A DNA stretch of 41,580 nucleotides, taken from positions 1 through 41,580 of IMG/VR virus record IMGVR_UViG_3300037493_000847; one strand, given 5' to 3'. The position numbers and the translations under genes were made by a program. Below the pieces are notes generated by a model. That model was not told the origin of the DNA, did not search any database, and worked only from the letters and a program-made list of their open reading frames with translations. Below, piece after piece: positions 1 to 41,580 of the stretch; within the stretch, counting starts at the first letter, position 1; the number at the start of each line of letters is the position of its first letter. The stretch comes from a virus.

Positions 1-143
1 GGCGGGCAGGGGCAGGGCGGCGGCGGGCAGGGCGGCGGGCCAGTCAGGTGCTGGCGGCGGCGGGCAGGGGCAGGGCGGCGGCGGGCAGGGCGGCGGGCCA
101 GTCAGGTGCTGGCGGCGGCGGGCAGGGGCAGGGCGAAAGAATA
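1..143. repeat. Left-end GC-rich tandem array
   Basis: These bases consist almost entirely of GGCGGGC and GGGCAGG words. A 58-base unit starts at 1 and again at 59, shown by the AGTCAGGTGCTGG core at 42 and 100, and a partial third unit follows. The same words build the array at 41339-41580, so the two contig ends probably belong to one array that the assembly could not cross. No credible gene lies here; the open frame at 48-293 is a by-product of the repeats. Confidence 0.9.
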
Positions 144-162
144 GGCCCGCCAATGGCGGGCC
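133..162 (-). terminator. Probable Rho-independent terminator of the CobS-like transcript
   Basis: GGCCCGCC (144-151) and GGCGGGCC (155-162) form a perfect 8-base-pair stem with a 3-base loop. Read leftward, the stem is followed by TATTCTTTC, a short T-rich tail. It lies 28 bases past the stop of the leftward gene at 190-1053, the expected place for its terminator, and separates that transcript from the terminal array. The T tract is interrupted, so strength is uncertain. Confidence 0.55.
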
Positions 163-189
163 AGTCAGGGCGGCGGGCTGGCGGCGGGC

Positions 190-1053
190 CTATGCGGCCC
201 GCTCAACCGCCCCATGGGTCGCCAGCATGGATGCGACCCATGCCGCCGCCGCCGTGTCGTTGGCAAAGGCTTCGCGGCCCTCGTGCGTGTTGAGGCCCGC
301 CACGCTCACGAAGTCAGTGGCCCCCGTCAGCGTGGGCAAGATTGCCGCCATCGTGGCGGCGTGGTCGTCCATCCATTGCGCCCCGCCGCCCTCTGCGGGC
401 CATCCCCCGACTACGCAACAAGTCGACAGCGCGGCGCGGCGGCAAGCTTCTGGCGAACAAAGCAACCAAGCGGCCCGCGCTAGGTCCAGCGGGGCCGTCT
501 CAATCCTGACCGCAAAGGCGGCGTTTTGCCCGTAATTTTGCGCCCCGTAGAAAGCCCACAAAGTCACGGGGCGGGCGGCGGCGGCAATGCGGGCCAGCGC
601 CAGCGCCGCCGCGCCACGGCGGGCAATTTCGGCGGGCTTTGCATTGGCGCTTACAGTCATCTCCACCGCAATCGTCAGCGGGGCGGCGGTGTCCATTGTG
701 CGGACACGCCGCCGCATGGACATGGGCGAGCCCGCCAGAAAAGCGGGAACATTGGGCGATCCGCCCGCCACGCAGTCCACTGTCCGCCAGCGCCGCGCCT
801 CAAAGCCCACGGCGCTTTCCATGCGGTCAAGCATAGCGTCAGACGCCGCGACACGCGCAACATCGCCCAACAGGGCGCGGTGCAAGGTGTCGGCGCGGTC
901 GGCCCCATAGAATGACAGATTGTCATCTGACCATCTGTCAGTGCCATACGCCGCCACGGGGCCAGCAAGGTAGGCCGCCAACGCCTCTGGCGCATCAAAG
1001 CGGGCGCATGGGATGGGGTCGCCAGCGGGGGACATCAAGTCAAAGCGCAACAT
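190..1053 (-). CDS. Conserved phage protein paired with the CobS-like ATPase
   Basis: This 287-residue protein has no catalytic motif I can name. It contains a conserved-looking core, VAGGSPNVPAFLAGSP at about residues 95-110, followed by an Arg-rich stretch (MRRRVR) and an Ala-rich helical half. From memory, phage proteins with this PNVPAFLAG core often sit beside CobS-like ATPases and may play the partner part that the VWA protein CobT plays for CobS; no VWA metal site is visible here. It starts on ATG directly after the TAA of the upstream ATPase gene (TAAATG), so the two are a coupled leftward pair. The DNA is far more GC-rich and lower in complexity than the rest of the genome. Confidence 0.7.
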   Translation of the reverse strand: MLRFDLMSPAGDPIPCARFDAPEALAAYLAGPVAAYGTDRWSDDNLSFYGADRADTLHRALLGDVARVAASDAMLDRMESAVGFEARRWRTVDCVAGGSPNVPAFLAGSPMSMRRRVRTMDTAAPLTIAVEMTVSANAKPAEIARRGAAALALARIAAAARPVTLWAFYGAQNYGQNAAFAVRIETAPLDLARAAWLLCSPEACRRAALSTCCVVGGWPAEGGGAQWMDDHAATMAAILPTLTGATDFVSVAGLNTHEGREAFANDTAAAAWVASMLATHGAVERAA

Positions 1054-2232
1054 TTAGGCCACCTCAATTTGTTGGATTTGGGCGTCAGTCAGGCCCCGCA
1101 GGTAAGTCATACGGGCCACGGCGTCAGGGGCCAGCCCCGCACGAATGAGGGCCGCGCCGCGAATTGAAGCGCGGGGCGTGATGGCGACTTTAAGGCCCGC
1201 TTTGGCGGCGCGGCGGCGGGCCGCTTGAACGCGACCTGACCAGTCAGCATTACCCGCAAGCGCTGTTTCAAGCGCTTCGTCATAGGCCCAGTCAAGGAAT
1301 GCGAAGCGGTCAAGGAAAGCGCCGTCCAGCCGATTGCGCCCGACATATTCCGCCGTGGCCCCGTTGCCATGTGTGTTACCAGCGCCAATGATGGCACAGT
1401 CAGGGTGGCGGTGGATCACTTCGCCCGTGGGCAGGGTCATACGCCCGTTGTCTAGCGGTCCGTTCAAGATCAGGGTGATCGTGGGGTCAGCGCTGTCCAG
1501 TTCATCCAGCAACACAAGCCCGCCGTTGCGGTAGGCCTCAACAAAGGGGGTCGTGTGATACGCGCCGCCGCCGTCCACAAAGCCCATCAGTTCGAAAGCT
1601 TGCGACATCGCCCCCATAGGCGCGAAGTCCAGCCCCAAGGCTTCCGCCGCCATGCGGGCGGCGGTCGTTTTGCCTGACCCCATTGGCCCCGCAAGCCATG
1701 CGTTAATGCGGTGGCCCGCGATGTCACGCGCCGCCACTGTCAGGATGAGCGTTTCAAGCATGGGGTGGCGGCTGGCGGGCAGTTCTGCGCCCCACGCCGC
1801 CCCATCCTGATTTACCACAAGCAAGCGGGGCGCGGCGCTTTCCAGCGCATCCACACGCGCCGTCAAATCGTCCAGCGCCGCCGTGTCGCCCTGTTGAGCG
1901 GTCAGCGCCGCCATCAGCGCATCCATCGCGCTTTGAACGCTAGGGGCGGCGCTGGCGGCGGGCCGCATCACGGCGGGCGTGGCGGCGGGGCGGGTCGTGT
2001 TGAAAAGGCCAGCGGGGGCGGTGGGGGCCGTTGTCATGGCGGCGGTGTCCTGTGCTGAGGTGTCAGAGGTGAAGCGGGAAACGTCAATTCCAAGGTGTTG
2101 GGCAACGGAAAGGGCGCGTGCAGCGCCAAGGCTGGACGTGTCGACGCCGTGCATACGGCGGTAGGCGGGCCAGTCAGGATGCGCCGCAATCAAGCGGCGT
2201 AGGGTGGCGCGGTCAGCGTTGGTCAGGTTCAT
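1054..2232 (-). CDS. CobS/MoxR-like AAA+ ATPase
   Basis: The product is 392 residues from the chosen ATG; a longer frame reaches 2274, but the 2232 start gives the N-terminus MNLTNADRATLRRL expected of the family. An N-terminal segment (PDWPAYRRMHGV) resembles the CobS N-terminal region. The ATPase core has Walker A GPMGSGKTT and Walker B LVLLDELDSADP, followed by a sensor-like GAGNTHGNG. AAA+ proteins of this group remodel or load metal into partner complexes; the function of phage copies is unknown. It is first in a two-gene leftward unit behind the promoter at 2274-2302. Like its neighbour it is unusually GC-rich, full of GCGGGC words and long Ala/Thr stretches at residues about 60-110. 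Confidence 0.88.
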   Translation of the reverse strand: MNLTNADRATLRRLIAAHPDWPAYRRMHGVDTSSLGAARALSVAQHLGIDVSRFTSDTSAQDTAAMTTAPTAPAGLFNTTRPAATPAVMRPAASAAPSVQSAMDALMAALTAQQGDTAALDDLTARVDALESAAPRLLVVNQDGAAWGAELPASRHPMLETLILTVAARDIAGHRINAWLAGPMGSGKTTAARMAAEALGLDFAPMGAMSQAFELMGFVDGGGAYHTTPFVEAYRNGGLVLLDELDSADPTITLILNGPLDNGRMTLPTGEVIHRHPDCAIIGAGNTHGNGATAEYVGRNRLDGAFLDRFAFLDWAYDEALETALAGNADWSGRVQAARRRAAKAGLKVAITPRASIRGAALIRAGLAPDAVARMTYLRGLTDAQIQQIEVA

Positions 2233-2273
2233 GGCGGTCAATCCTAGCAAACGGGCGTGAGTGCCCGCCCCCA

Positions 2274-2302
2274 CAAATAGGGCGAGTGTAGGCCTAAGTC
2301 AA
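2274..2302 (-). promoter_or_regulatory. Leftward sigma70-like promoter for the CobS-like pair
   Basis: Read on the minus strand, TTGACT (2297-2302) is followed after 17 bases by TATTTG (2274-2279). The -35 is good, the -10 poor (about half of consensus). It lies 42 bases upstream of the chosen start codon. A perfect palindrome at 2318-2336 stands just upstream, as an operator or activator site could. Confidence 0.45.
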
Positions 2303-2317
2303 TCCTGACTTTACCTA

Positions 2318-2336
2318 TAAAACACCAGGTGTTTTA
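2318..2336. promoter_or_regulatory. 19-base perfect palindrome, operator-like
   Basis: TAAAACACC and GGTGTTTTA are perfect reverse complements around a single central base. The site begins 16 bases upstream of the -35 of the leftward promoter at 2274-2302. Size and symmetry suit a dimeric helix-turn-helix regulator. The regulator is unknown. Confidence 0.5.
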
Positions 2337-2460
2337 GCCTGGACAAAGCCCATTTTATCCAATGTTTTCAATGGTTTGTAAGATCGTGACGAAAAAACAC
2401 CGAAAATAACCAAGCAATTTCAATAGGTTACAGCGTCCTCGCGCGCGGTGCTATATCACC

Positions 2461-2490
2461 TACGCGCGTGGCTTTATCGCTTCGCGCAGT
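2461..2490 (+). repeat. GGCTTTAT element, copy 1
   Basis: The 30 bases here match 3510-3540 closely, with one single-base gap and a few changes: both read TA(C/T)GCGCG, GGCTTTAT, then CGCGCAGT. A shorter relative (GGGCGAGGCTTTAT) lies at 3469-3482. The copies flank the iteron region. Their role is unknown; binding sites or origin elements are possible. Confidence 0.55.
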
Positions 2491-2800
2491 GACCTATAGT
2501 CACCGCCCTAGCTGCGCGGCGGGCGGCGGGTCACGGGTCTATCGTGGCCCAAGTCAGTTTGTCGGGATGTTGGGGCGTGATCTAACGGGCGGCGGGCGGC
2601 ATAGGGCCAGAGGCCAGCACAAACCCTGCAAAATGCGAAGTCAGGGTTGGGATAGGGGTAGGCCTAGGCCAAGCGACATGGGCCTGTGGCGGGCCTCTGC
2701 GGGCCTCTGCGGGCCATTAGGTCTGGCCTAAGCAATGGTTAGTCAGCAAAAGTCAGGCTAGACTAGCACTATTCCAACATCCGGCCCCGATCTGGCCTAA

Positions 2801-2815
2801 TTAGGCATTGCCTAA
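2801..2815. repeat. TAGGCATTGCCTA palindrome, copy 1
   Basis: TTAGGCA and TGCCTAA form a perfect palindrome about one central base. The inner 13 bases recur exactly at 2910-2922. The surrounding 300 bases are packed with related TAGGC and GCCTA words, including TAGGCCTA at 2289-2296. Confidence 0.55.
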
Positions 2816-2909
2816 GTATGGCATAGGCATAGCCCATGCAGGCATAGGGCATAGCATAGGCCAAACCTAAGCACCGCATAAGCATGGCCTACCCAAGTCA
2901 GGGCATGGG

Positions 2910-2922
2910 TAGGCATTGCCTA
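2910..2922. repeat. TAGGCATTGCCTA palindrome, copy 2
   Basis: An exact second copy of the 13-base palindromic core found at 2802-2814, 108 bases away. Repetition of a palindrome in a non-coding region suggests paired binding sites for one dimeric protein. Confidence 0.55.
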
Positions 2923-3019
2923 TGCAAGTCATAGGGTTGGCCTAACCTCGTGCGCGACCCGCGCCCAAGCCGTCCGGCGGTGCAGCGGGCGGCGGCGTGT
3001 CACGCATCCCGCGCCGTCC

Positions 3020-3119
3020 AGTCAGGGCCAAGTCAGGGCCAAGTCAGGGCCAAGTCAGGGCGGCAATATGGTTCAACCTTGAACCAAGTCAGGGCCAGTC
3101 AGGGCGGGCCAAGTCAGGG
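3020..3119 (+). repeat. AGTCAG iterons with 11-base spacing
   Basis: AGTCAGGG starts at 3020, 3031, 3042 and 3053, exactly 11 bases apart with an 11-base unit AGTCAGGGCCA. Three more copies lie at 3087, 3097 and 3112, beyond a palindrome (3069-3086). Even spacing of about one helical turn places the copies on one face of DNA, as in iteron-type origins. Confidence 0.8.
3069..3086. promoter_or_regulatory. 18-base palindrome between iterons
   Basis: TGGTTCAA and TTGAACCA form a perfect inverted repeat around two central bases. It sits between the four 11-base-spaced iterons and three further AGTCAG copies. Confidence 0.5.
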
Positions 3120-3290
3120 CGTTAACCGGTATGGATTATGCAGCAATATCAGTAGGTTAGCCTGAGTCAGGGCTGACTTTGACGCGCGACCCCCCCACGG
3201 GGCGGCGGCGGACGGGGCAGTTTTATTTTGACACCCTAACAGGCTGTCACCCAATAAATTTTACTTTTTCGGAAAAACACAACACGCGTC

Positions 3291-3340
3291 GAGTCAGCGT
3301 GAGTCAGGGCCAGTCAGGATGAGTCAGGCCGAGTCAGCGA
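3291..3340 (+). repeat. AGTCAG iterons with 10-base spacing
   Basis: AGTCAG begins at 3292, 3302, 3312, 3322 and 3332: five copies exactly 10 bases apart, with variable bases between. The constancy of the hexamer against changing spacers indicates selection on the hexamer and its spacing, not simple slippage. AT-rich DNA follows directly (3341-3370). Confidence 0.82.
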
Positions 3341-3368
3341 CCTCAAAAATTTTCCGCTGCAAAATTTT

Positions 3369-3388
3369 GAACTACTAAGTAGTAGTTC
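3369..3388. promoter_or_regulatory. 20-base palindrome, operator-like
   Basis: GAACTACTA (3369-3377) and TAGTAGTTC (3380-3388) are perfect reverse complements around two central bases. It stands about 190 bases upstream of the rightward promoter and 29 bases past the phased iterons. It could be a dimeric repressor or initiator site. Confidence 0.55.
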
Positions 3389-3409
3389 ACTTTGAGGGCG
3401 AAACCGCAC

Positions 3410-3454
3410 CACAAAATTTGCCGGCGTAATTCACAAAATTTGCCGGCGTAATTC
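3410..3454 (+). repeat. Tandem duplication, 22-base period
   Basis: The unit beginning CACAAAATTTGCCGG occurs at 3410 and again, identical over 23 bases, at 3432. The unit contains the AAAATTT word also seen at about 3345-3368, so the AT-rich stretch has a repeated design. Confidence 0.8.
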
Positions 3455-3509
3455 TGGCTCAATATCGCGGGCGAGGCTTTATGAACGAACGCGCTATTGC
3501 CATATGTCC

Positions 3510-3540
3510 TATGCGCGAGGCTTTATCCCATACGCGCAGT
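3510..3540 (+). repeat. GGCTTTAT element, copy 3
   Basis: This near copy of 2461-2490 lies just upstream of the rightward promoter. Its ends (TGCGCG and CGCGCA) could pair in a 6-base stem. A TTGCCA at 3497-3502 spaced 18 bases from CTTTAT would make a weak alternative rightward promoter. Confidence 0.5.
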
Positions 3541-3577
3541 CCACTACAGGTGGACTACGCTGGCGCTCCGTCCCCTG

Positions 3578-3606
3578 TGGACACACCAGCATTCTGTCGC
3601 TATACT
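3578..3606 (+). promoter_or_regulatory. Rightward sigma70-like promoter for the packaging and structural operon
   Basis: TGGACA (3578-3583), exactly 17 bases, then TATACT (3601-3606): five of six consensus bases in each box. Transcription would begin near 3613, about 14 bases before the terminase small subunit ATG, and the transcript carries the GGAGGG ribosome binding site at 3617-3622. Confidence 0.7.
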
Positions 3607-3626
3607 TTTGGCAACTGGAGGGAACC

Positions 3627-4019
3627 ATGTCAGATAGCCCACTGCCCAATGCCAAGCTGACTGTTGTGCCGCAGTCGCCGGAAGATCAGGTCCGCAAGGC
3701 TGCTGTTCACGACAGGTATGCGCTGGACGCTGCGAGTGCGAAGTTGCTGAAGGAGAATGGGCGGCGTGCTGTCCTCAAGATGTTCGAGATGCTGAACGAC
3801 GAGGAGAAGTGGAATGGGATGGGTCCGCGCAATCAAATGGCGCTGATCGACATGGCGATCACACGAGCCTATGGGCGCGTCGAGACTGTCAGTGCAGAAG
3901 CGAAATTGGCTGACTCAACCTCTGAGGTTGCAGGGGCTTTGCCACACCACTTGCGTTTGCTGGCAGGGACGTTGAACTTGCCAGAGTTGCAAGGGGCGAA
4001 GTCAGCGAAGAAAGATTGA
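3627..4019 (+). CDS. Probable terminase small subunit
   Basis: The 130-residue protein is small and largely helical. The region at residues 55-85 (LNDEEKWNGMGPRNQMALIDMAITRAYGRVE) resembles phage small terminases seen just upstream of SU10/P22-like packaging genes, and the C-terminus is Lys-rich. Small terminases recognise the packaging site and present DNA to the large subunit. I chose the ATG at 3627 because GGAGGG lies five bases upstream; the open frame extends back to 3504 but would start upstream of the promoter. It is the first gene of the rightward operon. A hairpin lies directly downstream. Similarity is by position and general form rather than by a diagnostic motif. Confidence 0.65.
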   Translation: MSDSPLPNAKLTVVPQSPEDQVRKAAVHDRYALDAASAKLLKENGRRAVLKMFEMLNDEEKWNGMGPRNQMALIDMAITRAYGRVETVSAEAKLADSTSEVAGALPHHLRLLAGTLNLPELQGAKSAKKD

Positions 4020-4079
4020 CGCCTTTGTCAGTTTTTCGTATTCTTCGCTTGCAATGGTCCTCCCTATTGCTTGCTAAGT

Positions 4080-4118
4080 CCTACGCCCAACCGCCCACAA
4101 ATGCCAGTTGGGCGTAGG
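4080..4118. other. Long hairpin between terS and the next gene
   Basis: CCTACGCCCAAC (4080-4091) and GTTGGGCGTAGG (4107-4118) form a perfect 12-base-pair stem with a 15-base loop. No T tract follows on either strand, so it is not a standard terminator. In a 120-base gap beside the small terminase gene it could be an mRNA processing or stabilising element or part of a packaging site. Confidence 0.6.
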
Positions 4119-4139
4119 CATCCACAGAAAGGCTAGATT

Positions 4140-4508
4140 GTGATCTCTGCCAGTCAGAACTCCAAGAACACTCAGAATGCCATCGACAACTGGATGTTGG
4201 GGCCATTGGCTCCAAGCAATATGCCGACTGCCAACAAGGACTATTGGCGCGAATTTGCTGCTGCTACGCTGACTTCTGAAAAAGAAGCGCGGTGTCAGCT
4301 TTGCTCGAACTGCGAATACTACGACAATACGCCTGAGACGAAGGCAGAAATGCTGGCGATTCCGATGAACAAGTTTGATGTTGGAGCCGGATCACGCGGC
4401 TACTGCACGAAGCTGGACTTCATTTGCCATGACTTGCGCGTGTGCATAGCGTGGGAGCGTAAAGACTTCGAAGACCCTACTGAGGAGGAAACAGAAGATG
4501 GCTTGTAA
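4140..4508 (+). CDS. Six-cysteine protein, possible metal or Fe-S binder
   Basis: This 122-residue protein begins with GTG. Its cysteines are at residues 52, 55, 58, 89, 96 and 102, in CQLCSNCEYY and then GYCTKLDFICHDLRVCIAWE. The spacing, the aromatic residues after the first cluster and the closing VCIAWE recall small high-potential iron-sulfur proteins or zinc knuckles, but this is only a resemblance. From memory, similar cysteine-rich proteins lie between the terminase genes of uncultured aquatic phages. The C-terminus is acidic. It overlaps the 12-residue frame at 4498-4536. A role next to terminase (packaging or assembly) is inferred from position only. Confidence 0.72.
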   Translation: MISASQNSKNTQNAIDNWMLGPLAPSNMPTANKDYWREFAAATLTSEKEARCQLCSNCEYYDNTPETKAEMLAIPMNKFDVGAGSRGYCTKLDFICHDLRVCIAWERKDFEDPTEEETEDGL

Positions 4509-4536
4509 GAGCAAAAAGTCCGGCAAGAAGAAGTGA
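4498..4536 (+). CDS. 12-residue lysine-rich micro-ORF
   Basis: ATG at 4498 opens MACKSKKSGKKK and stops at 4536. GAGGAGG (4482-4488) stands nine bases upstream, one of the best ribosome binding sites in the window, while the terminase start at 4533 has no such site of its own. The stop overlaps the terminase GTG start, so the micro-ORF may load ribosomes for terminase (translational coupling) or encode a basic peptide. It also overlaps the end of the cysteine-rich gene. Confidence 0.55.
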   Translation: MACKSKKSGKKK

Positions 4537-5954
4537 GCGAAGAAGACGACCTTTATTCTGCTCTTGTCGCTCGGTGTGCTGTAGATCGCTATTTTTTCGT
4601 CACTGAAATTTTGGGCGTCGAGAAAGTCGAAGACTGGCAGCGCGAGACGATGGCTGCTTTGGACAGCGGTGAGACGCGAATTTCAATTCGATCTGGCAAC
4701 GGAGTGGGTAAGACAGCGCTTTGTGCGTGGCTGTCCATCCACTACTTGCTGTTCCGCGACGATGTGAAGATTCCTGTGACTGCTCCGTCCAGTTCACAGT
4801 TGAAGGACGGCTTAATTCCAGAGACGAAACGCTGGATTGCCAAACTTCCTGACTTCCTGCGCGTCCAGATTGAGATGACTGAGGACCGCATTCGGCGCAC
4901 TCCGGGCGGCGACAACAACTTTATCTCGTTCAGAACCGCCCGCGCTGACTCGCCTGAAGCATTGGCGGGTATCCACGCAAGCCATGTGATGGCGATTGTG
5001 GACGAGGCGAGCGGTGTGCCGGACATCGTGTTCGAGTTTGCAGAAGGCACAATGTCGTCGGCTGGTTCTATCTTCATCCTGATTGGCAACCCAACGCGAC
5101 CGACTGGCTACTTCCACAAGACGCATTCCATCCTGAAGCACAAATGGTTCACCAAAAAAGTGTCGTCTTTCGACAGTTCTCGCGTTACGCAGGATTTCGT
5201 CGACAACATTGCCCTGACTTACGGCACAGGCTCGAACACCTACCGCTACAAAGTCTTGGGCGAATTTCCTGAAAGCGTTGCCGACACTGTAATTCCCAAG
5301 GAGTTGATTGATGGCGCATGGGGCAGAGACGTTGACCTCCTACGCGGCGCGGAGCGTTTTTGGGGTGTGGACCCCGGACGCGGAGGCGATCCAACAGGCT
5401 TTTGCATCCGAGCAGACAACCACGTTGAAGAACTCCTCGAATGGTATGACGCCGACCTTATGCGCGTCACAGGCCGTGTTAAAGAACGCTGGGACAGGAC
5501 GCCAGACAAGGAGCGTCCAGAATCTATCTTCGTTGACTCGATTGGTCTGGGCGCTGGTGTGGCTGACCGCCTTCGTGAGCTTGGGCTTCCTGCTGTTGAC
5601 GTTAACGTTGCTGAATCCCCTTCCATGAAAGACCGCTACACGCGGTTGCGGGCGGAATTGTGGTACGCAGTCAGGGAATGGCTGGAGCAGCGCAATGTCG
5701 TCTTCCCAAAAGACTTGGACTTGGCCGAGAAGCTGATGTCGGAATTGGCGGAGCCGCAAGCGATCTTCACATCGACTGGTAAGGCAGATGTCGAGTCAAA
5801 GGGTGCGATGAAGCAGCGCGGAGTCAGGTCGCCCAACTTGGCTGACGCACTTTGTCTGACTTTCGCTGGCGGCGGGGCCATTGCAGTCGGTCGATCCAAC
5901 GGCAAAAATAGCTGGAAGAAGCCGCTTCAGTGGTCCGCGCCCGGACTTGTGTGA
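4533..5954 (+). CDS. Terminase large subunit
   Basis: The 473-residue packaging motor starts with GTG. The N-terminal ATPase has Walker A SGNGVGKT (residues 54-61), Walker B VMAIVDEAS (152-160, catalytic D157/E158) and a coupling motif GNP (185-187). The C-terminal RNase H-like nuclease begins at FWGVDPGRGGD (D280), with a second acidic site in IFVDSIGLGAG and a third in LADALCL. The protein cuts concatemeric DNA and pumps it through the portal. Length and motif order are normal for the family. Translation is probably coupled to the upstream micro-ORF whose stop overlaps the GTG. Confidence 0.95.
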   Translation: MSEEDDLYSALVARCAVDRYFFVTEILGVEKVEDWQRETMAALDSGETRISIRSGNGVGKTALCAWLSIHYLLFRDDVKIPVTAPSSSQLKDGLIPETKRWIAKLPDFLRVQIEMTEDRIRRTPGGDNNFISFRTARADSPEALAGIHASHVMAIVDEASGVPDIVFEFAEGTMSSAGSIFILIGNPTRPTGYFHKTHSILKHKWFTKKVSSFDSSRVTQDFVDNIALTYGTGSNTYRYKVLGEFPESVADTVIPKELIDGAWGRDVDLLRGAERFWGVDPGRGGDPTGFCIRADNHVEELLEWYDADLMRVTGRVKERWDRTPDKERPESIFVDSIGLGAGVADRLRELGLPAVDVNVAESPSMKDRYTRLRAELWYAVREWLEQRNVVFPKDLDLAEKLMSELAEPQAIFTSTGKADVESKGAMKQRGVRSPNLADALCLTFAGGGAIAVGRSNGKNSWKKPLQWSAPGLV

Positions 5955-5961
5955 GCCTTCG

Positions 5962-5990
5962 TTGACCAAAAGCCGCCTAACTGGTAGAGT
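5962..5990 (+). promoter_or_regulatory. Candidate promoter upstream of the portal cluster
   Basis: TTGACC (5962-5967), 17 bases, then TAGAGT (5985-5990). It lies in the 68-base gap after the large terminase gene and about 32 bases before the next ATG. The -35 matches in five positions, the -10 in four. Confidence 0.5.
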
Positions 5991-6022
5991 GTCGCAACTG
6001 AACCTGTAACTTGGAGGCAAAA

Positions 6023-6193
6023 ATGCCTATTCGCGGTGTAAAGAACCCCTTCCCAAAAATTCTTCCCCCCACCAGCGGCGGTATGTTCTCGTCTGATGGT
6101 AAGCAGAAGATGGACCCTGTGAAGCAGTCAGCTATCGTCAAGAAGACTGTCGCAGAAGCCATGCGTACCAACGGCAAAGTCGGTAAAAGCTAA
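6023..6193 (+). CDS. Small basic protein upstream of the portal gene
   Basis: The 56-residue protein is Pro/Gly-rich at the start (NPFPKILPPTSGGMFSSDG) and Lys-rich after. The ATG at 6023 is chosen because GGAGG (6013-6017) precedes it by five bases; an upstream TTG would include that site. Its TAA overlaps the next ATG (TAATG). I do not recognise the family; small proteins at this place are common in SU10-like phages. Confidence 0.72.
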   Translation: MPIRGVKNPFPKILPPTSGGMFSSDGKQKMDPVKQSAIVKKTVAEAMRTNGKVGKS

Positions 6194-6327
6194 TGGCCGT
6201 CACGATCTCGCCGCCCAGCCCGAACAACAAGGCCAGCGCATACTACGCGACGATCAACCATGTGAAACACGCCGTAGTCGCAGAGTCAAAGTCGCAGATT
6301 CTTGTGAATATCGTCGATAACCGCTGA
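6193..6327 (+). CDS. Small 44-residue protein, coupled to its neighbour
   Basis: A short frame opens on the ATG of TAATG at 6193 and ends in TGA at 6327. The sequence starts MAVTISPPSPNNKASAYYAT and ends with a plausible amphipathic strand or helix (SKSQILVNIVDNR). It fills the gap to the portal gene, lies in line with the operon and is joined by a one-base overlap. It has no ribosome binding site of its own. Function unknown. Confidence 0.6.
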   Translation: MAVTISPPSPNNKASAYYATINHVKHAVVAESKSQILVNIVDNR

Positions 6328-6342
6328 CTTTGAGGGCAGAAA

Positions 6343-8520
6343 ATGGCTGAAGACATCTGGGGCATCGACGATTCCGTTCCTCCTGCGGAAGATCAGACCA
6401 TTTCTGTTGATGACGCCGCACACGAAATCGGCGCATTGGTCAACACTGCCGTCAACTTCATCGACGAGCAGTTTATGCCCGGATGGGAGACGGCTCAAAA
6501 ATACTACGATGGCCTGACTGACATCCAAACTGTCAATGGCCGCTCCAAAGTTGTGATGACGACAGTGCGGGACGCGATCCGCTCTGCCCGCCCATCCTTG
6601 ATGCGTATCTTCCTGCAAGCAGACACTATCGTCGAGTTTGTCCCCAACGGCACAAAGTCAGCATCTTTGGCGGCGCAGCAGTCCAAATTTGTCAATTCGC
6701 TGTTTTTCCGCTCAAACGGCTACCGCGCTTTGTATGACTGCATTCAAAATTCCATGCTGAAGAAGCTAGGGGTGATGAAATTCTGGTTCGATGACGCCAC
6801 TGAAGTCAAATACATCGACCTGACTGCCATTCCGACAGAGGAACTGGACAGAATCTCCTCTCGTCCTGACGCGATGATTATGTCCGTGACGCCTTCTGCG
6901 GCGCAGCCCGTCATTATCTCGCCGGACGGCACTCAAATCCAACTTTTTGACGCAGAAATCGCACTTTACGTCAAAAACGGCTCAATTCGTGTCGAAAACG
7001 TGCCTTTGGAGGAGTTTTTCATCGACGAAAACGCCTCTGGCGTCGAAGACGCTCGCGTCATCGGCCACCGCCGCCAAATGCGGGTGGGCGATGCCGTGGC
7101 GATGGGTCTTCCGTTTGAAGAACTCGACAACCTCGACACAATCGACCCCGAACTCTACGCAGGAGCGGGCGAGTCAGAATATCGCCGTGGCTACATGAAA
7201 GTCACGGAGCAGGAGTCGATGGACCGCATGATGCGGCTCGTCTTGGTAACTGAGTGCTACGCCCGCTACGATCTTGACGGCACAGGCATCCCGCAGCTAT
7301 ACCGCTTCTGGCTAGGCGGCACGAATTACGAACTTCTACAGCATGAACGCGCTTCACAAGTCCCATTCGGCCTGATTTCAATCGACCCAGAACCAAACAC
7401 TGTCTTCGGCAAGTCACTCTTTGACGTTGTGCGCCAAGAACAAGACACAATGACCTCGCTCATCCGCGCGACAGTTGACAACGCCCACCTCTCAAACAAC
7501 CGCCGTCTAGCCGTCCATGACACGCTCGTGAACATGGATGATGTGCTGAACCCCGCTGTAGGCGCTCCAATTCGTGTGAAAGCAGCAGGACAAATCCAAG
7601 AAATTGGGGTTCAGTCCACCATTTCGTCTATGCTTCCTCTCTTGCAGTTCCTCAAGCAAGACACTGAGCAGAAAGTCGGCGTCACTGGCGCTGCAATGGG
7701 CATCGACCACGATGCTTTGCAGTCCACGACCCGCGAAGCCGCCATGAACACGATCCAGATGTCGCAAGGCCAGATCGAAGTCATGGCTCGCAACATTGCA
7801 GAGGGCCTGAAGACTGTCTTCAACGGCATCCTCAAGCTGTCCATGTGGCATATGCCGCGCGAGCAGATCATGGAAGTGAACGGCGATTACGTCCCCGTAG
7901 ACACCGCCATGTTCGATCCTACGCTGTATATGCGGGCCAATGTGGGTCTGGGTACTGGCGAGGCAACAGAAAAGCTGGCGGGCCTACAGGGCGTCCTAGC
8001 GCAGCAAAAAGAGATTGTTGCCACCTTGGGGCCGTCCAACCCCATTGTGACCTACCGCAACATCTACAACACGCTCGAAGACATGACGAAGCTGTACGGC
8101 ATCTACAACGTCAGCCGCTACTTTTCCCCCGTCACGCCGGAAGTCGAGCAAGTCCTCGCCCAGCAAGCCCAACAGGCCGCTGAGAACCAGCAGCCAGTCA
8201 TGGACCCCGGCACTGCGATGGTCCAAGCCGAGCAGATCAAGGCACAACTGAAAGAGCGCGAACTCTACGTCACCTCCATGCTGGAGGAGCGCCGCCTTGC
8301 GCTGGACAACCAAATCCGCGCACTGGAATTTGCCGCCAAGGACGATCTGGAGCGCGACAAAATGGCGCAAGACCTCGAAATCGCTGCCTCCAAGTCAGCA
8401 ATCGACAAGCAGAAGATCGCTTTGGAGCAAGAAAAGATTCGGTCAGCGCCCTACGAAGCGCCGACCGCCGAACCGCTGACTCCGCCAACCGCACCAGCAG
8501 AGGCCGTTCAGAATGGTTGA
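6343..8520 (+). CDS. Portal protein (P22/SU10 type)
   Basis: At 725 residues this has the length of P22-type portals. The N-terminal half contains the expected pattern of an early helical part (INxxxFIDEQFMPGWETAQKYYDG region), VRDAIRSARPSLMRIF, and a central domain with LEEFFIDENASGVEDARVIGHRR. The C-terminal third (after about 580) is Gln/Glu-rich and coiled-coil-like, as in the portal barrel. Twelve copies form the gate through which terminase pumps DNA and to which the tail attaches. GAGGG precedes the ATG by seven bases. The last eight bases overlap the next gene. Confidence 0.9.
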   Translation: MAEDIWGIDDSVPPAEDQTISVDDAAHEIGALVNTAVNFIDEQFMPGWETAQKYYDGLTDIQTVNGRSKVVMTTVRDAIRSARPSLMRIFLQADTIVEFVPNGTKSASLAAQQSKFVNSLFFRSNGYRALYDCIQNSMLKKLGVMKFWFDDATEVKYIDLTAIPTEELDRISSRPDAMIMSVTPSAAQPVIISPDGTQIQLFDAEIALYVKNGSIRVENVPLEEFFIDENASGVEDARVIGHRRQMRVGDAVAMGLPFEELDNLDTIDPELYAGAGESEYRRGYMKVTEQESMDRMMRLVLVTECYARYDLDGTGIPQLYRFWLGGTNYELLQHERASQVPFGLISIDPEPNTVFGKSLFDVVRQEQDTMTSLIRATVDNAHLSNNRRLAVHDTLVNMDDVLNPAVGAPIRVKAAGQIQEIGVQSTISSMLPLLQFLKQDTEQKVGVTGAAMGIDHDALQSTTREAAMNTIQMSQGQIEVMARNIAEGLKTVFNGILKLSMWHMPREQIMEVNGDYVPVDTAMFDPTLYMRANVGLGTGEATEKLAGLQGVLAQQKEIVATLGPSNPIVTYRNIYNTLEDMTKLYGIYNVSRYFSPVTPEVEQVLAQQAQQAAENQQPVMDPGTAMVQAEQIKAQLKERELYVTSMLEERRLALDNQIRALEFAAKDDLERDKMAQDLEIAASKSAIDKQKIALEQEKIRSAPYEAPTAEPLTPPTAPAEAVQNG

Positions 8521-8740
8521 TCCCTTCACAAAAGCCCGCCGCGCCAAAGAATTGCTGGAAGATGCGGTCGTGACCGAAATCTGCAATCAGATGGTCGCAG
8601 AGGCTTTTGCAGAATTTTGTTCCGTTGACAGTCAAGACACTGTAAGCATGACTCATATCCACGCCAAAGTCAGGGCCGTGGATACATTTCGAGCAACGCT
8701 GCGTAATCTCGCGCGGCAGGTCGATGAGAGGAAAAGCTAA
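8513..8740 (+). CDS. Small helical head-cluster protein
   Basis: A 75-residue, mostly helical protein (KARRAKELLEDAVVTEICNQ and IHAKVRAVDTFRATLRN). Its ATG overlaps the portal stop by eight bases and its TAA overlaps the next ATG (TAATG). The position between portal and scaffold suggests a head assembly helper, but there is no diagnostic motif. Confidence 0.7.
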   Translation: MVDPFTKARRAKELLEDAVVTEICNQMVAEAFAEFCSVDSQDTVSMTHIHAKVRAVDTFRATLRNLARQVDERKS

Positions 8741-9750
8741 TGGCTCTTGAAGCCGGACAACCGATTGGCAAAATGTCGATGGACGACATTGCTGCCTCCA
8801 TGATCGTCTCCGCTGACCCTGTAAAGGAGGAGGAGACTACCGCTGACGCTGCGGACAATAGCGTCGAAGACCAAGTTGAGACGTCTGAGTCAGAATATGA
8901 GTCAGATGACGCCCCCACCGATGACACCGCCAACGACGATGATGAAAACTTTGAGACGTTCCAACTAACCGACGATACGCTTATCCCGGTGACAGTAGAT
9001 GGAGAGGGTCGAGAAGTAACGCTCGCTGACTTGAAACGTGCCTATTCTGGTGAAGGAGCAATCGAAAAGCGACTCCAAGTTGCCACGGAAACCAAAAAAC
9101 AGGCCGAAAGCCTGAAGGTCCAAGTGGAACAGGAGTTAAACTCTGGCCGTCAGAACCTCGTGAAAGCCTTTACAGCCTTCGAGAGCCTGATGTTCCAGCC
9201 TCAAATACCGCAGCCTAGCCTCGCACTTCAGCAAACCAACCCTACCCAATACCTCATTCAGCTTGAGAATTGGCGGGCGGAGCAAGGTGAACTTCAGCAG
9301 AAGCGAACCAAAGTGCAGCAAGCTGTGGCGCTGTTTCAGCAGCAAGAAGCAGAGCAACGCGACCAGATGAAGGCAGAAGCCGCTCATCGCCTCGTCGAAG
9401 CCATGCCCGTGCTGCGCGATCCCGTAAAGGGTCCAGAAATGCAGCGAATGATGGTAGACGCCGCTCGTGCATACCAATTCGCTGACAATGAACTGGCCGA
9501 CATCGTGGATCATCGGATGTATCTCGTGCTGGCTGACGCCGCCGCTTACAGGCAACTGAAGGCAAAAGGGCAAGCCGCACCGCAGAAACAGACCAAGGCA
9601 GCAGTCACCATGAGGCCCGGAGCATCTAAGCATCTCGCAACTGCAACGGCATCCGCGCGGAACCAAAAGGCCGCTCTGGAAACCGCTCGCAAGTCAGGTC
9701 GCGTCGAAGACATCGCCGCCACCATGCTTGTCCGCAAACCGAAAAGGTAG
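8740..9750 (+). CDS. Scaffold-like head assembly protein
   Basis: The 336-residue protein has a very acidic first 75 residues (runs of E, D and S), then a LTDDTLIPVTVDGEGREVTL segment, then a long Gln/Glu/Lys-rich coiled-coil region (about 105-220) and a basic C-terminus (RKPKR). Acidic start, coiled coil, basic end, and a position immediately before the major capsid gene are the usual features of phage scaffolds, which guide procapsid assembly and bind capsid through the basic tail. No protease domain is visible. Confidence 0.8.
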   Translation: MALEAGQPIGKMSMDDIAASMIVSADPVKEEETTADAADNSVEDQVETSESEYESDDAPTDDTANDDDENFETFQLTDDTLIPVTVDGEGREVTLADLKRAYSGEGAIEKRLQVATETKKQAESLKVQVEQELNSGRQNLVKAFTAFESLMFQPQIPQPSLALQQTNPTQYLIQLENWRAEQGELQQKRTKVQQAVALFQQQEAEQRDQMKAEAAHRLVEAMPVLRDPVKGPEMQRMMVDAARAYQFADNELADIVDHRMYLVLADAAAYRQLKAKGQAAPQKQTKAAVTMRPGASKHLATATASARNQKAALETARKSGRVEDIAATMLVRKPKR

Positions 9751-9756
9751 ACTATC

Positions 9757-10752
9757 ATGGCAGTTGATGCACAAACCATCGAAACGTATGACAACACTGT
9801 CATCCGTGAAGACCTCGAACAGCAGTACACGATGATCTCTCCTGAAGAGACGCCGTTCCAGACTGCTATCGGTGTCGGCCCCGCCGCAACCAACACTTAT
9901 CACGAGTGGACTGTTGTGGAATTGGCCTCGCCCTCGACCTCGAACCGCGTCATCGAAGGTGACGATGCTCCGGGCGAAGACAACGGCACTCTGGGTAAGC
10001 GCTTCGGCAACTACACCCAGATCAGCGACAAGATCGTGTCGGTTTCGAACACTTCGGAAGCCGTCGATGCTGCTGCTGAAAACGTCCAGCGTTTGGCCGC
10101 TCAGGTCGCCATCAAGCTGAAGGAAATGAAGCGCGATATGGAAGCCATGTTGCTTCAGAACATCGCTGCTGCCGCTGGCTCGTCGGGCACTGCTCGTCAA
10201 GCTGCTGGTCTGCCCGCTTGGCTGCGGACCAACATCGTTCTGGGTGCATCGGGCGCTGCGCCCACGCTGTCCGGCACGACTTCTGGTTATCCTAACGCTG
10301 CCCTGACTCCGGGAACGGCGGTTGTTTTGACCGAAACCAACCTGAATAACGTCATTCAGTCTTGCTGGAACGAGGGCGCTTCGCCTTCGATCATCATGGT
10401 TAACGCCAACAACAAGCGCGTCATCTCGAAGAACTTCACGGGTAACGCCACTCGCTACAAGGACGCTATCGACAAGCGTCTGACTGCCGCCATCGACATC
10501 TATGACTCGGATTTCGGTGAACTTTCGGTGGTCCCGAACCGCTTCCAGCAAACCACCGCCGCAGACAACTACTCGGTGTATGTGCTGGACCCCGAATACG
10601 CGAGCCTCTCCTTCTTGGAAACTCCGCGTCAGACGGAACTGGCCCAGACGGGCCACGCAAAGCGCCGCATGGTGCATTGCGAATACACGCTGAAAGTCTC
10701 CAACGAGAAAGCCCACGGCGCGATCCACGCGACCACTGGCGCAGCGGCCTAA
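9757..10752 (+). CDS. Major capsid protein (SU10-type)
   Basis: The 331-residue protein begins MAVDAQTIETYDNTVIRED and continues with ISPEETPFQTAIG and NTYHEWTVVEL, the N-terminal pattern of the SU10 major head protein family (DUF5309, from memory), which has the HK97 fold. A long helix at residues 100-130 (AAAENVQRLAAQVAIKLKEM) suits the HK97 spine helix. Codon use is the cleanest in the window, with a strong preference for GCT, CTG and AAG, as expected of a highly expressed gene. A stem-loop follows the stop. Confidence 0.92.
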   Translation: MAVDAQTIETYDNTVIREDLEQQYTMISPEETPFQTAIGVGPAATNTYHEWTVVELASPSTSNRVIEGDDAPGEDNGTLGKRFGNYTQISDKIVSVSNTSEAVDAAAENVQRLAAQVAIKLKEMKRDMEAMLLQNIAAAAGSSGTARQAAGLPAWLRTNIVLGASGAAPTLSGTTSGYPNAALTPGTAVVLTETNLNNVIQSCWNEGASPSIIMVNANNKRVISKNFTGNATRYKDAIDKRLTAAIDIYDSDFGELSVVPNRFQQTTAADNYSVYVLDPEYASLSFLETPRQTELAQTGHAKRRMVHCEYTLKVSNEKAHGAIHATTGAAA

Positions 10753-10760
10753 CATCAACT

Positions 10761-10782
10761 GGGGCGGCGGCAACGCCGCCCC
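10761..10782 (+). terminator. GNRA-tetraloop hairpin after the capsid gene
   Basis: GGGGCGGCG and CGCCGCCCC form a perfect 9-base-pair GC-only stem closed by a GCAA tetraloop, a very stable RNA fold. No T tract follows (CTACCTCC), so it is more likely an mRNA 3' stabiliser or partial terminator that lets capsid mRNA exceed downstream messages. Confidence 0.65.
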
Positions 10783-10803
10783 TACCTCCAACATAGGTGC
10801 ATT

Positions 10804-11043
10804 ATGGCCGACGAACCTGAAATTGCTGTCGTTGAAGTCGATGTCAAAATCGCAGAGGAACCCGCGCCCAAGAAACGCGCAAAGCCCGCAACGGCAAAAT
10901 ACGAAGTCATCAATGGCGCGATCAGCCCCAATGGTGGCGGCATGGAAGACCTCGTACATCCGGGGACTATCGTAGAATTGTCCACTGAGATGGCGATACA
11001 CTACAACAAACTGGGCTATTTGAAGCCCTACATTGAGGCATAA
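10804..11043 (+). CDS. Small head protein
   Basis: A 79-residue protein with an acidic N-terminus, a basic Pro-rich patch (EPAPKKRAKPATAKY), and a folded end (VINGAISPNGGGMEDLVHPG...LGYLKPYIEA). Downstream of the major capsid gene, such short proteins are often capsid decoration or head-tail joining factors. The ribosome binding site is weak. Function not recognised. Confidence 0.7.
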   Translation: MADEPEIAVVEVDVKIAEEPAPKKRAKPATAKYEVINGAISPNGGGMEDLVHPGTIVELSTEMAIHYNKLGYLKPYIEA

Positions 11044-11044
11044 T

Positions 11045-11347
11045 ATGCGACTGCCATCTTCGCCAATCGTCGAAAAACTGTATCTCAACCCAAACGGGAC
11101 GCAGTTTCACTTTGTCAAAACGCAAGATGTGCAGGGCATTCTCGAAGCAGCTAAGGACGCAGCAGAAATTCTGCGTCCTAACACTGGCCCCGCTGGGGGC
11201 AAATACCTTGGCACAGTGCCTGTTCTGATCGCCCAGCAATGGGCAAAAGAGTGCGGCGCATCAGTAGGGTCGCGCGAGTGGGCAACTTATGCTAAAACAA
11301 AGCTACGCGATGGAACGTGGGCTAGACTAAGGGTGCATCAGAAATGA
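11045..11347 (+). CDS. Small conserved head-region protein
   Basis: A 100-residue protein from the ATG at 11045, one base after the preceding TAA. It has alternating strands and helices (IVEKLYLNPNGTQFHFVKTQDVQGILEAAKDAAEILRP). The C-terminal half (VLIAQQWAKECGASVGSREWATYAKTKLRDG) looks like a compact helical domain and recurs in phages in front of adaptor genes. It overlaps the next gene by ATGA. Role unknown. Confidence 0.7.
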   Translation: MRLPSSPIVEKLYLNPNGTQFHFVKTQDVQGILEAAKDAAEILRPNTGPAGGKYLGTVPVLIAQQWAKECGASVGSREWATYAKTKLRDGTWARLRVHQK

Positions 11348-11970
11348 ATTATGCTGCTTTCAAAGCCTACCTAGCGCGGTTCGTCTGGCGCAACGGCGAC
11401 ACAGTGTTCGAGGCAGACCTCGACAATATGGTCAACATGGCCCACGCCCGCCTGAACCGCGATCTGCGGATTCAGCGCATGGTTGTCGTCGCTGACGCTG
11501 ACTTGATTGCTGACTCAATCGCCCTTCCGGCCAATTATCTAGAGATGCGGACCATCACATCTGATAGTCCTCCTGCCCCCATGCAGTATGTCTCGCCTTA
11601 CGAGCGCGAGCGCATCAAACTGGCAAACGCCAGCACATTCCAGCCAATCTACACCATCGCCAATGACGCCCTGTATTTTGTTGGTCCTATGGCAGCGACT
11701 GACGACCCTGCGCGGTCGATCATTATGACTTACTACAGCAAAATCCCTGACTTTGCGACGACCGACGCTTCTTGGCTGGCCGATGACTATCTCGACCTCT
11801 ACACCTACGCTGTCCTGCGACACACTCCTGCCTATTTAAAAGAAGACGAACGTGTGGCACTATGGAAGAACGAATACGACGAGACGCTTGCGTCCGTTAT
11901 GAATGCTGAAGCTGGTCGTCGTTATGCGGGTAGCCCGCTACGCGCCCCAATGCCGGGAGTTGTCGCATGA
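11344..11970 (+). CDS. Head-tail adaptor protein
   Basis: The 208-residue protein has the character of SU10/P22 gp4-type adaptors, which dock beneath the portal and receive the tail nozzle: an N-terminal helix bundle (EADLDNMVNMAHARLNRDLRIQRM), a central strand-rich part (YLEMRTITSDSPPAPMQYVS) and a C-terminal helical part (DDYLDLYTYAVLRHTPAYLKED). Order after capsid and small head proteins agrees. ATGA overlaps join it to both neighbours. Confidence 0.78.
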   Translation: MNYAAFKAYLARFVWRNGDTVFEADLDNMVNMAHARLNRDLRIQRMVVVADADLIADSIALPANYLEMRTITSDSPPAPMQYVSPYERERIKLANASTFQPIYTIANDALYFVGPMAATDDPARSIIMTYYSKIPDFATTDASWLADDYLDLYTYAVLRHTPAYLKEDERVALWKNEYDETLASVMNAEAGRRYAGSPLRAPMPGVVA

Positions 11971-12347
11971 GCCTGTCAAACGCCTTTGAAACGACCACGC
12001 TTGAGTGGCTGTTCACCACGACTTCAGTGACTCGCCCTACGGCTTGGTATCTGGCTCTTTACACTGTTGCTCCCGGCGAGGGCGGCGGCGGCACGGAATG
12101 CAGTGGCACTTCCTACGCTCGCCAGTCATTCACCATGAGCGTATCCGGCAACCAAGCCACAAACACTGCCAACGTCGAATACCCGACCGCTGGCGGCTCG
12201 TGGGGAACGATTGTAGCCGTGGGTGTCTTCACTGCTGTGACTAGCGGCACTCTCATTGCCTACGGCGACCTGATTGCGGCAAAAACCATTGCAACTGGGG
12301 ACGTTTTGCGCGTTCCTGCGGGCGACCTAGACATCACTTTGGATTGA
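11967..12347 (+). CDS. Beta-rich structural protein, fibre-associated
   Basis: A 126-residue protein with the pattern WYLALYTVAPGEGG...GTSYARQSFTMS...WGTIVAVGVFTAVTSGTLIAYGDL...GDVLRVPAGDLDITLD. This pattern is common in phage proteins next to tail fibre genes, generally annotated as fibre or baseplate-associated. It is probably an all-beta virion component. Joined to its upstream neighbour by ATGA. Confidence 0.7.
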   Translation: MSLSNAFETTTLEWLFTTTSVTRPTAWYLALYTVAPGEGGGGTECSGTSYARQSFTMSVSGNQATNTANVEYPTAGGSWGTIVAVGVFTAVTSGTLIAYGDLIAAKTIATGDVLRVPAGDLDITLD

Positions 12348-12354
12348 TCCTGAC

Positions 12355-13551
12355 ATGGCTACTATCGTCACACGCGCTGGAAAAGGTAGCCCACTTACTC
12401 ATAACGAGGTGGACGCCAATTTTGTCAACCTCAACAATGACAAGGCGGAGACTGCTTCTCCTGCTTTGACAGGGACACCTACGTCTACTACTGCGGCGGT
12501 TGGGACTAACACTACGCAAATTGCCACAACCGCTTTTGTAAACGCAGAAATTGCAAACGACATTGCTGGTAAAGCTAATTTAGCTTCTCCTGCTTTGACA
12601 GGGACACCTACGTCTACTACTGCGGCGGTTGGGACTAACACTACGCAAATTGCCACAACCGCTTTTGTAAACGCAGAAATCGCAAACGATGCACCAACAA
12701 AAACTGGGACGGGTGCATCTGGAACTTGGGGCATTAGCATCACAGGCGATGCTGCGACAGCCGACGGCAAATCATTCGGCACGTTCACCGCTGCTGGTGG
12801 TATCGCCTATGCCACAAGCACGACCGCGCTCGCAGCAATCGGCGCGGGGACAGCCGGACAGGCTCTACTTTCTGGCGGGGCTGGTGCGCCGACATGGGGC
12901 AACCTTGCTGACTATCAAGTTTTCACCGCAACAGGCACTTGGACAAAGCCCGCTGGGATTTCCGCAGATGCGATTGTTTTTGTTCGGATGTGGGCTGGCG
13001 GCGGCGGGGGGCATCCAACCAGCTTTAATGGCGGAGGAGGCGGAGGCGGTTACGGGGAGTTGTGGCTGAAAGCCTCTGATCTTGGGGCAACTGAAGCAGT
13101 TACAGTTGGTGGCGGCGGAGCAGCGGGTGCGGCTGGCGGAAACACAACTTTTGATGGCAGGACTGTATTTGGTGGAGGCGCTGGCTTAGCTACGCCAGGC
13201 GGCGCTGGTGGGAACAGTTTTTCCCAAGGTCCACAAGCGGGTTCAGGCAGTCCATCGGCTGTCTCATTTCTAGGCGGGGCGGGTAGCTCTGCTGTTCTGG
13301 GTTATGGGGGCGCTGGAGAATTTTGGGGTGGCGGCGCTGGTGGGCATGACCAAGGGGATGGCGGGCAAGCCATATGGGGTGGCGGAGGTGGCGCTGGCGG
13401 GACGGGTGGCTCTCTTGGAGGCGTATCAACATTTGGTGGTAATGGTGGCAATCCAAATGGCGCTGGAAGCGCCCCTGCTGGTGGCGGTGGAGGCGGCACG
13501 GGTGCGGGCGCTGGTGCGCGTGGCGAAGTTCGCGTTTGGACAATTGGGTGA
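12355..13551 (+). CDS. Tail fibre with glycine-rich tip
   Basis: The 398-residue protein has three parts. Residues 1-33 form a short N-terminal piece (GSPLTHNEVDANFVNLN, typical of fibre starts). Residues 34-115 hold two identical repeats (ASPALTGTP..TTQIATTAFVN), each about 36 residues on a 43-residue pitch. From about 213 to the end lies a glycine-rich domain with many GGGG runs and the closing GARGEVRVW. Glycine-rich tips of this kind form polyglycine sheets in fibre adhesins that bind the host surface. The repeat is perfect at DNA level (12454-12551 and 12583-12680), a likely site of copy-number change. Confidence 0.88.
   Translation: MATIVTRAGKGSPLTHNEVDANFVNLNNDKAETASPALTGTPTSTTAAVGTNTTQIATTAFVNAEIANDIAGKANLASPALTGTPTSTTAAVGTNTTQIATTAFVNAEIANDAPTKTGTGASGTWGISITGDAATADGKSFGTFTAAGGIAYATSTTALAAIGAGTAGQALLSGGAGAPTWGNLADYQVFTATGTWTKPAGISADAIVFVRMWAGGGGGHPTSFNGGGGGGGYGELWLKASDLGATEAVTVGGGGAAGAAGGNTTFDGRTVFGGGAGLATPGGAGGNSFSQGPQAGSGSPSAVSFLGGAGSSAVLGYGGAGEFWGGGAGGHDQGDGGQAIWGGGGGAGGTGGSLGGVSTFGGNGGNPNGAGSAPAGGGGGGTGAGAGARGEVRVWTIG
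12454..12680 (+). repeat. 98-base perfect direct repeat inside the fibre gene
   Basis: Bases 12454-12551 are identical to 12583-12680 (129-base period). With one mismatch the match extends nine bases further, to 12560 and 12689. Synonymous positions are also identical, so the duplication is recent or kept uniform by recombination. Confidence 0.92.
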
Positions 13552-13556
13552 TAGTC

Positions 13557-13871
13557 ATGCAAAAAGCTGAAATCAAAGACGGCAAAGTAGTCAACGTGCT
13601 TGAGATTGACCCTGAAAATGTCCCAGATTGGTGCGCCTCTTGGCCCAACATCATTGGCATGGCTACGATTGGCTGGTCATATGATGGTATAACCTTTACA
13701 GAGCCACCGCCGTATGTGCCAACAAAAGAAGTGCAGCAGGAAGCCCGTGCGGCGGCATATAAGGCAGAGTCCGACCCTCTGTTTTTCAAGGCCCAGCGTG
13801 GTGAAGCAACGATGGATCAGTGGCTCGCTCTAGTCTCAGAAATAAAAACGCGGTATCCTTACCCGACATAA
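13557..13871 (+). CDS. Tail fibre assembly-like protein
   Basis: A 104-residue protein starting MQKAEIKDGKVVNVLEID and continuing with ASWPNIIGMATIGWSYDGITFTEPPP, the pattern of small fibre chaperones and assembly proteins, with a C-terminal helix. Such proteins fold or cap the fibre encoded just upstream. The ATG at 13557 is six bases after the fibre stop; a GTG at 13548 overlapping that stop is an alternative. Confidence 0.68.
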   Translation: MQKAEIKDGKVVNVLEIDPENVPDWCASWPNIIGMATIGWSYDGITFTEPPPYVPTKEVQQEARAAAYKAESDPLFFKAQRGEATMDQWLALVSEIKTRYPYPT

Positions 13872-13881
13872 GGACTATCCC

Positions 13882-14472
13882 ATGCCCGCGCCGTATTACG
13901 TTGAGCCTGATTACTGGATTGAAGGCTACGCCGTAGGCGATGCCACTAATTTTGCATCTGCAATCACGCTCCAGTCAGACGTTACGGCAAGCGCTACTCG
14001 CATACAAAATGTTGCGTCCGATATACCAATCACACTATCTGTTGTAGCTGACTCCGCCATTATCACTTTGTTTTCAGCAACGATTCCTATAACGTCAACG
14101 ACGACTGTAGCAGCACAAAAAGTGCTGCTGGGCAACAGTTTCATCGACCTGACTTCGCAGACTTCTGTCACTGCGCTTGCGATTTATCTGTCTGGAACGA
14201 ACATCAGTATCCAGTCAGAACTGACTACATCTGCCCAGCGCCTTGCGCTTGCAGCCTCGAATATAGCGAGTGCGCTCACCTTTGTTGCATTTGCCCGCAA
14301 AAAATGGGAAGATGACCCCGCGCAGATCGAAGACTGGACCCCACAATCGTCGTCTACTGACACTTGGACGGCACAAAATGCAGGGACATCTGGTTGGACT
14401 CTACAGCCCCCATCGTCGGGTGGCTGGACCCCACAAGCCGCTGACGAGTCAGCGTGGACCGAACAAGGATAG
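13882..14472 (+). CDS. Structural protein with WTxQ repeats
   Basis: The 196-residue protein starts with a short aromatic segment ([12 protein letters not shown]). A Ser/Thr/Ala-rich beta-type central part follows (about 25-140). The final 50 residues hold five spaced Trp motifs: DWTPQ, TWTAQ, GWTLQ, GWTPQ and AWTEQ, each about ten residues apart. It lies between fibre genes and is probably a virion surface or fibre-linking protein. Family not recognised with certainty. Confidence 0.7.
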
Positions 14473-14477
14473 GACGA

Positions 14478-16190
14478 ATGGTCGATACAACCACGACGAA
14501 CTACAACCTAGTCAAACCAGAAGTTGGGGCCAGTTCTGACACATGGGGAACTAAGATCAACACTGATTTTGATTCTCTTGATGACATTCTAGGCTCGACG
14601 CAGCCAATTACTGTTGGAAGCGGGACAGTCACACTATCTGCCGCACAGTATAGCAACATGGCTATACACTTTACTGGCACGTTATCTGGTAACGTAATAT
14701 ACCAAGTTCCGTCAGGAATTGGCGGAAAATGGATTGTGTCTAACGCGGCGTCAGGAGCCTTTACTTTGACGTTCCGTACCGCAGCAGCAGGAGCAAGTGT
14801 GGTCATTGCTGCGTCCACTCGCGCCATAGTTTACTCTGACGGCACAAATGTCTATTTTGCCAATCCGACCATTGCCGCAGGGGCTAACACGCAAATTCCC
14901 TTCAACTCATCGGGCAGTTACGCTGCGTCAAGCAATCTTAGTTTTGATGGATACAACGTAACTGTCGGTGGGTCTACGGCAACTGTAAACGCAAGTTGCG
15001 CTGGAACTACTGCCACTGTAACATTTTCTAATGGGATGACCATTCCAGTAGGTTCGGTAGTTACTATTGCTGGAGTTACCCCCACTGCTTACAACGGCAC
15101 TTGGGTAACAACTGGTACTGCTACGCTTAACCAAGTACAGTTTACTGTGCCAACATCCCTGACTTCGCAAACAGTGGCTGGGACTATTGCATTTGGCAAT
15201 CTCCGCCTTAGCAATGGACTTATCAGTTCAGTTGCTACATCTGCCTTAGCTATAGCTGGCACAAACAACACTGCTGTAATGACTCCTGCAACTACGGCAG
15301 CGGCTATCACTAACGAACTTGTTTCAGACACCCTTGCGCTGGGTCCATACGTTACAGTTGGCGGAACATCTGCGACAGTAACTGCGACTTGCGTTTCTAC
15401 TGTTGCTACAGTGACATTCAGTAACGGAAAAACTCTACCTGTAGGTTCGATTGTTACCATCTCTGGCGTCACCCCAACTGGTTACAATGGCACTTGGACT
15501 ACCACTGGAACGGCTACGCTCAATCAAGTCCAATTTACTGTCCCTGCTGCTCTAGGCCCGCAGACAGTAGCCGGAACTATCGCATATGGTAATATCAACA
15601 TGGGAGGTCGCTTAGTCGGACCAGCCCTCTCGTCGCCAAATGTAAGCGAAAACCGCACGGCTGCTGTGACAAACACTGCTGTGTTTGACGGCACAAAAAC
15701 TGCCTATGAAAGCTATGCGCTGACTCCTGTCGGTGGAAATATGCGGTATTTCATCAATAACGCAGGAACTGTTGCTACATCGGCCACAAGCGGCACAGGC
15801 GCTGTCGCCACTATTACTTTTGGCACAGCGTTTGTGCATCCTGTTGGTTCTAGCATTACTGTGGCTGGTGTAACGCCATCCGGGTATAATGGAACCTATA
15901 CAGTAACGGCATCATCTGCTGGGTCTGTATCTTTCGCCAGCACAACTACTGGGGCGCAGACAGTTGCTGGCACGATTACATCGGGCATCAACATCGCTGG
16001 TCCTACTGTTTCTGGTGACTACACGATGGTACTCCAGATCAGCAACGGCGCTTCCGCAGGGAACATCAGCTTTTCTGGATTTAACAAGACCACAGGCGCT
16101 CCGTTCACTCGTACCAATGGCCATGATTTCATGGTGTACGTCACAAGACTCAACGGATTCCGCGTCGCTAACGTGGTGGCCCTGCAATGA
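14478..16190 (+). CDS. Large tail fibre/appendage protein with three Ig-like repeats
   Basis: The 570-residue protein starts [21 protein letters not shown], a segment that opens many phage tail appendage proteins, followed by a [14 protein letters not shown]-like beta domain. Three repeats of about 80 residues follow (DNA about 14955-15200, 15345-15600, 15770-15990). Each contains TVTFSNG-type strands, [20 protein letters not shown] and QTVAGTI, and looks like an Ig-like surface domain. The C-terminus ([18 protein letters not shown]...) is beta-rich. The ATG at 14478 follows AGGA by a short gap; an earlier in-frame start is less likely. It overlaps the next gene by ATGA. Confidence 0.8.
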
Positions 16191-16801
16191 GCTTCCCCTT
16201 GATGCCTTTTGCAAACCCGATTAGCCCAGTCCCGACTGTGACTTATTTGGATGGCTTTCCTTTTGGAAACGCATCAACAAGAAGCGCGACATCGACTCCG
16301 GCGGAAAACCGCTTCATTGTCTATATCGGAAGCACAAACACAACTGCCGTAATGACGTCCTGTCTGATAAACGGCGTGGCGGCAGAAGTGGCAAACTCCG
16401 GCGCGGCCTCCTTTGCTTGCGCCTATGTGCCGACTGGGACCACTGTGACTGCTGATCCTACCTTCTCTGTCGGCGGCACGACTGGCTCTAGCGGTATGGC
16501 GGCTATGTATGCAGTCTACGGCCTAGAAAGCCCGATCTGGCGCTCTGTGGCTTACGACAGCGGCGCTCCATCCTCTGCAAGCATCGTCATACCGCAAGAC
16601 GGCCTGATTTTCGTGCCTGTGTGGCTGGACAACGACAACCAGTCACCAGCCTTCACTGGCGCTACCCGCGATGCAGAGGGCGACAATGGCAACAGCTACG
16701 GGTGGGCGACCGGGCATCGTGATGCTTCTGCCGCCGGAACTTACACTGTGTCAGTTGCTGCAACCGCCACAATGTATATGGGTTTAGGCTGCTTGCGGTA
16801 A
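16187..16801 (+). CDS. Beta-rich virion protein, probably fibre-related
   Basis: A 204-residue protein with many short strands and small residues ([46 protein letters not shown]), compatible with a jelly-roll or Ig-like fold. A late segment ([30 protein letters not shown]) suggests a metal or sugar binding loop but no known motif. ATGA couples it to the large appendage gene, so it may be a tip or receptor-binding partner. Not recognised further. Confidence 0.68.
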
Positions 16802-16810
16802 GGACCAGTC

Positions 16811-17044
16811 ATGGAATTTCTCGACCTCATAAATACTGGAATGCAGTGGATCGTCGCGCCTATCGCGGCTGGCGTCATCTTCATGTACCGCACCCAACAG
16901 AACCACGCGACCCAGATTGCCGTGCTGCAAGCAGTCCACGAGGCCAACAAAGAGGCGCACGACCGCGAGTTTAAGGAGATGCGGGAAAACTTCCGCCGCA
17001 TTTTTGAGAAATTGGACACAATCGAAGGGGTGTTGCGGAAATGA
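16811..17044 (+). CDS. Small membrane protein with coiled coil, i-spanin- or holin-like
   Basis: A 77-residue protein with one membrane segment (about residues 11-26, MQWIVAPIAAGVIFMY) and then a charged heptad-like helix (AVLQAVHEANKEAHDREFKEMRENFRRIFEKLD). N-in/C-out topology with a periplasmic coiled coil would suit an inner-membrane spanin, and the next gene is a small lipoprotein overlapping by ATGA, as spanin pairs often do. The coiled coil is short for a protein that must span the periplasm. AAGGA lies eight bases upstream. Confidence 0.7.
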   Translation: MEFLDLINTGMQWIVAPIAAGVIFMYRTQQNHATQIAVLQAVHEANKEAHDREFKEMRENFRRIFEKLDTIEGVLRK

Positions 17045-17262
17045 AGTGGCTCCCCTTGCTGCTCCTTGCCTCATGCGGACCTATCGCTGTCACATCAATC
17101 GCCTATACGACTGCTTGCCCAGAGGGGGACACCCAATGCGAGATCAGGCAGAACGCGCAGACGCTCTATTACATGGGCCAGTTCGACGCTGGGGACGCCT
17201 TGATGTGTGGCGGCGATCTATCTGTGCGCTCCTCGCTTGGGGAAGTCTGCTCGCTCTACTAG
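17041..17262 (+). CDS. Small lipoprotein, possible o-spanin
   Basis: A 73-residue protein with a lipoprotein signal: MKWLPLLLLASC with lipobox LASC and lipidated Cys12. The mature part has three further Cys residues (ACPEGDTQCEI and MCGGDL). It starts within the ATGA of the coiled-coil membrane protein, the arrangement of an outer-membrane spanin behind its inner partner. From 17136 on, its frame is overlapped by the next exported protein for 127 bases. Confidence 0.65.
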   Translation: MKWLPLLLLASCGPIAVTSIAYTTACPEGDTQCEIRQNAQTLYYMGQFDAGDALMCGGDLSVRSSLGEVCSLY

Positions 17263-17939
17263 GCCCTGCCGCAGCGCAAGTCACAGGCGACCTGAACACC
17301 AACAGCGGCAACACCAACTCCACTGTTGGCAGCAACAACCCCACCAGCAACGAAACTACAAACTACAACGGCGCTGGCTCCGCGCCATTCAGTCAGCCTG
17401 TTCCCACTGCCGCAGCCCCTACAGTCATGGGCGGCGGCGGCAATGACTCCTGCCTCATCCCGATCCAGCAAGCCTTTCAGATCAGTATTTTTGGCAAAGC
17501 TGACGGAAAAATGATCCAAGACCCTGAGTGCAATCGTAGAAAAGACAGCCGACTTCTCGGAACGCCTCAAGACACTGGCGGACTGGGCCTCCAAGTCAGC
17601 GGTATCTCCCTCATGTGCGGCAACCCTGCCATCTTCAAAGCGATGGCGCTCGCTTCGACGCCCTGCCCTGTCTACTCCATCGCTGCTGGTAAGCTGATGA
17701 TGGGCAGGGACGCCTACATCACAATGCGTAGTCAGCCCTTCATTTATGTGGTAGGATACGCCGACGACCAGACTTTCTGGGACGAATTTTTGATGATGGG
17801 AAAGGAACTGCCCAATGTTGAAGTCAACCAAAACACTGGTCCTAGCCTTTCTGAGCGCTTCCGCCGCAACACAGGCAATGGCGGACCAGACGATGCCGAA
17901 TCTAAACCAAGCGGCGGAAACGATTCTGGGGCAAATTAG
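17136..17939 (+). CDS. Exported protein with Asn-rich segment, function unknown
   Basis: The 267-residue protein starts at ATG 17136 behind AGAGGGGG, a strong ribosome binding site. A Sec-type signal follows at residues 24-47: VWRRSICALLAWGSLLALLGPAAA, cleavage likely before QVTGD. A GTG at 17205 would give a shorter, more classical signal. The mature protein begins with an Asn/Ser/Thr-rich linker (SNNPTSNETTNYN), then a folded domain with four Cys (DSCLIP, DPECNR, LMCGN, TPCPVY), and ends in a Pro/Gly/Asp-rich tail. It overlaps the upstream lipoprotein by 127 bases and the downstream exported gene by 125 bases. No family recognised. Confidence 0.7.
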   Translation: MRDQAERADALLHGPVRRWGRLDVWRRSICALLAWGSLLALLGPAAAQVTGDLNTNSGNTNSTVGSNNPTSNETTNYNGAGSAPFSQPVPTAAAPTVMGGGGNDSCLIPIQQAFQISIFGKADGKMIQDPECNRRKDSRLLGTPQDTGGLGLQVSGISLMCGNPAIFKAMALASTPCPVYSIAAGKLMMGRDAYITMRSQPFIYVVGYADDQTFWDEFLMMGKELPNVEVNQNTGPSLSERFRRNTGNGGPDDAESKPSGGNDSGAN

Positions 17940-18576
17940 CGCATCCCAGATTCTGATGGCGGGGGCTGTTCAGGCTGCTGGCACTGGTGGTATCTTGGAT
18001 GCTGGCGTTATGCAGACTGCGGCAATCAACGACCAGATGCAGAACGCCTACAACAACGCCATTCAGGACGTTATTGATGCCAATTATTACGGCGCTCAAG
18101 ACCTTTTTATGGATCAACACGCTCAGGCCATGGCAAATCTCAACACTTCTATTGACAGCCTTGTTGATGCTACCTTGGTGTTGATGACTGCCGCAACAGT
18201 GGCTGATATGGCAGCAGCAGCGGACACTGTGCCTGAGCAACAGGCCATGCAAGCCATGCTGGAAAACTCGCCTGAACTGGCGGTGTCTGACGCAGAGCAG
18301 GGCGACTACAACAACGCCTTGGCCTCGGTGCAGGAATACGCCCGTGAAGCTGGCGCGTTTCTTGCCGCAGCCAACAACACCACCCTGACCTCAACTGTCG
18401 ATGCCTATGCCGCAACAGCAAACGTCAACCTGTACGGAGGCTATGCGGCCTACAGCGCGACTGCCGACATCTTGAACGTCAGCGCCGGAAACACTTTCGG
18501 TTTGGGCTTCCAAGGCTTCTTGGCTGGCAACGGCGTCAGTGCTGAAGACATTTACAGCGCAGGATATGGCTCGTGA
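17815..18576 (+). CDS. Exported alanine-rich protein, function unknown
   Basis: The 253-residue protein starts with a clear signal peptide: MLKSTKTLVLAFLSASAATQAMA, cleavage before DQT. The mature part is Ala/Asn/Gln-rich and probably helical (MQTAAINDQMQNAYNNAIQDVIDANYYGAQD region), with a Gly-rich end (GFQGFLAGNG). Its first 125 bases overlap the preceding gene in another frame. A later ATG (MADQT) would lose the signal, so I keep the full start. Periplasmic or virion-associated function is possible; no motif is diagnostic. Confidence 0.68.
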   Translation: MLKSTKTLVLAFLSASAATQAMADQTMPNLNQAAETILGQISASQILMAGAVQAAGTGGILDAGVMQTAAINDQMQNAYNNAIQDVIDANYYGAQDLFMDQHAQAMANLNTSIDSLVDATLVLMTAATVADMAAAADTVPEQQAMQAMLENSPELAVSDAEQGDYNNALASVQEYAREAGAFLAAANNTTLTSTVDAYAATANVNLYGGYAAYSATADILNVSAGNTFGLGFQGFLAGNGVSAEDIYSAGYGS

Positions 18577-19007
18577 GTGACGACGAAGACAGCGGAACCT
18601 CCATCAAGATTGGTGGCTTCGATTTCAAGGGCTGGTATCTGGCTGTAGCCTTACCAGTCCTTTCCGGCTTGTCTGGAGGCATCTACTACGCCTACGACAC
18701 TGTGAACCGCTTTTGGGCAGCAGAGGAAAGCATCAACGCCGTTCTTGGCATGGAAAGCCGTGTGCAGACGCTCGAACAGGCCATCCAAGACAACGATGTG
18801 CGCGGCCTCGCCCCCAAACTGTCGTCCATTGGGACACAGATGGAAACTATTTTGGAGCAGCAAAAGCAACTGCTTGACTTGCGCTCCTCTGTGGAGAAGT
18901 CAGATGCCATCACATCTGACTTGAAAGACAACCTCGACAAGTATGACCGCGACATCGAAGACCTATGGAAAGCGATGGACGACCTAAGCAAAAACCCGAT
19001 TCAGTGA
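18573..19007 (+). CDS. Membrane-anchored coiled-coil protein in the lysis cluster
   Basis: The 144-residue protein starts with GTG overlapping the previous stop (GTGA). A short acidic head is followed by one membrane segment (residues 21-40, WYLAVALPVLSGLSGGIYYA) and a long coiled coil (about 48-138; SRVQTLEQAIQ...LKDNLDKYDRDIEDLWKAMDD). It could be a holin accessory or inner-membrane spanin; its longer coiled coil suits the latter better than that of the protein at 16811-17044. Confidence 0.7.
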   Translation: MSDDEDSGTSIKIGGFDFKGWYLAVALPVLSGLSGGIYYAYDTVNRFWAAEESINAVLGMESRVQTLEQAIQDNDVRGLAPKLSSIGTQMETILEQQKQLLDLRSSVEKSDAITSDLKDNLDKYDRDIEDLWKAMDDLSKNPIQ

Positions 19008-19014
19008 GGGCGCG

Positions 19015-19203
19015 ATGAAAGAGAAGATCATGTGGCTCCTGTTTGTCGCCGCGATTGTGGCGATCTTTTGGGTTTCTCAGGACGGCTTCTACCGCTATCC
19101 ATGCCAAGACCCGAACAAGTGGGGTCTGCCTGAATGCAAACCGCCGATCTGCACGGCGACAAAACAATGTCCTGAAGACCTGATTGGAGGGGTAAATGGG
19201 TAA
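19015..19203 (+). CDS. Small membrane protein with four cysteines
   Basis: A 62-residue protein with an N-terminal membrane segment (residues 6-20) and an outer part GFYRYPCQDPNKW...PECKPPICTATKQCPEDLI with four Cys. Proteins with the YRYPCQDP and PEC-PP-C-CPE pattern recur in the lysis or structural clusters of aquatic phages, from memory. Disulfide bonding in the periplasm is likely. It overlaps the next gene by eight bases. Confidence 0.72.
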   Translation: MKEKIMWLLFVAAIVAIFWVSQDGFYRYPCQDPNKWGLPECKPPICTATKQCPEDLIGGVNG

Positions 19204-19462
19204 GCATGATCCTGATGAGATGGAAGCAAAGCTGCGCTACTTCATTGGCGTGGCGCTGACTGTCATCCTCGGCGGCACGATTTTTGTCATCCTCTATTCG
19301 CTGGTCTTCGTGACGCAGCCAATGGGCGAAAGCAGCGAAAACGACCGCAAGTTCTTTGAACTCTTGACTCCCATCGCTTCCTTCATCGTCGGGGCTTTGG
19401 GCGGCGTCATGGCGGCGGGCAATAACCGCAGCAAAACTCCAGAAGAAGGACCATCCGAATGA
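19196..19462 (+). CDS. Holin-like two-helix membrane protein
   Basis: An 88-residue protein with two membrane segments (about 15-38 and 56-74), a charged N-terminus and a charged C-terminus, so both ends probably lie in the cytoplasm: the class II holin design. GGAGGGG precedes the ATG. It lies one short gene before the endolysin, where holins are usual. The pattern RYFIGVALTV...SLVFVTQP...FFELLTPIASFIVGALGG is typical of phage holin-like proteins. Confidence 0.75.
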   Translation: MGKHDPDEMEAKLRYFIGVALTVILGGTIFVILYSLVFVTQPMGESSENDRKFFELLTPIASFIVGALGGVMAAGNNRSKTPEEGPSE

Positions 19463-19638
19463 TTGGTAGACTCGTAGGCGCTTTGGTGGGCCGCAAGCTG
19501 AAAGAAAAGGCCGTCGATGCTGTGCTGGATAAGGTCGATCTGCCTGACCCAGTGGAAGACGCCATTAAGATCGCCACCACTGGCAATGTCGGTGATCTGC
19601 TCGGTGCTGTTGTCAAAGGTGCAGGAAAGAAAAAATGA
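19459..19638 (+). CDS. Small 59-residue amphipathic protein between holin and endolysin
   Basis: Frame from ATG 19459 (ATGA overlap with the holin-like stop) to TGA 19638 (overlapping the endolysin ATG). The sequence MIGRLVGALVGRKLKEKAVD... is short, Gly/Ala/Val-rich and basic, ending GAGKKK. Overlaps on both sides show it is translated in line with the lysis genes. It may associate with the membrane; there is no clear transmembrane segment. Confidence 0.72.
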   Translation: MIGRLVGALVGRKLKEKAVDAVLDKVDLPDPVEDAIKIATTGNVGDLLGAVVKGAGKKK

Positions 19639-20471
19639 CGCTGACTAAGGACCACATCATCCACATTCTGCACGGCAACGCAGATGCCGCCGCTTGGGCA
19701 GACGCTGCCTTGGAAATCCTGCCCAAATACGACATCACCACACCAAACCGCATCGCTGGTTTCTTCGCGCAGTGCGGTCACGAGTCCATGAATTTCACTG
19801 TTTTGTCCGAAAACCTCAACTATCGGGCCGAAACTTTGGAAAAACTGTTCTCGAAATACTTTTCAAAAGCAGGACGCAACGCCGCTGACTACGCCAAGCA
19901 GCCAGAAAAGCTTGCCAACGTGATTTACGCCAACCGCATGGCTAACGGCGATACGGCGTCTGGTGACGGCTTCAAATTTCGCGGGCGCGGGATAGTCCAA
20001 CTGACTGGCCGTGAAAACTATACCAACTTTGGCAAGTCAGTAGGAATGTCGCCTGAACAAGTCATCGACTATGTGCAGACCAAGAAGGGCGCACTTGAGT
20101 CAGCTTGTTGGTATTGGGCCAGCCGGAAGATCAACATCGCCTGTGACGAGGGCGACATTGTAAAGATGACCAAGCTGGTCAACGGCGGGACCATCGGCCT
20201 CGAAGACCGCAAGAAGCACTACGAAGAGGCCTTGAAGGTGTTGGGCGGCGCAGTTCCTGCCCCAATTACCAACGCTGCCTCCATCCCCGGAGTTTTGAAA
20301 AAAGGCTCCACGGGCGAAGCAGTCAAGCGGCTTCAGGCTGAGTTGGGCCTCGAAGATGACGGCGTGTTCGGCCCCGGCACTGAGTCAGCAGTCAAAAAAT
20401 GGCAAGCTGCCAACGGCTTGGCGGCGGACGGCATCGTCGGTCCTAAGACATTGGCTAAACTTTTGGCTTAG
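19635..20471 (+). CDS. Endolysin: GH19 glycoside hydrolase with peptidoglycan-binding domain
   Basis: The 278-residue lysin has a GH19 (chitinase-like) catalytic domain at residues 1-205: catalytic Glu in AQCGHES (E50), SENLNY (58-63), the glycine-rich FRGRGIVQLTGRENY (115-129) and LVNGG (181-185). A peptidoglycan-binding domain of type 1 follows at about 218-277 (LKKGSTGEAVKRLQAELGL...DGVFGPGTESAVKKWQAANGL...GIVGPKT). It cuts the glycan backbone of the cell wall at lysis. No signal peptide, so release through the holin is expected. Confidence 0.93.
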   Translation: MTLTKDHIIHILHGNADAAAWADAALEILPKYDITTPNRIAGFFAQCGHESMNFTVLSENLNYRAETLEKLFSKYFSKAGRNAADYAKQPEKLANVIYANRMANGDTASGDGFKFRGRGIVQLTGRENYTNFGKSVGMSPEQVIDYVQTKKGALESACWYWASRKINIACDEGDIVKMTKLVNGGTIGLEDRKKHYEEALKVLGGAVPAPITNAASIPGVLKKGSTGEAVKRLQAELGLEDDGVFGPGTESAVKKWQAANGLAADGIVGPKTLAKLLA

Positions 20472-20479
20472 GCTATAGT
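20451..20479 (+). promoter_or_regulatory. Candidate promoter at the end of the endolysin gene
   Basis: TTGGCT (20451-20456), 17 bases, then TATAGT (20474-20479). The -10 matches five of six consensus bases. It overlaps the last codons of the endolysin gene and would start transcription just before the AAGGAG ribosome binding site of the gene at 20501. Confidence 0.55.
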
Positions 20480-20500
20480 CAGGCAACAAGGAGTTCTGCC

Positions 20501-22018
20501 ATGCCTCTAGTCCCAATCAGTCTACAGCCCGGACTTTACAAGAACGGCACAGCCTACGGCGGGAAACTGCGGTGGGCTGACTCCAATCTGGTGCGCTGGA
20601 AAGACGGGTCGATCCGTGTGGTCGGCGGCTGGGAACGGCGGAAAAACTCGGCGGGCGAGAACATTCCCGCCCTTTATAACAACGCTGCAATCGAAGCACC
20701 GCGCAACATCTTCGCTTGGACTGATAACGCAGGGGCGCGGCACATTGTCGTCGGCACAAACCGCGCTCTGTACTATATCAACTCGTCCGGCGCAAAATCC
20801 ACTATCACACCCGCTGGCTTCACTCCTGCCTCGCGCGATTCAGGCTTGGCTGTGGGCTACGGCACATTCTCTTATGGTCTATCCTCTTACGGCACTCCTC
20901 GCACATTCTCAGGCGCTATTCCTACCCCTGCTGCATCATGGGACTTTGCTGCATGGGGCGAAAAACTATTGGCCCAATTCCGTGGAGATGGAAAGCTGTA
21001 TGAATGGACTGTAGGAACAGCGGCTGCTTTGGCAATTTCTACTTCTCCAGACGGGATGCAAGACTTCCTTGTGACTGACGAGCGGATTGTCATTGGTATT
21101 GGCAATGAGACAGACCCTCGGATCGTCCAGTGGTCGGCCTCTGAAGACAACACCAACTGGACACCATCCGTCACAAACCAAGCTGGCTCCCTCACATTGG
21201 CCGGAACTGGGCCTCTGCTGGCAATCACGCAGATTATGAACGAACTGCTCATCATCAGTCAAAACGAAGTCTACGCTGGGCGCTACCTCGGCCCGCCCTA
21301 CATCTACGGCTTTGATCGGGTCGGGGACAACAACGGGCTGCTGTCGCCAACTTCTCTTGTGACTACGGCCCGCTTTGCTATGTGGGCTGGCGACCGAAAC
21401 TTCTGGATGTATGACGGCTCTCTGCACAAGCTAGAATCGGACATTATCGACTTCTTCCACAACGACATTAGCGACACCGAATACAGCAAAACCTACGGCT
21501 TCGCGCTGCGCGGCTTTAACGAAGTCTGGTGGCTCTACCAGTCGAAATCCAGCACCACTGGCGAACCTGACGCCTATGTGTGCTACGACTTCTCTGCTAA
21601 CCATTGGACCAAAGGTAAGCTGCCTCGCGGCGTAGGCATCGACAACGCTGCCTTGGCCTATCCTTTGCTGATTACGGCAGACGGGCTGCTTTACAACCAC
21701 GAACTGCCCGGAACCGCCATTACAGACGGCGTTATTCCCTACTGCGAGACGGGACCAATCGAACTTGGGCAAGGCGACCGCCAAGCCTATATCGACTACC
21801 TTTATCCTGACGAAGCAGTCGCTGGCGATGTGACGCTGACGATCAAGACCCAAGATATGCCAAACCTGTCGGAAACAGACTACGGCCCCTACACGCTGAC
21901 TGGACCAACGCCAGTCAGGGCACGAGGGCGGCAATTTGCTCTGCGTTTTGAGGGCCGCGCTGCTGGCTGGCAGATCGGCACGATGCGGGCGAATGTCAAA
22001 ACTGGTGGTATTCGATGA
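20501..22018 (+). CDS. Tail nozzle/tube-type structural protein
   Basis: The 505-residue protein begins MPLVPISLQPGLYKNGTAYGG...RWADSNLVRWKDGSIRVVGGW, the start of large beta-rich podovirus tail proteins. It continues with repeated strand pairs and aromatic residues such as FAWTDNAGARHIVVGTNRALYYI and VQWSASEDNTNW, compatible with a beta-propeller as in tail nozzle proteins. AAGGAG precedes the ATG by seven bases. It overlaps the next gene by ATGA. The nozzle label is inferred from order and general look. Confidence 0.75.
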   Translation: MPLVPISLQPGLYKNGTAYGGKLRWADSNLVRWKDGSIRVVGGWERRKNSAGENIPALYNNAAIEAPRNIFAWTDNAGARHIVVGTNRALYYINSSGAKSTITPAGFTPASRDSGLAVGYGTFSYGLSSYGTPRTFSGAIPTPAASWDFAAWGEKLLAQFRGDGKLYEWTVGTAAALAISTSPDGMQDFLVTDERIVIGIGNETDPRIVQWSASEDNTNWTPSVTNQAGSLTLAGTGPLLAITQIMNELLIISQNEVYAGRYLGPPYIYGFDRVGDNNGLLSPTSLVTTARFAMWAGDRNFWMYDGSLHKLESDIIDFFHNDISDTEYSKTYGFALRGFNEVWWLYQSKSSTTGEPDAYVCYDFSANHWTKGKLPRGVGIDNAALAYPLLITADGLLYNHELPGTAITDGVIPYCETGPIELGQGDRQAYIDYLYPDEAVAGDVTLTIKTQDMPNLSETDYGPYTLTGPTPVRARGRQFALRFEGRAAGWQIGTMRANVKTGGIR

Positions 22019-22716
22019 GACGCAGCTTCATCGTCCCGTCCCCTAACAGGGACAACCTCACGCGCTGGGCGACTGACGTTCACAACTTTTTGCGCGATAC
22101 CACAAGCGGTGCAGTGGACGCTCAGACTGTTCTGATGCAGAAACAAATAGGCGACGAGAAAGCAACAACTGACGGCCTCCTGATGTGGGATCAGGATGGC
22201 TACCCTGTCGTATCAAAGGACGATGCGTGGCATCGTCTGGCCGTTAAGGACTACGACTACGGCATTGGCAACGCTCTGTTTGGCAGGGCTACCGCAGTCA
22301 CCGCAGCCGCCGCCAACACTGCCTACGCTATCCTGTTCGACGCCCCTGCCTTTGCCACAGGCATCAGCCGTGCTACAGGAAATCTGACTCGGATCGTCTT
22401 TGCCAATGCTGGGCTTTACCGCCTGTCGTTTACAGCACAGATGGCTTCGTCCTCCGCCTCTAGTGTCGAAATGCGCTTCTGGCCCAAAGTCAACGGGACC
22501 AATGTAGGCGGCAGCACAATGGTCGGCTCTCTGCATAACAACGGCGCTACGACAGTTGTGTCCCGCGACAGCCTGTTCCAGTTTGCAGCAGGAGACTACC
22601 TAGAAGCCATGTGGGCAACCAGCAGCACCAACGGCTTTCTCGAAGCCCACGCAGCCACTGCCTACGCCCCTGCCTCGCCGTCTGTGACTATGGCGATCAA
22701 TCGTGTGCTGACATGA
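22015..22716 (+). CDS. Tail protein with a jelly-roll-like C-terminal domain
   Basis: The 233-residue protein has a helical N-terminus (NRDNLTRWATDVHNFLRD) followed at about 115-232 by a C1q/TNF-like beta pattern: TAYAILFDAPAF, NAGLYRLSFTAQMASSSA, DSLFQFAAGDYLEAMW. Such domains in phages form trimeric knobs or attach to tail proteins. Overlaps with both neighbours (ATGA) place it in the tail block. Confidence 0.72.
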   Translation: MRRSFIVPSPNRDNLTRWATDVHNFLRDTTSGAVDAQTVLMQKQIGDEKATTDGLLMWDQDGYPVVSKDDAWHRLAVKDYDYGIGNALFGRATAVTAAAANTAYAILFDAPAFATGISRATGNLTRIVFANAGLYRLSFTAQMASSSASSVEMRFWPKVNGTNVGGSTMVGSLHNNGATTVVSRDSLFQFAAGDYLEAMWATSSTNGFLEAHAATAYAPASPSVTMAINRVLT

Positions 22717-23105
22717 GCGTGACCACTGAAGTCAGGAAACTGCTCGACACTTTGGACCGCTTTCGCCCTGAATTAGAGGCGGCAATGGAGCATAATGGCG
22801 GGACGCACACCTTCGACGACCTGACTATGATGGTGCTTCAAGGCAGACTTCGCCTATGGTCTACAAAGAATAGTGTCGCCCTCACTGAAATTGTTGAGTA
22901 TCCGCGCCAAAAGCATTATCATGTCTTTGCCGCAGGGGGCGACCTGACTGAGATTGTGGACACGATACCAACAATCGAACAGGCTGCTCGTGACGCTGGT
23001 TGCTGTAAACTGACTCTCTCAGGCCGCAAAGGGTGGTCAAGAGTTCTAGTCAGCGGCGGCTGGACAGAGCAGTTCACAACTTGTGTTAGGAGCATCGAAC
23101 CATGA
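22713..23105 (+). CDS. Conserved phage protein, possible GNAT-like fold
   Basis: The 130-residue protein starts at ATG 22713 inside ATGA. The pattern THTFDDLTMMVLQGRLRLWS...ALTEIVEYPRQKHYHVFAAGGDLTEIVDTIPTIEQAARDAGCCKLTLSGRKGWSR has the strand-helix order of small acetyltransferase-like (GNAT) folds, including an AGGDL turn and a GRKGW end. It recurs next to virion genes of short-tailed phages. No catalytic residue can be assigned, so enzymatic activity is uncertain. Confidence 0.68.
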   Translation: MSVTTEVRKLLDTLDRFRPELEAAMEHNGGTHTFDDLTMMVLQGRLRLWSTKNSVALTEIVEYPRQKHYHVFAAGGDLTEIVDTIPTIEQAARDAGCCKLTLSGRKGWSRVLVSGGWTEQFTTCVRSIEP

Positions 23106-23638
23106 GCCTTGGCGGTAAAAGCACTGAGAAGACTGAGATTGATCCAGAACTGCGGAAGTTCGCGCTGGAAAATCTGAACATGGCACGGCGAGTCGGCCAG
23201 CTTGGCTACATCCCTTATACTGGCGATACAGTCGCTGGGATGCAGCCGGGGCAAATTGCCGCTATCCAAAGTGGTAACATGGGCGGCGAAGCATTTGGTC
23301 TGCCTACGATGGCTGTGCCAACTGGCGCTAACCTAAACCCCTATTCGACTTACACTGACGCCCTTGCCAACATTCCTGCGGGGCAGCGGGCCTTCATCGA
23401 ATCTATGTTTATCAACCCGCAGACTGGCGCTGCGCCGACGATGACCTTTGGTCAGACTGCGGCTCCTGCATCAAACACGCAGCAGTCATCCGGCAACCGC
23501 CGCCGCCGCGATTACGAACCTACTGGCGGAACTCGCTATACCGCCCCTCGTTCTGGTTCTGGCGGCGGTGCTGCTGACTCCGGCCAAGCTGGCAATCGGC
23601 GCAACATCATGGACTTCATTACTGGTCTATTCAAATAA
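23102..23638 (+). CDS. Small virion-associated protein, probably internal
   Basis: The 178-residue protein starts inside ATGA. An N-terminal helical part (IDPELRKFALENLNMARRVGQLGYIPYTGDTVAGMQPGQ) is followed by a Pro/Asn-rich part and a low-complexity basic stretch (GNRRRRDYEPTGG...GSGSGGGAADSG), ending in a short helix. It opens the block of four candidate ejection proteins. Confidence 0.68.
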   Translation: MSLGGKSTEKTEIDPELRKFALENLNMARRVGQLGYIPYTGDTVAGMQPGQIAAIQSGNMGGEAFGLPTMAVPTGANLNPYSTYTDALANIPAGQRAFIESMFINPQTGAAPTMTFGQTAAPASNTQQSSGNRRRRDYEPTGGTRYTAPRSGSGGGAADSGQAGNRRNIMDFITGLFK

Positions 23639-23648
23639 GGAGAGCGCC

Positions 23649-24350
23649 ATGTCTGGTGGTGGAGCAAATAACAGCAATGCCTACGCTGGTGCGGCCAACG
23701 CCCTGACTGGGGCTGGTAACGCGGCCACAGGGGCCATTGATATGTATTCGAACCTCCCGACCATCGCGTCTGGGATTTCGACGTACATGAACCCGTACAC
23801 GAATGAAGTCATCGGCAACGCCACTAATGACGTAAACCGCCTGACTCAGATGCAGCAGCAGAACAACGCCGCGTCAGCAGCAAATGCAGGGGCTTTCGGC
23901 GGATCGCGCCACGGCCTCGTGGAAGCGACAACAAACTCTGAAGCCCAGCGCAATCTGGGCAGCATGGCTGGCAATCTGCGTATGCAGGGCTTCAACACTG
24001 CGGCCAACCTCTCTAACCAAGACATCGGCAACCGCCTAGCTGGGGCTGGTGGAATGCTGGCTGGGGCTGGGACGCTTGGCAACCTCGGCAATTCTGCCTT
24101 CAACATGGGCAACACACTGGAGACGAACCAGTGGAATCGCGGTATGCAGCAGCAGCAGATGGAGCAGCAGCGGCTGAATGACGCCCGCCAAATGTTCTTG
24201 GACTATACAAATTCTCCGCAACAAACCCTGCAAATGCTGCTGCAAGCTGGGGCTGGGTCGCCACTTAGCAACAATACGACGACCACAGGTGGTTACAGCC
24301 CCGGAATCCTAGATTTCTTGGGCCTCGGCTCTGGCCTCATGGGACTGTAA
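23649..24350 (+). CDS. Internal virion (ejection-type) protein
   Basis: The 233-residue protein starts at ATG 23649 behind AAGGAGAG; an upstream extension of the frame lacks a ribosome binding site. It is rich in Asn, Ala, Gly and Gln. The motif YMNPYTNEVIGNATNDVNRLTQMQQQNNAASAANAGAFGGSRHGL at residues about 46-90 is common among podovirus internal or DNA-injection proteins. A Gln/Met-rich coiled coil (QQQQMEQQRLND) follows. Confidence 0.75.
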   Translation: MSGGGANNSNAYAGAANALTGAGNAATGAIDMYSNLPTIASGISTYMNPYTNEVIGNATNDVNRLTQMQQQNNAASAANAGAFGGSRHGLVEATTNSEAQRNLGSMAGNLRMQGFNTAANLSNQDIGNRLAGAGGMLAGAGTLGNLGNSAFNMGNTLETNQWNRGMQQQQMEQQRLNDARQMFLDYTNSPQQTLQMLLQAGAGSPLSNNTTTTGGYSPGILDFLGLGSGLMGL

Positions 24351-24360
24351 AGGAAACGAC

Positions 24361-27093
24361 ATGGCAATGAACTCTCGCCGCAACCCGCTCTCTGCCCTTC
24401 TGGACTATGCAAACGCGCGGGGCGACGAGGCTTCGAGCATCGGCAGCGTGATGACTCAACTTGCCAGCCCTATCCTCAAAGGACAGGGCGTCCAAGTTGA
24501 CAATGCCGTGCAGCGCGGCCCAGTGCCGCAGCCAACCCTCGTAGAGTTTAACACCACATCAAAAGAGCGGCTGGCGGGGGCTGATCCTCGCCTGAGCGAC
24601 TTTATGACTGAAGTTGAGCGGCGAGCAAGCGGTCAAGGCATCAATATGCAGATCGCGGAAACCAACCGCAGCCCAGAGCGTCAGGAAGCTATGGTTGCTT
24701 CCGGCAAGTCGCAGACGCTAAACAGCCACCATCTGACTGGAAACGCCGCAGACATTTACCTTGTCGGGCCGGATGGCAAACCAAATTACAATTTTGATGA
24801 CTACAAACCTGTTGCTGACATTGCAAAAGAAGTTGCCGCAGAGCGCGGCCTGACTGATTTCCAATGGGGAGGCGACTGGAATACGCTCAAGGATGGCGTC
24901 CACTTCCAGCTTGGCGGCGCTCCTAACCTGAACACGACAGTCAGCACGATGAGCGCACCAAACGCTGGTGGCGCTTTGCCTCAGACTGTCGAAGGCATTC
25001 TGTCTTCGCTTTATCCTGACTCGACTGAGGCTGAGAAAACCGCGCACCGCAAAGACATCTGGCGTGGTCTCAGTCAGGGTCTGTCTGCCTTGTCGCAAGG
25101 TCGTCAGGTCGATTTGTCGAATATCGCTGCAAACGCGGACCAACGCCGCCGCCAGTATGTCCTCGACACGCGTGAAAAAGAGAAAGCCAAGGCTGCTGCC
25201 TCGCTGGTCTACTCGCAGACTGGTGACGCCAGCATGGCTGCTGGCATCGCCTCTGGAGCAATCAACTACACTGACGTTCTGAACGAGCGCCAGATGAAGC
25301 GGGCAGAACAAGCAGCACAAGATGCTCGTTTGAAAGATGCGGCGTCTACTGACGCTCTGCTTACGGCTATGAGAGCCGCAAAAATGCCGGAAGCGACAAT
25401 TAAACTTGTGGAAGAAGGCGGGGTCGATGCGCTGGATACATTTCAAAAACTCCAAGCCGACCAAAGTGTGCTTGAACAAGAAGCAAAGCAGCAAGACATC
25501 CGTGACCAGAATGTCGCTGACGCTCGTTTCATTCTAAGCACTGCTGCGCCGGGAAGCATACAAGCGCGGGCCGCAGAGCGCGTCATCGCCCTTGGCGGCG
25601 AAGAAGATGTCTTCACCTTGATGAAGGATCGCGCTCCTGCTGCTGACGCCCAATTCACACTTGGTGCGGGCGAAGTCCGCTATGGCCCAAATGGTGAAGT
25701 CATCGCCACTGGCCCTGCCTCGGCAGCTTCTGACTCCAGCTTTACGCTTGGTGCGGGCGAAGTACGTTATGGTCCAAATGGTGAAGTCATCGCCACTGGT
25801 CCAGCATCGTCTGCGGCTACTTCAGGCTTCACGCTTGGGGCTGGACAAGCCCGCTACGACGATCAGGGTAATATCATTGCTACTGGCCCTGCTGCTCCTC
25901 CAAATATGCAGTATGCTCTAGGACCAGATGGTCAAGTGGTTCTCGTTCCTGCTACCGCCCCTGCGGCTACGGGCGGCGCTCCTGCGGCTGGTGGCGCTCC
26001 TGCGGGGACTGTCGGTGGCGCGTTTGGAACTATGTTTGGTTCTGTAAATGATGCGGCGAAAGCAGCACTGCTTCCGGGAGACATTGCACAGCAGACTGCT
26101 ACCTTGGCCGATACCATCGCTGGCACAGCAGCTACGGAGCAAGCAATGGCTATAGCAGCAGAGGCAGCGCCTGTAGAACTGCAAAACGCAAAAGCTGACT
26201 TGGAGGCGCAATTACAAGAAAACCGCCTAAAAGCAGCAACAGAGTCTGATGAAGTAGCGAAGGCCGCACTTGATGTAGAAGCCGCTAATATCGCCAACGC
26301 GCAAGCTGCTTTGAACTTAAACATCGCCCAAAACAGTCAGAGCCTCGATCTAGAAGCGAAACGCCTAGCAGTCGAAAAGGCAAAAGCTGACGCCGTTGCG
26401 GCGCAGCAAGCAGTCACTGACGCAAAGAGAGTTGCCGACGACAAAGCCGCCCAGCGACAAGTCCAAGCAACTGTGTCTGCGGATACAGTGATGCGCTACG
26501 GCAAAGACATTTTGGACATGACTTCTGACTGGTCCGACAGTGTTCTAGCCGGAGGGGTAAACATGGTAGCGGGTATGATCCCGCGCACAGAAGTGGCTGA
26601 AGTCGCTGACCGCGTAAATACGATTAAGAATATGACTGCGCTCGACAGCCTTACTGCCATGCGAAACGCCAGCCCCACAGGCGCAGCAGTCGGCAACCCG
26701 TCTGATGCGGAAGGAAAGCGCCTAGAAGCCCGTTACGGCGCTCTTAACGTCAACGGCGATCCAGTGAAGTTGCGCGAAGACATTTACGCTGCCATGAACG
26801 CATATCTGGATACTGTCTACGGCACACCAGAACAAATCAAGAAGCGGTATGACGATGGCAAAATTACTGGGGCAATAGCAGACGCTTATTCTGCCCGCTA
26901 CGCCACCCGTGGCGCTGGCGTAGACCCTGCTACAGCAAAGGTCGGTTCGATTACCACACTCGGCTTGACTGACACTGATATGACTGTTCTTGGCTCCCTA
27001 TCTGGGGCTGACTCGCTAATGGCCCCCGATACTCTGACCGCAGAAGAACGGGCGATCCTTGACAGTCTCAACGCTCCCGCAGGAGGTAACTGA
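24361..27093 (+). CDS. Large ejection protein with M15 peptidase domain
   Basis: The 910-residue protein carries an M15-type peptidoglycan peptidase domain at about residues 60-188. The zinc motif SHHLTGNAAD (122-131, ligands H124 and D131) is complete, and a third ligand lies in DGVHFQL (H181). A helical region follows. Three 29-residue repeats start at residue 432 (FTLGAGEVRYGPNGEVIATG), then comes a Pro/Ala/Gly linker, a long coiled coil (about 585-715), and a C-terminal helical domain. M15 enzymes cut cell-wall stem peptides; in a virion protein this would open the wall during DNA entry. AAAGGAAA precedes the ATG. Confidence 0.88.
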   Translation: MAMNSRRNPLSALLDYANARGDEASSIGSVMTQLASPILKGQGVQVDNAVQRGPVPQPTLVEFNTTSKERLAGADPRLSDFMTEVERRASGQGINMQIAETNRSPERQEAMVASGKSQTLNSHHLTGNAADIYLVGPDGKPNYNFDDYKPVADIAKEVAAERGLTDFQWGGDWNTLKDGVHFQLGGAPNLNTTVSTMSAPNAGGALPQTVEGILSSLYPDSTEAEKTAHRKDIWRGLSQGLSALSQGRQVDLSNIAANADQRRRQYVLDTREKEKAKAAASLVYSQTGDASMAAGIASGAINYTDVLNERQMKRAEQAAQDARLKDAASTDALLTAMRAAKMPEATIKLVEEGGVDALDTFQKLQADQSVLEQEAKQQDIRDQNVADARFILSTAAPGSIQARAAERVIALGGEEDVFTLMKDRAPAADAQFTLGAGEVRYGPNGEVIATGPASAASDSSFTLGAGEVRYGPNGEVIATGPASSAATSGFTLGAGQARYDDQGNIIATGPAAPPNMQYALGPDGQVVLVPATAPAATGGAPAAGGAPAGTVGGAFGTMFGSVNDAAKAALLPGDIAQQTATLADTIAGTAATEQAMAIAAEAAPVELQNAKADLEAQLQENRLKAATESDEVAKAALDVEAANIANAQAALNLNIAQNSQSLDLEAKRLAVEKAKADAVAAQQAVTDAKRVADDKAAQRQVQATVSADTVMRYGKDILDMTSDWSDSVLAGGVNMVAGMIPRTEVAEVADRVNTIKNMTALDSLTAMRNASPTGAAVGNPSDAEGKRLEARYGALNVNGDPVKLREDIYAAMNAYLDTVYGTPEQIKKRYDDGKITGAIADAYSARYATRGAGVDPATAKVGSITTLGLTDTDMTVLGSLSGADSLMAPDTLTAEERAILDSLNAPAGGN
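25654..25914 (+). repeat. 87-base coding repeats in the ejection protein gene
   Basis: Three units start at 25654, 25741 and 25828. Units 1 and 2 are nearly identical over their first 70 bases, while unit 3 has diverged. Each encodes FTLGAG, a Tyr turn and IATGPA, probably a beta-hairpin. Confidence 0.85.
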
Positions 27094-29075
27094 TGGCTGA
27101 TCCAACATATGAAGACCTGTTAGCTGCGGCTAAACAGCTACAGCAAAGCGGAAATCCTGACGGCGCAAAAAAGATGCTGGAAGCAGCCGTTCGCATTCGC
27201 AAAAGTCAGCCTGAGTCACTTTGGGATACCACCAAAAAAGTGGTTGGAGAGAGCGTCCAGCAAATGGGCGATGTCGCTCTCATGGCAGGACGCGGCCTGA
27301 CTATCGGCCAGTCACCGAACATCCAAGGCGCTATCAATGTAATGCTTGGCGGTGACTTTGAGACTGGTCGCCAGAACCAGCTTGCGGCAGAAAAAGCAGC
27401 GTCTGAGCGCCTTGGCATAATGGGTATGCTCCCAGAAGTCGCTGCTGGCATGGCAACTGGTGGCGCTGAGGTGGCGGCTGTAAAGAAGCTGGCTGGCACT
27501 CCGGCAGCGCAGAAACTTGGTGGTTGGCTTGGCTCTATCCTGACTGGAGCAGCGGAAGGCAGTGTTTACGCGCAAGGCCAAGGCATGGATACAACTGCTG
27601 GTGGCTTGTTAGGCGCTGGCGGCGCTCTAGCTGGTAAGTCTGTTATGACTGGCCTCGGTAAAATCGAAAACTGGTTGCCAAACTTTAACGTCCAAGAACG
27701 CGCAGCCAGTGAAATTGCTGACCAGTTTAGGCGCAGCGGTGTCGCGCCAGAAAACATCAGTACCACTTTGCGAAGCGAAATGGATCGTCTCGGTCCTGAT
27801 GCTACTTTGGCTGATGTCGATATGCTGCGCCCTCGTGTGACCAAAGCAGTCAACCCCATGTCCTCAACAGAGACTGTAGCGTCTGCCTTCAACACGGCGA
27901 CTTCGCCACAACGGAACATTGCGGACTTGGCGCTGACTGAATGGGACAGCATTTTCCAGACCCCCCGCAGCATCAATGAAAAAGGCGTCGAAACCAAACT
28001 TACTCTAGACCAAGCGAAAGCGATCTATGAGCAAGGGCTAAACAATAGCCCTGTGAGGTTTAAAGGGGACACGTTTGAAAAGATCGTGACTGGTGCATTT
28101 GGCACAAAGGCCATTGCCGGAATGAAGTCGGCGCGTGACGCGATCATCGAGTCTATCCAGATCAAGACCCCGCTTAAACCTGACGGAAAAGGCGGCTTTG
28201 TCCGCGAAAGCATGACGGCGCGTGATTTGCTCGAACTCAAAGATTCTATTGACGCCCGCATCAAAGACACAACTGACGGCGCAGCAGACGCGAAAACCAA
28301 GCGGCATCTGAGCGACATCTCAAGGCAGATCAACGACACGCTAAAAGGCTATGTCCCAGAAATTAAGACTGCCGCAGACATCTATTCTGGGCAGTATTCT
28401 TTCGATGCTGCCTATAACAACGGCTACGAACTTGGGCAAAAAGGACTCAAGGGACAGTCGCTGACGGACTTGCGGCAGATGATTGATAGCTTCACGCCAC
28501 AACAGAAACAGGCTTACGCAGAAGGTTGGCGTAAAGCCAAGTTTGAGGGCGTTGACGCCGCAGGGGCCGAAAAAGAGTTTGCTCGCATTGGTCCGACCAA
28601 ATCTAACGCTGACTTGGAGATCATCGACTCTCTGTTTGGTGCTGGAACAGGCCAGAAGTTTGTTGATGTCAGCAAGCGCATCAACGCTATTTCGGCCACA
28701 AACAAGGACTTTCTAAATCGCTGGAAGACTGTAAGCGGCGAAGCCGCAAACCCTAAAGGCGACTCGCTTAATCCTCTACGGATTGGTGCAGACCTTCTGA
28801 CTATGGCTGCACAAACAGCGGAACGCAAAATGATGGGCGGGGCGTTCCAAGGTGCGTTTGGTCGTGAGGCGAGGGCTATGGGCGCTCGCGGCAACGCACT
28901 GACCAACGACCAGATTGTCGAGTGGGCGACCAGAACAGGACAATCTACTGAAGACGCGATGCGCGAAATCCAACAGTATCTGAGCCGCTCGCAGCCACAA
29001 CCCATTGACCCAGAACTGCTACGCTCTGGGATACAAATGGGAACGGCGGCTGAACGCTCTATGCGGGGGCGCTAG
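27093..29075 (+). CDS. Large internal virion (ejection-type) protein
   Basis: The 660-residue protein starts in TGATG behind AGGAGG. The first 40 residues (TYEDLLAAAKQLQQSGNPDGAKKMLEAAVRIRKSQ) resemble a TPR-like helical pair that often opens podovirus internal proteins. It continues with glycine/alanine-rich amphipathic stretches (GAINVML..., LGSILTGAAEGS, AGGLLGAGGALAGKS) that could insert into membranes, then a mainly helical second half. It closes the rightward operon; the leftward primase gene ends on the very next base. Confidence 0.75.
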   Translation: MADPTYEDLLAAAKQLQQSGNPDGAKKMLEAAVRIRKSQPESLWDTTKKVVGESVQQMGDVALMAGRGLTIGQSPNIQGAINVMLGGDFETGRQNQLAAEKAASERLGIMGMLPEVAAGMATGGAEVAAVKKLAGTPAAQKLGGWLGSILTGAAEGSVYAQGQGMDTTAGGLLGAGGALAGKSVMTGLGKIENWLPNFNVQERAASEIADQFRRSGVAPENISTTLRSEMDRLGPDATLADVDMLRPRVTKAVNPMSSTETVASAFNTATSPQRNIADLALTEWDSIFQTPRSINEKGVETKLTLDQAKAIYEQGLNNSPVRFKGDTFEKIVTGAFGTKAIAGMKSARDAIIESIQIKTPLKPDGKGGFVRESMTARDLLELKDSIDARIKDTTDGAADAKTKRHLSDISRQINDTLKGYVPEIKTAADIYSGQYSFDAAYNNGYELGQKGLKGQSLTDLRQMIDSFTPQQKQAYAEGWRKAKFEGVDAAGAEKEFARIGPTKSNADLEIIDSLFGAGTGQKFVDVSKRINAISATNKDFLNRWKTVSGEAANPKGDSLNPLRIGADLLTMAAQTAERKMMGGAFQGAFGREARAMGARGNALTNDQIVEWATRTGQSTEDAMREIQQYLSRSQPQPIDPELLRSGIQMGTAAERSMRGR

Positions 29076-31154
29076 TCAGCCCTCTAGCTTGAAGATGCGG
29101 AAGAACGTGACCAGAGGGGAACCATAGCGGTTCTCCTTTGTTTCCAGCATCACGTTGTAGCCGCCAGCGACATTCTTGCCCGTCGATGGGAACAGCCCCA
29201 GCAAGAACGAACTCAAGTCAGCAGCGTCAGCCCGCATCTTTGACGCCTTCGAATACAGGTTCGTGTCCTTCAGCGCCTCTTTCAAATGCTCGTGCATCCG
29301 CTTCAACGGCACAATGCCCACACCATAGGCCGCGACAGCGGCGTAGAGCGGCTGATACATCATCTCCAGCCGCAGCATTTCAGACGCAGCATCCGCTGCC
29401 TCGTTCACTGACTTGGCCCCCGGAAGCAGCACAGGCGCTGTAATCTCGTAGCCCTGATTGCTGATGCCCAGCTTCTCAGTCACGATGTCGAACAGGAACG
29501 TCTTGTCGTCGTCGATAGACCGCGCCATCAAGATTTTCAGTTCGAGTTGGTCAGTCTCCTCGTTCTTGGTCAAAGTCAGCAGCGTGTCAGGTTCAGCCTG
29601 AATGTTGCTCGAACCGCGCGGCCCGCTGCCGTTCTTGGTATTGTGGTGAATGATGACCACCGCTGCCTTGATGCCAGCGTCCTTGATCTTGGCGATGACA
29701 TCGAACACCGCCGATGTGTCTTCCACGCTGTTCTGGTCGCCTCCGGGCATTGCCTTAGTCAGCGTGTCGATGACGATGACGCCGATGTGGTTTTCGCCCT
29801 TCTTCAGCCACCACGCATCCGCTGCCTTGATCTGCTCCACGAGATTAAGTCGCGCCGCTTCGTCCAGAAGGTTGATGCTTTCTTCGACAGTGTAGAACGG
29901 GAACGTCTTTTCATCTGTGTATTTCTCGTCCGCTGGGTCGTGGTATTTCTTCCACGCCATCAGACGTTTCCTGATCGCGGTCTGGCTTTCAAGAGCGAAA
30001 TACAGCACGGGGCGGCGCTCTGTCACAGTCAGCGTATCATCGAAGTTAAGACCAGCAGCGATGTGCATAGCCAAGGTCTGACTGACCAGCGTCTTCCCTG
30101 CCTTGGGATCAGCCGAAATCAGCGTGACTTCGCTCGCATGGTAGATCGGGTGCATGATGAACTCCTCCGTCAGAACGTCTAGCTTCTCGTGGCCGAAATA
30201 GCCGCGCTTGCCCGCAAACGGAAAGTCATCGCCGTAGGAAGCCGCTGTCACCACGGGCAACTGCGCGTTCTCAATCCGTGTGGCCGGAAACATAGTCGCG
30301 GCCATTTCCTTCAGCCAGACGGGGGCGGCATCGCGCAGCCCGTCTGTCTTCGAGACTGTGTTGAACTTCGAGTGGCCGCTGCCGACGATGCGCGTCAACT
30401 CGCCGCTCTTGTCCGCCATGATAGGCTCCCAGCGGTCGTGCCGTGGGTGCTTTGGGTTGGCGGCGACTGAAGCGTTCATCAGCCCCAGCAGCGTGGCTTG
30501 CACAGACTCCATAGGCTCGCCAGCAGACGACATCTTGGCTGCAAGCTGAGTCAGGCTGTCGTGGAAATCATCCCCCGTCAGGATGTTCTTCTTTAGGGCC
30601 TCTATGGGCGTGGCGGCTTGGGCTACCCTAGCAGAGCGAAGGTGGTCTAGGAGGCCCGCAGAGGCCGCTACAGCGCCTTCGCTGACTACAGTGTAACCCG
30701 GAGAGGGTGGAACGACGATATAGCCCCCCTCGCCCTTTACCTCGACGCCCTTGGACGGCTTGCAATTAGGGAACTCTGTGTCGGACGAGAAGATGTAGTG
30801 CCGACCGCCGTTCCGTGTGGCGTGGACGCGCGTCTTGGGCATGAAGCCTGACTGAGACAGCCAAAGGACATACTTCTTCGCCGCCTCGCCTGATTCGCCT
30901 TCCTTGTAAGTGTCGGCGTCAATGGCGAACAAGCCAGAGGCTTCCCCCATCCTTGCGCCGATACCATGCAGACGGCTCCCAGCATCCAGAAACATTTGCC
31001 GGATGCGATCTGGATCAGTCGTGGCATCGTAAAAGCCGTTCTGGGTCAGGGGCCGCTTGTCGTCGCCTGTCGGAAACACTGGGACGCCTAAGTCTGCCCA
31101 GTCCAGCGCCGCTTCGATCAAGTCAGCGGGCGTGATGACTTGGTGCATATTCAT
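29076..31154 (-). CDS. PrimPol-helicase fusion (replicative primase/helicase)
   Basis: The 692-residue protein joins two enzymes. Residues 10-165 form an archaeo-eukaryotic-type primase/polymerase domain: metal site FAIDADT (D79, D81), TRNGGRHYIF (His119), and VEVKGEGGYIVVPPS (137-151). Residues 320-560 form a RecA-like helicase of the RepA/AAA_25 kind: Walker A SADPKAGKT (347-355), Walker B IGVIVIDTLT (D463), then VVIIHHNTK (499-507) and GPRGSSNIQAEPD. It would prime synthesis and unwind DNA at the phage fork. The ATG overlaps the resolvase stop (ATGA). No separate initiator gene was seen. Confidence 0.92.
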   Translation of the reverse strand: MNMHQVITPADLIEAALDWADLGVPVFPTGDDKRPLTQNGFYDATTDPDRIRQMFLDAGSRLHGIGARMGEASGLFAIDADTYKEGESGEAAKKYVLWLSQSGFMPKTRVHATRNGGRHYIFSSDTEFPNCKPSKGVEVKGEGGYIVVPPSPGYTVVSEGAVAASAGLLDHLRSARVAQAATPIEALKKNILTGDDFHDSLTQLAAKMSSAGEPMESVQATLLGLMNASVAANPKHPRHDRWEPIMADKSGELTRIVGSGHSKFNTVSKTDGLRDAAPVWLKEMAATMFPATRIENAQLPVVTAASYGDDFPFAGKRGYFGHEKLDVLTEEFIMHPIYHASEVTLISADPKAGKTLVSQTLAMHIAAGLNFDDTLTVTERRPVLYFALESQTAIRKRLMAWKKYHDPADEKYTDEKTFPFYTVEESINLLDEAARLNLVEQIKAADAWWLKKGENHIGVIVIDTLTKAMPGGDQNSVEDTSAVFDVIAKIKDAGIKAAVVIIHHNTKNGSGPRGSSNIQAEPDTLLTLTKNEETDQLELKILMARSIDDDKTFLFDIVTEKLGISNQGYEITAPVLLPGAKSVNEAADAASEMLRLEMMYQPLYAAVAAYGVGIVPLKRMHEHLKEALKDTNLYSKASKMRADAADLSSFLLGLFPSTGKNVAGGYNVMLETKENRYGSPLVTFFRIFKLEG

Positions 31155-31675
31155 TTGGCCGACCCAATGTCTTCCCAGTATTTTGCCAACAGCAGCGACT
31201 CAGCGCGGTTGTGGTCCATCTTGCGGGCAAAATAGCCAGCGTCATCCGGCCACGTTTCGATGGCACGAAGCCGTGCTGGCTCCTTGGGGTTCTGGAGCGT
31301 GACAGGGATTTTCATCGCTGGCTTCCAGACTGATGGCGGCACTAGCCTGTAGGGCAGCTTCAGCCCAGAACAGATGCCTTCCGTCAGGAACATCGACCCA
31401 ACAAACGGGACGCCAGCACTCAGGCTCTCGTTAGGGCGGATCGTGACGCGCTCAATGATGACCATTGGCTGGTAATTATACTCAGCGGCCAGCGCCTTCG
31501 CAGTCCGCAAGATCGTGGTGATAAGGGCGGCTTGGTTTACCCAAGAGGCGGTCTTGCGCCCTGCCTTTACCATCTGCACAGCGACTTCTTCGCCGCTATA
31601 AACCTTGTAGGGTTTGCCTTCCAACAGGACGCCGATAGTCAGCGGCGATCCGGGGTCCACTCCGATTGTAAACAT
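31151..31675 (-). CDS. RuvC-like Holliday junction resolvase
   Basis: The 174-residue RNase H-fold nuclease has catalytic acidic residues at D7 (IGVDPGS), E75 (VIIERV) and D154 with E159 (MDHNRAESLLLA). It resolves branched DNA made in replication and recombination before packaging. The ATG at 31675 is chosen because AGGAGG lies five bases upstream; a longer frame to 31735 has no such site. It lies between DNA polymerase and primase genes. Confidence 0.9.
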   Translation of the reverse strand: MFTIGVDPGSPLTIGVLLEGKPYKVYSGEEVAVQMVKAGRKTASWVNQAALITTILRTAKALAAEYNYQPMVIIERVTIRPNESLSAGVPFVGSMFLTEGICSGLKLPYRLVPPSVWKPAMKIPVTLQNPKEPARLRAIETWPDDAGYFARKMDHNRAESLLLAKYWEDIGSAK

Positions 31676-31777
31676 TTGGTCCTCCTTAGCAGAACTGTGA
31701 TACTGATCTTTTTGTAGGCATCTGTGAAGCCACACAATATGGGGGGGTCAGCCCCTAGTGGCTACAAGATGTAGTGT
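31676..31777 (-). promoter_or_regulatory. Leader between DNA polymerase and resolvase genes
   Basis: This 102-base gap carries the leader motif GTTCTGCTA (plus-strand complement around 31687-31696) followed by GGAGGACC. It also has two small inverted repeats on the minus strand: CTACA/TGTAG, and GGGG/CCCC around CTGA. A 10-codon frame ending in Phe-Cys-stop lies just upstream of the resolvase ribosome binding site. No good promoter is visible. Confidence 0.4.
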
Positions 31778-33568
31778 TTACGGCTTCGCCGCCCAAGATT
31801 GGCCGACTGCGCTTTCCGACAGATTGGCGGTTTCAGCATTGGGGAAAATGTCCAGCCAAGCCTGACGCATTTCCTCCACCATGATTTCCCGCAGTTCTTC
31901 ACCATGCCCAGTCTCTGCCAGCATCAGCAATTCGTCGTGGATCGACGCCAGCATCCGCGACTTGAACGGCAGTTCGTAGACTTTGAAACTCATGCGCGTG
32001 ACAGCGCGATACATCACATCGGCGGCAGCGCCTTGGATGGGATAGTTGGACGCCACGGGCATCGACCGCTCGTTCTTGTGGACGTAGACAGTGCGCCCAG
32101 ACTTGATCGGCAGCAGCCCTGTGGCGTTCATCTGATCGAACATCTGGTGGCGCAGCGCATAGGCGTAGGGATACCGCTCCGCCCACTTCTCGACGTATTC
32201 CGCCGCCTCGCCGTCCGAACAGCGCAGCACCATAGCCAGAGCGGCGTTGCCAGCGCCGTAGGTAAGCTGGAAGCTGAATGCCTTGGCCTTGGACCGCATC
32301 TCCTTAGCCCGTGGGTCTTTGGCCTTCAGGCGGGCCTTGAAGTCCTTGGGATCGACACGGAACAGCGTGATGGCCGACTCAGCGTGAACGTCCCCAAAGA
32401 TCACATCTTGCTTTAGCTGTGGATCGTTGCTGACTTCCGCCAAGACGCGCAGTTCGATGCCGCTGTAATCGGCCAGCACCATCTCTGTGTCCGGCGGGGC
32501 GATGAAGGAGCGTCGCACCATAGGATTGCGCGGGATATTCTGAAGGTTCGGGTTCGATGACGAGTAGCGGCCTGTGATGGCTTGGGCGATGTTAAAGCGC
32601 CCGTAGACGCGCCCTGCCAGCCTCTGCTTGTTCAGCAGCACTTCGCCGTAGGTGCTTAGGTATTTGTCCGCCCGATTGAATACCATCAGCGCGGCAAGCC
32701 AGCGCGAGAATGGGTAGGGCGATCTGAAGGACGCCTGACGCAGTTGCTTGCGGTCAGTCTGAAGTTGCTCTGACTTATCAGTCTTGGGCCATGCCCGCAG
32801 ACTTGTCTCGTCCATGACAGTCTTGATGAAGTCAGAGAGTTGCTTTTTTGAGCGGAGGTTCGCAATCATGTCTTCTGGCGTGTAGTGCCGCAAGACCTTC
32901 TCAGCCACATCGCGCCGCAGCGACCACATCTTAATCAGGCCGCTGTGATGTTCCTCGTCGATGCTCATGCCTGTGTCTTCCATTTCCGCCGTGCCGCGCC
33001 ATGCGTCATTCAGAACGTAGAAGCCCGCCATCTGCTCCGCCGTCAGAGCCGCAGACCACATCGTGTAGAGGTTATAGGTGTCCTCTGCATCCTCGAAGCC
33101 GTAGTCATACTGCTCCAGCGACAGTTCTTTCTGCGACCAGTCAGACACCTGAAGGTGCTTGTTGTCGCGGGCCTTGCCCAGATCGCGCTTGACCATATCG
33201 GCCAGCGACAGCGGGCGACCGCCCAGCTTCGCCTTCGACATGACGCCCACATCGAACAGCACAACGTCCGGCCCATCAGTGGCGAAGTCGAACCAGCGCC
33301 CCTCGAAGCCAGCGTTGAACACCGCCCACGGGCAAGCGTCCGCCAGCGCGTTGGCGTAGAAGGTGAACGGCTTGCACAGCAAGTGGTCGATGACGTAGTT
33401 GCCAGCGGGGCCGCTGATGCAAGTCAGACGCACTTTTGAGTCTTGGGGCCGCAGCCCAGTTGTCTCGAAGTCCAGCGCGTGGACTGCACCTGAGTCCGTG
33501 ATTTCCTTGATGACTTGCTGCGCTTGTTCGTGCGAAGCCACAAGTTTGTATTGACCTAATTTATCCAT
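31778..33568 (-). CDS. Family A DNA polymerase with 3'-5' exonuclease
   Basis: The 596-residue replicative polymerase has an exonuclease domain (about 20-180): Exo I LDFETTG (D33, E35), Exo II FNAGFEGRWF (84-93) and Exo III YGFED (D160). The polymerase domain carries motif A DYSGIELR (367-374), motif B R425-K429-F433-Y437 within RSKAKAFSFQLTYG, and motif C IHDE (543-546). All catalytic residues are present. The residue matching E. coli Pol I 762 is Phe433. No 5'-3' exonuclease domain. It replicates the phage genome with the PrimPol-helicase. Confidence 0.96.
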   Translation of the reverse strand: MDKLGQYKLVASHEQAQQVIKEITDSGAVHALDFETTGLRPQDSKVRLTCISGPAGNYVIDHLLCKPFTFYANALADACPWAVFNAGFEGRWFDFATDGPDVVLFDVGVMSKAKLGGRPLSLADMVKRDLGKARDNKHLQVSDWSQKELSLEQYDYGFEDAEDTYNLYTMWSAALTAEQMAGFYVLNDAWRGTAEMEDTGMSIDEEHHSGLIKMWSLRRDVAEKVLRHYTPEDMIANLRSKKQLSDFIKTVMDETSLRAWPKTDKSEQLQTDRKQLRQASFRSPYPFSRWLAALMVFNRADKYLSTYGEVLLNKQRLAGRVYGRFNIAQAITGRYSSSNPNLQNIPRNPMVRRSFIAPPDTEMVLADYSGIELRVLAEVSNDPQLKQDVIFGDVHAESAITLFRVDPKDFKARLKAKDPRAKEMRSKAKAFSFQLTYGAGNAALAMVLRCSDGEAAEYVEKWAERYPYAYALRHQMFDQMNATGLLPIKSGRTVYVHKNERSMPVASNYPIQGAAADVMYRAVTRMSFKVYELPFKSRMLASIHDELLMLAETGHGEELREIMVEEMRQAWLDIFPNAETANLSESAVGQSWAAKP

Positions 33569-33622
33569 GTCTCTAATATCCTGATTGGTCCTAGCAGAAC
33601 CAGCCTCCTGCCGAGGTTAACT

Positions 33623-33660
33623 TAGCCCCCAGTTTGGTCACTGGGGGCTATTTTTTTATT
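33623..33660 (+). terminator. Strong Rho-independent terminator, rightward orientation
   Basis: TAGCCCCCAGT (33623-33633) and ACTGGGGGCTA (33640-33650) form a perfect 11-base-pair stem with a 6-base loop, followed by TTTTTTTATT (33651-33660). The T tract lies on the plus strand, so it stops rightward transcription although the genes on both sides run leftward. Read leftward, no T tract follows the stem. It would catch late rightward read-through. Confidence 0.85.
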
Positions 33661-34370
33661 TACAGGACGCCGCGACGACGACGAGCAGCGGGAACGCCGC
33701 CACCTTCCGACGAGCGGATCAGCCCGTCGATGTCAGCGTCAGGATCAGCCGCCAATTCTGCACAGGCGGCGTCAGACAGCCAGCCGTAGACAGTCAGCAC
33801 GGGCTTGTAGTTTTTCTGCCCTTGGGCTTCAAACTTCTCTTTGCCCAGATTGACCAGAGGCCAAGACGGACGCCCAGCGCGAAGGCGCTCACCGACTTGC
33901 TGGAGCAAGTCAGCAAAGACAGCCACGCCGCTCTTGGAGTTGATCTTCCAGTAGCCTTGGCGGTCGTCTGCTTCCAGCGACTTGATGACCATCGACTTCG
34001 CTGCAAACCAGCCTTCACCCTGCGAGGTGTTGAACGGGCCTTGCTCGTCGGCGGCTGGCGCAGGAATGCGCTGATCGCTGTAGATGTTCGCCATGCGGGT
34101 GGCGATAGTCTTGCCGCCCTTCCAGCAAACATAGCCATCCTCGAAGGACGCGATGTTCACCAGCCACAATTCGCTGGCGTCGATGTCTTCCTTGTCCTTA
34201 CCGAACTCGTAGACGCCGCGCTTACCAGTGAAGTTGAGGTAGACGGAGCCGTCAGGTGCGCCGCCGATCTGGCCCTGCGCTGCGGATGCAGTGACTGCAT
34301 CTGCCATCGCTTGAGCGTTGACGAGGGCGACAGGTCCGCCAAACGGCGAGGTGGTTACTTCGTTTGCCAT
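33660..34370 (-). CDS. Probable single-stranded DNA-binding protein
   Basis: The 236-residue protein has alternating strands and aromatic residues in its middle (GSVYLNFTGKRGVYEFGKDKEDI, ELWLVNIASFEDGYVCWKGGK, QGYWKINSKSGVAVF). It sits directly upstream of DNA polymerase and downstream of a recombination nuclease, where phages often encode an OB-fold single-strand binding protein. Unlike most such proteins its C-terminus is basic (PAARRRRGVL) rather than acidic, although an Asp-rich stretch (DPDADIDG) precedes it. GGAG lies before the ATG. The identification rests on context and general look. Confidence 0.55.
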   Translation of the reverse strand: MANEVTTSPFGGPVALVNAQAMADAVTASAAQGQIGGAPDGSVYLNFTGKRGVYEFGKDKEDIDASELWLVNIASFEDGYVCWKGGKTIATRMANIYSDQRIPAPAADEQGPFNTSQGEGWFAAKSMVIKSLEADDRQGYWKINSKSGVAVFADLLQQVGERLRAGRPSWPLVNLGKEKFEAQGQKNYKPVLTVYGWLSDAACAELAADPDADIDGLIRSSEGGGVPAARRRRGVL

Positions 34371-34386
34371 GTGTTTTCTCCTATGG

Positions 34387-35415
34387 CTATGTGTCTAGTT
34401 TTGCTGTGACTTCCAGACGGACGGACGGCTTACCGACCTTGTAGAACCCGTCTGCACTGACCCCAGTGGCCTTCTCGTAAGCCTTGGTGTCCAGTGTCCT
34501 ACGCCCAGCCACTTCCGTGACTTTGACGCTGTAGGCAGCAGTGTCGAACACCATCTGGTTCTCTCCTGTTGCATACTCCTTGATGGTAGCCGCCAGATCG
34601 TCTGCGCGGGCTTCCAAAGCCTTGATCTGCTCCTTGATGGAGCCGTATTCCCTGACTGACTCAGTGATGCCGCGCGGGGCGAAGACGGGCATCGACGGCT
34701 TGTCGGCCTTGCGCTTCTCTCCCTTGGCAACCTGAATGGCACTGCATTCCTCCTTGAAGGCGCAGTAGGTGCAGCCGTTGTTGGTCAAGCCCTCTGCGGG
34801 CAAGTCCATCACATCTGTGTCGAACAAGATGGCAGCGCGGATTTCTGCCCGCTGCGCTGTCTCGCCGTTGTCGTAGGCCACGTTGAATTGCTTGTGCCTC
34901 TGGAAGTCAGAGGCATCGACATACAGCACCATCGCCTCATCGACAGTGTAGTCGTGCATATTCAGCAGCCACATATTCTGCTGCACCTGTGCGGCGTGTT
35001 GCGGCTTGGGGGCAGTCATGCCCTCCAGATTGGTGCGCGGATCGACTGACTTAAACTCCAGCAGTATCCATTTGCCATCCACCATCACAAGGCCGTCAGG
35101 CGTCCCAGACAGGCCGCTCTCGTCGTGCAGGAAGGACCGCTGCTGGTCGCCAGCAAACATAGGCAGCAGCATGGCGCGGCGCAGTTGCTCGACCAACCAT
35201 GCCTCGACAGCGTGACCGCGCTCTGCCATGCCCCACTTGTCGCTCTCGCGGGGTGTGGTCTTGGAAAACTTCAGTTCGCGCAAGCAGCGCAAATTTTCGG
35301 AAGCGGTAAGGACCGCATTGCGATCAAGAAACTCGTCCGTGCTTCCGTGCAGAGGCCACGCTGACTTGTTCAGCGCGACACCTTCTTCGATATACTTGAA
35401 TAGGTCGATTGCCAT
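34387..35415 (-). CDS. Cas4/RecB-like PD-(D/E)XK nuclease
   Basis: The 342-residue protein has a PD-(D/E)XK core: RGHAVEAW (66-73), GTPDG (D107), LLEFKS (E120, K122) and HAAQVQQNMWLL (140-151). Cysteines C44, C215, C218 and C224 (CTYCAFKEEC) are placed like the four ligands of the Fe-S cluster in Cas4 and AddB. After about 240 there is a separate helical and beta C-terminal domain (IKEQIKALEARADDLAATIKEY...), unusual for short Cas4-type enzymes. Likely role: exonuclease in recombination or host DNA breakdown. GGAGGG precedes the ATG. Confidence 0.87.
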   Translation of the reverse strand: MAIDLFKYIEEGVALNKSAWPLHGSTDEFLDRNAVLTASENLRCLRELKFSKTTPRESDKWGMAERGHAVEAWLVEQLRRAMLLPMFAGDQQRSFLHDESGLSGTPDGLVMVDGKWILLEFKSVDPRTNLEGMTAPKPQHAAQVQQNMWLLNMHDYTVDEAMVLYVDASDFQRHKQFNVAYDNGETAQRAEIRAAILFDTDVMDLPAEGLTNNGCTYCAFKEECSAIQVAKGEKRKADKPSMPVFAPRGITESVREYGSIKEQIKALEARADDLAATIKEYATGENQMVFDTAAYSVKVTEVAGRRTLDTKAYEKATGVSADGFYKVGKPSVRLEVTAKLDT

Positions 35416-35490
35416 TTAGCCCTCCAGTTGCGTTAGGACAAACACAGACTGAACATGGGGCCGATGCGATGGTGCGCTGGTCATGGTCAT
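35416..35490 (-). CDS. Possible 24-residue leader peptide of the nuclease gene
   Basis: A frame from ATG 35490 (second in-frame ATG at 35484) ends in TAA directly before the nuclease ATG. It starts MTMTSAPSHRPHVQ and contains the nuclease ribosome binding site in its last codons. No ribosome binding site of its own is seen, and it sits behind a promoter candidate. It may be a leader peptide or chance. Confidence 0.3.
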   Translation of the reverse strand: MTMTSAPSHRPHVQSVFVLTQLEG

Positions 35491-35525
35491 AGCAGTTAGA
35501 GTGTCTCGTGTGTTTGTCTATGTGT

Positions 35526-35555
35526 AGAGTAGTGCGGTAGTCTGTAGGCTGTCAA
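35526..35555 (-). promoter_or_regulatory. Internal leftward promoter before the nuclease gene
   Basis: On the minus strand, TTGACA (35550-35555) is followed after 18 bases by TACTCT (35526-35531). The -35 is perfect, the -10 weak. It overlaps the end of the gene at 35552-35851 and would feed nuclease, SSB-like, polymerase, resolvase and primase genes separately from the early operon. Confidence 0.5.
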
Positions 35556-35851
35556 GCCCTATCGTTGATAGTATTTCGACATTCGCCAGCGATGGCGGCG
35601 TAGGCTGCGGCGTCCACATAGTTGTCGTGCTTGTAGCCTGTAGACGACCGCGCAATTTTCAGCAGCAACATGATCCAAGCCATGTCCTCAGAGTCCAAGT
35701 CCACTTCGATGCTGTGCTTTCCAAACAGGTAGGCTTGGACGAGCCGCGCCATGTTAGTCAGGTTGTCGTGCGGATCGCCGTAGTCTTTCTCTCGGTCGCC
35801 CGCTGTTATATCCGCTGCCTGACTTAGGATATTCTCTCGCACAGAAGTCAT
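35552..35851 (-). CDS. Conserved phage protein, DUF6378-like
   Basis: The 99-residue protein contains DREKDYGDPHDNLTNMARLVQAYL and then DMAWIMLLLKIARS...KHDNYVDAAAYAAIAGE, the pattern of a widespread phage family (DUF6378, from memory), probably an all-helical, MazG-like fold. Function is unknown; nucleotide handling has been suggested for similar folds. The ATG at 35851 is chosen because GGAGAG stands four bases upstream. Confidence 0.82.
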   Translation of the reverse strand: MTSVRENILSQAADITAGDREKDYGDPHDNLTNMARLVQAYLFGKHSIEVDLDSEDMAWIMLLLKIARSSTGYKHDNYVDAAAYAAIAGECRNTINDRA

Positions 35852-35916
35852 CGTTCTCTCCAAATTCGTCGGGGGGCTTGGTTATTATTGATTGGGCCGT
35901 AGCGCAGTCCGTCAAC

Positions 35917-35985
35917 TTACCATTGCTTCAAAACGTCCATTGCCGCTTGGATGCGCCCCCCAGACCACAGTCCTAGCGCAGTCAT
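35917..35985 (-). CDS. 22-residue micro-ORF in the early operon
   Basis: The frame MTALGLWSGGRIQAAMDVLKQW opens on an ATG that overlaps the stop of the 46-residue frame (ATGA at 35982-35985) and ends in TAA at 35917. The overlap matches the coupling used throughout this operon, the main reason to list it. The peptide could form one amphipathic helix. The remaining 65 bases to the next gene hold nothing I recognise. Confidence 0.35.
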   Translation of the reverse strand: MTALGLWSGGRIQAAMDVLKQW

Positions 35986-36122
35986 CTGTCACCGCGCAAG
36001 AGCCTTTTTACCAAGTCTTCAATCTCGTCCAGACTTGCCTTTAACTCGCTGTCTCTCTGTGTCGAGAGCAACTGTTTTGCGCGCTTGAGCAAGTTTAACA
36101 GCCTTATTTGTATGCTCTGCAT
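35982..36122 (-). CDS. 46-residue coiled-coil protein in an alternative frame
   Basis: The frame from ATG 36122 to TGA 35982 reads MQSIQIRLLNLLKRAKQLLS...DSELKASLDEIEDLVKRLLRGDR, a regular charged amphipathic helix that looks like real protein. It overlaps the last 104 bases of the 71-residue frame at 36019-36234 in another frame, and its stop overlaps the ATG of the next micro-ORF. Its ribosome binding site is weak (GGGA). Either or both overlapping frames may be used. Confidence 0.5.
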   Translation of the reverse strand: MQSIQIRLLNLLKRAKQLLSTQRDSELKASLDEIEDLVKRLLRGDR

Positions 36123-36234
36123 CAGGTTTTTCCCAAGGTGGACAAGTCAGACTTACGGATCGTTCTGGTATGTCAGAACTGCTATAGGCAGCGTGACTTC
36201 TGATGATAACGTGCTTGATTGTAGCTGTAGTCAT
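36019..36234 (-). CDS. Small early protein, 71 residues
   Basis: The ATG overlaps the stop of the upstream helix-turn-helix-like gene (ATGA at 36231-36234). The sequence is MTTATIKHVIIRSHAAYSSS..., then a Cys/Pro turn (LTCPPWEKP) and a basic helix (NKAVKLAQARKTV). The second half is shared with the 46-residue alternative frame. No family recognised. Confidence 0.55.
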   Translation of the reverse strand: MTTATIKHVIIRSHAAYSSSDIPERSVSLTCPPWEKPDAEHTNKAVKLAQARKTVALDTERQRVKGKSGRD

Positions 36235-36539
36235 GGCTGCGTTACCTTCTCAATAAAGCGGGCAATAGCCTCGTTTAGCATCGCTTTTCTTTTTGCTCCA
36301 CCGCGACTGCTGATGTCGGCATATGCCTTGCGCGGTAAGCCTAGTGCCTCACTGGCCGAACGCATAGACCGAAACTCGACGGGGCCAATGACAACTTTCT
36401 TTGGCTTAGTTTGCCCCAGACCAATCAAGTCTGCTTTGCCTTTTGAGATCGCGCCGTAGACGCCTTCTTCCGTCATGTCGAAAACTTCTGCGACTTCTTT
36501 GACTGACTTGTAAATCTTGTCTCTTACTCTGACTCGCAT
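36231..36539 (-). CDS. Small DNA-binding protein with two NUMOD/HTH-like motifs
   Basis: The 102-residue protein has two similar segments: YKSVKEVAEVFDMTEEGVYGAI (about 10-31) and FRSMRSASEALGLPRKAYADI (about 55-75). Both have the SxxEAAxxLGxxxxxVxxxI pattern of NUMOD1-type helix-turn-helix modules that in phages accompany homing endonucleases or act alone. No nuclease domain is attached. It is the best candidate for a sequence-specific DNA-binding protein in this genome. ATG at 36539 is in the TAATG overlap with the upstream gene. Confidence 0.75.
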   Translation of the reverse strand: MRVRVRDKIYKSVKEVAEVFDMTEEGVYGAISKGKADLIGLGQTKPKKVVIGPVEFRSMRSASEALGLPRKAYADISSRGGAKRKAMLNEAIARFIEKVTQP

Positions 36540-36748
36540 TACAGCCCTGTTGGTCTTTTTGGTGGGCGCGGCGACACGATGATCTGGTCCGTGTAGATGC
36601 ACTGCATGATGAGGTGGTCAAAACCTAAGTCTTCAGCTTGAGCGATTGCGTTAGCCATAGCGTCATTGCATGAGTAGTCAGCGGGCAGCTTAAAGCCTGT
36701 CTGCGACCCATCGATCCACGTTATCAGTAGGTATGCTAAAACTTTCAT
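36539..36748 (-). CDS. Small early protein, 69 residues
   Basis: Starts at ATG 36748 behind GGAGG; the frame extends further but only this start has a ribosome binding site. It reads MKVLAYLLITWIDGSQTGFKL...YSCNDAMANAIAQAEDLGFDHLIMQCIYTDQ, a small alpha/beta pattern often seen in phage early regions. It ends PRPPKRPTGL. Function unknown. Confidence 0.68.
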   Translation of the reverse strand: MKVLAYLLITWIDGSQTGFKLPADYSCNDAMANAIAQAEDLGFDHLIMQCIYTDQIIVSPRPPKRPTGL

Positions 36749-36750
36749 TG

Positions 36751-36828
36751 TTACCTCCACAGTTCGATGATGTATCCGGCGTAGACCAGTGCGGCTATGC
36801 CAAAGGCTTCGTAAATACCTTCGCCCAT
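36751..36828 (-). CDS. 25-residue single-pass membrane micropeptide
   Basis: ATG at 36828 overlaps the preceding TGA (TGATG) and is preceded by GGAGGGGGAG, a very strong ribosome binding site. The peptide reads MGEGIYEAFGIAALVYAGYI and ends IELWR, one hydrophobic helix. Its TAA lies within the GGAGGTAA that serves as ribosome binding site for the next gene. The combined signals make translation likely. Confidence 0.6.
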   Translation of the reverse strand: MGEGIYEAFGIAALVYAGYIIELWR

Positions 36829-37172
36829 CACTCCCCCTCCAGTTCAGCCAGCACGGCGTCCGCTAGTTCGTGAAAGTAATCAGTGCAGTGGACGCACTCA
36901 ACAGATTTGATCTCCCGCAGCGCCTCCACCGCCTTGGTCAGCTTGGCCCTAAGATCAGCCATTGCCTCCTCGTGGATAGACCATGCAAAATCAGGTTGGC
37001 CGTAGCGTGCCGCGTTCAGTTTGCGCCCTAGGTCATCACGTTCTTTCACCAACTCTTCGATGCAGTCGGCGGCGGCAGTCTCAGCCTCTGTCGGGTAGGA
37101 TTTTCCGCCTTCCCAGACAACGCGAGATGCCCGCAGCCGCTTCTTGAGATCGTCAATCATTTCACGCTTCAT
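36828..37172 (-). CDS. Coiled-coil early protein
   Basis: A 114-residue helical protein (MKREMIDDLKKRLRASRVV..., CIEELVKERDDLGRKLNAARYG, MADLRAKLTKAVEALREIK) with a CVHC pair near the end. This pattern is frequent in phage accessory regions (Ead/Ea22-like in style). ATG 37172 is preferred; GTG 37181 would add three residues. The 25-base gap upstream holds nothing else. Confidence 0.65.
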   Translation of the reverse strand: MKREMIDDLKKRLRASRVVWEGGKSYPTEAETAAADCIEELVKERDDLGRKLNAARYGQPDFAWSIHEEAMADLRAKLTKAVEALREIKSVECVHCTDYFHELADAVLAELEGE

Positions 37173-37197
37173 AAAGGTCACTCATTTCGTTTTTCCC

Positions 37198-38490
37198 TTA
37201 GTCGATGATCTTGGTGGCTGACTTGCCTTTGCGGGCGACGACCATGCCTACAGCCTCATCCATTGGATGCTCTGCCTCACAGATGTCGATCTGCACATGG
37301 GTGTCCTGCCCCAAGCGCCAAAGGCGGCGCATAGCCTGTTCTTGGGCAGCGGGGGACCAATCACGCTCTGCGAAAACGGCATAGTGACTGCCTTTCTGTA
37401 GATTGATGGCGACACCCATAGAGGCGATCTGGCCCAGCAGTATGTCGCACTCTTGCGCGTTGAAGTCTGCCTCTGCCTCGGCCCTCTTGTCTTGCGAAGT
37501 CGCGCCGTCGATCTTGCGTATGGTCAAAAGCTGGTTCTTGCTTTGGAGTTGCTCCGCCAGCGCGTTGCCTACGTCCTTGTGCCAATACAGCACCAAGACA
37601 GGGCAAGTCAGTTGCTCCCACACATCGTAGACGTATTCCGCCACATGGTTTGCCTTGGCTACGCCAAGCAGTCTGCGGGCCTTCGCCATAATCGGGTCAG
37701 ACTCGCCCGCGTAGACGGCCTCTCCTGTTGCCTCACGCAGTTCGTCACTGTTGTCGAAGTCCACAGTGACTTGGCGAATAGTCAGGGGCGGCATATAGGC
37801 CGCAACGTCCGCCATCGTGCGCCGGACAGCGATCTTGTTGCTGTAAACAAAGTCCCGCAGTTGGTCCTCGTTCTTGTTGCCTATGACTGTCGCCTTCATG
37901 GGCTGGCGCGGATGGAAGCGCCGCATTTGGGTGACGCAAAATTTATTCTGGAAGGCAGTGAGCGATGATATGCCGAAATACTTTTGCAGATGGTCGGGCC
38001 ACAAGGCTTGCAGCATTGGATACAGGTCGTCAGCGTAGCGCCGGATCGGTGTGCCAGTCAGAAACCATACATATGGGACGCCGTAAGCAAGGCACTGAGT
38101 CATTTTGCAGCGCACACCAAACACAGCCTTGGTGCGCTCAGATGATAGCGTCTTCAAAGCGTCCGCTTCGTCCAGCACCAGAACATTAGGCTGCAAGCCA
38201 AACTTGCCAGCCATAGCGTAGGACATGACGAAGGCGTCAGCCTTATCGTCGATCTTGTCTTTGCCGCTCTTGATACGCTGCACACGCTTGCCGCAGTGGT
38301 CTTCGATGTTCTTCGCCCACATCCCAAGGGCAATGGGCGGGGCGACCACAACGAGCCGCCCTCCCACCTTATTCCACGCCTCTAGCGCAGTCAGCGTCTT
38401 GCCTGTTCCGGGTTCTGAAAACAGGCACGCCCGGCGCTGCCTGACTAGAAAGGCAGCGTCTTCGATCTGGGTTGGCAGGGGCGTCATCAT
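37198..38490 (-). CDS. SNF2/DEAD-type helicase
   Basis: The 430-residue superfamily 2 ATPase has an N-terminal Q-like segment (PLPTQIEDAAFLVRQRRACL), Walker A SEPGTGKT (25-32), motif Ia VVVAPPIALGMW, motif II LVLDEAD (104-110), motif III FLTGTPIRR (143-151), and C-terminal motifs VLVLYWHKD, LLGQIASMGVAINLQ and AQEQAMRRLWRLGQ. It is short for SNF2 proteins but motif-complete, like other phage SNF2 helicases that act in replication or recombination. Its ATG overlaps the upstream stop. Confidence 0.92.
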   Translation of the reverse strand: MMTPLPTQIEDAAFLVRQRRACLFSEPGTGKTLTALEAWNKVGGRLVVVAPPIALGMWAKNIEDHCGKRVQRIKSGKDKIDDKADAFVMSYAMAGKFGLQPNVLVLDEADALKTLSSERTKAVFGVRCKMTQCLAYGVPYVWFLTGTPIRRYADDLYPMLQALWPDHLQKYFGISSLTAFQNKFCVTQMRRFHPRQPMKATVIGNKNEDQLRDFVYSNKIAVRRTMADVAAYMPPLTIRQVTVDFDNSDELREATGEAVYAGESDPIMAKARRLLGVAKANHVAEYVYDVWEQLTCPVLVLYWHKDVGNALAEQLQSKNQLLTIRKIDGATSQDKRAEAEADFNAQECDILLGQIASMGVAINLQKGSHYAVFAERDWSPAAQEQAMRRLWRLGQDTHVQIDICEAEHPMDEAVGMVVARKGKSATKIID

Positions 38491-38936
38491 CAGTGCGCCG
38501 CCCCTTTGTGCTTCTTGAGCAGTTCAGCCAGCATATCCTTGCCAGCGTCCAGTTGCCCCACAATTTCTTCCGACCGCAGTTCCGCCGCCAGCAACCCTAT
38601 TTGCGCTGCCCGCTTCTGGTCTTTCAGCAGCGCCTTAGCTGCGCCTCTTGCCAGTTCTAGGTTTCCTTCTTTGTCTTTGGACCCCGCGCACATATAGATG
38701 CCAGCAGCCATGTAGGTGGCATAGCGCGTCATATCGCTTGCAAGGTGGCCTAGCACCAAAAGCAAAAAGCTAGCGGTTTCCTCTTTGCCAAACCGCGCTT
38801 CGATGAAAGGTTCGGCGGCGGTGTCAATTTCTGTCACCTCTTTGCGGAGGCTCTCAAAAAGCTGGTCAGCGATCTTGTGGGCAAAGTCCACAATGCTGTC
38901 ATCTGGCCCAAGGGCGATAAGAATTTCGTCGGTCAT
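38490..38936 (-). CDS. Helical early protein, 148 residues
   Basis: A mostly helical protein (VDFAHKIADQLFESLRKEVTE, TASFLLLVLGHLASDMTRYATYMAAGIYM, DQKRAAQIGLLAAELRSEEIV). No catalytic motif. Its ATG lies within the leader motif TTCTGCTATGACC shared with other leaders of this operon. It precedes the helicase gene with a one-base overlap. Confidence 0.68.
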   Translation of the reverse strand: MTDEILIALGPDDSIVDFAHKIADQLFESLRKEVTEIDTAAEPFIEARFGKEETASFLLLVLGHLASDMTRYATYMAAGIYMCAGSKDKEGNLELARGAAKALLKDQKRAAQIGLLAAELRSEEIVGQLDAGKDMLAELLKKHKGAAH

Positions 38937-38951
38937 AGCAGAACCCTTTTT

Positions 38952-39413
38952 TCAGGTGTTGGTGTTGACGTAGGTAATCAGGTCGTCTTTAGCACTCTTG
39001 TAGGCAATGGCGGCAAGCGCCGCCTCGGCCCTGTGCCGTAGTGCTTCTGGGTCATCCCGCATAGATGCGCGGGCAGATGCCATTACCATATTCGACCAAT
39101 GCTCTTGCATGGTCAAGACCTTTTTATCAAAAAGTATATGCTGACTTGCAGTCAGGGCTTTGCGCCAGTTTGCCACAGTGTCTTGCTTTACTGCGACAGC
39201 TAGATTGCTCTGGGCCAGTGCGGCTAGGCGCGGATCGGCGTCATCTGCATTCCGCACGATGCCTTGCAAATACTTGTAGCGCGTGGCTTCTGCCATCTGC
39301 TGCATATCTGCCTCGGCCTCTCGCGGGATCAGCAGCCTGACTTGGCTTAGGCCCATTGCGTCTAGCTTGCTTAGGTAGGTCTGCATCTTTGCAGGGGTCT
39401 TGCTCATCGTCAT
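38952..39413 (-). CDS. Helical early protein, 153 residues
   Basis: ATG 39413 has AGAGGAG upstream and overlaps the previous stop (ATGA). The protein is Ala/Met/Gln-rich and helical (KMQTYLSKLDAMGLSQVRLLIPREAEADMQQMAEATRYKY; later WRKALTASQHILFDKKVLTMQEHWSNMVMASARAS). The segment LIPREAEADMQQMAEATR recalls ribbon-helix-helix or small regulatory proteins, but nothing definite. Confidence 0.65.
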   Translation of the reverse strand: MTMSKTPAKMQTYLSKLDAMGLSQVRLLIPREAEADMQQMAEATRYKYLQGIVRNADDADPRLAALAQSNLAVAVKQDTVANWRKALTASQHILFDKKVLTMQEHWSNMVMASARASMRDDPEALRHRAEAALAAIAYKSAKDDLITYVNTNT

Positions 39414-39955
39414 GGTTTCTCCTCTAGCCAAGCCCTAAGTTGGGCCTCGCTGACTTGGTTATAACTGATCTTGTAAACCCCCTTGCGGGGCCGCACTTGC
39501 TTGCCAGCATACCTAGCGTTAAAGTCATCTAGGACGCTCTGGCTCGTCTTAGGGTGGCTGTCTCGCGTTCTTGTGCGCCAGACAGGCACACCGCCAGACA
39601 GTTCGACGCAGCGCAGCACTACGTCCCGCGCAGTATCTTCCCTCTTGTCTTTTTGCTCTTGTGCCACTGTCAGGGTCTGTTTTTCGTAGCTGATGCCTAG
39701 CGCGGCACAAGCTGCCTTCAGGCTTACCTGACGCAGCATTGCGGTGCAAGTAAAGTCAGCTTTCAGCTTGTCGTATCGCCATGCTGGCGGCTTTCCGGCG
39801 CTATTCTTGTTCCAGTATCGCGCTGCACCTTCGGGATCGTAAGCCTTGGAGAAGCTGGAAGCGTAGAAGTCAGCCGTTCTTGCGGCCCATACAATGCGAC
39901 CGCCCTGCACTGTCAGGGCGGTCTTGATCTGCTCTTGCGTCAGGGGCAGGGTCAT
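39410..39955 (-). CDS. Early protein of unknown function, 181 residues
   Basis: No family recognised. The middle (YDKLKADFTCTAMLRQVSLKAACAALGISYEKQTLTV) contains an HTH-like stretch, LKAACAALGIS. The C-terminal part is basic (KQVRPRKGVYKISYNQ) and ends in a short helix. ATGA overlaps on both sides. It might bind DNA. Confidence 0.62.
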   Translation of the reverse strand: MTLPLTQEQIKTALTVQGGRIVWAARTADFYASSFSKAYDPEGAARYWNKNSAGKPPAWRYDKLKADFTCTAMLRQVSLKAACAALGISYEKQTLTVAQEQKDKREDTARDVVLRCVELSGGVPVWRTRTRDSHPKTSQSVLDDFNARYAGKQVRPRKGVYKISYNQVSEAQLRAWLEEKP

Positions 39956-40146
39956 TCTTTCGCCCTTGCTATAGCCATCCAGTCATCGACATCTATTTCT
40001 AGATCGTCCACCATATCCACCAGCCGCTGAATGACAAAAACTAGGCTTGGCTCTGCCTCGCTGTAAGCGTCTACCAAGTCAGCCAATAGGGCGTGACGGG
40101 TGGCTGGCTCGTCCAGTTCGTGCGCTCGCATCTGCCACAGTTTCAT
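39952..40146 (-). CDS. Small acidic early protein, 64 residues
   Basis: A helical and acidic protein (MKLWQMRAHELDEPATRHALLADLVDAYSEAEPSL...MVDDLEIDVDDWMAIA). ATGA overlaps join it to both neighbours. Size and charge resemble small phage inhibitors or DNA mimics, but that is speculation. Confidence 0.6.
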   Translation of the reverse strand: MKLWQMRAHELDEPATRHALLADLVDAYSEAEPSLVFVIQRLVDMVDDLEIDVDDWMAIARAKE

Positions 40147-40367
40147 TTCTTGTCCTCCAGCGCAGTCAGGCGCTTTTCGTGAGCCAACAGGATTTGGTGC
40201 ATCCGCAGCCAGTTTTGGTGGGTGTCGCCCCGCGCAAAGCCAAGCTGACTTTGGATAGCCAACTGTTCTTTGTGCATCGCCTCTTGTTCAGGCGTCCGCA
40301 AGTCTGTGACGTAGACGCGGGGTGCTGGACCCTTAAACGTGTTCATCCACGGCCATTTTTTCATCAT
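40143..40367 (-). CDS. Small early protein, 74 residues
   Basis: Starts MMKKWPWMNTFKGPAPRVYVTDLRTPEQ and continues as a helix (EAMHKEQLAIQSQLGFARGDTHQNWLRMHQILLAHEKRLTAL). The ATG at 40367 overlaps the upstream stop in ATGA and follows an AGAGGG ribosome binding site; a longer frame back to 40412 is unlikely. Function unknown. Confidence 0.62.
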   Translation of the reverse strand: MMKKWPWMNTFKGPAPRVYVTDLRTPEQEAMHKEQLAIQSQLGFARGDTHQNWLRMHQILLAHEKRLTALEDKK

Positions 40368-40582
40368 TTCTTGCCCTCTTTCCACAGGTTGCCTTCTGCC
40401 CACATCGCCCAAGCGACATCGGCGCTCACTTCGCGCTCTGCCTCATCGCGGTCGCGCATTAGTTTGATCTTAGCCCCCGCGCCGTGGCCCACAAAGCCGC
40501 GCACTAGGTAGGTGTTTCCGGCGGCATCGCGCAGGGTTTCCCCTGCGCTTACCATTTCCGCAATCTTGTCAGCGGCGCTCAT
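40364..40582 (-). CDS. Small early protein, 72 residues
   Basis: A small alpha/beta protein (MSAADKIAEMVSAGETLRDAAGNTYLVRGFVGHGAGAKIKLM, then DRDEAEREVSADVAWAMWAEG). The DAAGNTYLVRG segment suggests a small beta domain. ATGA overlaps with both neighbours. Function unknown. Confidence 0.62.
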   Translation of the reverse strand: MSAADKIAEMVSAGETLRDAAGNTYLVRGFVGHGAGAKIKLMRDRDEAEREVSADVAWAMWAEGNLWKEGKK

Positions 40583-40836
40583 TCCCCGCGCTCCTCTGGC
40601 TCATAGTGCTGCGCCAGTTCGGAATAATTGATTTCACCAAGGGAACAGTTCAACAGATCAAGCAGGAAGCGGCCTTCTACGCTCTTGGTTTCTGACTCGC
40701 AGATTTCTTCCACAGTCTCGCGGATAAAGGCTTCAGTGATAATCTCGCCTTCTTCGCTTCTCTGTGCAAAGTCATCGCCCAGCCACAAGTTGACTAGCCA
40801 CGTTTCCTTATTGGTCCATCCGTTGTAATCGCTCAT
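40579..40836 (-). CDS. Conserved small phage protein, NGWTNKETW family
   Basis: The 85-residue protein opens MSDYNGWTNKETWLVNLWLGD, a signature of a widespread small phage family (DUF7249, from memory). It continues with FIRETVEEICESETKS and SLGEINYSELAQHY. Function unknown, but homologues lie in early regions of many unrelated phages and could act on host functions. The ATG overlaps the stop of a 36-residue membrane peptide (ATGA). A longer frame to 41019 is not used. Confidence 0.82.
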   Translation of the reverse strand: MSDYNGWTNKETWLVNLWLGDDFAQRSEEGEIITEAFIRETVEEICESETKSVEGRFLLDLLNCSLGEINYSELAQHYEPEERGE

Positions 40837-40943
40837 AGTCCAACACTCCCCAGCCCGTAGCCAATAAGGCCAACAACGATGATCCACGGCACAAAGACAT
40901 AAGGCCGCGACATAAATTCCAAAAACTCTTTCAGGTCTTTCAT
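40833..40943 (-). CDS. 36-residue membrane micropeptide
   Basis: The frame opens at ATG 40943 behind AAAGGGGG and ends in the ATGA overlap at 40833-40836. It reads MKDLKEFLEFMSRPYVF, then a hydrophobic segment VPWIIVVGLIGYGLG and SVGL. One membrane helix, N-terminus charged. The strong ribosome binding site and exact fit between two genes make it a likely gene. Confidence 0.65.
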   Translation of the reverse strand: MKDLKEFLEFMSRPYVFVPWIIVVGLIGYGLGSVGL

Positions 40944-40957
40944 GGTCAGTCCCCCTT

Positions 40958-41215
40958 TCAATACAGGTCCAAAGTGTCGTCGGCCTCGTGCTGCTTCCAG
41001 CGGTCTTGCGCGGCCTCATATGCGCTGCTGCTCTCGGCGCGTTCCAGCATATCGCGCTGCTCAGTCAGCAGCCGATATTTGACGTTAAGGACGCGCTCCG
41101 CGCTGTCTTGGCTCAGTTCGCACTTGATGCCCTGCAAACGGGCCTCAAGGTGTTCGATGTCATCGCGCAGGACGCTGACATTTTCGCGCAGTTCTTCAAT
41201 CGTGGGTATAGGCAT
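40958..41215 (-). CDS. First early gene: coiled-coil protein, 85 residues
   Basis: This coiled-coil protein (IEELRENVSVLRDDIEHLEARLQGIKCELSQDSAERVLNVKYRLLTEQRDMLERAE) is the first gene behind the leftward promoter. AAAGGGG precedes ATG. The bases around its start, GGGG-CTGACCATG, recur at the next gene's start (40943). Function unknown. Confidence 0.7.
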   Translation of the reverse strand: MPIPTIEELRENVSVLRDDIEHLEARLQGIKCELSQDSAERVLNVKYRLLTEQRDMLERAESSSAYEAAQDRWKQHEADDTLDLY

Positions 41216-41254
41216 GGTCAGCCCCTTTCTTGGGTCTAGCAGGATCGTCCTTAC

Positions 41255-41282
41255 AGTCTAGTCTTTCTTACACTCTTGTCAA
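41255..41282 (-). promoter_or_regulatory. Main leftward early promoter
   Basis: On the minus strand, TTGACA (41277-41282), 16 bases, then TAGACT (41255-41260). A perfect -35 and a four-of-six -10. Transcription would start near 41248 and begin with the recurring leader motif CCTGCTAGACCC. Three TTCTTGC words (41289, 41300, 41309; complement GCAAGAA) at 11- and 9-base spacing lie just upstream, as activator or repressor sites would. Confidence 0.68.
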
Positions 41283-41338
41283 GCAACATTCTTGCAGCTT
41301 TCTTGCTATTCTTGCTTATATATCAAGTCAGTAAGTCA

Positions 41339-41580
41339 GGGGCAGGGGCGGCGGGCGCGGGCGGCGGGCAGGGCGGGCCAGTCAGGTGCTGGCGGCGGGC
41401 CAGTCAGGTGCTGGCGGCGGCGGGCCAGTCAGGTGCTGGCGGCGGCGGGCCAGTCAGGTGCTGGCGGCGGCGGGCCAGTCAGGTGCTGGCGGCGGCGGGC
41501 CAGTCAGGTGCTGGCGGCGGCGGGCAGGGGCAGGGCGGCGGCGGGCCAGTCAGGTGCTGGCGGCGGCGGGCAGGGGAAGG
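41339..41580. repeat. Right-end tandem array, 25-base units
   Basis: After GC-rich words, the core CAGTCAGGTGCTGGCGG occurs at 41379, 41401, 41426, 41451, 41476, 41501 and 41547. Four successive gaps are exactly 25 bases; the first is 22 and the last 46 with a GGGCAGG insert like that of the left-end array. The array lies upstream of the early promoter and continues the left end, so the contig probably closes here. No gene seen. Confidence 0.92.

Follow-up and report, generated by a model that had tools for sequence, protein, structure and literature searches.

The hexamer AGTCAG, with its complement CTGACT, is strongly over-represented throughout the window (the whole 41,580-bp stretch of viral DNA analysed here), and comparison with other phage genomes shows that this word tracks a pair of adjacent genes at 190-2274, encoding an AAA+ ATPase and a DUF7192 protein, and above all the N-terminal ~55 residues of the ATPase, which we call NT1. 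We propose, with a probability of about two in three, that AGTCA(G) is a genome-wide recognition site for NT1, through which the phage's own ATPase and its partner would be recruited to phage DNA.

An exact count on the plus strand gives 92 AGTCAG and 71 CTGACT (163 together), close to the roughly 98 and 75 of the original prediction, whose claim of over-representation is thus borne out. In raw counts AGTCAG ranks third, behind GGCGGC and GCGGCG, which are inflated by the GC-rich terminal repeats. Within genes, 114 copies are found, compared with 24.8 expected (z 18) from shuffles that preserve each protein and its codon usage, and with 38.6 (z 12) when the dinucleotides at codon junctions are also preserved. 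AGTCAG ranks first among all hexamers in genes after codon correction, and stays at the top when dinucleotides are corrected for as well. The excess appears in all five stop-free frames (40 v 10, 31 v 7, 23 v 5, 13 v 1 and 7 v 1, observed v expected), and its persistence within genes rules out tandem repeats as the sole source of the word. The enriched core is AGTCA/TGACT (210 observed v 78 expected; 260 copies across the whole genome), with a 4.2-fold preference for G as the next base. On average there is about one AGTCA(G) per 255 bp, in genes and intergenic DNA alike, and the earlier statement that the word occurs in both holds good, given the excess in genes and a density of 16 per kb in the non-coding stretch 2275-3503. 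The excess is selected at the DNA level.

The original prediction had also described a mild bias towards CTGACT on the coding strand. This is real in raw counts (71 CTGACT to 43 AGTCAG), but codon usage accounts for it, since 27 to 11 is expected from codons. The observed/expected ratios for the four combinations of gene direction and word are 5.0, 4.9, 4.8 and 3.7, and no strand preference remains among them after codon correction. The Chi-like meaning suggested earlier, for which a strand preference would be expected, is therefore not supported; the same lack of asymmetry speaks against a Chi/KOPS-like oriented address or a lagging-strand signal.

The word is also maintained through evolution. 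All relatives of the phage share the excess, a comparison that the original prediction had proposed, and between relatives at ~70% nucleotide identity 36 of 83 sites (43%) are in place, compared with 24% for the median hexamer (rank 3 of 170). The site total is equal in the two, 83 v 83, implying that existing sites are retained while new ones make up for losses. In Sinorhizobium phiM5, the nearest phage in culture, the word is a different one, TGACA/TGTCA, which at 357 copies v 74 expected is stronger than that of the window.

The features on which the argument draws are as follows.

1-41580, both strands: AGTCAG/CTGACT, 163 copies (core AGTCA/TGACT, 260), spread genome-wide
1-135, no strand: left end, 58-bp tandem repeat with AGTCAG, seen in the sequence
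190-1053, minus strand: DUF7192 gene (PF23822), 287 aa, probable VWA-like partner with a degenerate MIDAS-like motif
1054-2232, minus strand: gene for a MoxR/CbbQ/NorQ-type AAA+ ATPase, 392 aa (Pfam AAA_5 and Foldseek)
2059-2232, minus strand: codons of NT1, the ATPase N-terminal ~55-aa helical domain and proposed word reader (AlphaFold; co-occurrence with the word)
2275-3503, no strand: non-coding word cluster upstream of the ATPase gene, 20 AGTCAG/CTGACT
29076-31154, minus strand: Prim-Pol primase with RecA-like helicase domain (Pfam PF09250, AAA_25)
41331-41580, no strand: right end, 25-bp tandem repeat GGCGGGCCAGTCAGGTGCTGGCGGC with AGTCAG in nearly all units, seen in the sequence

Site density is uneven: the gene blocks hold 3.1-3.8 sites per kb and the terminal repeats 16-30, with one further AGTCAG near the left end (161-176) outside the 58-bp repeat. 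The cluster at 2275-3503 carries 18 of its 20 words on the plus strand and includes tandem repeats, with units of 11 bp and 10 bp, at 3020-3061 and 3292-3338; steps of 10-11 bp are seen in it, and a search for regular spacing or helical phasing gave no genome-wide period common to other phages. The 1.2 kb upstream of the ATPase holds 19 words per kb, compared with a genome mean of 6, placing it in the top 0.4% of stretches. Of 28 NT1 genomes, 26 are denser in words in this upstream stretch than over the genome as a whole (median 2.1-fold; p=7e-6 for 15 lineage representatives combined), although in four strong-word phages (G013, G017, G035 and G032) the peak is weak or absent.

What are the two proteins? 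The likely ATG start gives an ATPase of 392 residues, the frame being open to a GTG at 2274. It matches Pfam AAA_5 (E=2.4e-12), with profile hits to midasin, CobS and NorQ and Foldseek matches to AfCbbQ2 (E=8e-15) and NorQ (E=2e-14), both at probability 1.00; its core belongs to the MoxR/midasin clade of AAA+ proteins. NT1 is modelled by AlphaFold as helices at residues 5-17, 21-28 and 37-46 (mean pLDDT 88-95 over residues 11-50). It has no match in Pfam, including the known DNA-binding domains (SAP/HeH/HTH), and the N-terminus of a sibling ATPase, L096, gives a weak SAP match (E=0.003). The neighbouring protein matches PF23822 (E=1.7e-11), and its alignment contains a degenerate MIDAS-like D/E-x-T/S-x-S motif, as judged by eye. 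A structure search with its AlphaFold model (pLDDT 86) found no significant match, the best Foldseek hit being the VWA domain of NorD (E=0.5); it is probably a VWA-like partner of the ATPase. The two genes adjoin in all nearer family members, and the remote ATPases L116-L152 have no detectable DUF7192 beside them. A scan of both proteins against defence families gave no hit for those of the window, and for relatives only weak hits at the level of the ATPase. The pair is common in phages, where it is often annotated as 'porphyrin biosynthesis' or CobS.

The association of word and domain emerges from a comparison with about 70 other viruses. TGACA or AGTCA is among the top 3 of 512 pentamers in 28 of the 30 genomes with NT1; in the 39 without it the best rank is 23, so that none reaches the top 20 (Mann-Whitney p=1e-10, kinship ignored). 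Two remote NT1 members are at odds with this, G057 having no word and G035 having AGACA. A hold-out search yielded one clear NT1, in L425, where TGACA is weak (rank 9), and a genome with no clear NT1, L394, in which TGACA ranks first. Where the ATPase has a different N-terminus, the word is another one (AGCTA, CGGAC, AACAGA or GTTTAA) or is missing; GTTTAA accompanies one other N-terminal type in 12 of 16 cases, and the second N-terminal type carries several words, sometimes none. Domains need not be preset for the effect to be seen: when two genomes have little DNA similarity but ATPase cores of 50% identity or more, a strong word is shared by 52% of pairs with similar N-termini v 7% with dissimilar ones. 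In a tree built on the ATPase core and DUF7192, with the N-terminus left out, there are only four independent changes of NT1, of which three agree with the word, none disagrees and one is a tie, too few for significance. Within the TGACA clade of this tree (SH-aLRT 99), L100, L101 and G054 have a zinc-ribbon N-terminus and no word.

Phage MW202496 lacks both the pair and the word, but it has much else in common with the window: terminase, portal, scaffold, capsid, RuvC, PolA and SNF2 helicase. In G021, where CTGTCA reaches z 20, the pair is the sole overlap with the window. Genomes with the pair were retrieved via the pair itself, which they share by construction, and the pair-less comparison consists of 6 phages and 77 random contigs; the median best-word z is 4.6 in these contigs v 6.7 in the pair genomes. 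The reader may instead be another phage protein, nucleoid-like or regulatory, that travels with the operon, the pair merely co-segregating or cooperating with it. Association cannot separate tightly linked factors, and NT1 lacks a recognised DNA-binding fold. The ATPase is, however, the only window gene common to all strong-word phages, with no third gene shared by all, and across the ATPase family it is with the N-terminal domain that the word comes and goes, as where the domain is lost inside the TGACA clade; we consider a linked protein improbable, if worth keeping in mind.

Binding of NT1 to the word is our inference; what is observed is the excess itself, its selection in DNA, its sharing among relatives with turnover of sites, its change with the N-terminal type of the ATPase and its local peak at the operon. 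On the NT1 reading, the phage would keep AGTCA(G) sites dense in and between its genes, NT1 would recognise them along the genome, and the ATPase/DUF7192 complex would be recruited all along phage DNA and not host DNA, and the word-rich cluster immediately upstream of the operon would probably be a nucleation or autoregulatory site. Among the DNA-level meanings first offered, a protein-binding site is supported, and a phage protein on dispersed sites comes closest, although its reader is best placed in the N-terminal domain of an AAA+ ATPase and not in a histone-like nucleoid protein. Given such binding, the machine might remodel or remove host proteins on phage DNA, the word being its self-address; this is a tentative guess, and rather a doubtful one, prompted by the remodelling of protein complexes by MoxR/VWA pairs.

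Could the word instead be imposed by the host, the phage mimicking a host address, modification or Chi-like word? Alphaproteobacteria may be the common hosts of many carriers, and the one close hit to the ATPase in a genome-collection search (L154) lies on a contig binned as Hyphomicrobiaceae. Yet in S. meliloti, the one host examined, which the relative phiM5 infects, there is no excess of this kind, TGACA being below expectation in a 150-kb sample of pSymB (23 v 41, 27 v 43 and 26 v 37), in line with the original prediction. The rhizobial phages 16-3, N65 and P106B likewise have no or little TGACA excess (50 v 51 expected for 16-3, which infects S. meliloti), and the strand asymmetry of Chi and KOPS is absent. 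Host mimicry is thus very unlikely.

We give still less credence to the word as a Prim-Pol start site, dense for lagging-strand priming. The window does encode a Prim-Pol (PF09250, E=1e-20; AAA_25, E=4e-24), and the GTCA core resembles the template motifs TTTGGTTA and GTGA/GTGG that the Prim-Pol of phage NrS-1 is reported to recognise (PMC8718748). However, a search over 50 records found no Prim-Pol match in the strong-word phages G017 (43.5 kb) and G021 (45.8 kb); the Prim-Pols of the window and of phiM5 show no likeness by BLAST, although the two words resemble each other; primases related to that of the window occur in MW202711 and MW202867, which have no GTCA word; and the word lacks strand preference. 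The T7-type primase site suggested earlier is not supported either, the enzyme being an AEP Prim-Pol joined to a RecA-like helicase domain, not TOPRIM gp4-like, and the word not being tied to primase type. Site-specific nicking or packaging is likewise very unlikely: the virion module is of the LUZ24-like podovirus type (capsid matching phiM5 and Pseudomonas LUZ24-like phages at 38-45%, portal and terminase homologues, convergent gene halves), and phage tf is reported to carry nicks at TACT/RTGMC (PMC3517423), but tf has 14 sites on one strand compared with 163 on both here, and the tf/WACTRTGMC-type consensus shows no enrichment, with 1 match where 1.6 are expected, against the packaging motif first proposed.

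It may be, and here we judge the chances even, that phages of a widespread class spell out a self-address word of their own lineage hundreds of times in their genomes, to be read by a phage MoxR-type AAA+/VWA machine via an N-terminal DNA-binding domain that can be exchanged, with a separate word for every domain type (GTCA, AGCTA, CGGAC, AACAGA, GTTTAA, TAGCAA and others) in a self/non-self code for phage versus host DNA. Nothing describing this gene pair in phages, or phage-wide words, was found in open-licence papers. If true, these phages would mark their DNA by spelling and not by modified bases, codon choice having been reshaped genome-wide to make it recognisable to a dedicated AAA+ machine. 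The function of a gene pair that is common in phages but unexplained would then have its first clue, the match of domain to word could be read from sequence, and a mechanism for telling self from non-self, or for counter-defence, would become open to direct test.

Among known systems, Chi (RecBCD/AddAB) and KOPS (FtsK) are similarly short words in genome-wide excess, genes included, each with its own DNA motor or ATPase as reader. They are chromosomal and strand-biased, whereas the window word is phage-borne and symmetric, and varies according to which N-terminal domain the phage's MoxR-type ATPase carries. The cyanobacterial word HIP1 (GCGATCGC) shares the genome-wide excess without strand preference; it contains the methylated CGATCG (PMC6604393), and is chromosomal and palindromic, in contrast to the non-palindromic AGTCAG tied to an ATPase operon. 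The NrS-1 Prim-Pol is likewise a phage replication protein reading a short template motif, but here Prim-Pol does not track the word across phages. The TACT/RTGMC nick motif of LUZ24-like phages (tf, Rembedalsseter) is another dispersed, phage-specific motif in related virion types, although of unrelated sequence and at 13-14 sites on one strand. Related in protein terms are the MoxR AAA+/VWA pairs NorQ-NorD, CbbQ-CbbO, RavA-ViaA and CobS-CobT; the window ATPase belongs to their AAA+ clade by fold, and its gene lies next to that of what is probably a VWA-like partner. To our knowledge the known pairs act on protein complexes or metal centres and not on DNA words; the window ATPase differs from them in its extra N-terminal domain, which tracks a genome-wide word.

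The hexamer AGTCAG/CTGACT exceeds its codon-based expectation in the window genes more strongly than any other hexamer, in agreement with the original prediction. When synonymous codons were shuffled inside each gene, holding protein and codon usage, AGTCAG was found 114 times against 24.8 expected (z 18); under a stricter null that also held dinucleotides across codon junctions, it was again the top hexamer (114 against 38.6, z 12). Each of the five frames in which the hexamer makes no stop codon shows the excess. Exact plus-strand counts are 92 AGTCAG and 71 CTGACT, rather than the approximately 98 and 75 reported earlier. The orientation bias described with them exists in the raw coding-strand counts (CTGACT:AGTCAG 71:43), but codons predict this tilt (27:11 under the stricter null), and observed/expected ratios are near equal for both strands and both gene directions. 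The enriched core is AGTCA/TGACT (210 against 78), after which G is favoured 4.2-fold, with no preference for A. The word does occur in both coding and non-coding DNA, as had been claimed, at 3-4 per kb in gene blocks, 16 per kb in the non-coding stretch 2275-3503 and 16-30 per kb in the tandem repeats at both window ends. These repeats and other features of the window are:

1-180 and 41331-41580 (both ends): very GC-rich tandem repeats, 25-bp unit GGCGGGCCAGTCAGGTGCTGGCGGC
12454-12689: in-gene tandem repeats, 129-bp unit, tail-fibre gene
25654-25838: in-gene tandem repeats, 87-bp unit, gene for a 910-aa endolysin-domain protein
9694-11088, minus strand: 464-aa open frame antisense to the capsid gene; a similar antisense frame is present in phiM5

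The end repeats probably form a single array that was split at the record ends, and the antisense frame is probably a codon-usage artefact. Beside the word cluster, TAGGC/GCCTA repeats lie densely at 2640-2945, together with an imperfect inverted repeat of 39 nt whose arms are 2857-2895 and 2906-2944; this region is possibly a replication origin.

AGTCAG has a density of 24-50 per 10 kb in every one of the 28 IMG/VR contigs chosen for a close DNA polymerase. With codon correction it comes first among hexamers in every larger relative that was tested. In the comparison with G012, a relative at 69.6% nucleotide identity, the share of sites conserved in place is 43%, that of the median hexamer being 24%; the word ranks 3 of 170. 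The compared genes hold 83 sites in both phages. Sites are thus preserved and lost ones replaced elsewhere, a pattern which indicates that selection acts on site number as well as place.

Sinorhizobium phage phiM5 has the same gene order as the window. It shows no AGTCAG excess, and has a larger one of its own in CTGTCA (153 against 20) and CTGACA (151 against 21), with the core TGACA/TGTCA at 357 against 74. Host DNA was compared for phiM5: TGACA is below expectation in 150 kb of pSymB of its host, S. meliloti. Nor is TGACA in excess in 16-3, an S. meliloti phage (50 against 51). The word is thus a property of the phage rather than of its host. TGACA occurs at 9.6 per kb across the phiM5 genome and at ∼0.6 per kb in S. 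meliloti genes, and this scarcity in host DNA makes the word a good discriminator.

Which gene accompanies the word? The window, a virus record of 41,580 bp, combines a rightward LUZ24-like podovirus virion module (terminase, portal, scaffold, SU10-type capsid) with a leftward replication module (Prim-Pol/helicase, RuvC-like, PolA, Cas4-like exonuclease, SNF2 helicase). Prim-Pol fails as the common factor of word-bearing phages across the genomes compared. The best non-structural genes common to the window and phiM5 are an AAA_5 ATPase (41% identity) and DUF7192 (36%), the latter matching only phiM5 among 50,697 phage records. Phage MW202496 matches the window in almost all virion and replication genes but has neither the pair nor the word. 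G021 has only the pair in common with the window and carries CTGTCA at z 20. IMG/VR contigs were gathered by these two genes and words ranked in each; the contigs are unannotated, genes being called as long non-overlapping ORFs, and the compared phages are related to each other. Many pair-bearing contigs have words in extreme excess (TGACA, AGTCA, AGCTA, CGGAC, ACAGA, AGACA, TGCCA), and the median best-word z in these loci, selected via the pair itself, is 6.7 against 4.6 in 77 random IMG/VR contigs.

The ATPases vary in the sequence preceding the AAA+ core. Those of the window and phiM5 share a domain of ∼55 aa with approximate borders, NT1 (R..LR.AI..H..W..YR...), for which AlphaFold predicts, in the window protein, helices at residues 5-17, 21-28 and 37-46 (pLDDT mostly 85-95), followed by a disordered linker, a coiled coil and the AAA+ core. 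TGACA or AGTCA is among the top three pentamers in 28 of the 30 genomes with NT1; their best rank among the 39 without it is 23. On a tree of ATPase core and DUF7192, leaving out the N-terminus, L100, L101 and G054 fall within the TGACA clade, have a zinc-ribbon N-terminus and lack the word. Only four independent NT1 changes occur on this tree, three agreeing with the word and none disagreeing, so kinship-corrected significance is out of reach. A fresh search gave one clear new NT1 (L425, TGACA weak at rank 9) and one contig, L394, that has no clear NT1 and yet ranks TGACA first.

NT2, a second type, is found with more than one word (AGCTA, CGGAC, AGACA) and in some cases with no word. With N-termini clustered without preset types, a strong word is common to 52% of pairs with similar N-termini and 7% of others where cores are at least 50% identical; at lower core identity the rule is weak. 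Another N-terminus, in sixteen ATPases, goes with GTTTAA in 12 of 16, and L443 and L446, with similar N-termini, both have TAGCAA/TTGCTA (mean z 17.6). The related ATPases of L385-L412 and L449 (16 loci) have a different N-terminus, which in many begins MFDH, and GTTTAA is the top word of their phages; L446 also has TGCTAA at 43 against 7. L433 and L066 (G032) both rank AACAGA first, and the N-terminus common to their ATPases includes a FDHER.KK.ECIDKL-like stretch. In L389, whose related ATPase has an N-terminus of another type, CGCTAG/CTAGCG stands at 31 against 4.

Other words are strongly avoided. CCAGG/CCTGG (CCWGG) occurs 3 times in the window against 92 expected and 0-1 times in relatives (L001-L028), and GTAC 38 times against 180 expected. 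GCAGGC/GCCTGC occurs 0-1 times in the window's near clade and 10-63 times in its sister clade, a difference that an extra restriction system faced by the near clade might explain. CCTGGA/TCCAGG is over-represented (73 against 21) in Rhizobium phage P106B (L036), unlike in the window and phiM5, where it is avoided.

The word is also concentrated beside the operon. In 26 of 28 NT1 genomes the 1.2-kb stretch upstream of the ATPase gene is richer in the word than the genome mean (median 2.1-fold; p=7e-6 for fifteen lineage representatives combined); some strong-word phages lack this peak. The window has 23 AGTCA there, a level reached by 0.4% of its windows.

Binding of the word by the N-terminal domain would be the simplest account of the excess and its selection, the lineage-specific words, their tracking with the domain, and the local peak. 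NT1 is predicted to bind the word and would bring the ATPase and its partner to sites all over the phage DNA; the purpose, at a guess, could be self-recognition, for example by clearing phage DNA of host proteins. Well-established MoxR/VWA pairs act by remodelling protein complexes, as PMC7159879 also describes. The ATPase core matches the structures of CbbQ (E 8e-15) and NorQ (E 2e-14), and DUF7192 looks VWA-like, with a MIDAS-like D/E-x-T/S-x-S motif. The best fold match of DUF7192, which is not significant, is the VWA domain of NorD, the partner of NorQ.

Follow-up and report, generated by a model that had tools for sequence, protein, structure and literature searches.

A phased AGTCAG array next to an AT-rich stem-loop as a candidate replication origin of a phage encoding a PrimPol-helicase

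The window, i.e., the entire stretch of DNA analyzed here, is the IMG/VR phage record IMGVR_UViG_3300037493_000847, which comprises 41,580 bases. The phage encodes the terminase large subunit, a PrimPol-helicase, a family A DNA polymerase, a PD-(D/E)XK nuclease, and an SNF2-type helicase. Genes at positions 190 to 2274 and 29076 to 41215 are directed leftward, and those at 3627 to 29075 rightward. On a circular reading of the window, the AGTCAG array that is the subject of this work lies in the only large divergent intergenic region (2275 to 3626), and a second repeat-rich intergenic region (41216 to 189) spans the contig ends. A search by terminase for a prophage or host among genome contigs returned none. 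The features discussed below are listed in Table 1; G004 to G006 are sister phages whose terminases are ∼92% identical to that of the window.

Table 1. Coordinates of the features of the window discussed in the text
Feature	Position	Strand	Description
Array of five AGTCAG words	3292..3337	+	Exact 10-bp steps, variable 4-bp spacers; candidate origin iterons
AT-rich nested, branched stem-loop (as single strand)	3338..3400	+	Perfect inner arms 3368-3377/3380-3389; inverted repeats
GC-rich upstream AGTCAG cluster	2552..3170	+	Near-uniform orientation, steps often 10-11 bp; counterparts in G004-G006
Second AGTCAG cluster	41326..41571, then 1..168 on circle	+	Tandem units of ∼25 bp; other intergenic region
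Conserved block CGCGACCCCCCCACGGGG...TTTTGACACC	3185..3243	+	TTGACA at 3228; possible promoter
Promoter-like site TGGACA-17-TATACT	3578..3606	+	Lies before the rightward (late) genes; G004-G006 have a counterpart
Leftward (early) promoter-like site TTGACA-16-TAGACT	41255..41282	-	Read by eye; adjoins second AGTCAG cluster; matched in G004-G006
Small-terminase candidate gene	3627..4019	+	Assigned by position only, immediately before the region of the terminase large subunit; low-confidence fold
PrimPol-helicase	29076..31154	-	Prim-Pol (PF09250) and AAA_25; favored candidate for array binding via its C-terminal ∼90 residues
181-aa protein	39410..39955	-	Seen in AGTCAG-rich phages only; alternative candidate for binding

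The initial annotation described five copies of AGTCAG at exactly 10-base spacing with changing bases between them. Both details were confirmed: the word starts at positions 3292, 3302, 3312, 3322, and 3332 of the plus strand, and the four-base spacers read CGTG, GGCC, GATG, and GCCG. As expected for an iteron origin, the repeats of the array (5 to 6 copies, depending on the phage) are direct, all on the same strand. When the 18 plus-strand sites of the control region were placed randomly, five equal steps (of any period from 7 to 24) appeared in 2 of 200,000 trials. The density of the word is 16.8 per kb in the control region vs. 3.3 per kb elsewhere, and steps of 10 or 11 bp account for 34 of the distances between successive AGTCAG sites in seven control regions. 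The tandem arrays of the other intergenic region (41326 to 41580 and 1 to 168) are fast-changing and occupy the same place in all clade members examined; their units contain AGTCAG in the window and in phage G007, AGTCAC in G004 and G005, and neither of these in G006.

Related contigs were retrieved by terminase similarity, independently of the array. Wherever they cover the region (L003, which has six copies, L004, L005, L007/L009, and L019), the same array is found. Conservation of the spacing, on which the earlier reading had in part been staked, extends to six distinct related phages, in which the 5 to 6 hexamers are invariant and keep the 10-bp step while the spacers drift: with L003 left out, 9 of the 16 spacer columns are variable vs. 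none of the 30 word columns (Fisher P = 1e-5). A scan with a conserved 30-base block located ∼200 bp downstream found the array in six contigs out of six, all of them already known from the terminase-based set. At the corresponding place in G004 to G006, the five-copy array is absent, and the control region carries AGTCAG clusters and shorter runs with 10-bp steps. In G006, a gene for an HNH endonuclease-like protein is inserted in this region (L063, 3374 to 3895).

The DNA that follows the array is indeed AT-rich, as originally noticed, with 65 to 68% AT just after it (3341 to 3400) vs. 38 to 45% across the array. Folded as single-stranded DNA, the predicted stem-loop has an energy of −14.8 kcal/mol (z = −5.2), and the z values in relatives are −3.9 in L004 and −5.4 in L003. 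Two stem pairs are compensatory, with both sides changed between genomes, and the arms are conserved in L007 and L019. One of the six array-bearing genomes, L005, does not have the element, so the stem-loop is not indispensable.

We give about an even chance to the reading that the array consists of origin iterons recognized by the phage's own PrimPol-helicase, in the manner of the P4 alpha or pRN1 proteins. The array would then be the recognition part of the phage replication origin, with initiator monomers next to one another along a single face of the DNA over the phased AGTCAG words. Once bound, the initiator would open the neighboring AT-rich branched stem-loop or cause it to extrude, and helicase loading and priming would start there. 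The likeliest initiator is the PrimPol-helicase, which may contact the words through its divergent, winged-helix-like C-terminal end. Binding to the array, the protein responsible, and the role as an origin are all inferred.

Known replicons provide partial parallels to such an arrangement. The P4 alpha primase-helicase acts on iterons and has a C-terminal winged helix that recognizes the origin (PMC4234260). The window phage shares with P4 the combination of iteron repeats and a primase-helicase; however, the alpha primase is of the Toprim type and that of the window is an archaeo-eukaryotic Prim-Pol, and the iterons of the window are 6-mers at 10-bp steps whose word also fills the coding DNA. 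Plasmid pRN1, like the window with its predicted stem-loop, is a PrimPol-helicase replicon with a large noncoding stem-loop proposed as the origin; the stem-loop is essential there, and the pRN1 PrimPol, ORF904, has a C-terminal winged helix (PMC4234260). In contrast to the window, with its phased array before the stem-loop and its AAA_25 helicase, pRN1 has no iterons and a superfamily 3 helicase. At oriL and oriR of the lytic phage SPP1, direct repeats likewise adjoin an AT-rich unwinding element (PMC6316719), but SPP1 uses a separate origin-binding protein, gp38, and none has been identified in the window phage. If the proposal is correct, the locus would unite P4-style iterons and a pRN1-style stem-loop in one compact origin served by a PrimPol-helicase.

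Several observations count against an origin read by the PrimPol-helicase at this site. The five-copy array is missing in G004 to G006 and the stem-loop in L005, the PrimPol-helicase gene lies ∼14 kb from the array on the circle, and the PrimPol C terminus is only moderately conserved between subclades that share AGTCAG. The winged-helix-like character of this terminus was read by eye, and the PrimPol profile matched no PDB sequence at an E value of 0.01. GC skew is uninformative on the origin: third codon positions are C-rich on the sense strand in both gene sets, and the skew therefore follows transcription.

The clearest sign that the end of a primase-helicase may be matched to a word, and the strongest indirect evidence for the origin reading, comes from phages with ∼48% identical terminases, which carry lineage-specific 7-mer clusters immediately 3′ of the primase-helicase gene. 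From L077/L112 to L088/L119, the word changes from TAGGGAC to TAGGAAC, with the same base switched in 10 to 11 of 11 words, none of the 66 other word bases changed, and 25 to 59 of ∼300 bases changed outside the words. The clusters are located at L077 2218 to 2509, L112 2420 to 2711, L088 7088 to 7442, and L119 4515 to 4869. The primase-helicases of L077, L112, and L088 are ∼96 to 100% identical over nearly their full length and 82% identical in the last ∼56 residues; those of L112 and L088 also differ at the N terminus (86%). Pairs that share a word are 100% identical at the C terminus, even L088 and L119, whose N termini are 65 to 82% identical, and the C terminus of L083, which has TAGGGAC, shares 91% identity with its own word group and 80% with the other. 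Linkage between the cluster and the neighboring end of the gene may explain part of this covariation. A one-base switch in nearly every copy against a similar background argues for matched specificity. By analogy, this word switch suggests that the C terminus of the window PrimPol-helicase reads AGTCAG. The clearest covariation is seen in another, VapE-like, type of primase-helicase; two cluster-bearing phages, L091 and L098, share the AAA_25 helicase type with the window. A natural word switch paired with a protein end of ∼56 residues offers a direct route to studying how initiator and origin specificity change together.

Of the original iteron-origin interpretation, the conserved word with its 10-bp step and the AT-rich, structure-forming DNA stand, and the covariation in the terminase-sharing phages adds to them. 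The helix-turn-helix-like protein (36231 to 36602) that had been put forward as a binder is not supported, because it is absent from G004 to G006, which keep the word; it was accordingly rejected as the AGTCAG reader.

The word of the array had also been noted as enriched throughout the genome, and the counts agree: there are 163 AGTCAG sites, compared to a mean of 19.9 and a maximum of 31 in shuffled sequences. Coding DNA has 128 to 132 sites on both strands vs. 29 in synonymous-codon shuffles, and the enrichment is 3.8- to 6.7-fold in each of the five possible frames; in G004 plus G006, the corresponding counts are 231 and 54. AGTCAG is the most overrepresented hexamer in the coding DNA of the window and in that of G004 plus G006. 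Its intervals are Poisson-like (mean and standard deviation both 299), and at 75% nucleotide identity 48% of the sites are intact vs. 25% of permuted hexamers. No such enrichment was found in phages with terminases that are 63% (L018) or 29 to 50% (L073 to L134) identical. Phages with 40 to 41% identical PrimPols are without AGTCAG and have dispersed words of their own instead, namely, a TTCCCCTnnnnnAGGGGAA-type palindrome in L226 and L227 (G307 and G308), often well inside genes, and the palindrome CCTAATTAGG in L230 (G309), with many copies deep inside genes. A literature search on AGTCAG in phages found nothing relevant.

Origin iterons alone leave the enrichment in coding DNA unexplained. 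Tentatively, and with clearly less confidence than the origin itself, it can be proposed that one phage protein reads both the array and ∼130 dispersed sites kept by selection, with a lineage-specific word that marks phage DNA for replication and changes together with its reader. Such marking might serve, e.g., priming or helicase loading on both strands at a mean spacing of ∼300 bp; that the ∼130 single sites are secondary loading or priming sites is speculation. Word reading by a PrimPol at one place as well as genome-wide has a precedent in the NrS-1 PrimPol, which recognizes a specific 8-base template motif and short GTG sites (PMC8718748). What is new here is that a phased array occurs together with a stem-loop and a genome-wide word; if the origin reading holds, selection at the DNA level would also keep the recognition word of an origin in place throughout the genome.

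The strand-balanced spread of the word over the genome would also fit a host-driven, Chi-like or uptake-like word with the array as a by-product, and the different words of relatives may reflect different hosts. This explanation appears very improbable. None of the 432 sampled proteobacteria (289 Alpha- and 143 Gammaproteobacteria) comes near the AGTCAG density of the phage, although the true host may lie outside this sample; the best outlier, G217, is explained by GAGTC enrichment; and exact phasing with drifting spacers would not be expected. G217 (loci L191 to L209) is a 1.86-Mb alphaproteobacterial chromosome that is strongly enriched in GAGTC-containing words.

Alternatively, AGTCAG may be bound by a phage protein that regulates transcription or coats the genome. 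This protein would nucleate with high affinity on the array, between the early and late transcription units, and would occupy the dispersed sites singly to silence, organize, or mark phage DNA. We regard this as possible but rather unlikely. It would account for an enrichment that extends to every frame and both strands and has Poisson-like spacing, for the roughly twofold-higher conservation of the word relative to permuted hexamers, for the dense clusters adjoining both main promoter-like sites, and for the dispersed in-gene words of the more distant relatives. However, the coding sites are not oriented with transcription: 49 are sense and 79 antisense, both above the shuffles. The same lack of co-orientation disfavors a stoperator system. 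Cluster A mycobacteriophage stoperators are likewise asymmetric, lineage specific, and dispersed throughout a phage genome (PMC6550527), but they are 13 bp long and mostly co-oriented with transcription, whereas the window has 163 hexamers without such orientation and no identified repressor. The best candidate for an alternative binder is the 181-aa protein, whose restriction to AGTCAG-rich phages speaks for it and whose only lead is a weak resemblance (a 37-column match) to the N-terminal part of an HNH protein. It has no PDB or Pfam match, and a fold search with its confidently predicted model (pLDDT 85) found no match.

The position of the array beside the late promoter and the candidate small-terminase gene makes an operator or a packaging function plausible as well. 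As a packaging (pac) site, the array would be contacted once per helical turn by the helix-turn-helix ring of the small terminase, just upstream of the gene for that protein. The array is ∼290 bp upstream of the gene that precedes the large terminase gene, within the promoter region of the former, and in the pac site of SPP1 direct repeats cover the small terminase gene promoters and start, with the helix-turn-helix motifs of the SF6 protein ∼1 turn apart (PMC4737164). Nevertheless, packaging seems improbable. The candidate is a small terminase by position only, with no family match and an unusable fold (pLDDT 47). The SF6 terminase itself has little specificity for the repeats (PMC4737164), the word of the window occurs genome-wide, and the dispersed sites and the covariation with primase-helicases would be left unexplained. 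The contig ends fall in the other repeat-rich intergenic region, away from the array.

Phased AGTCAG words were also encountered outside phages. A scan of bacterial sequences for four-copy arrays gave 56 matches, mostly perfect tandem repeats of a 10-mer. Four copies at 10-bp steps with variable spacers occur in metagenome-assembled genomes of Syntrophomonadaceae (L174 1917 to 1952, L188 3857 to 3892, and L182 565 to 600); these arrays, often followed by GTTC, are unrelated to the phage.
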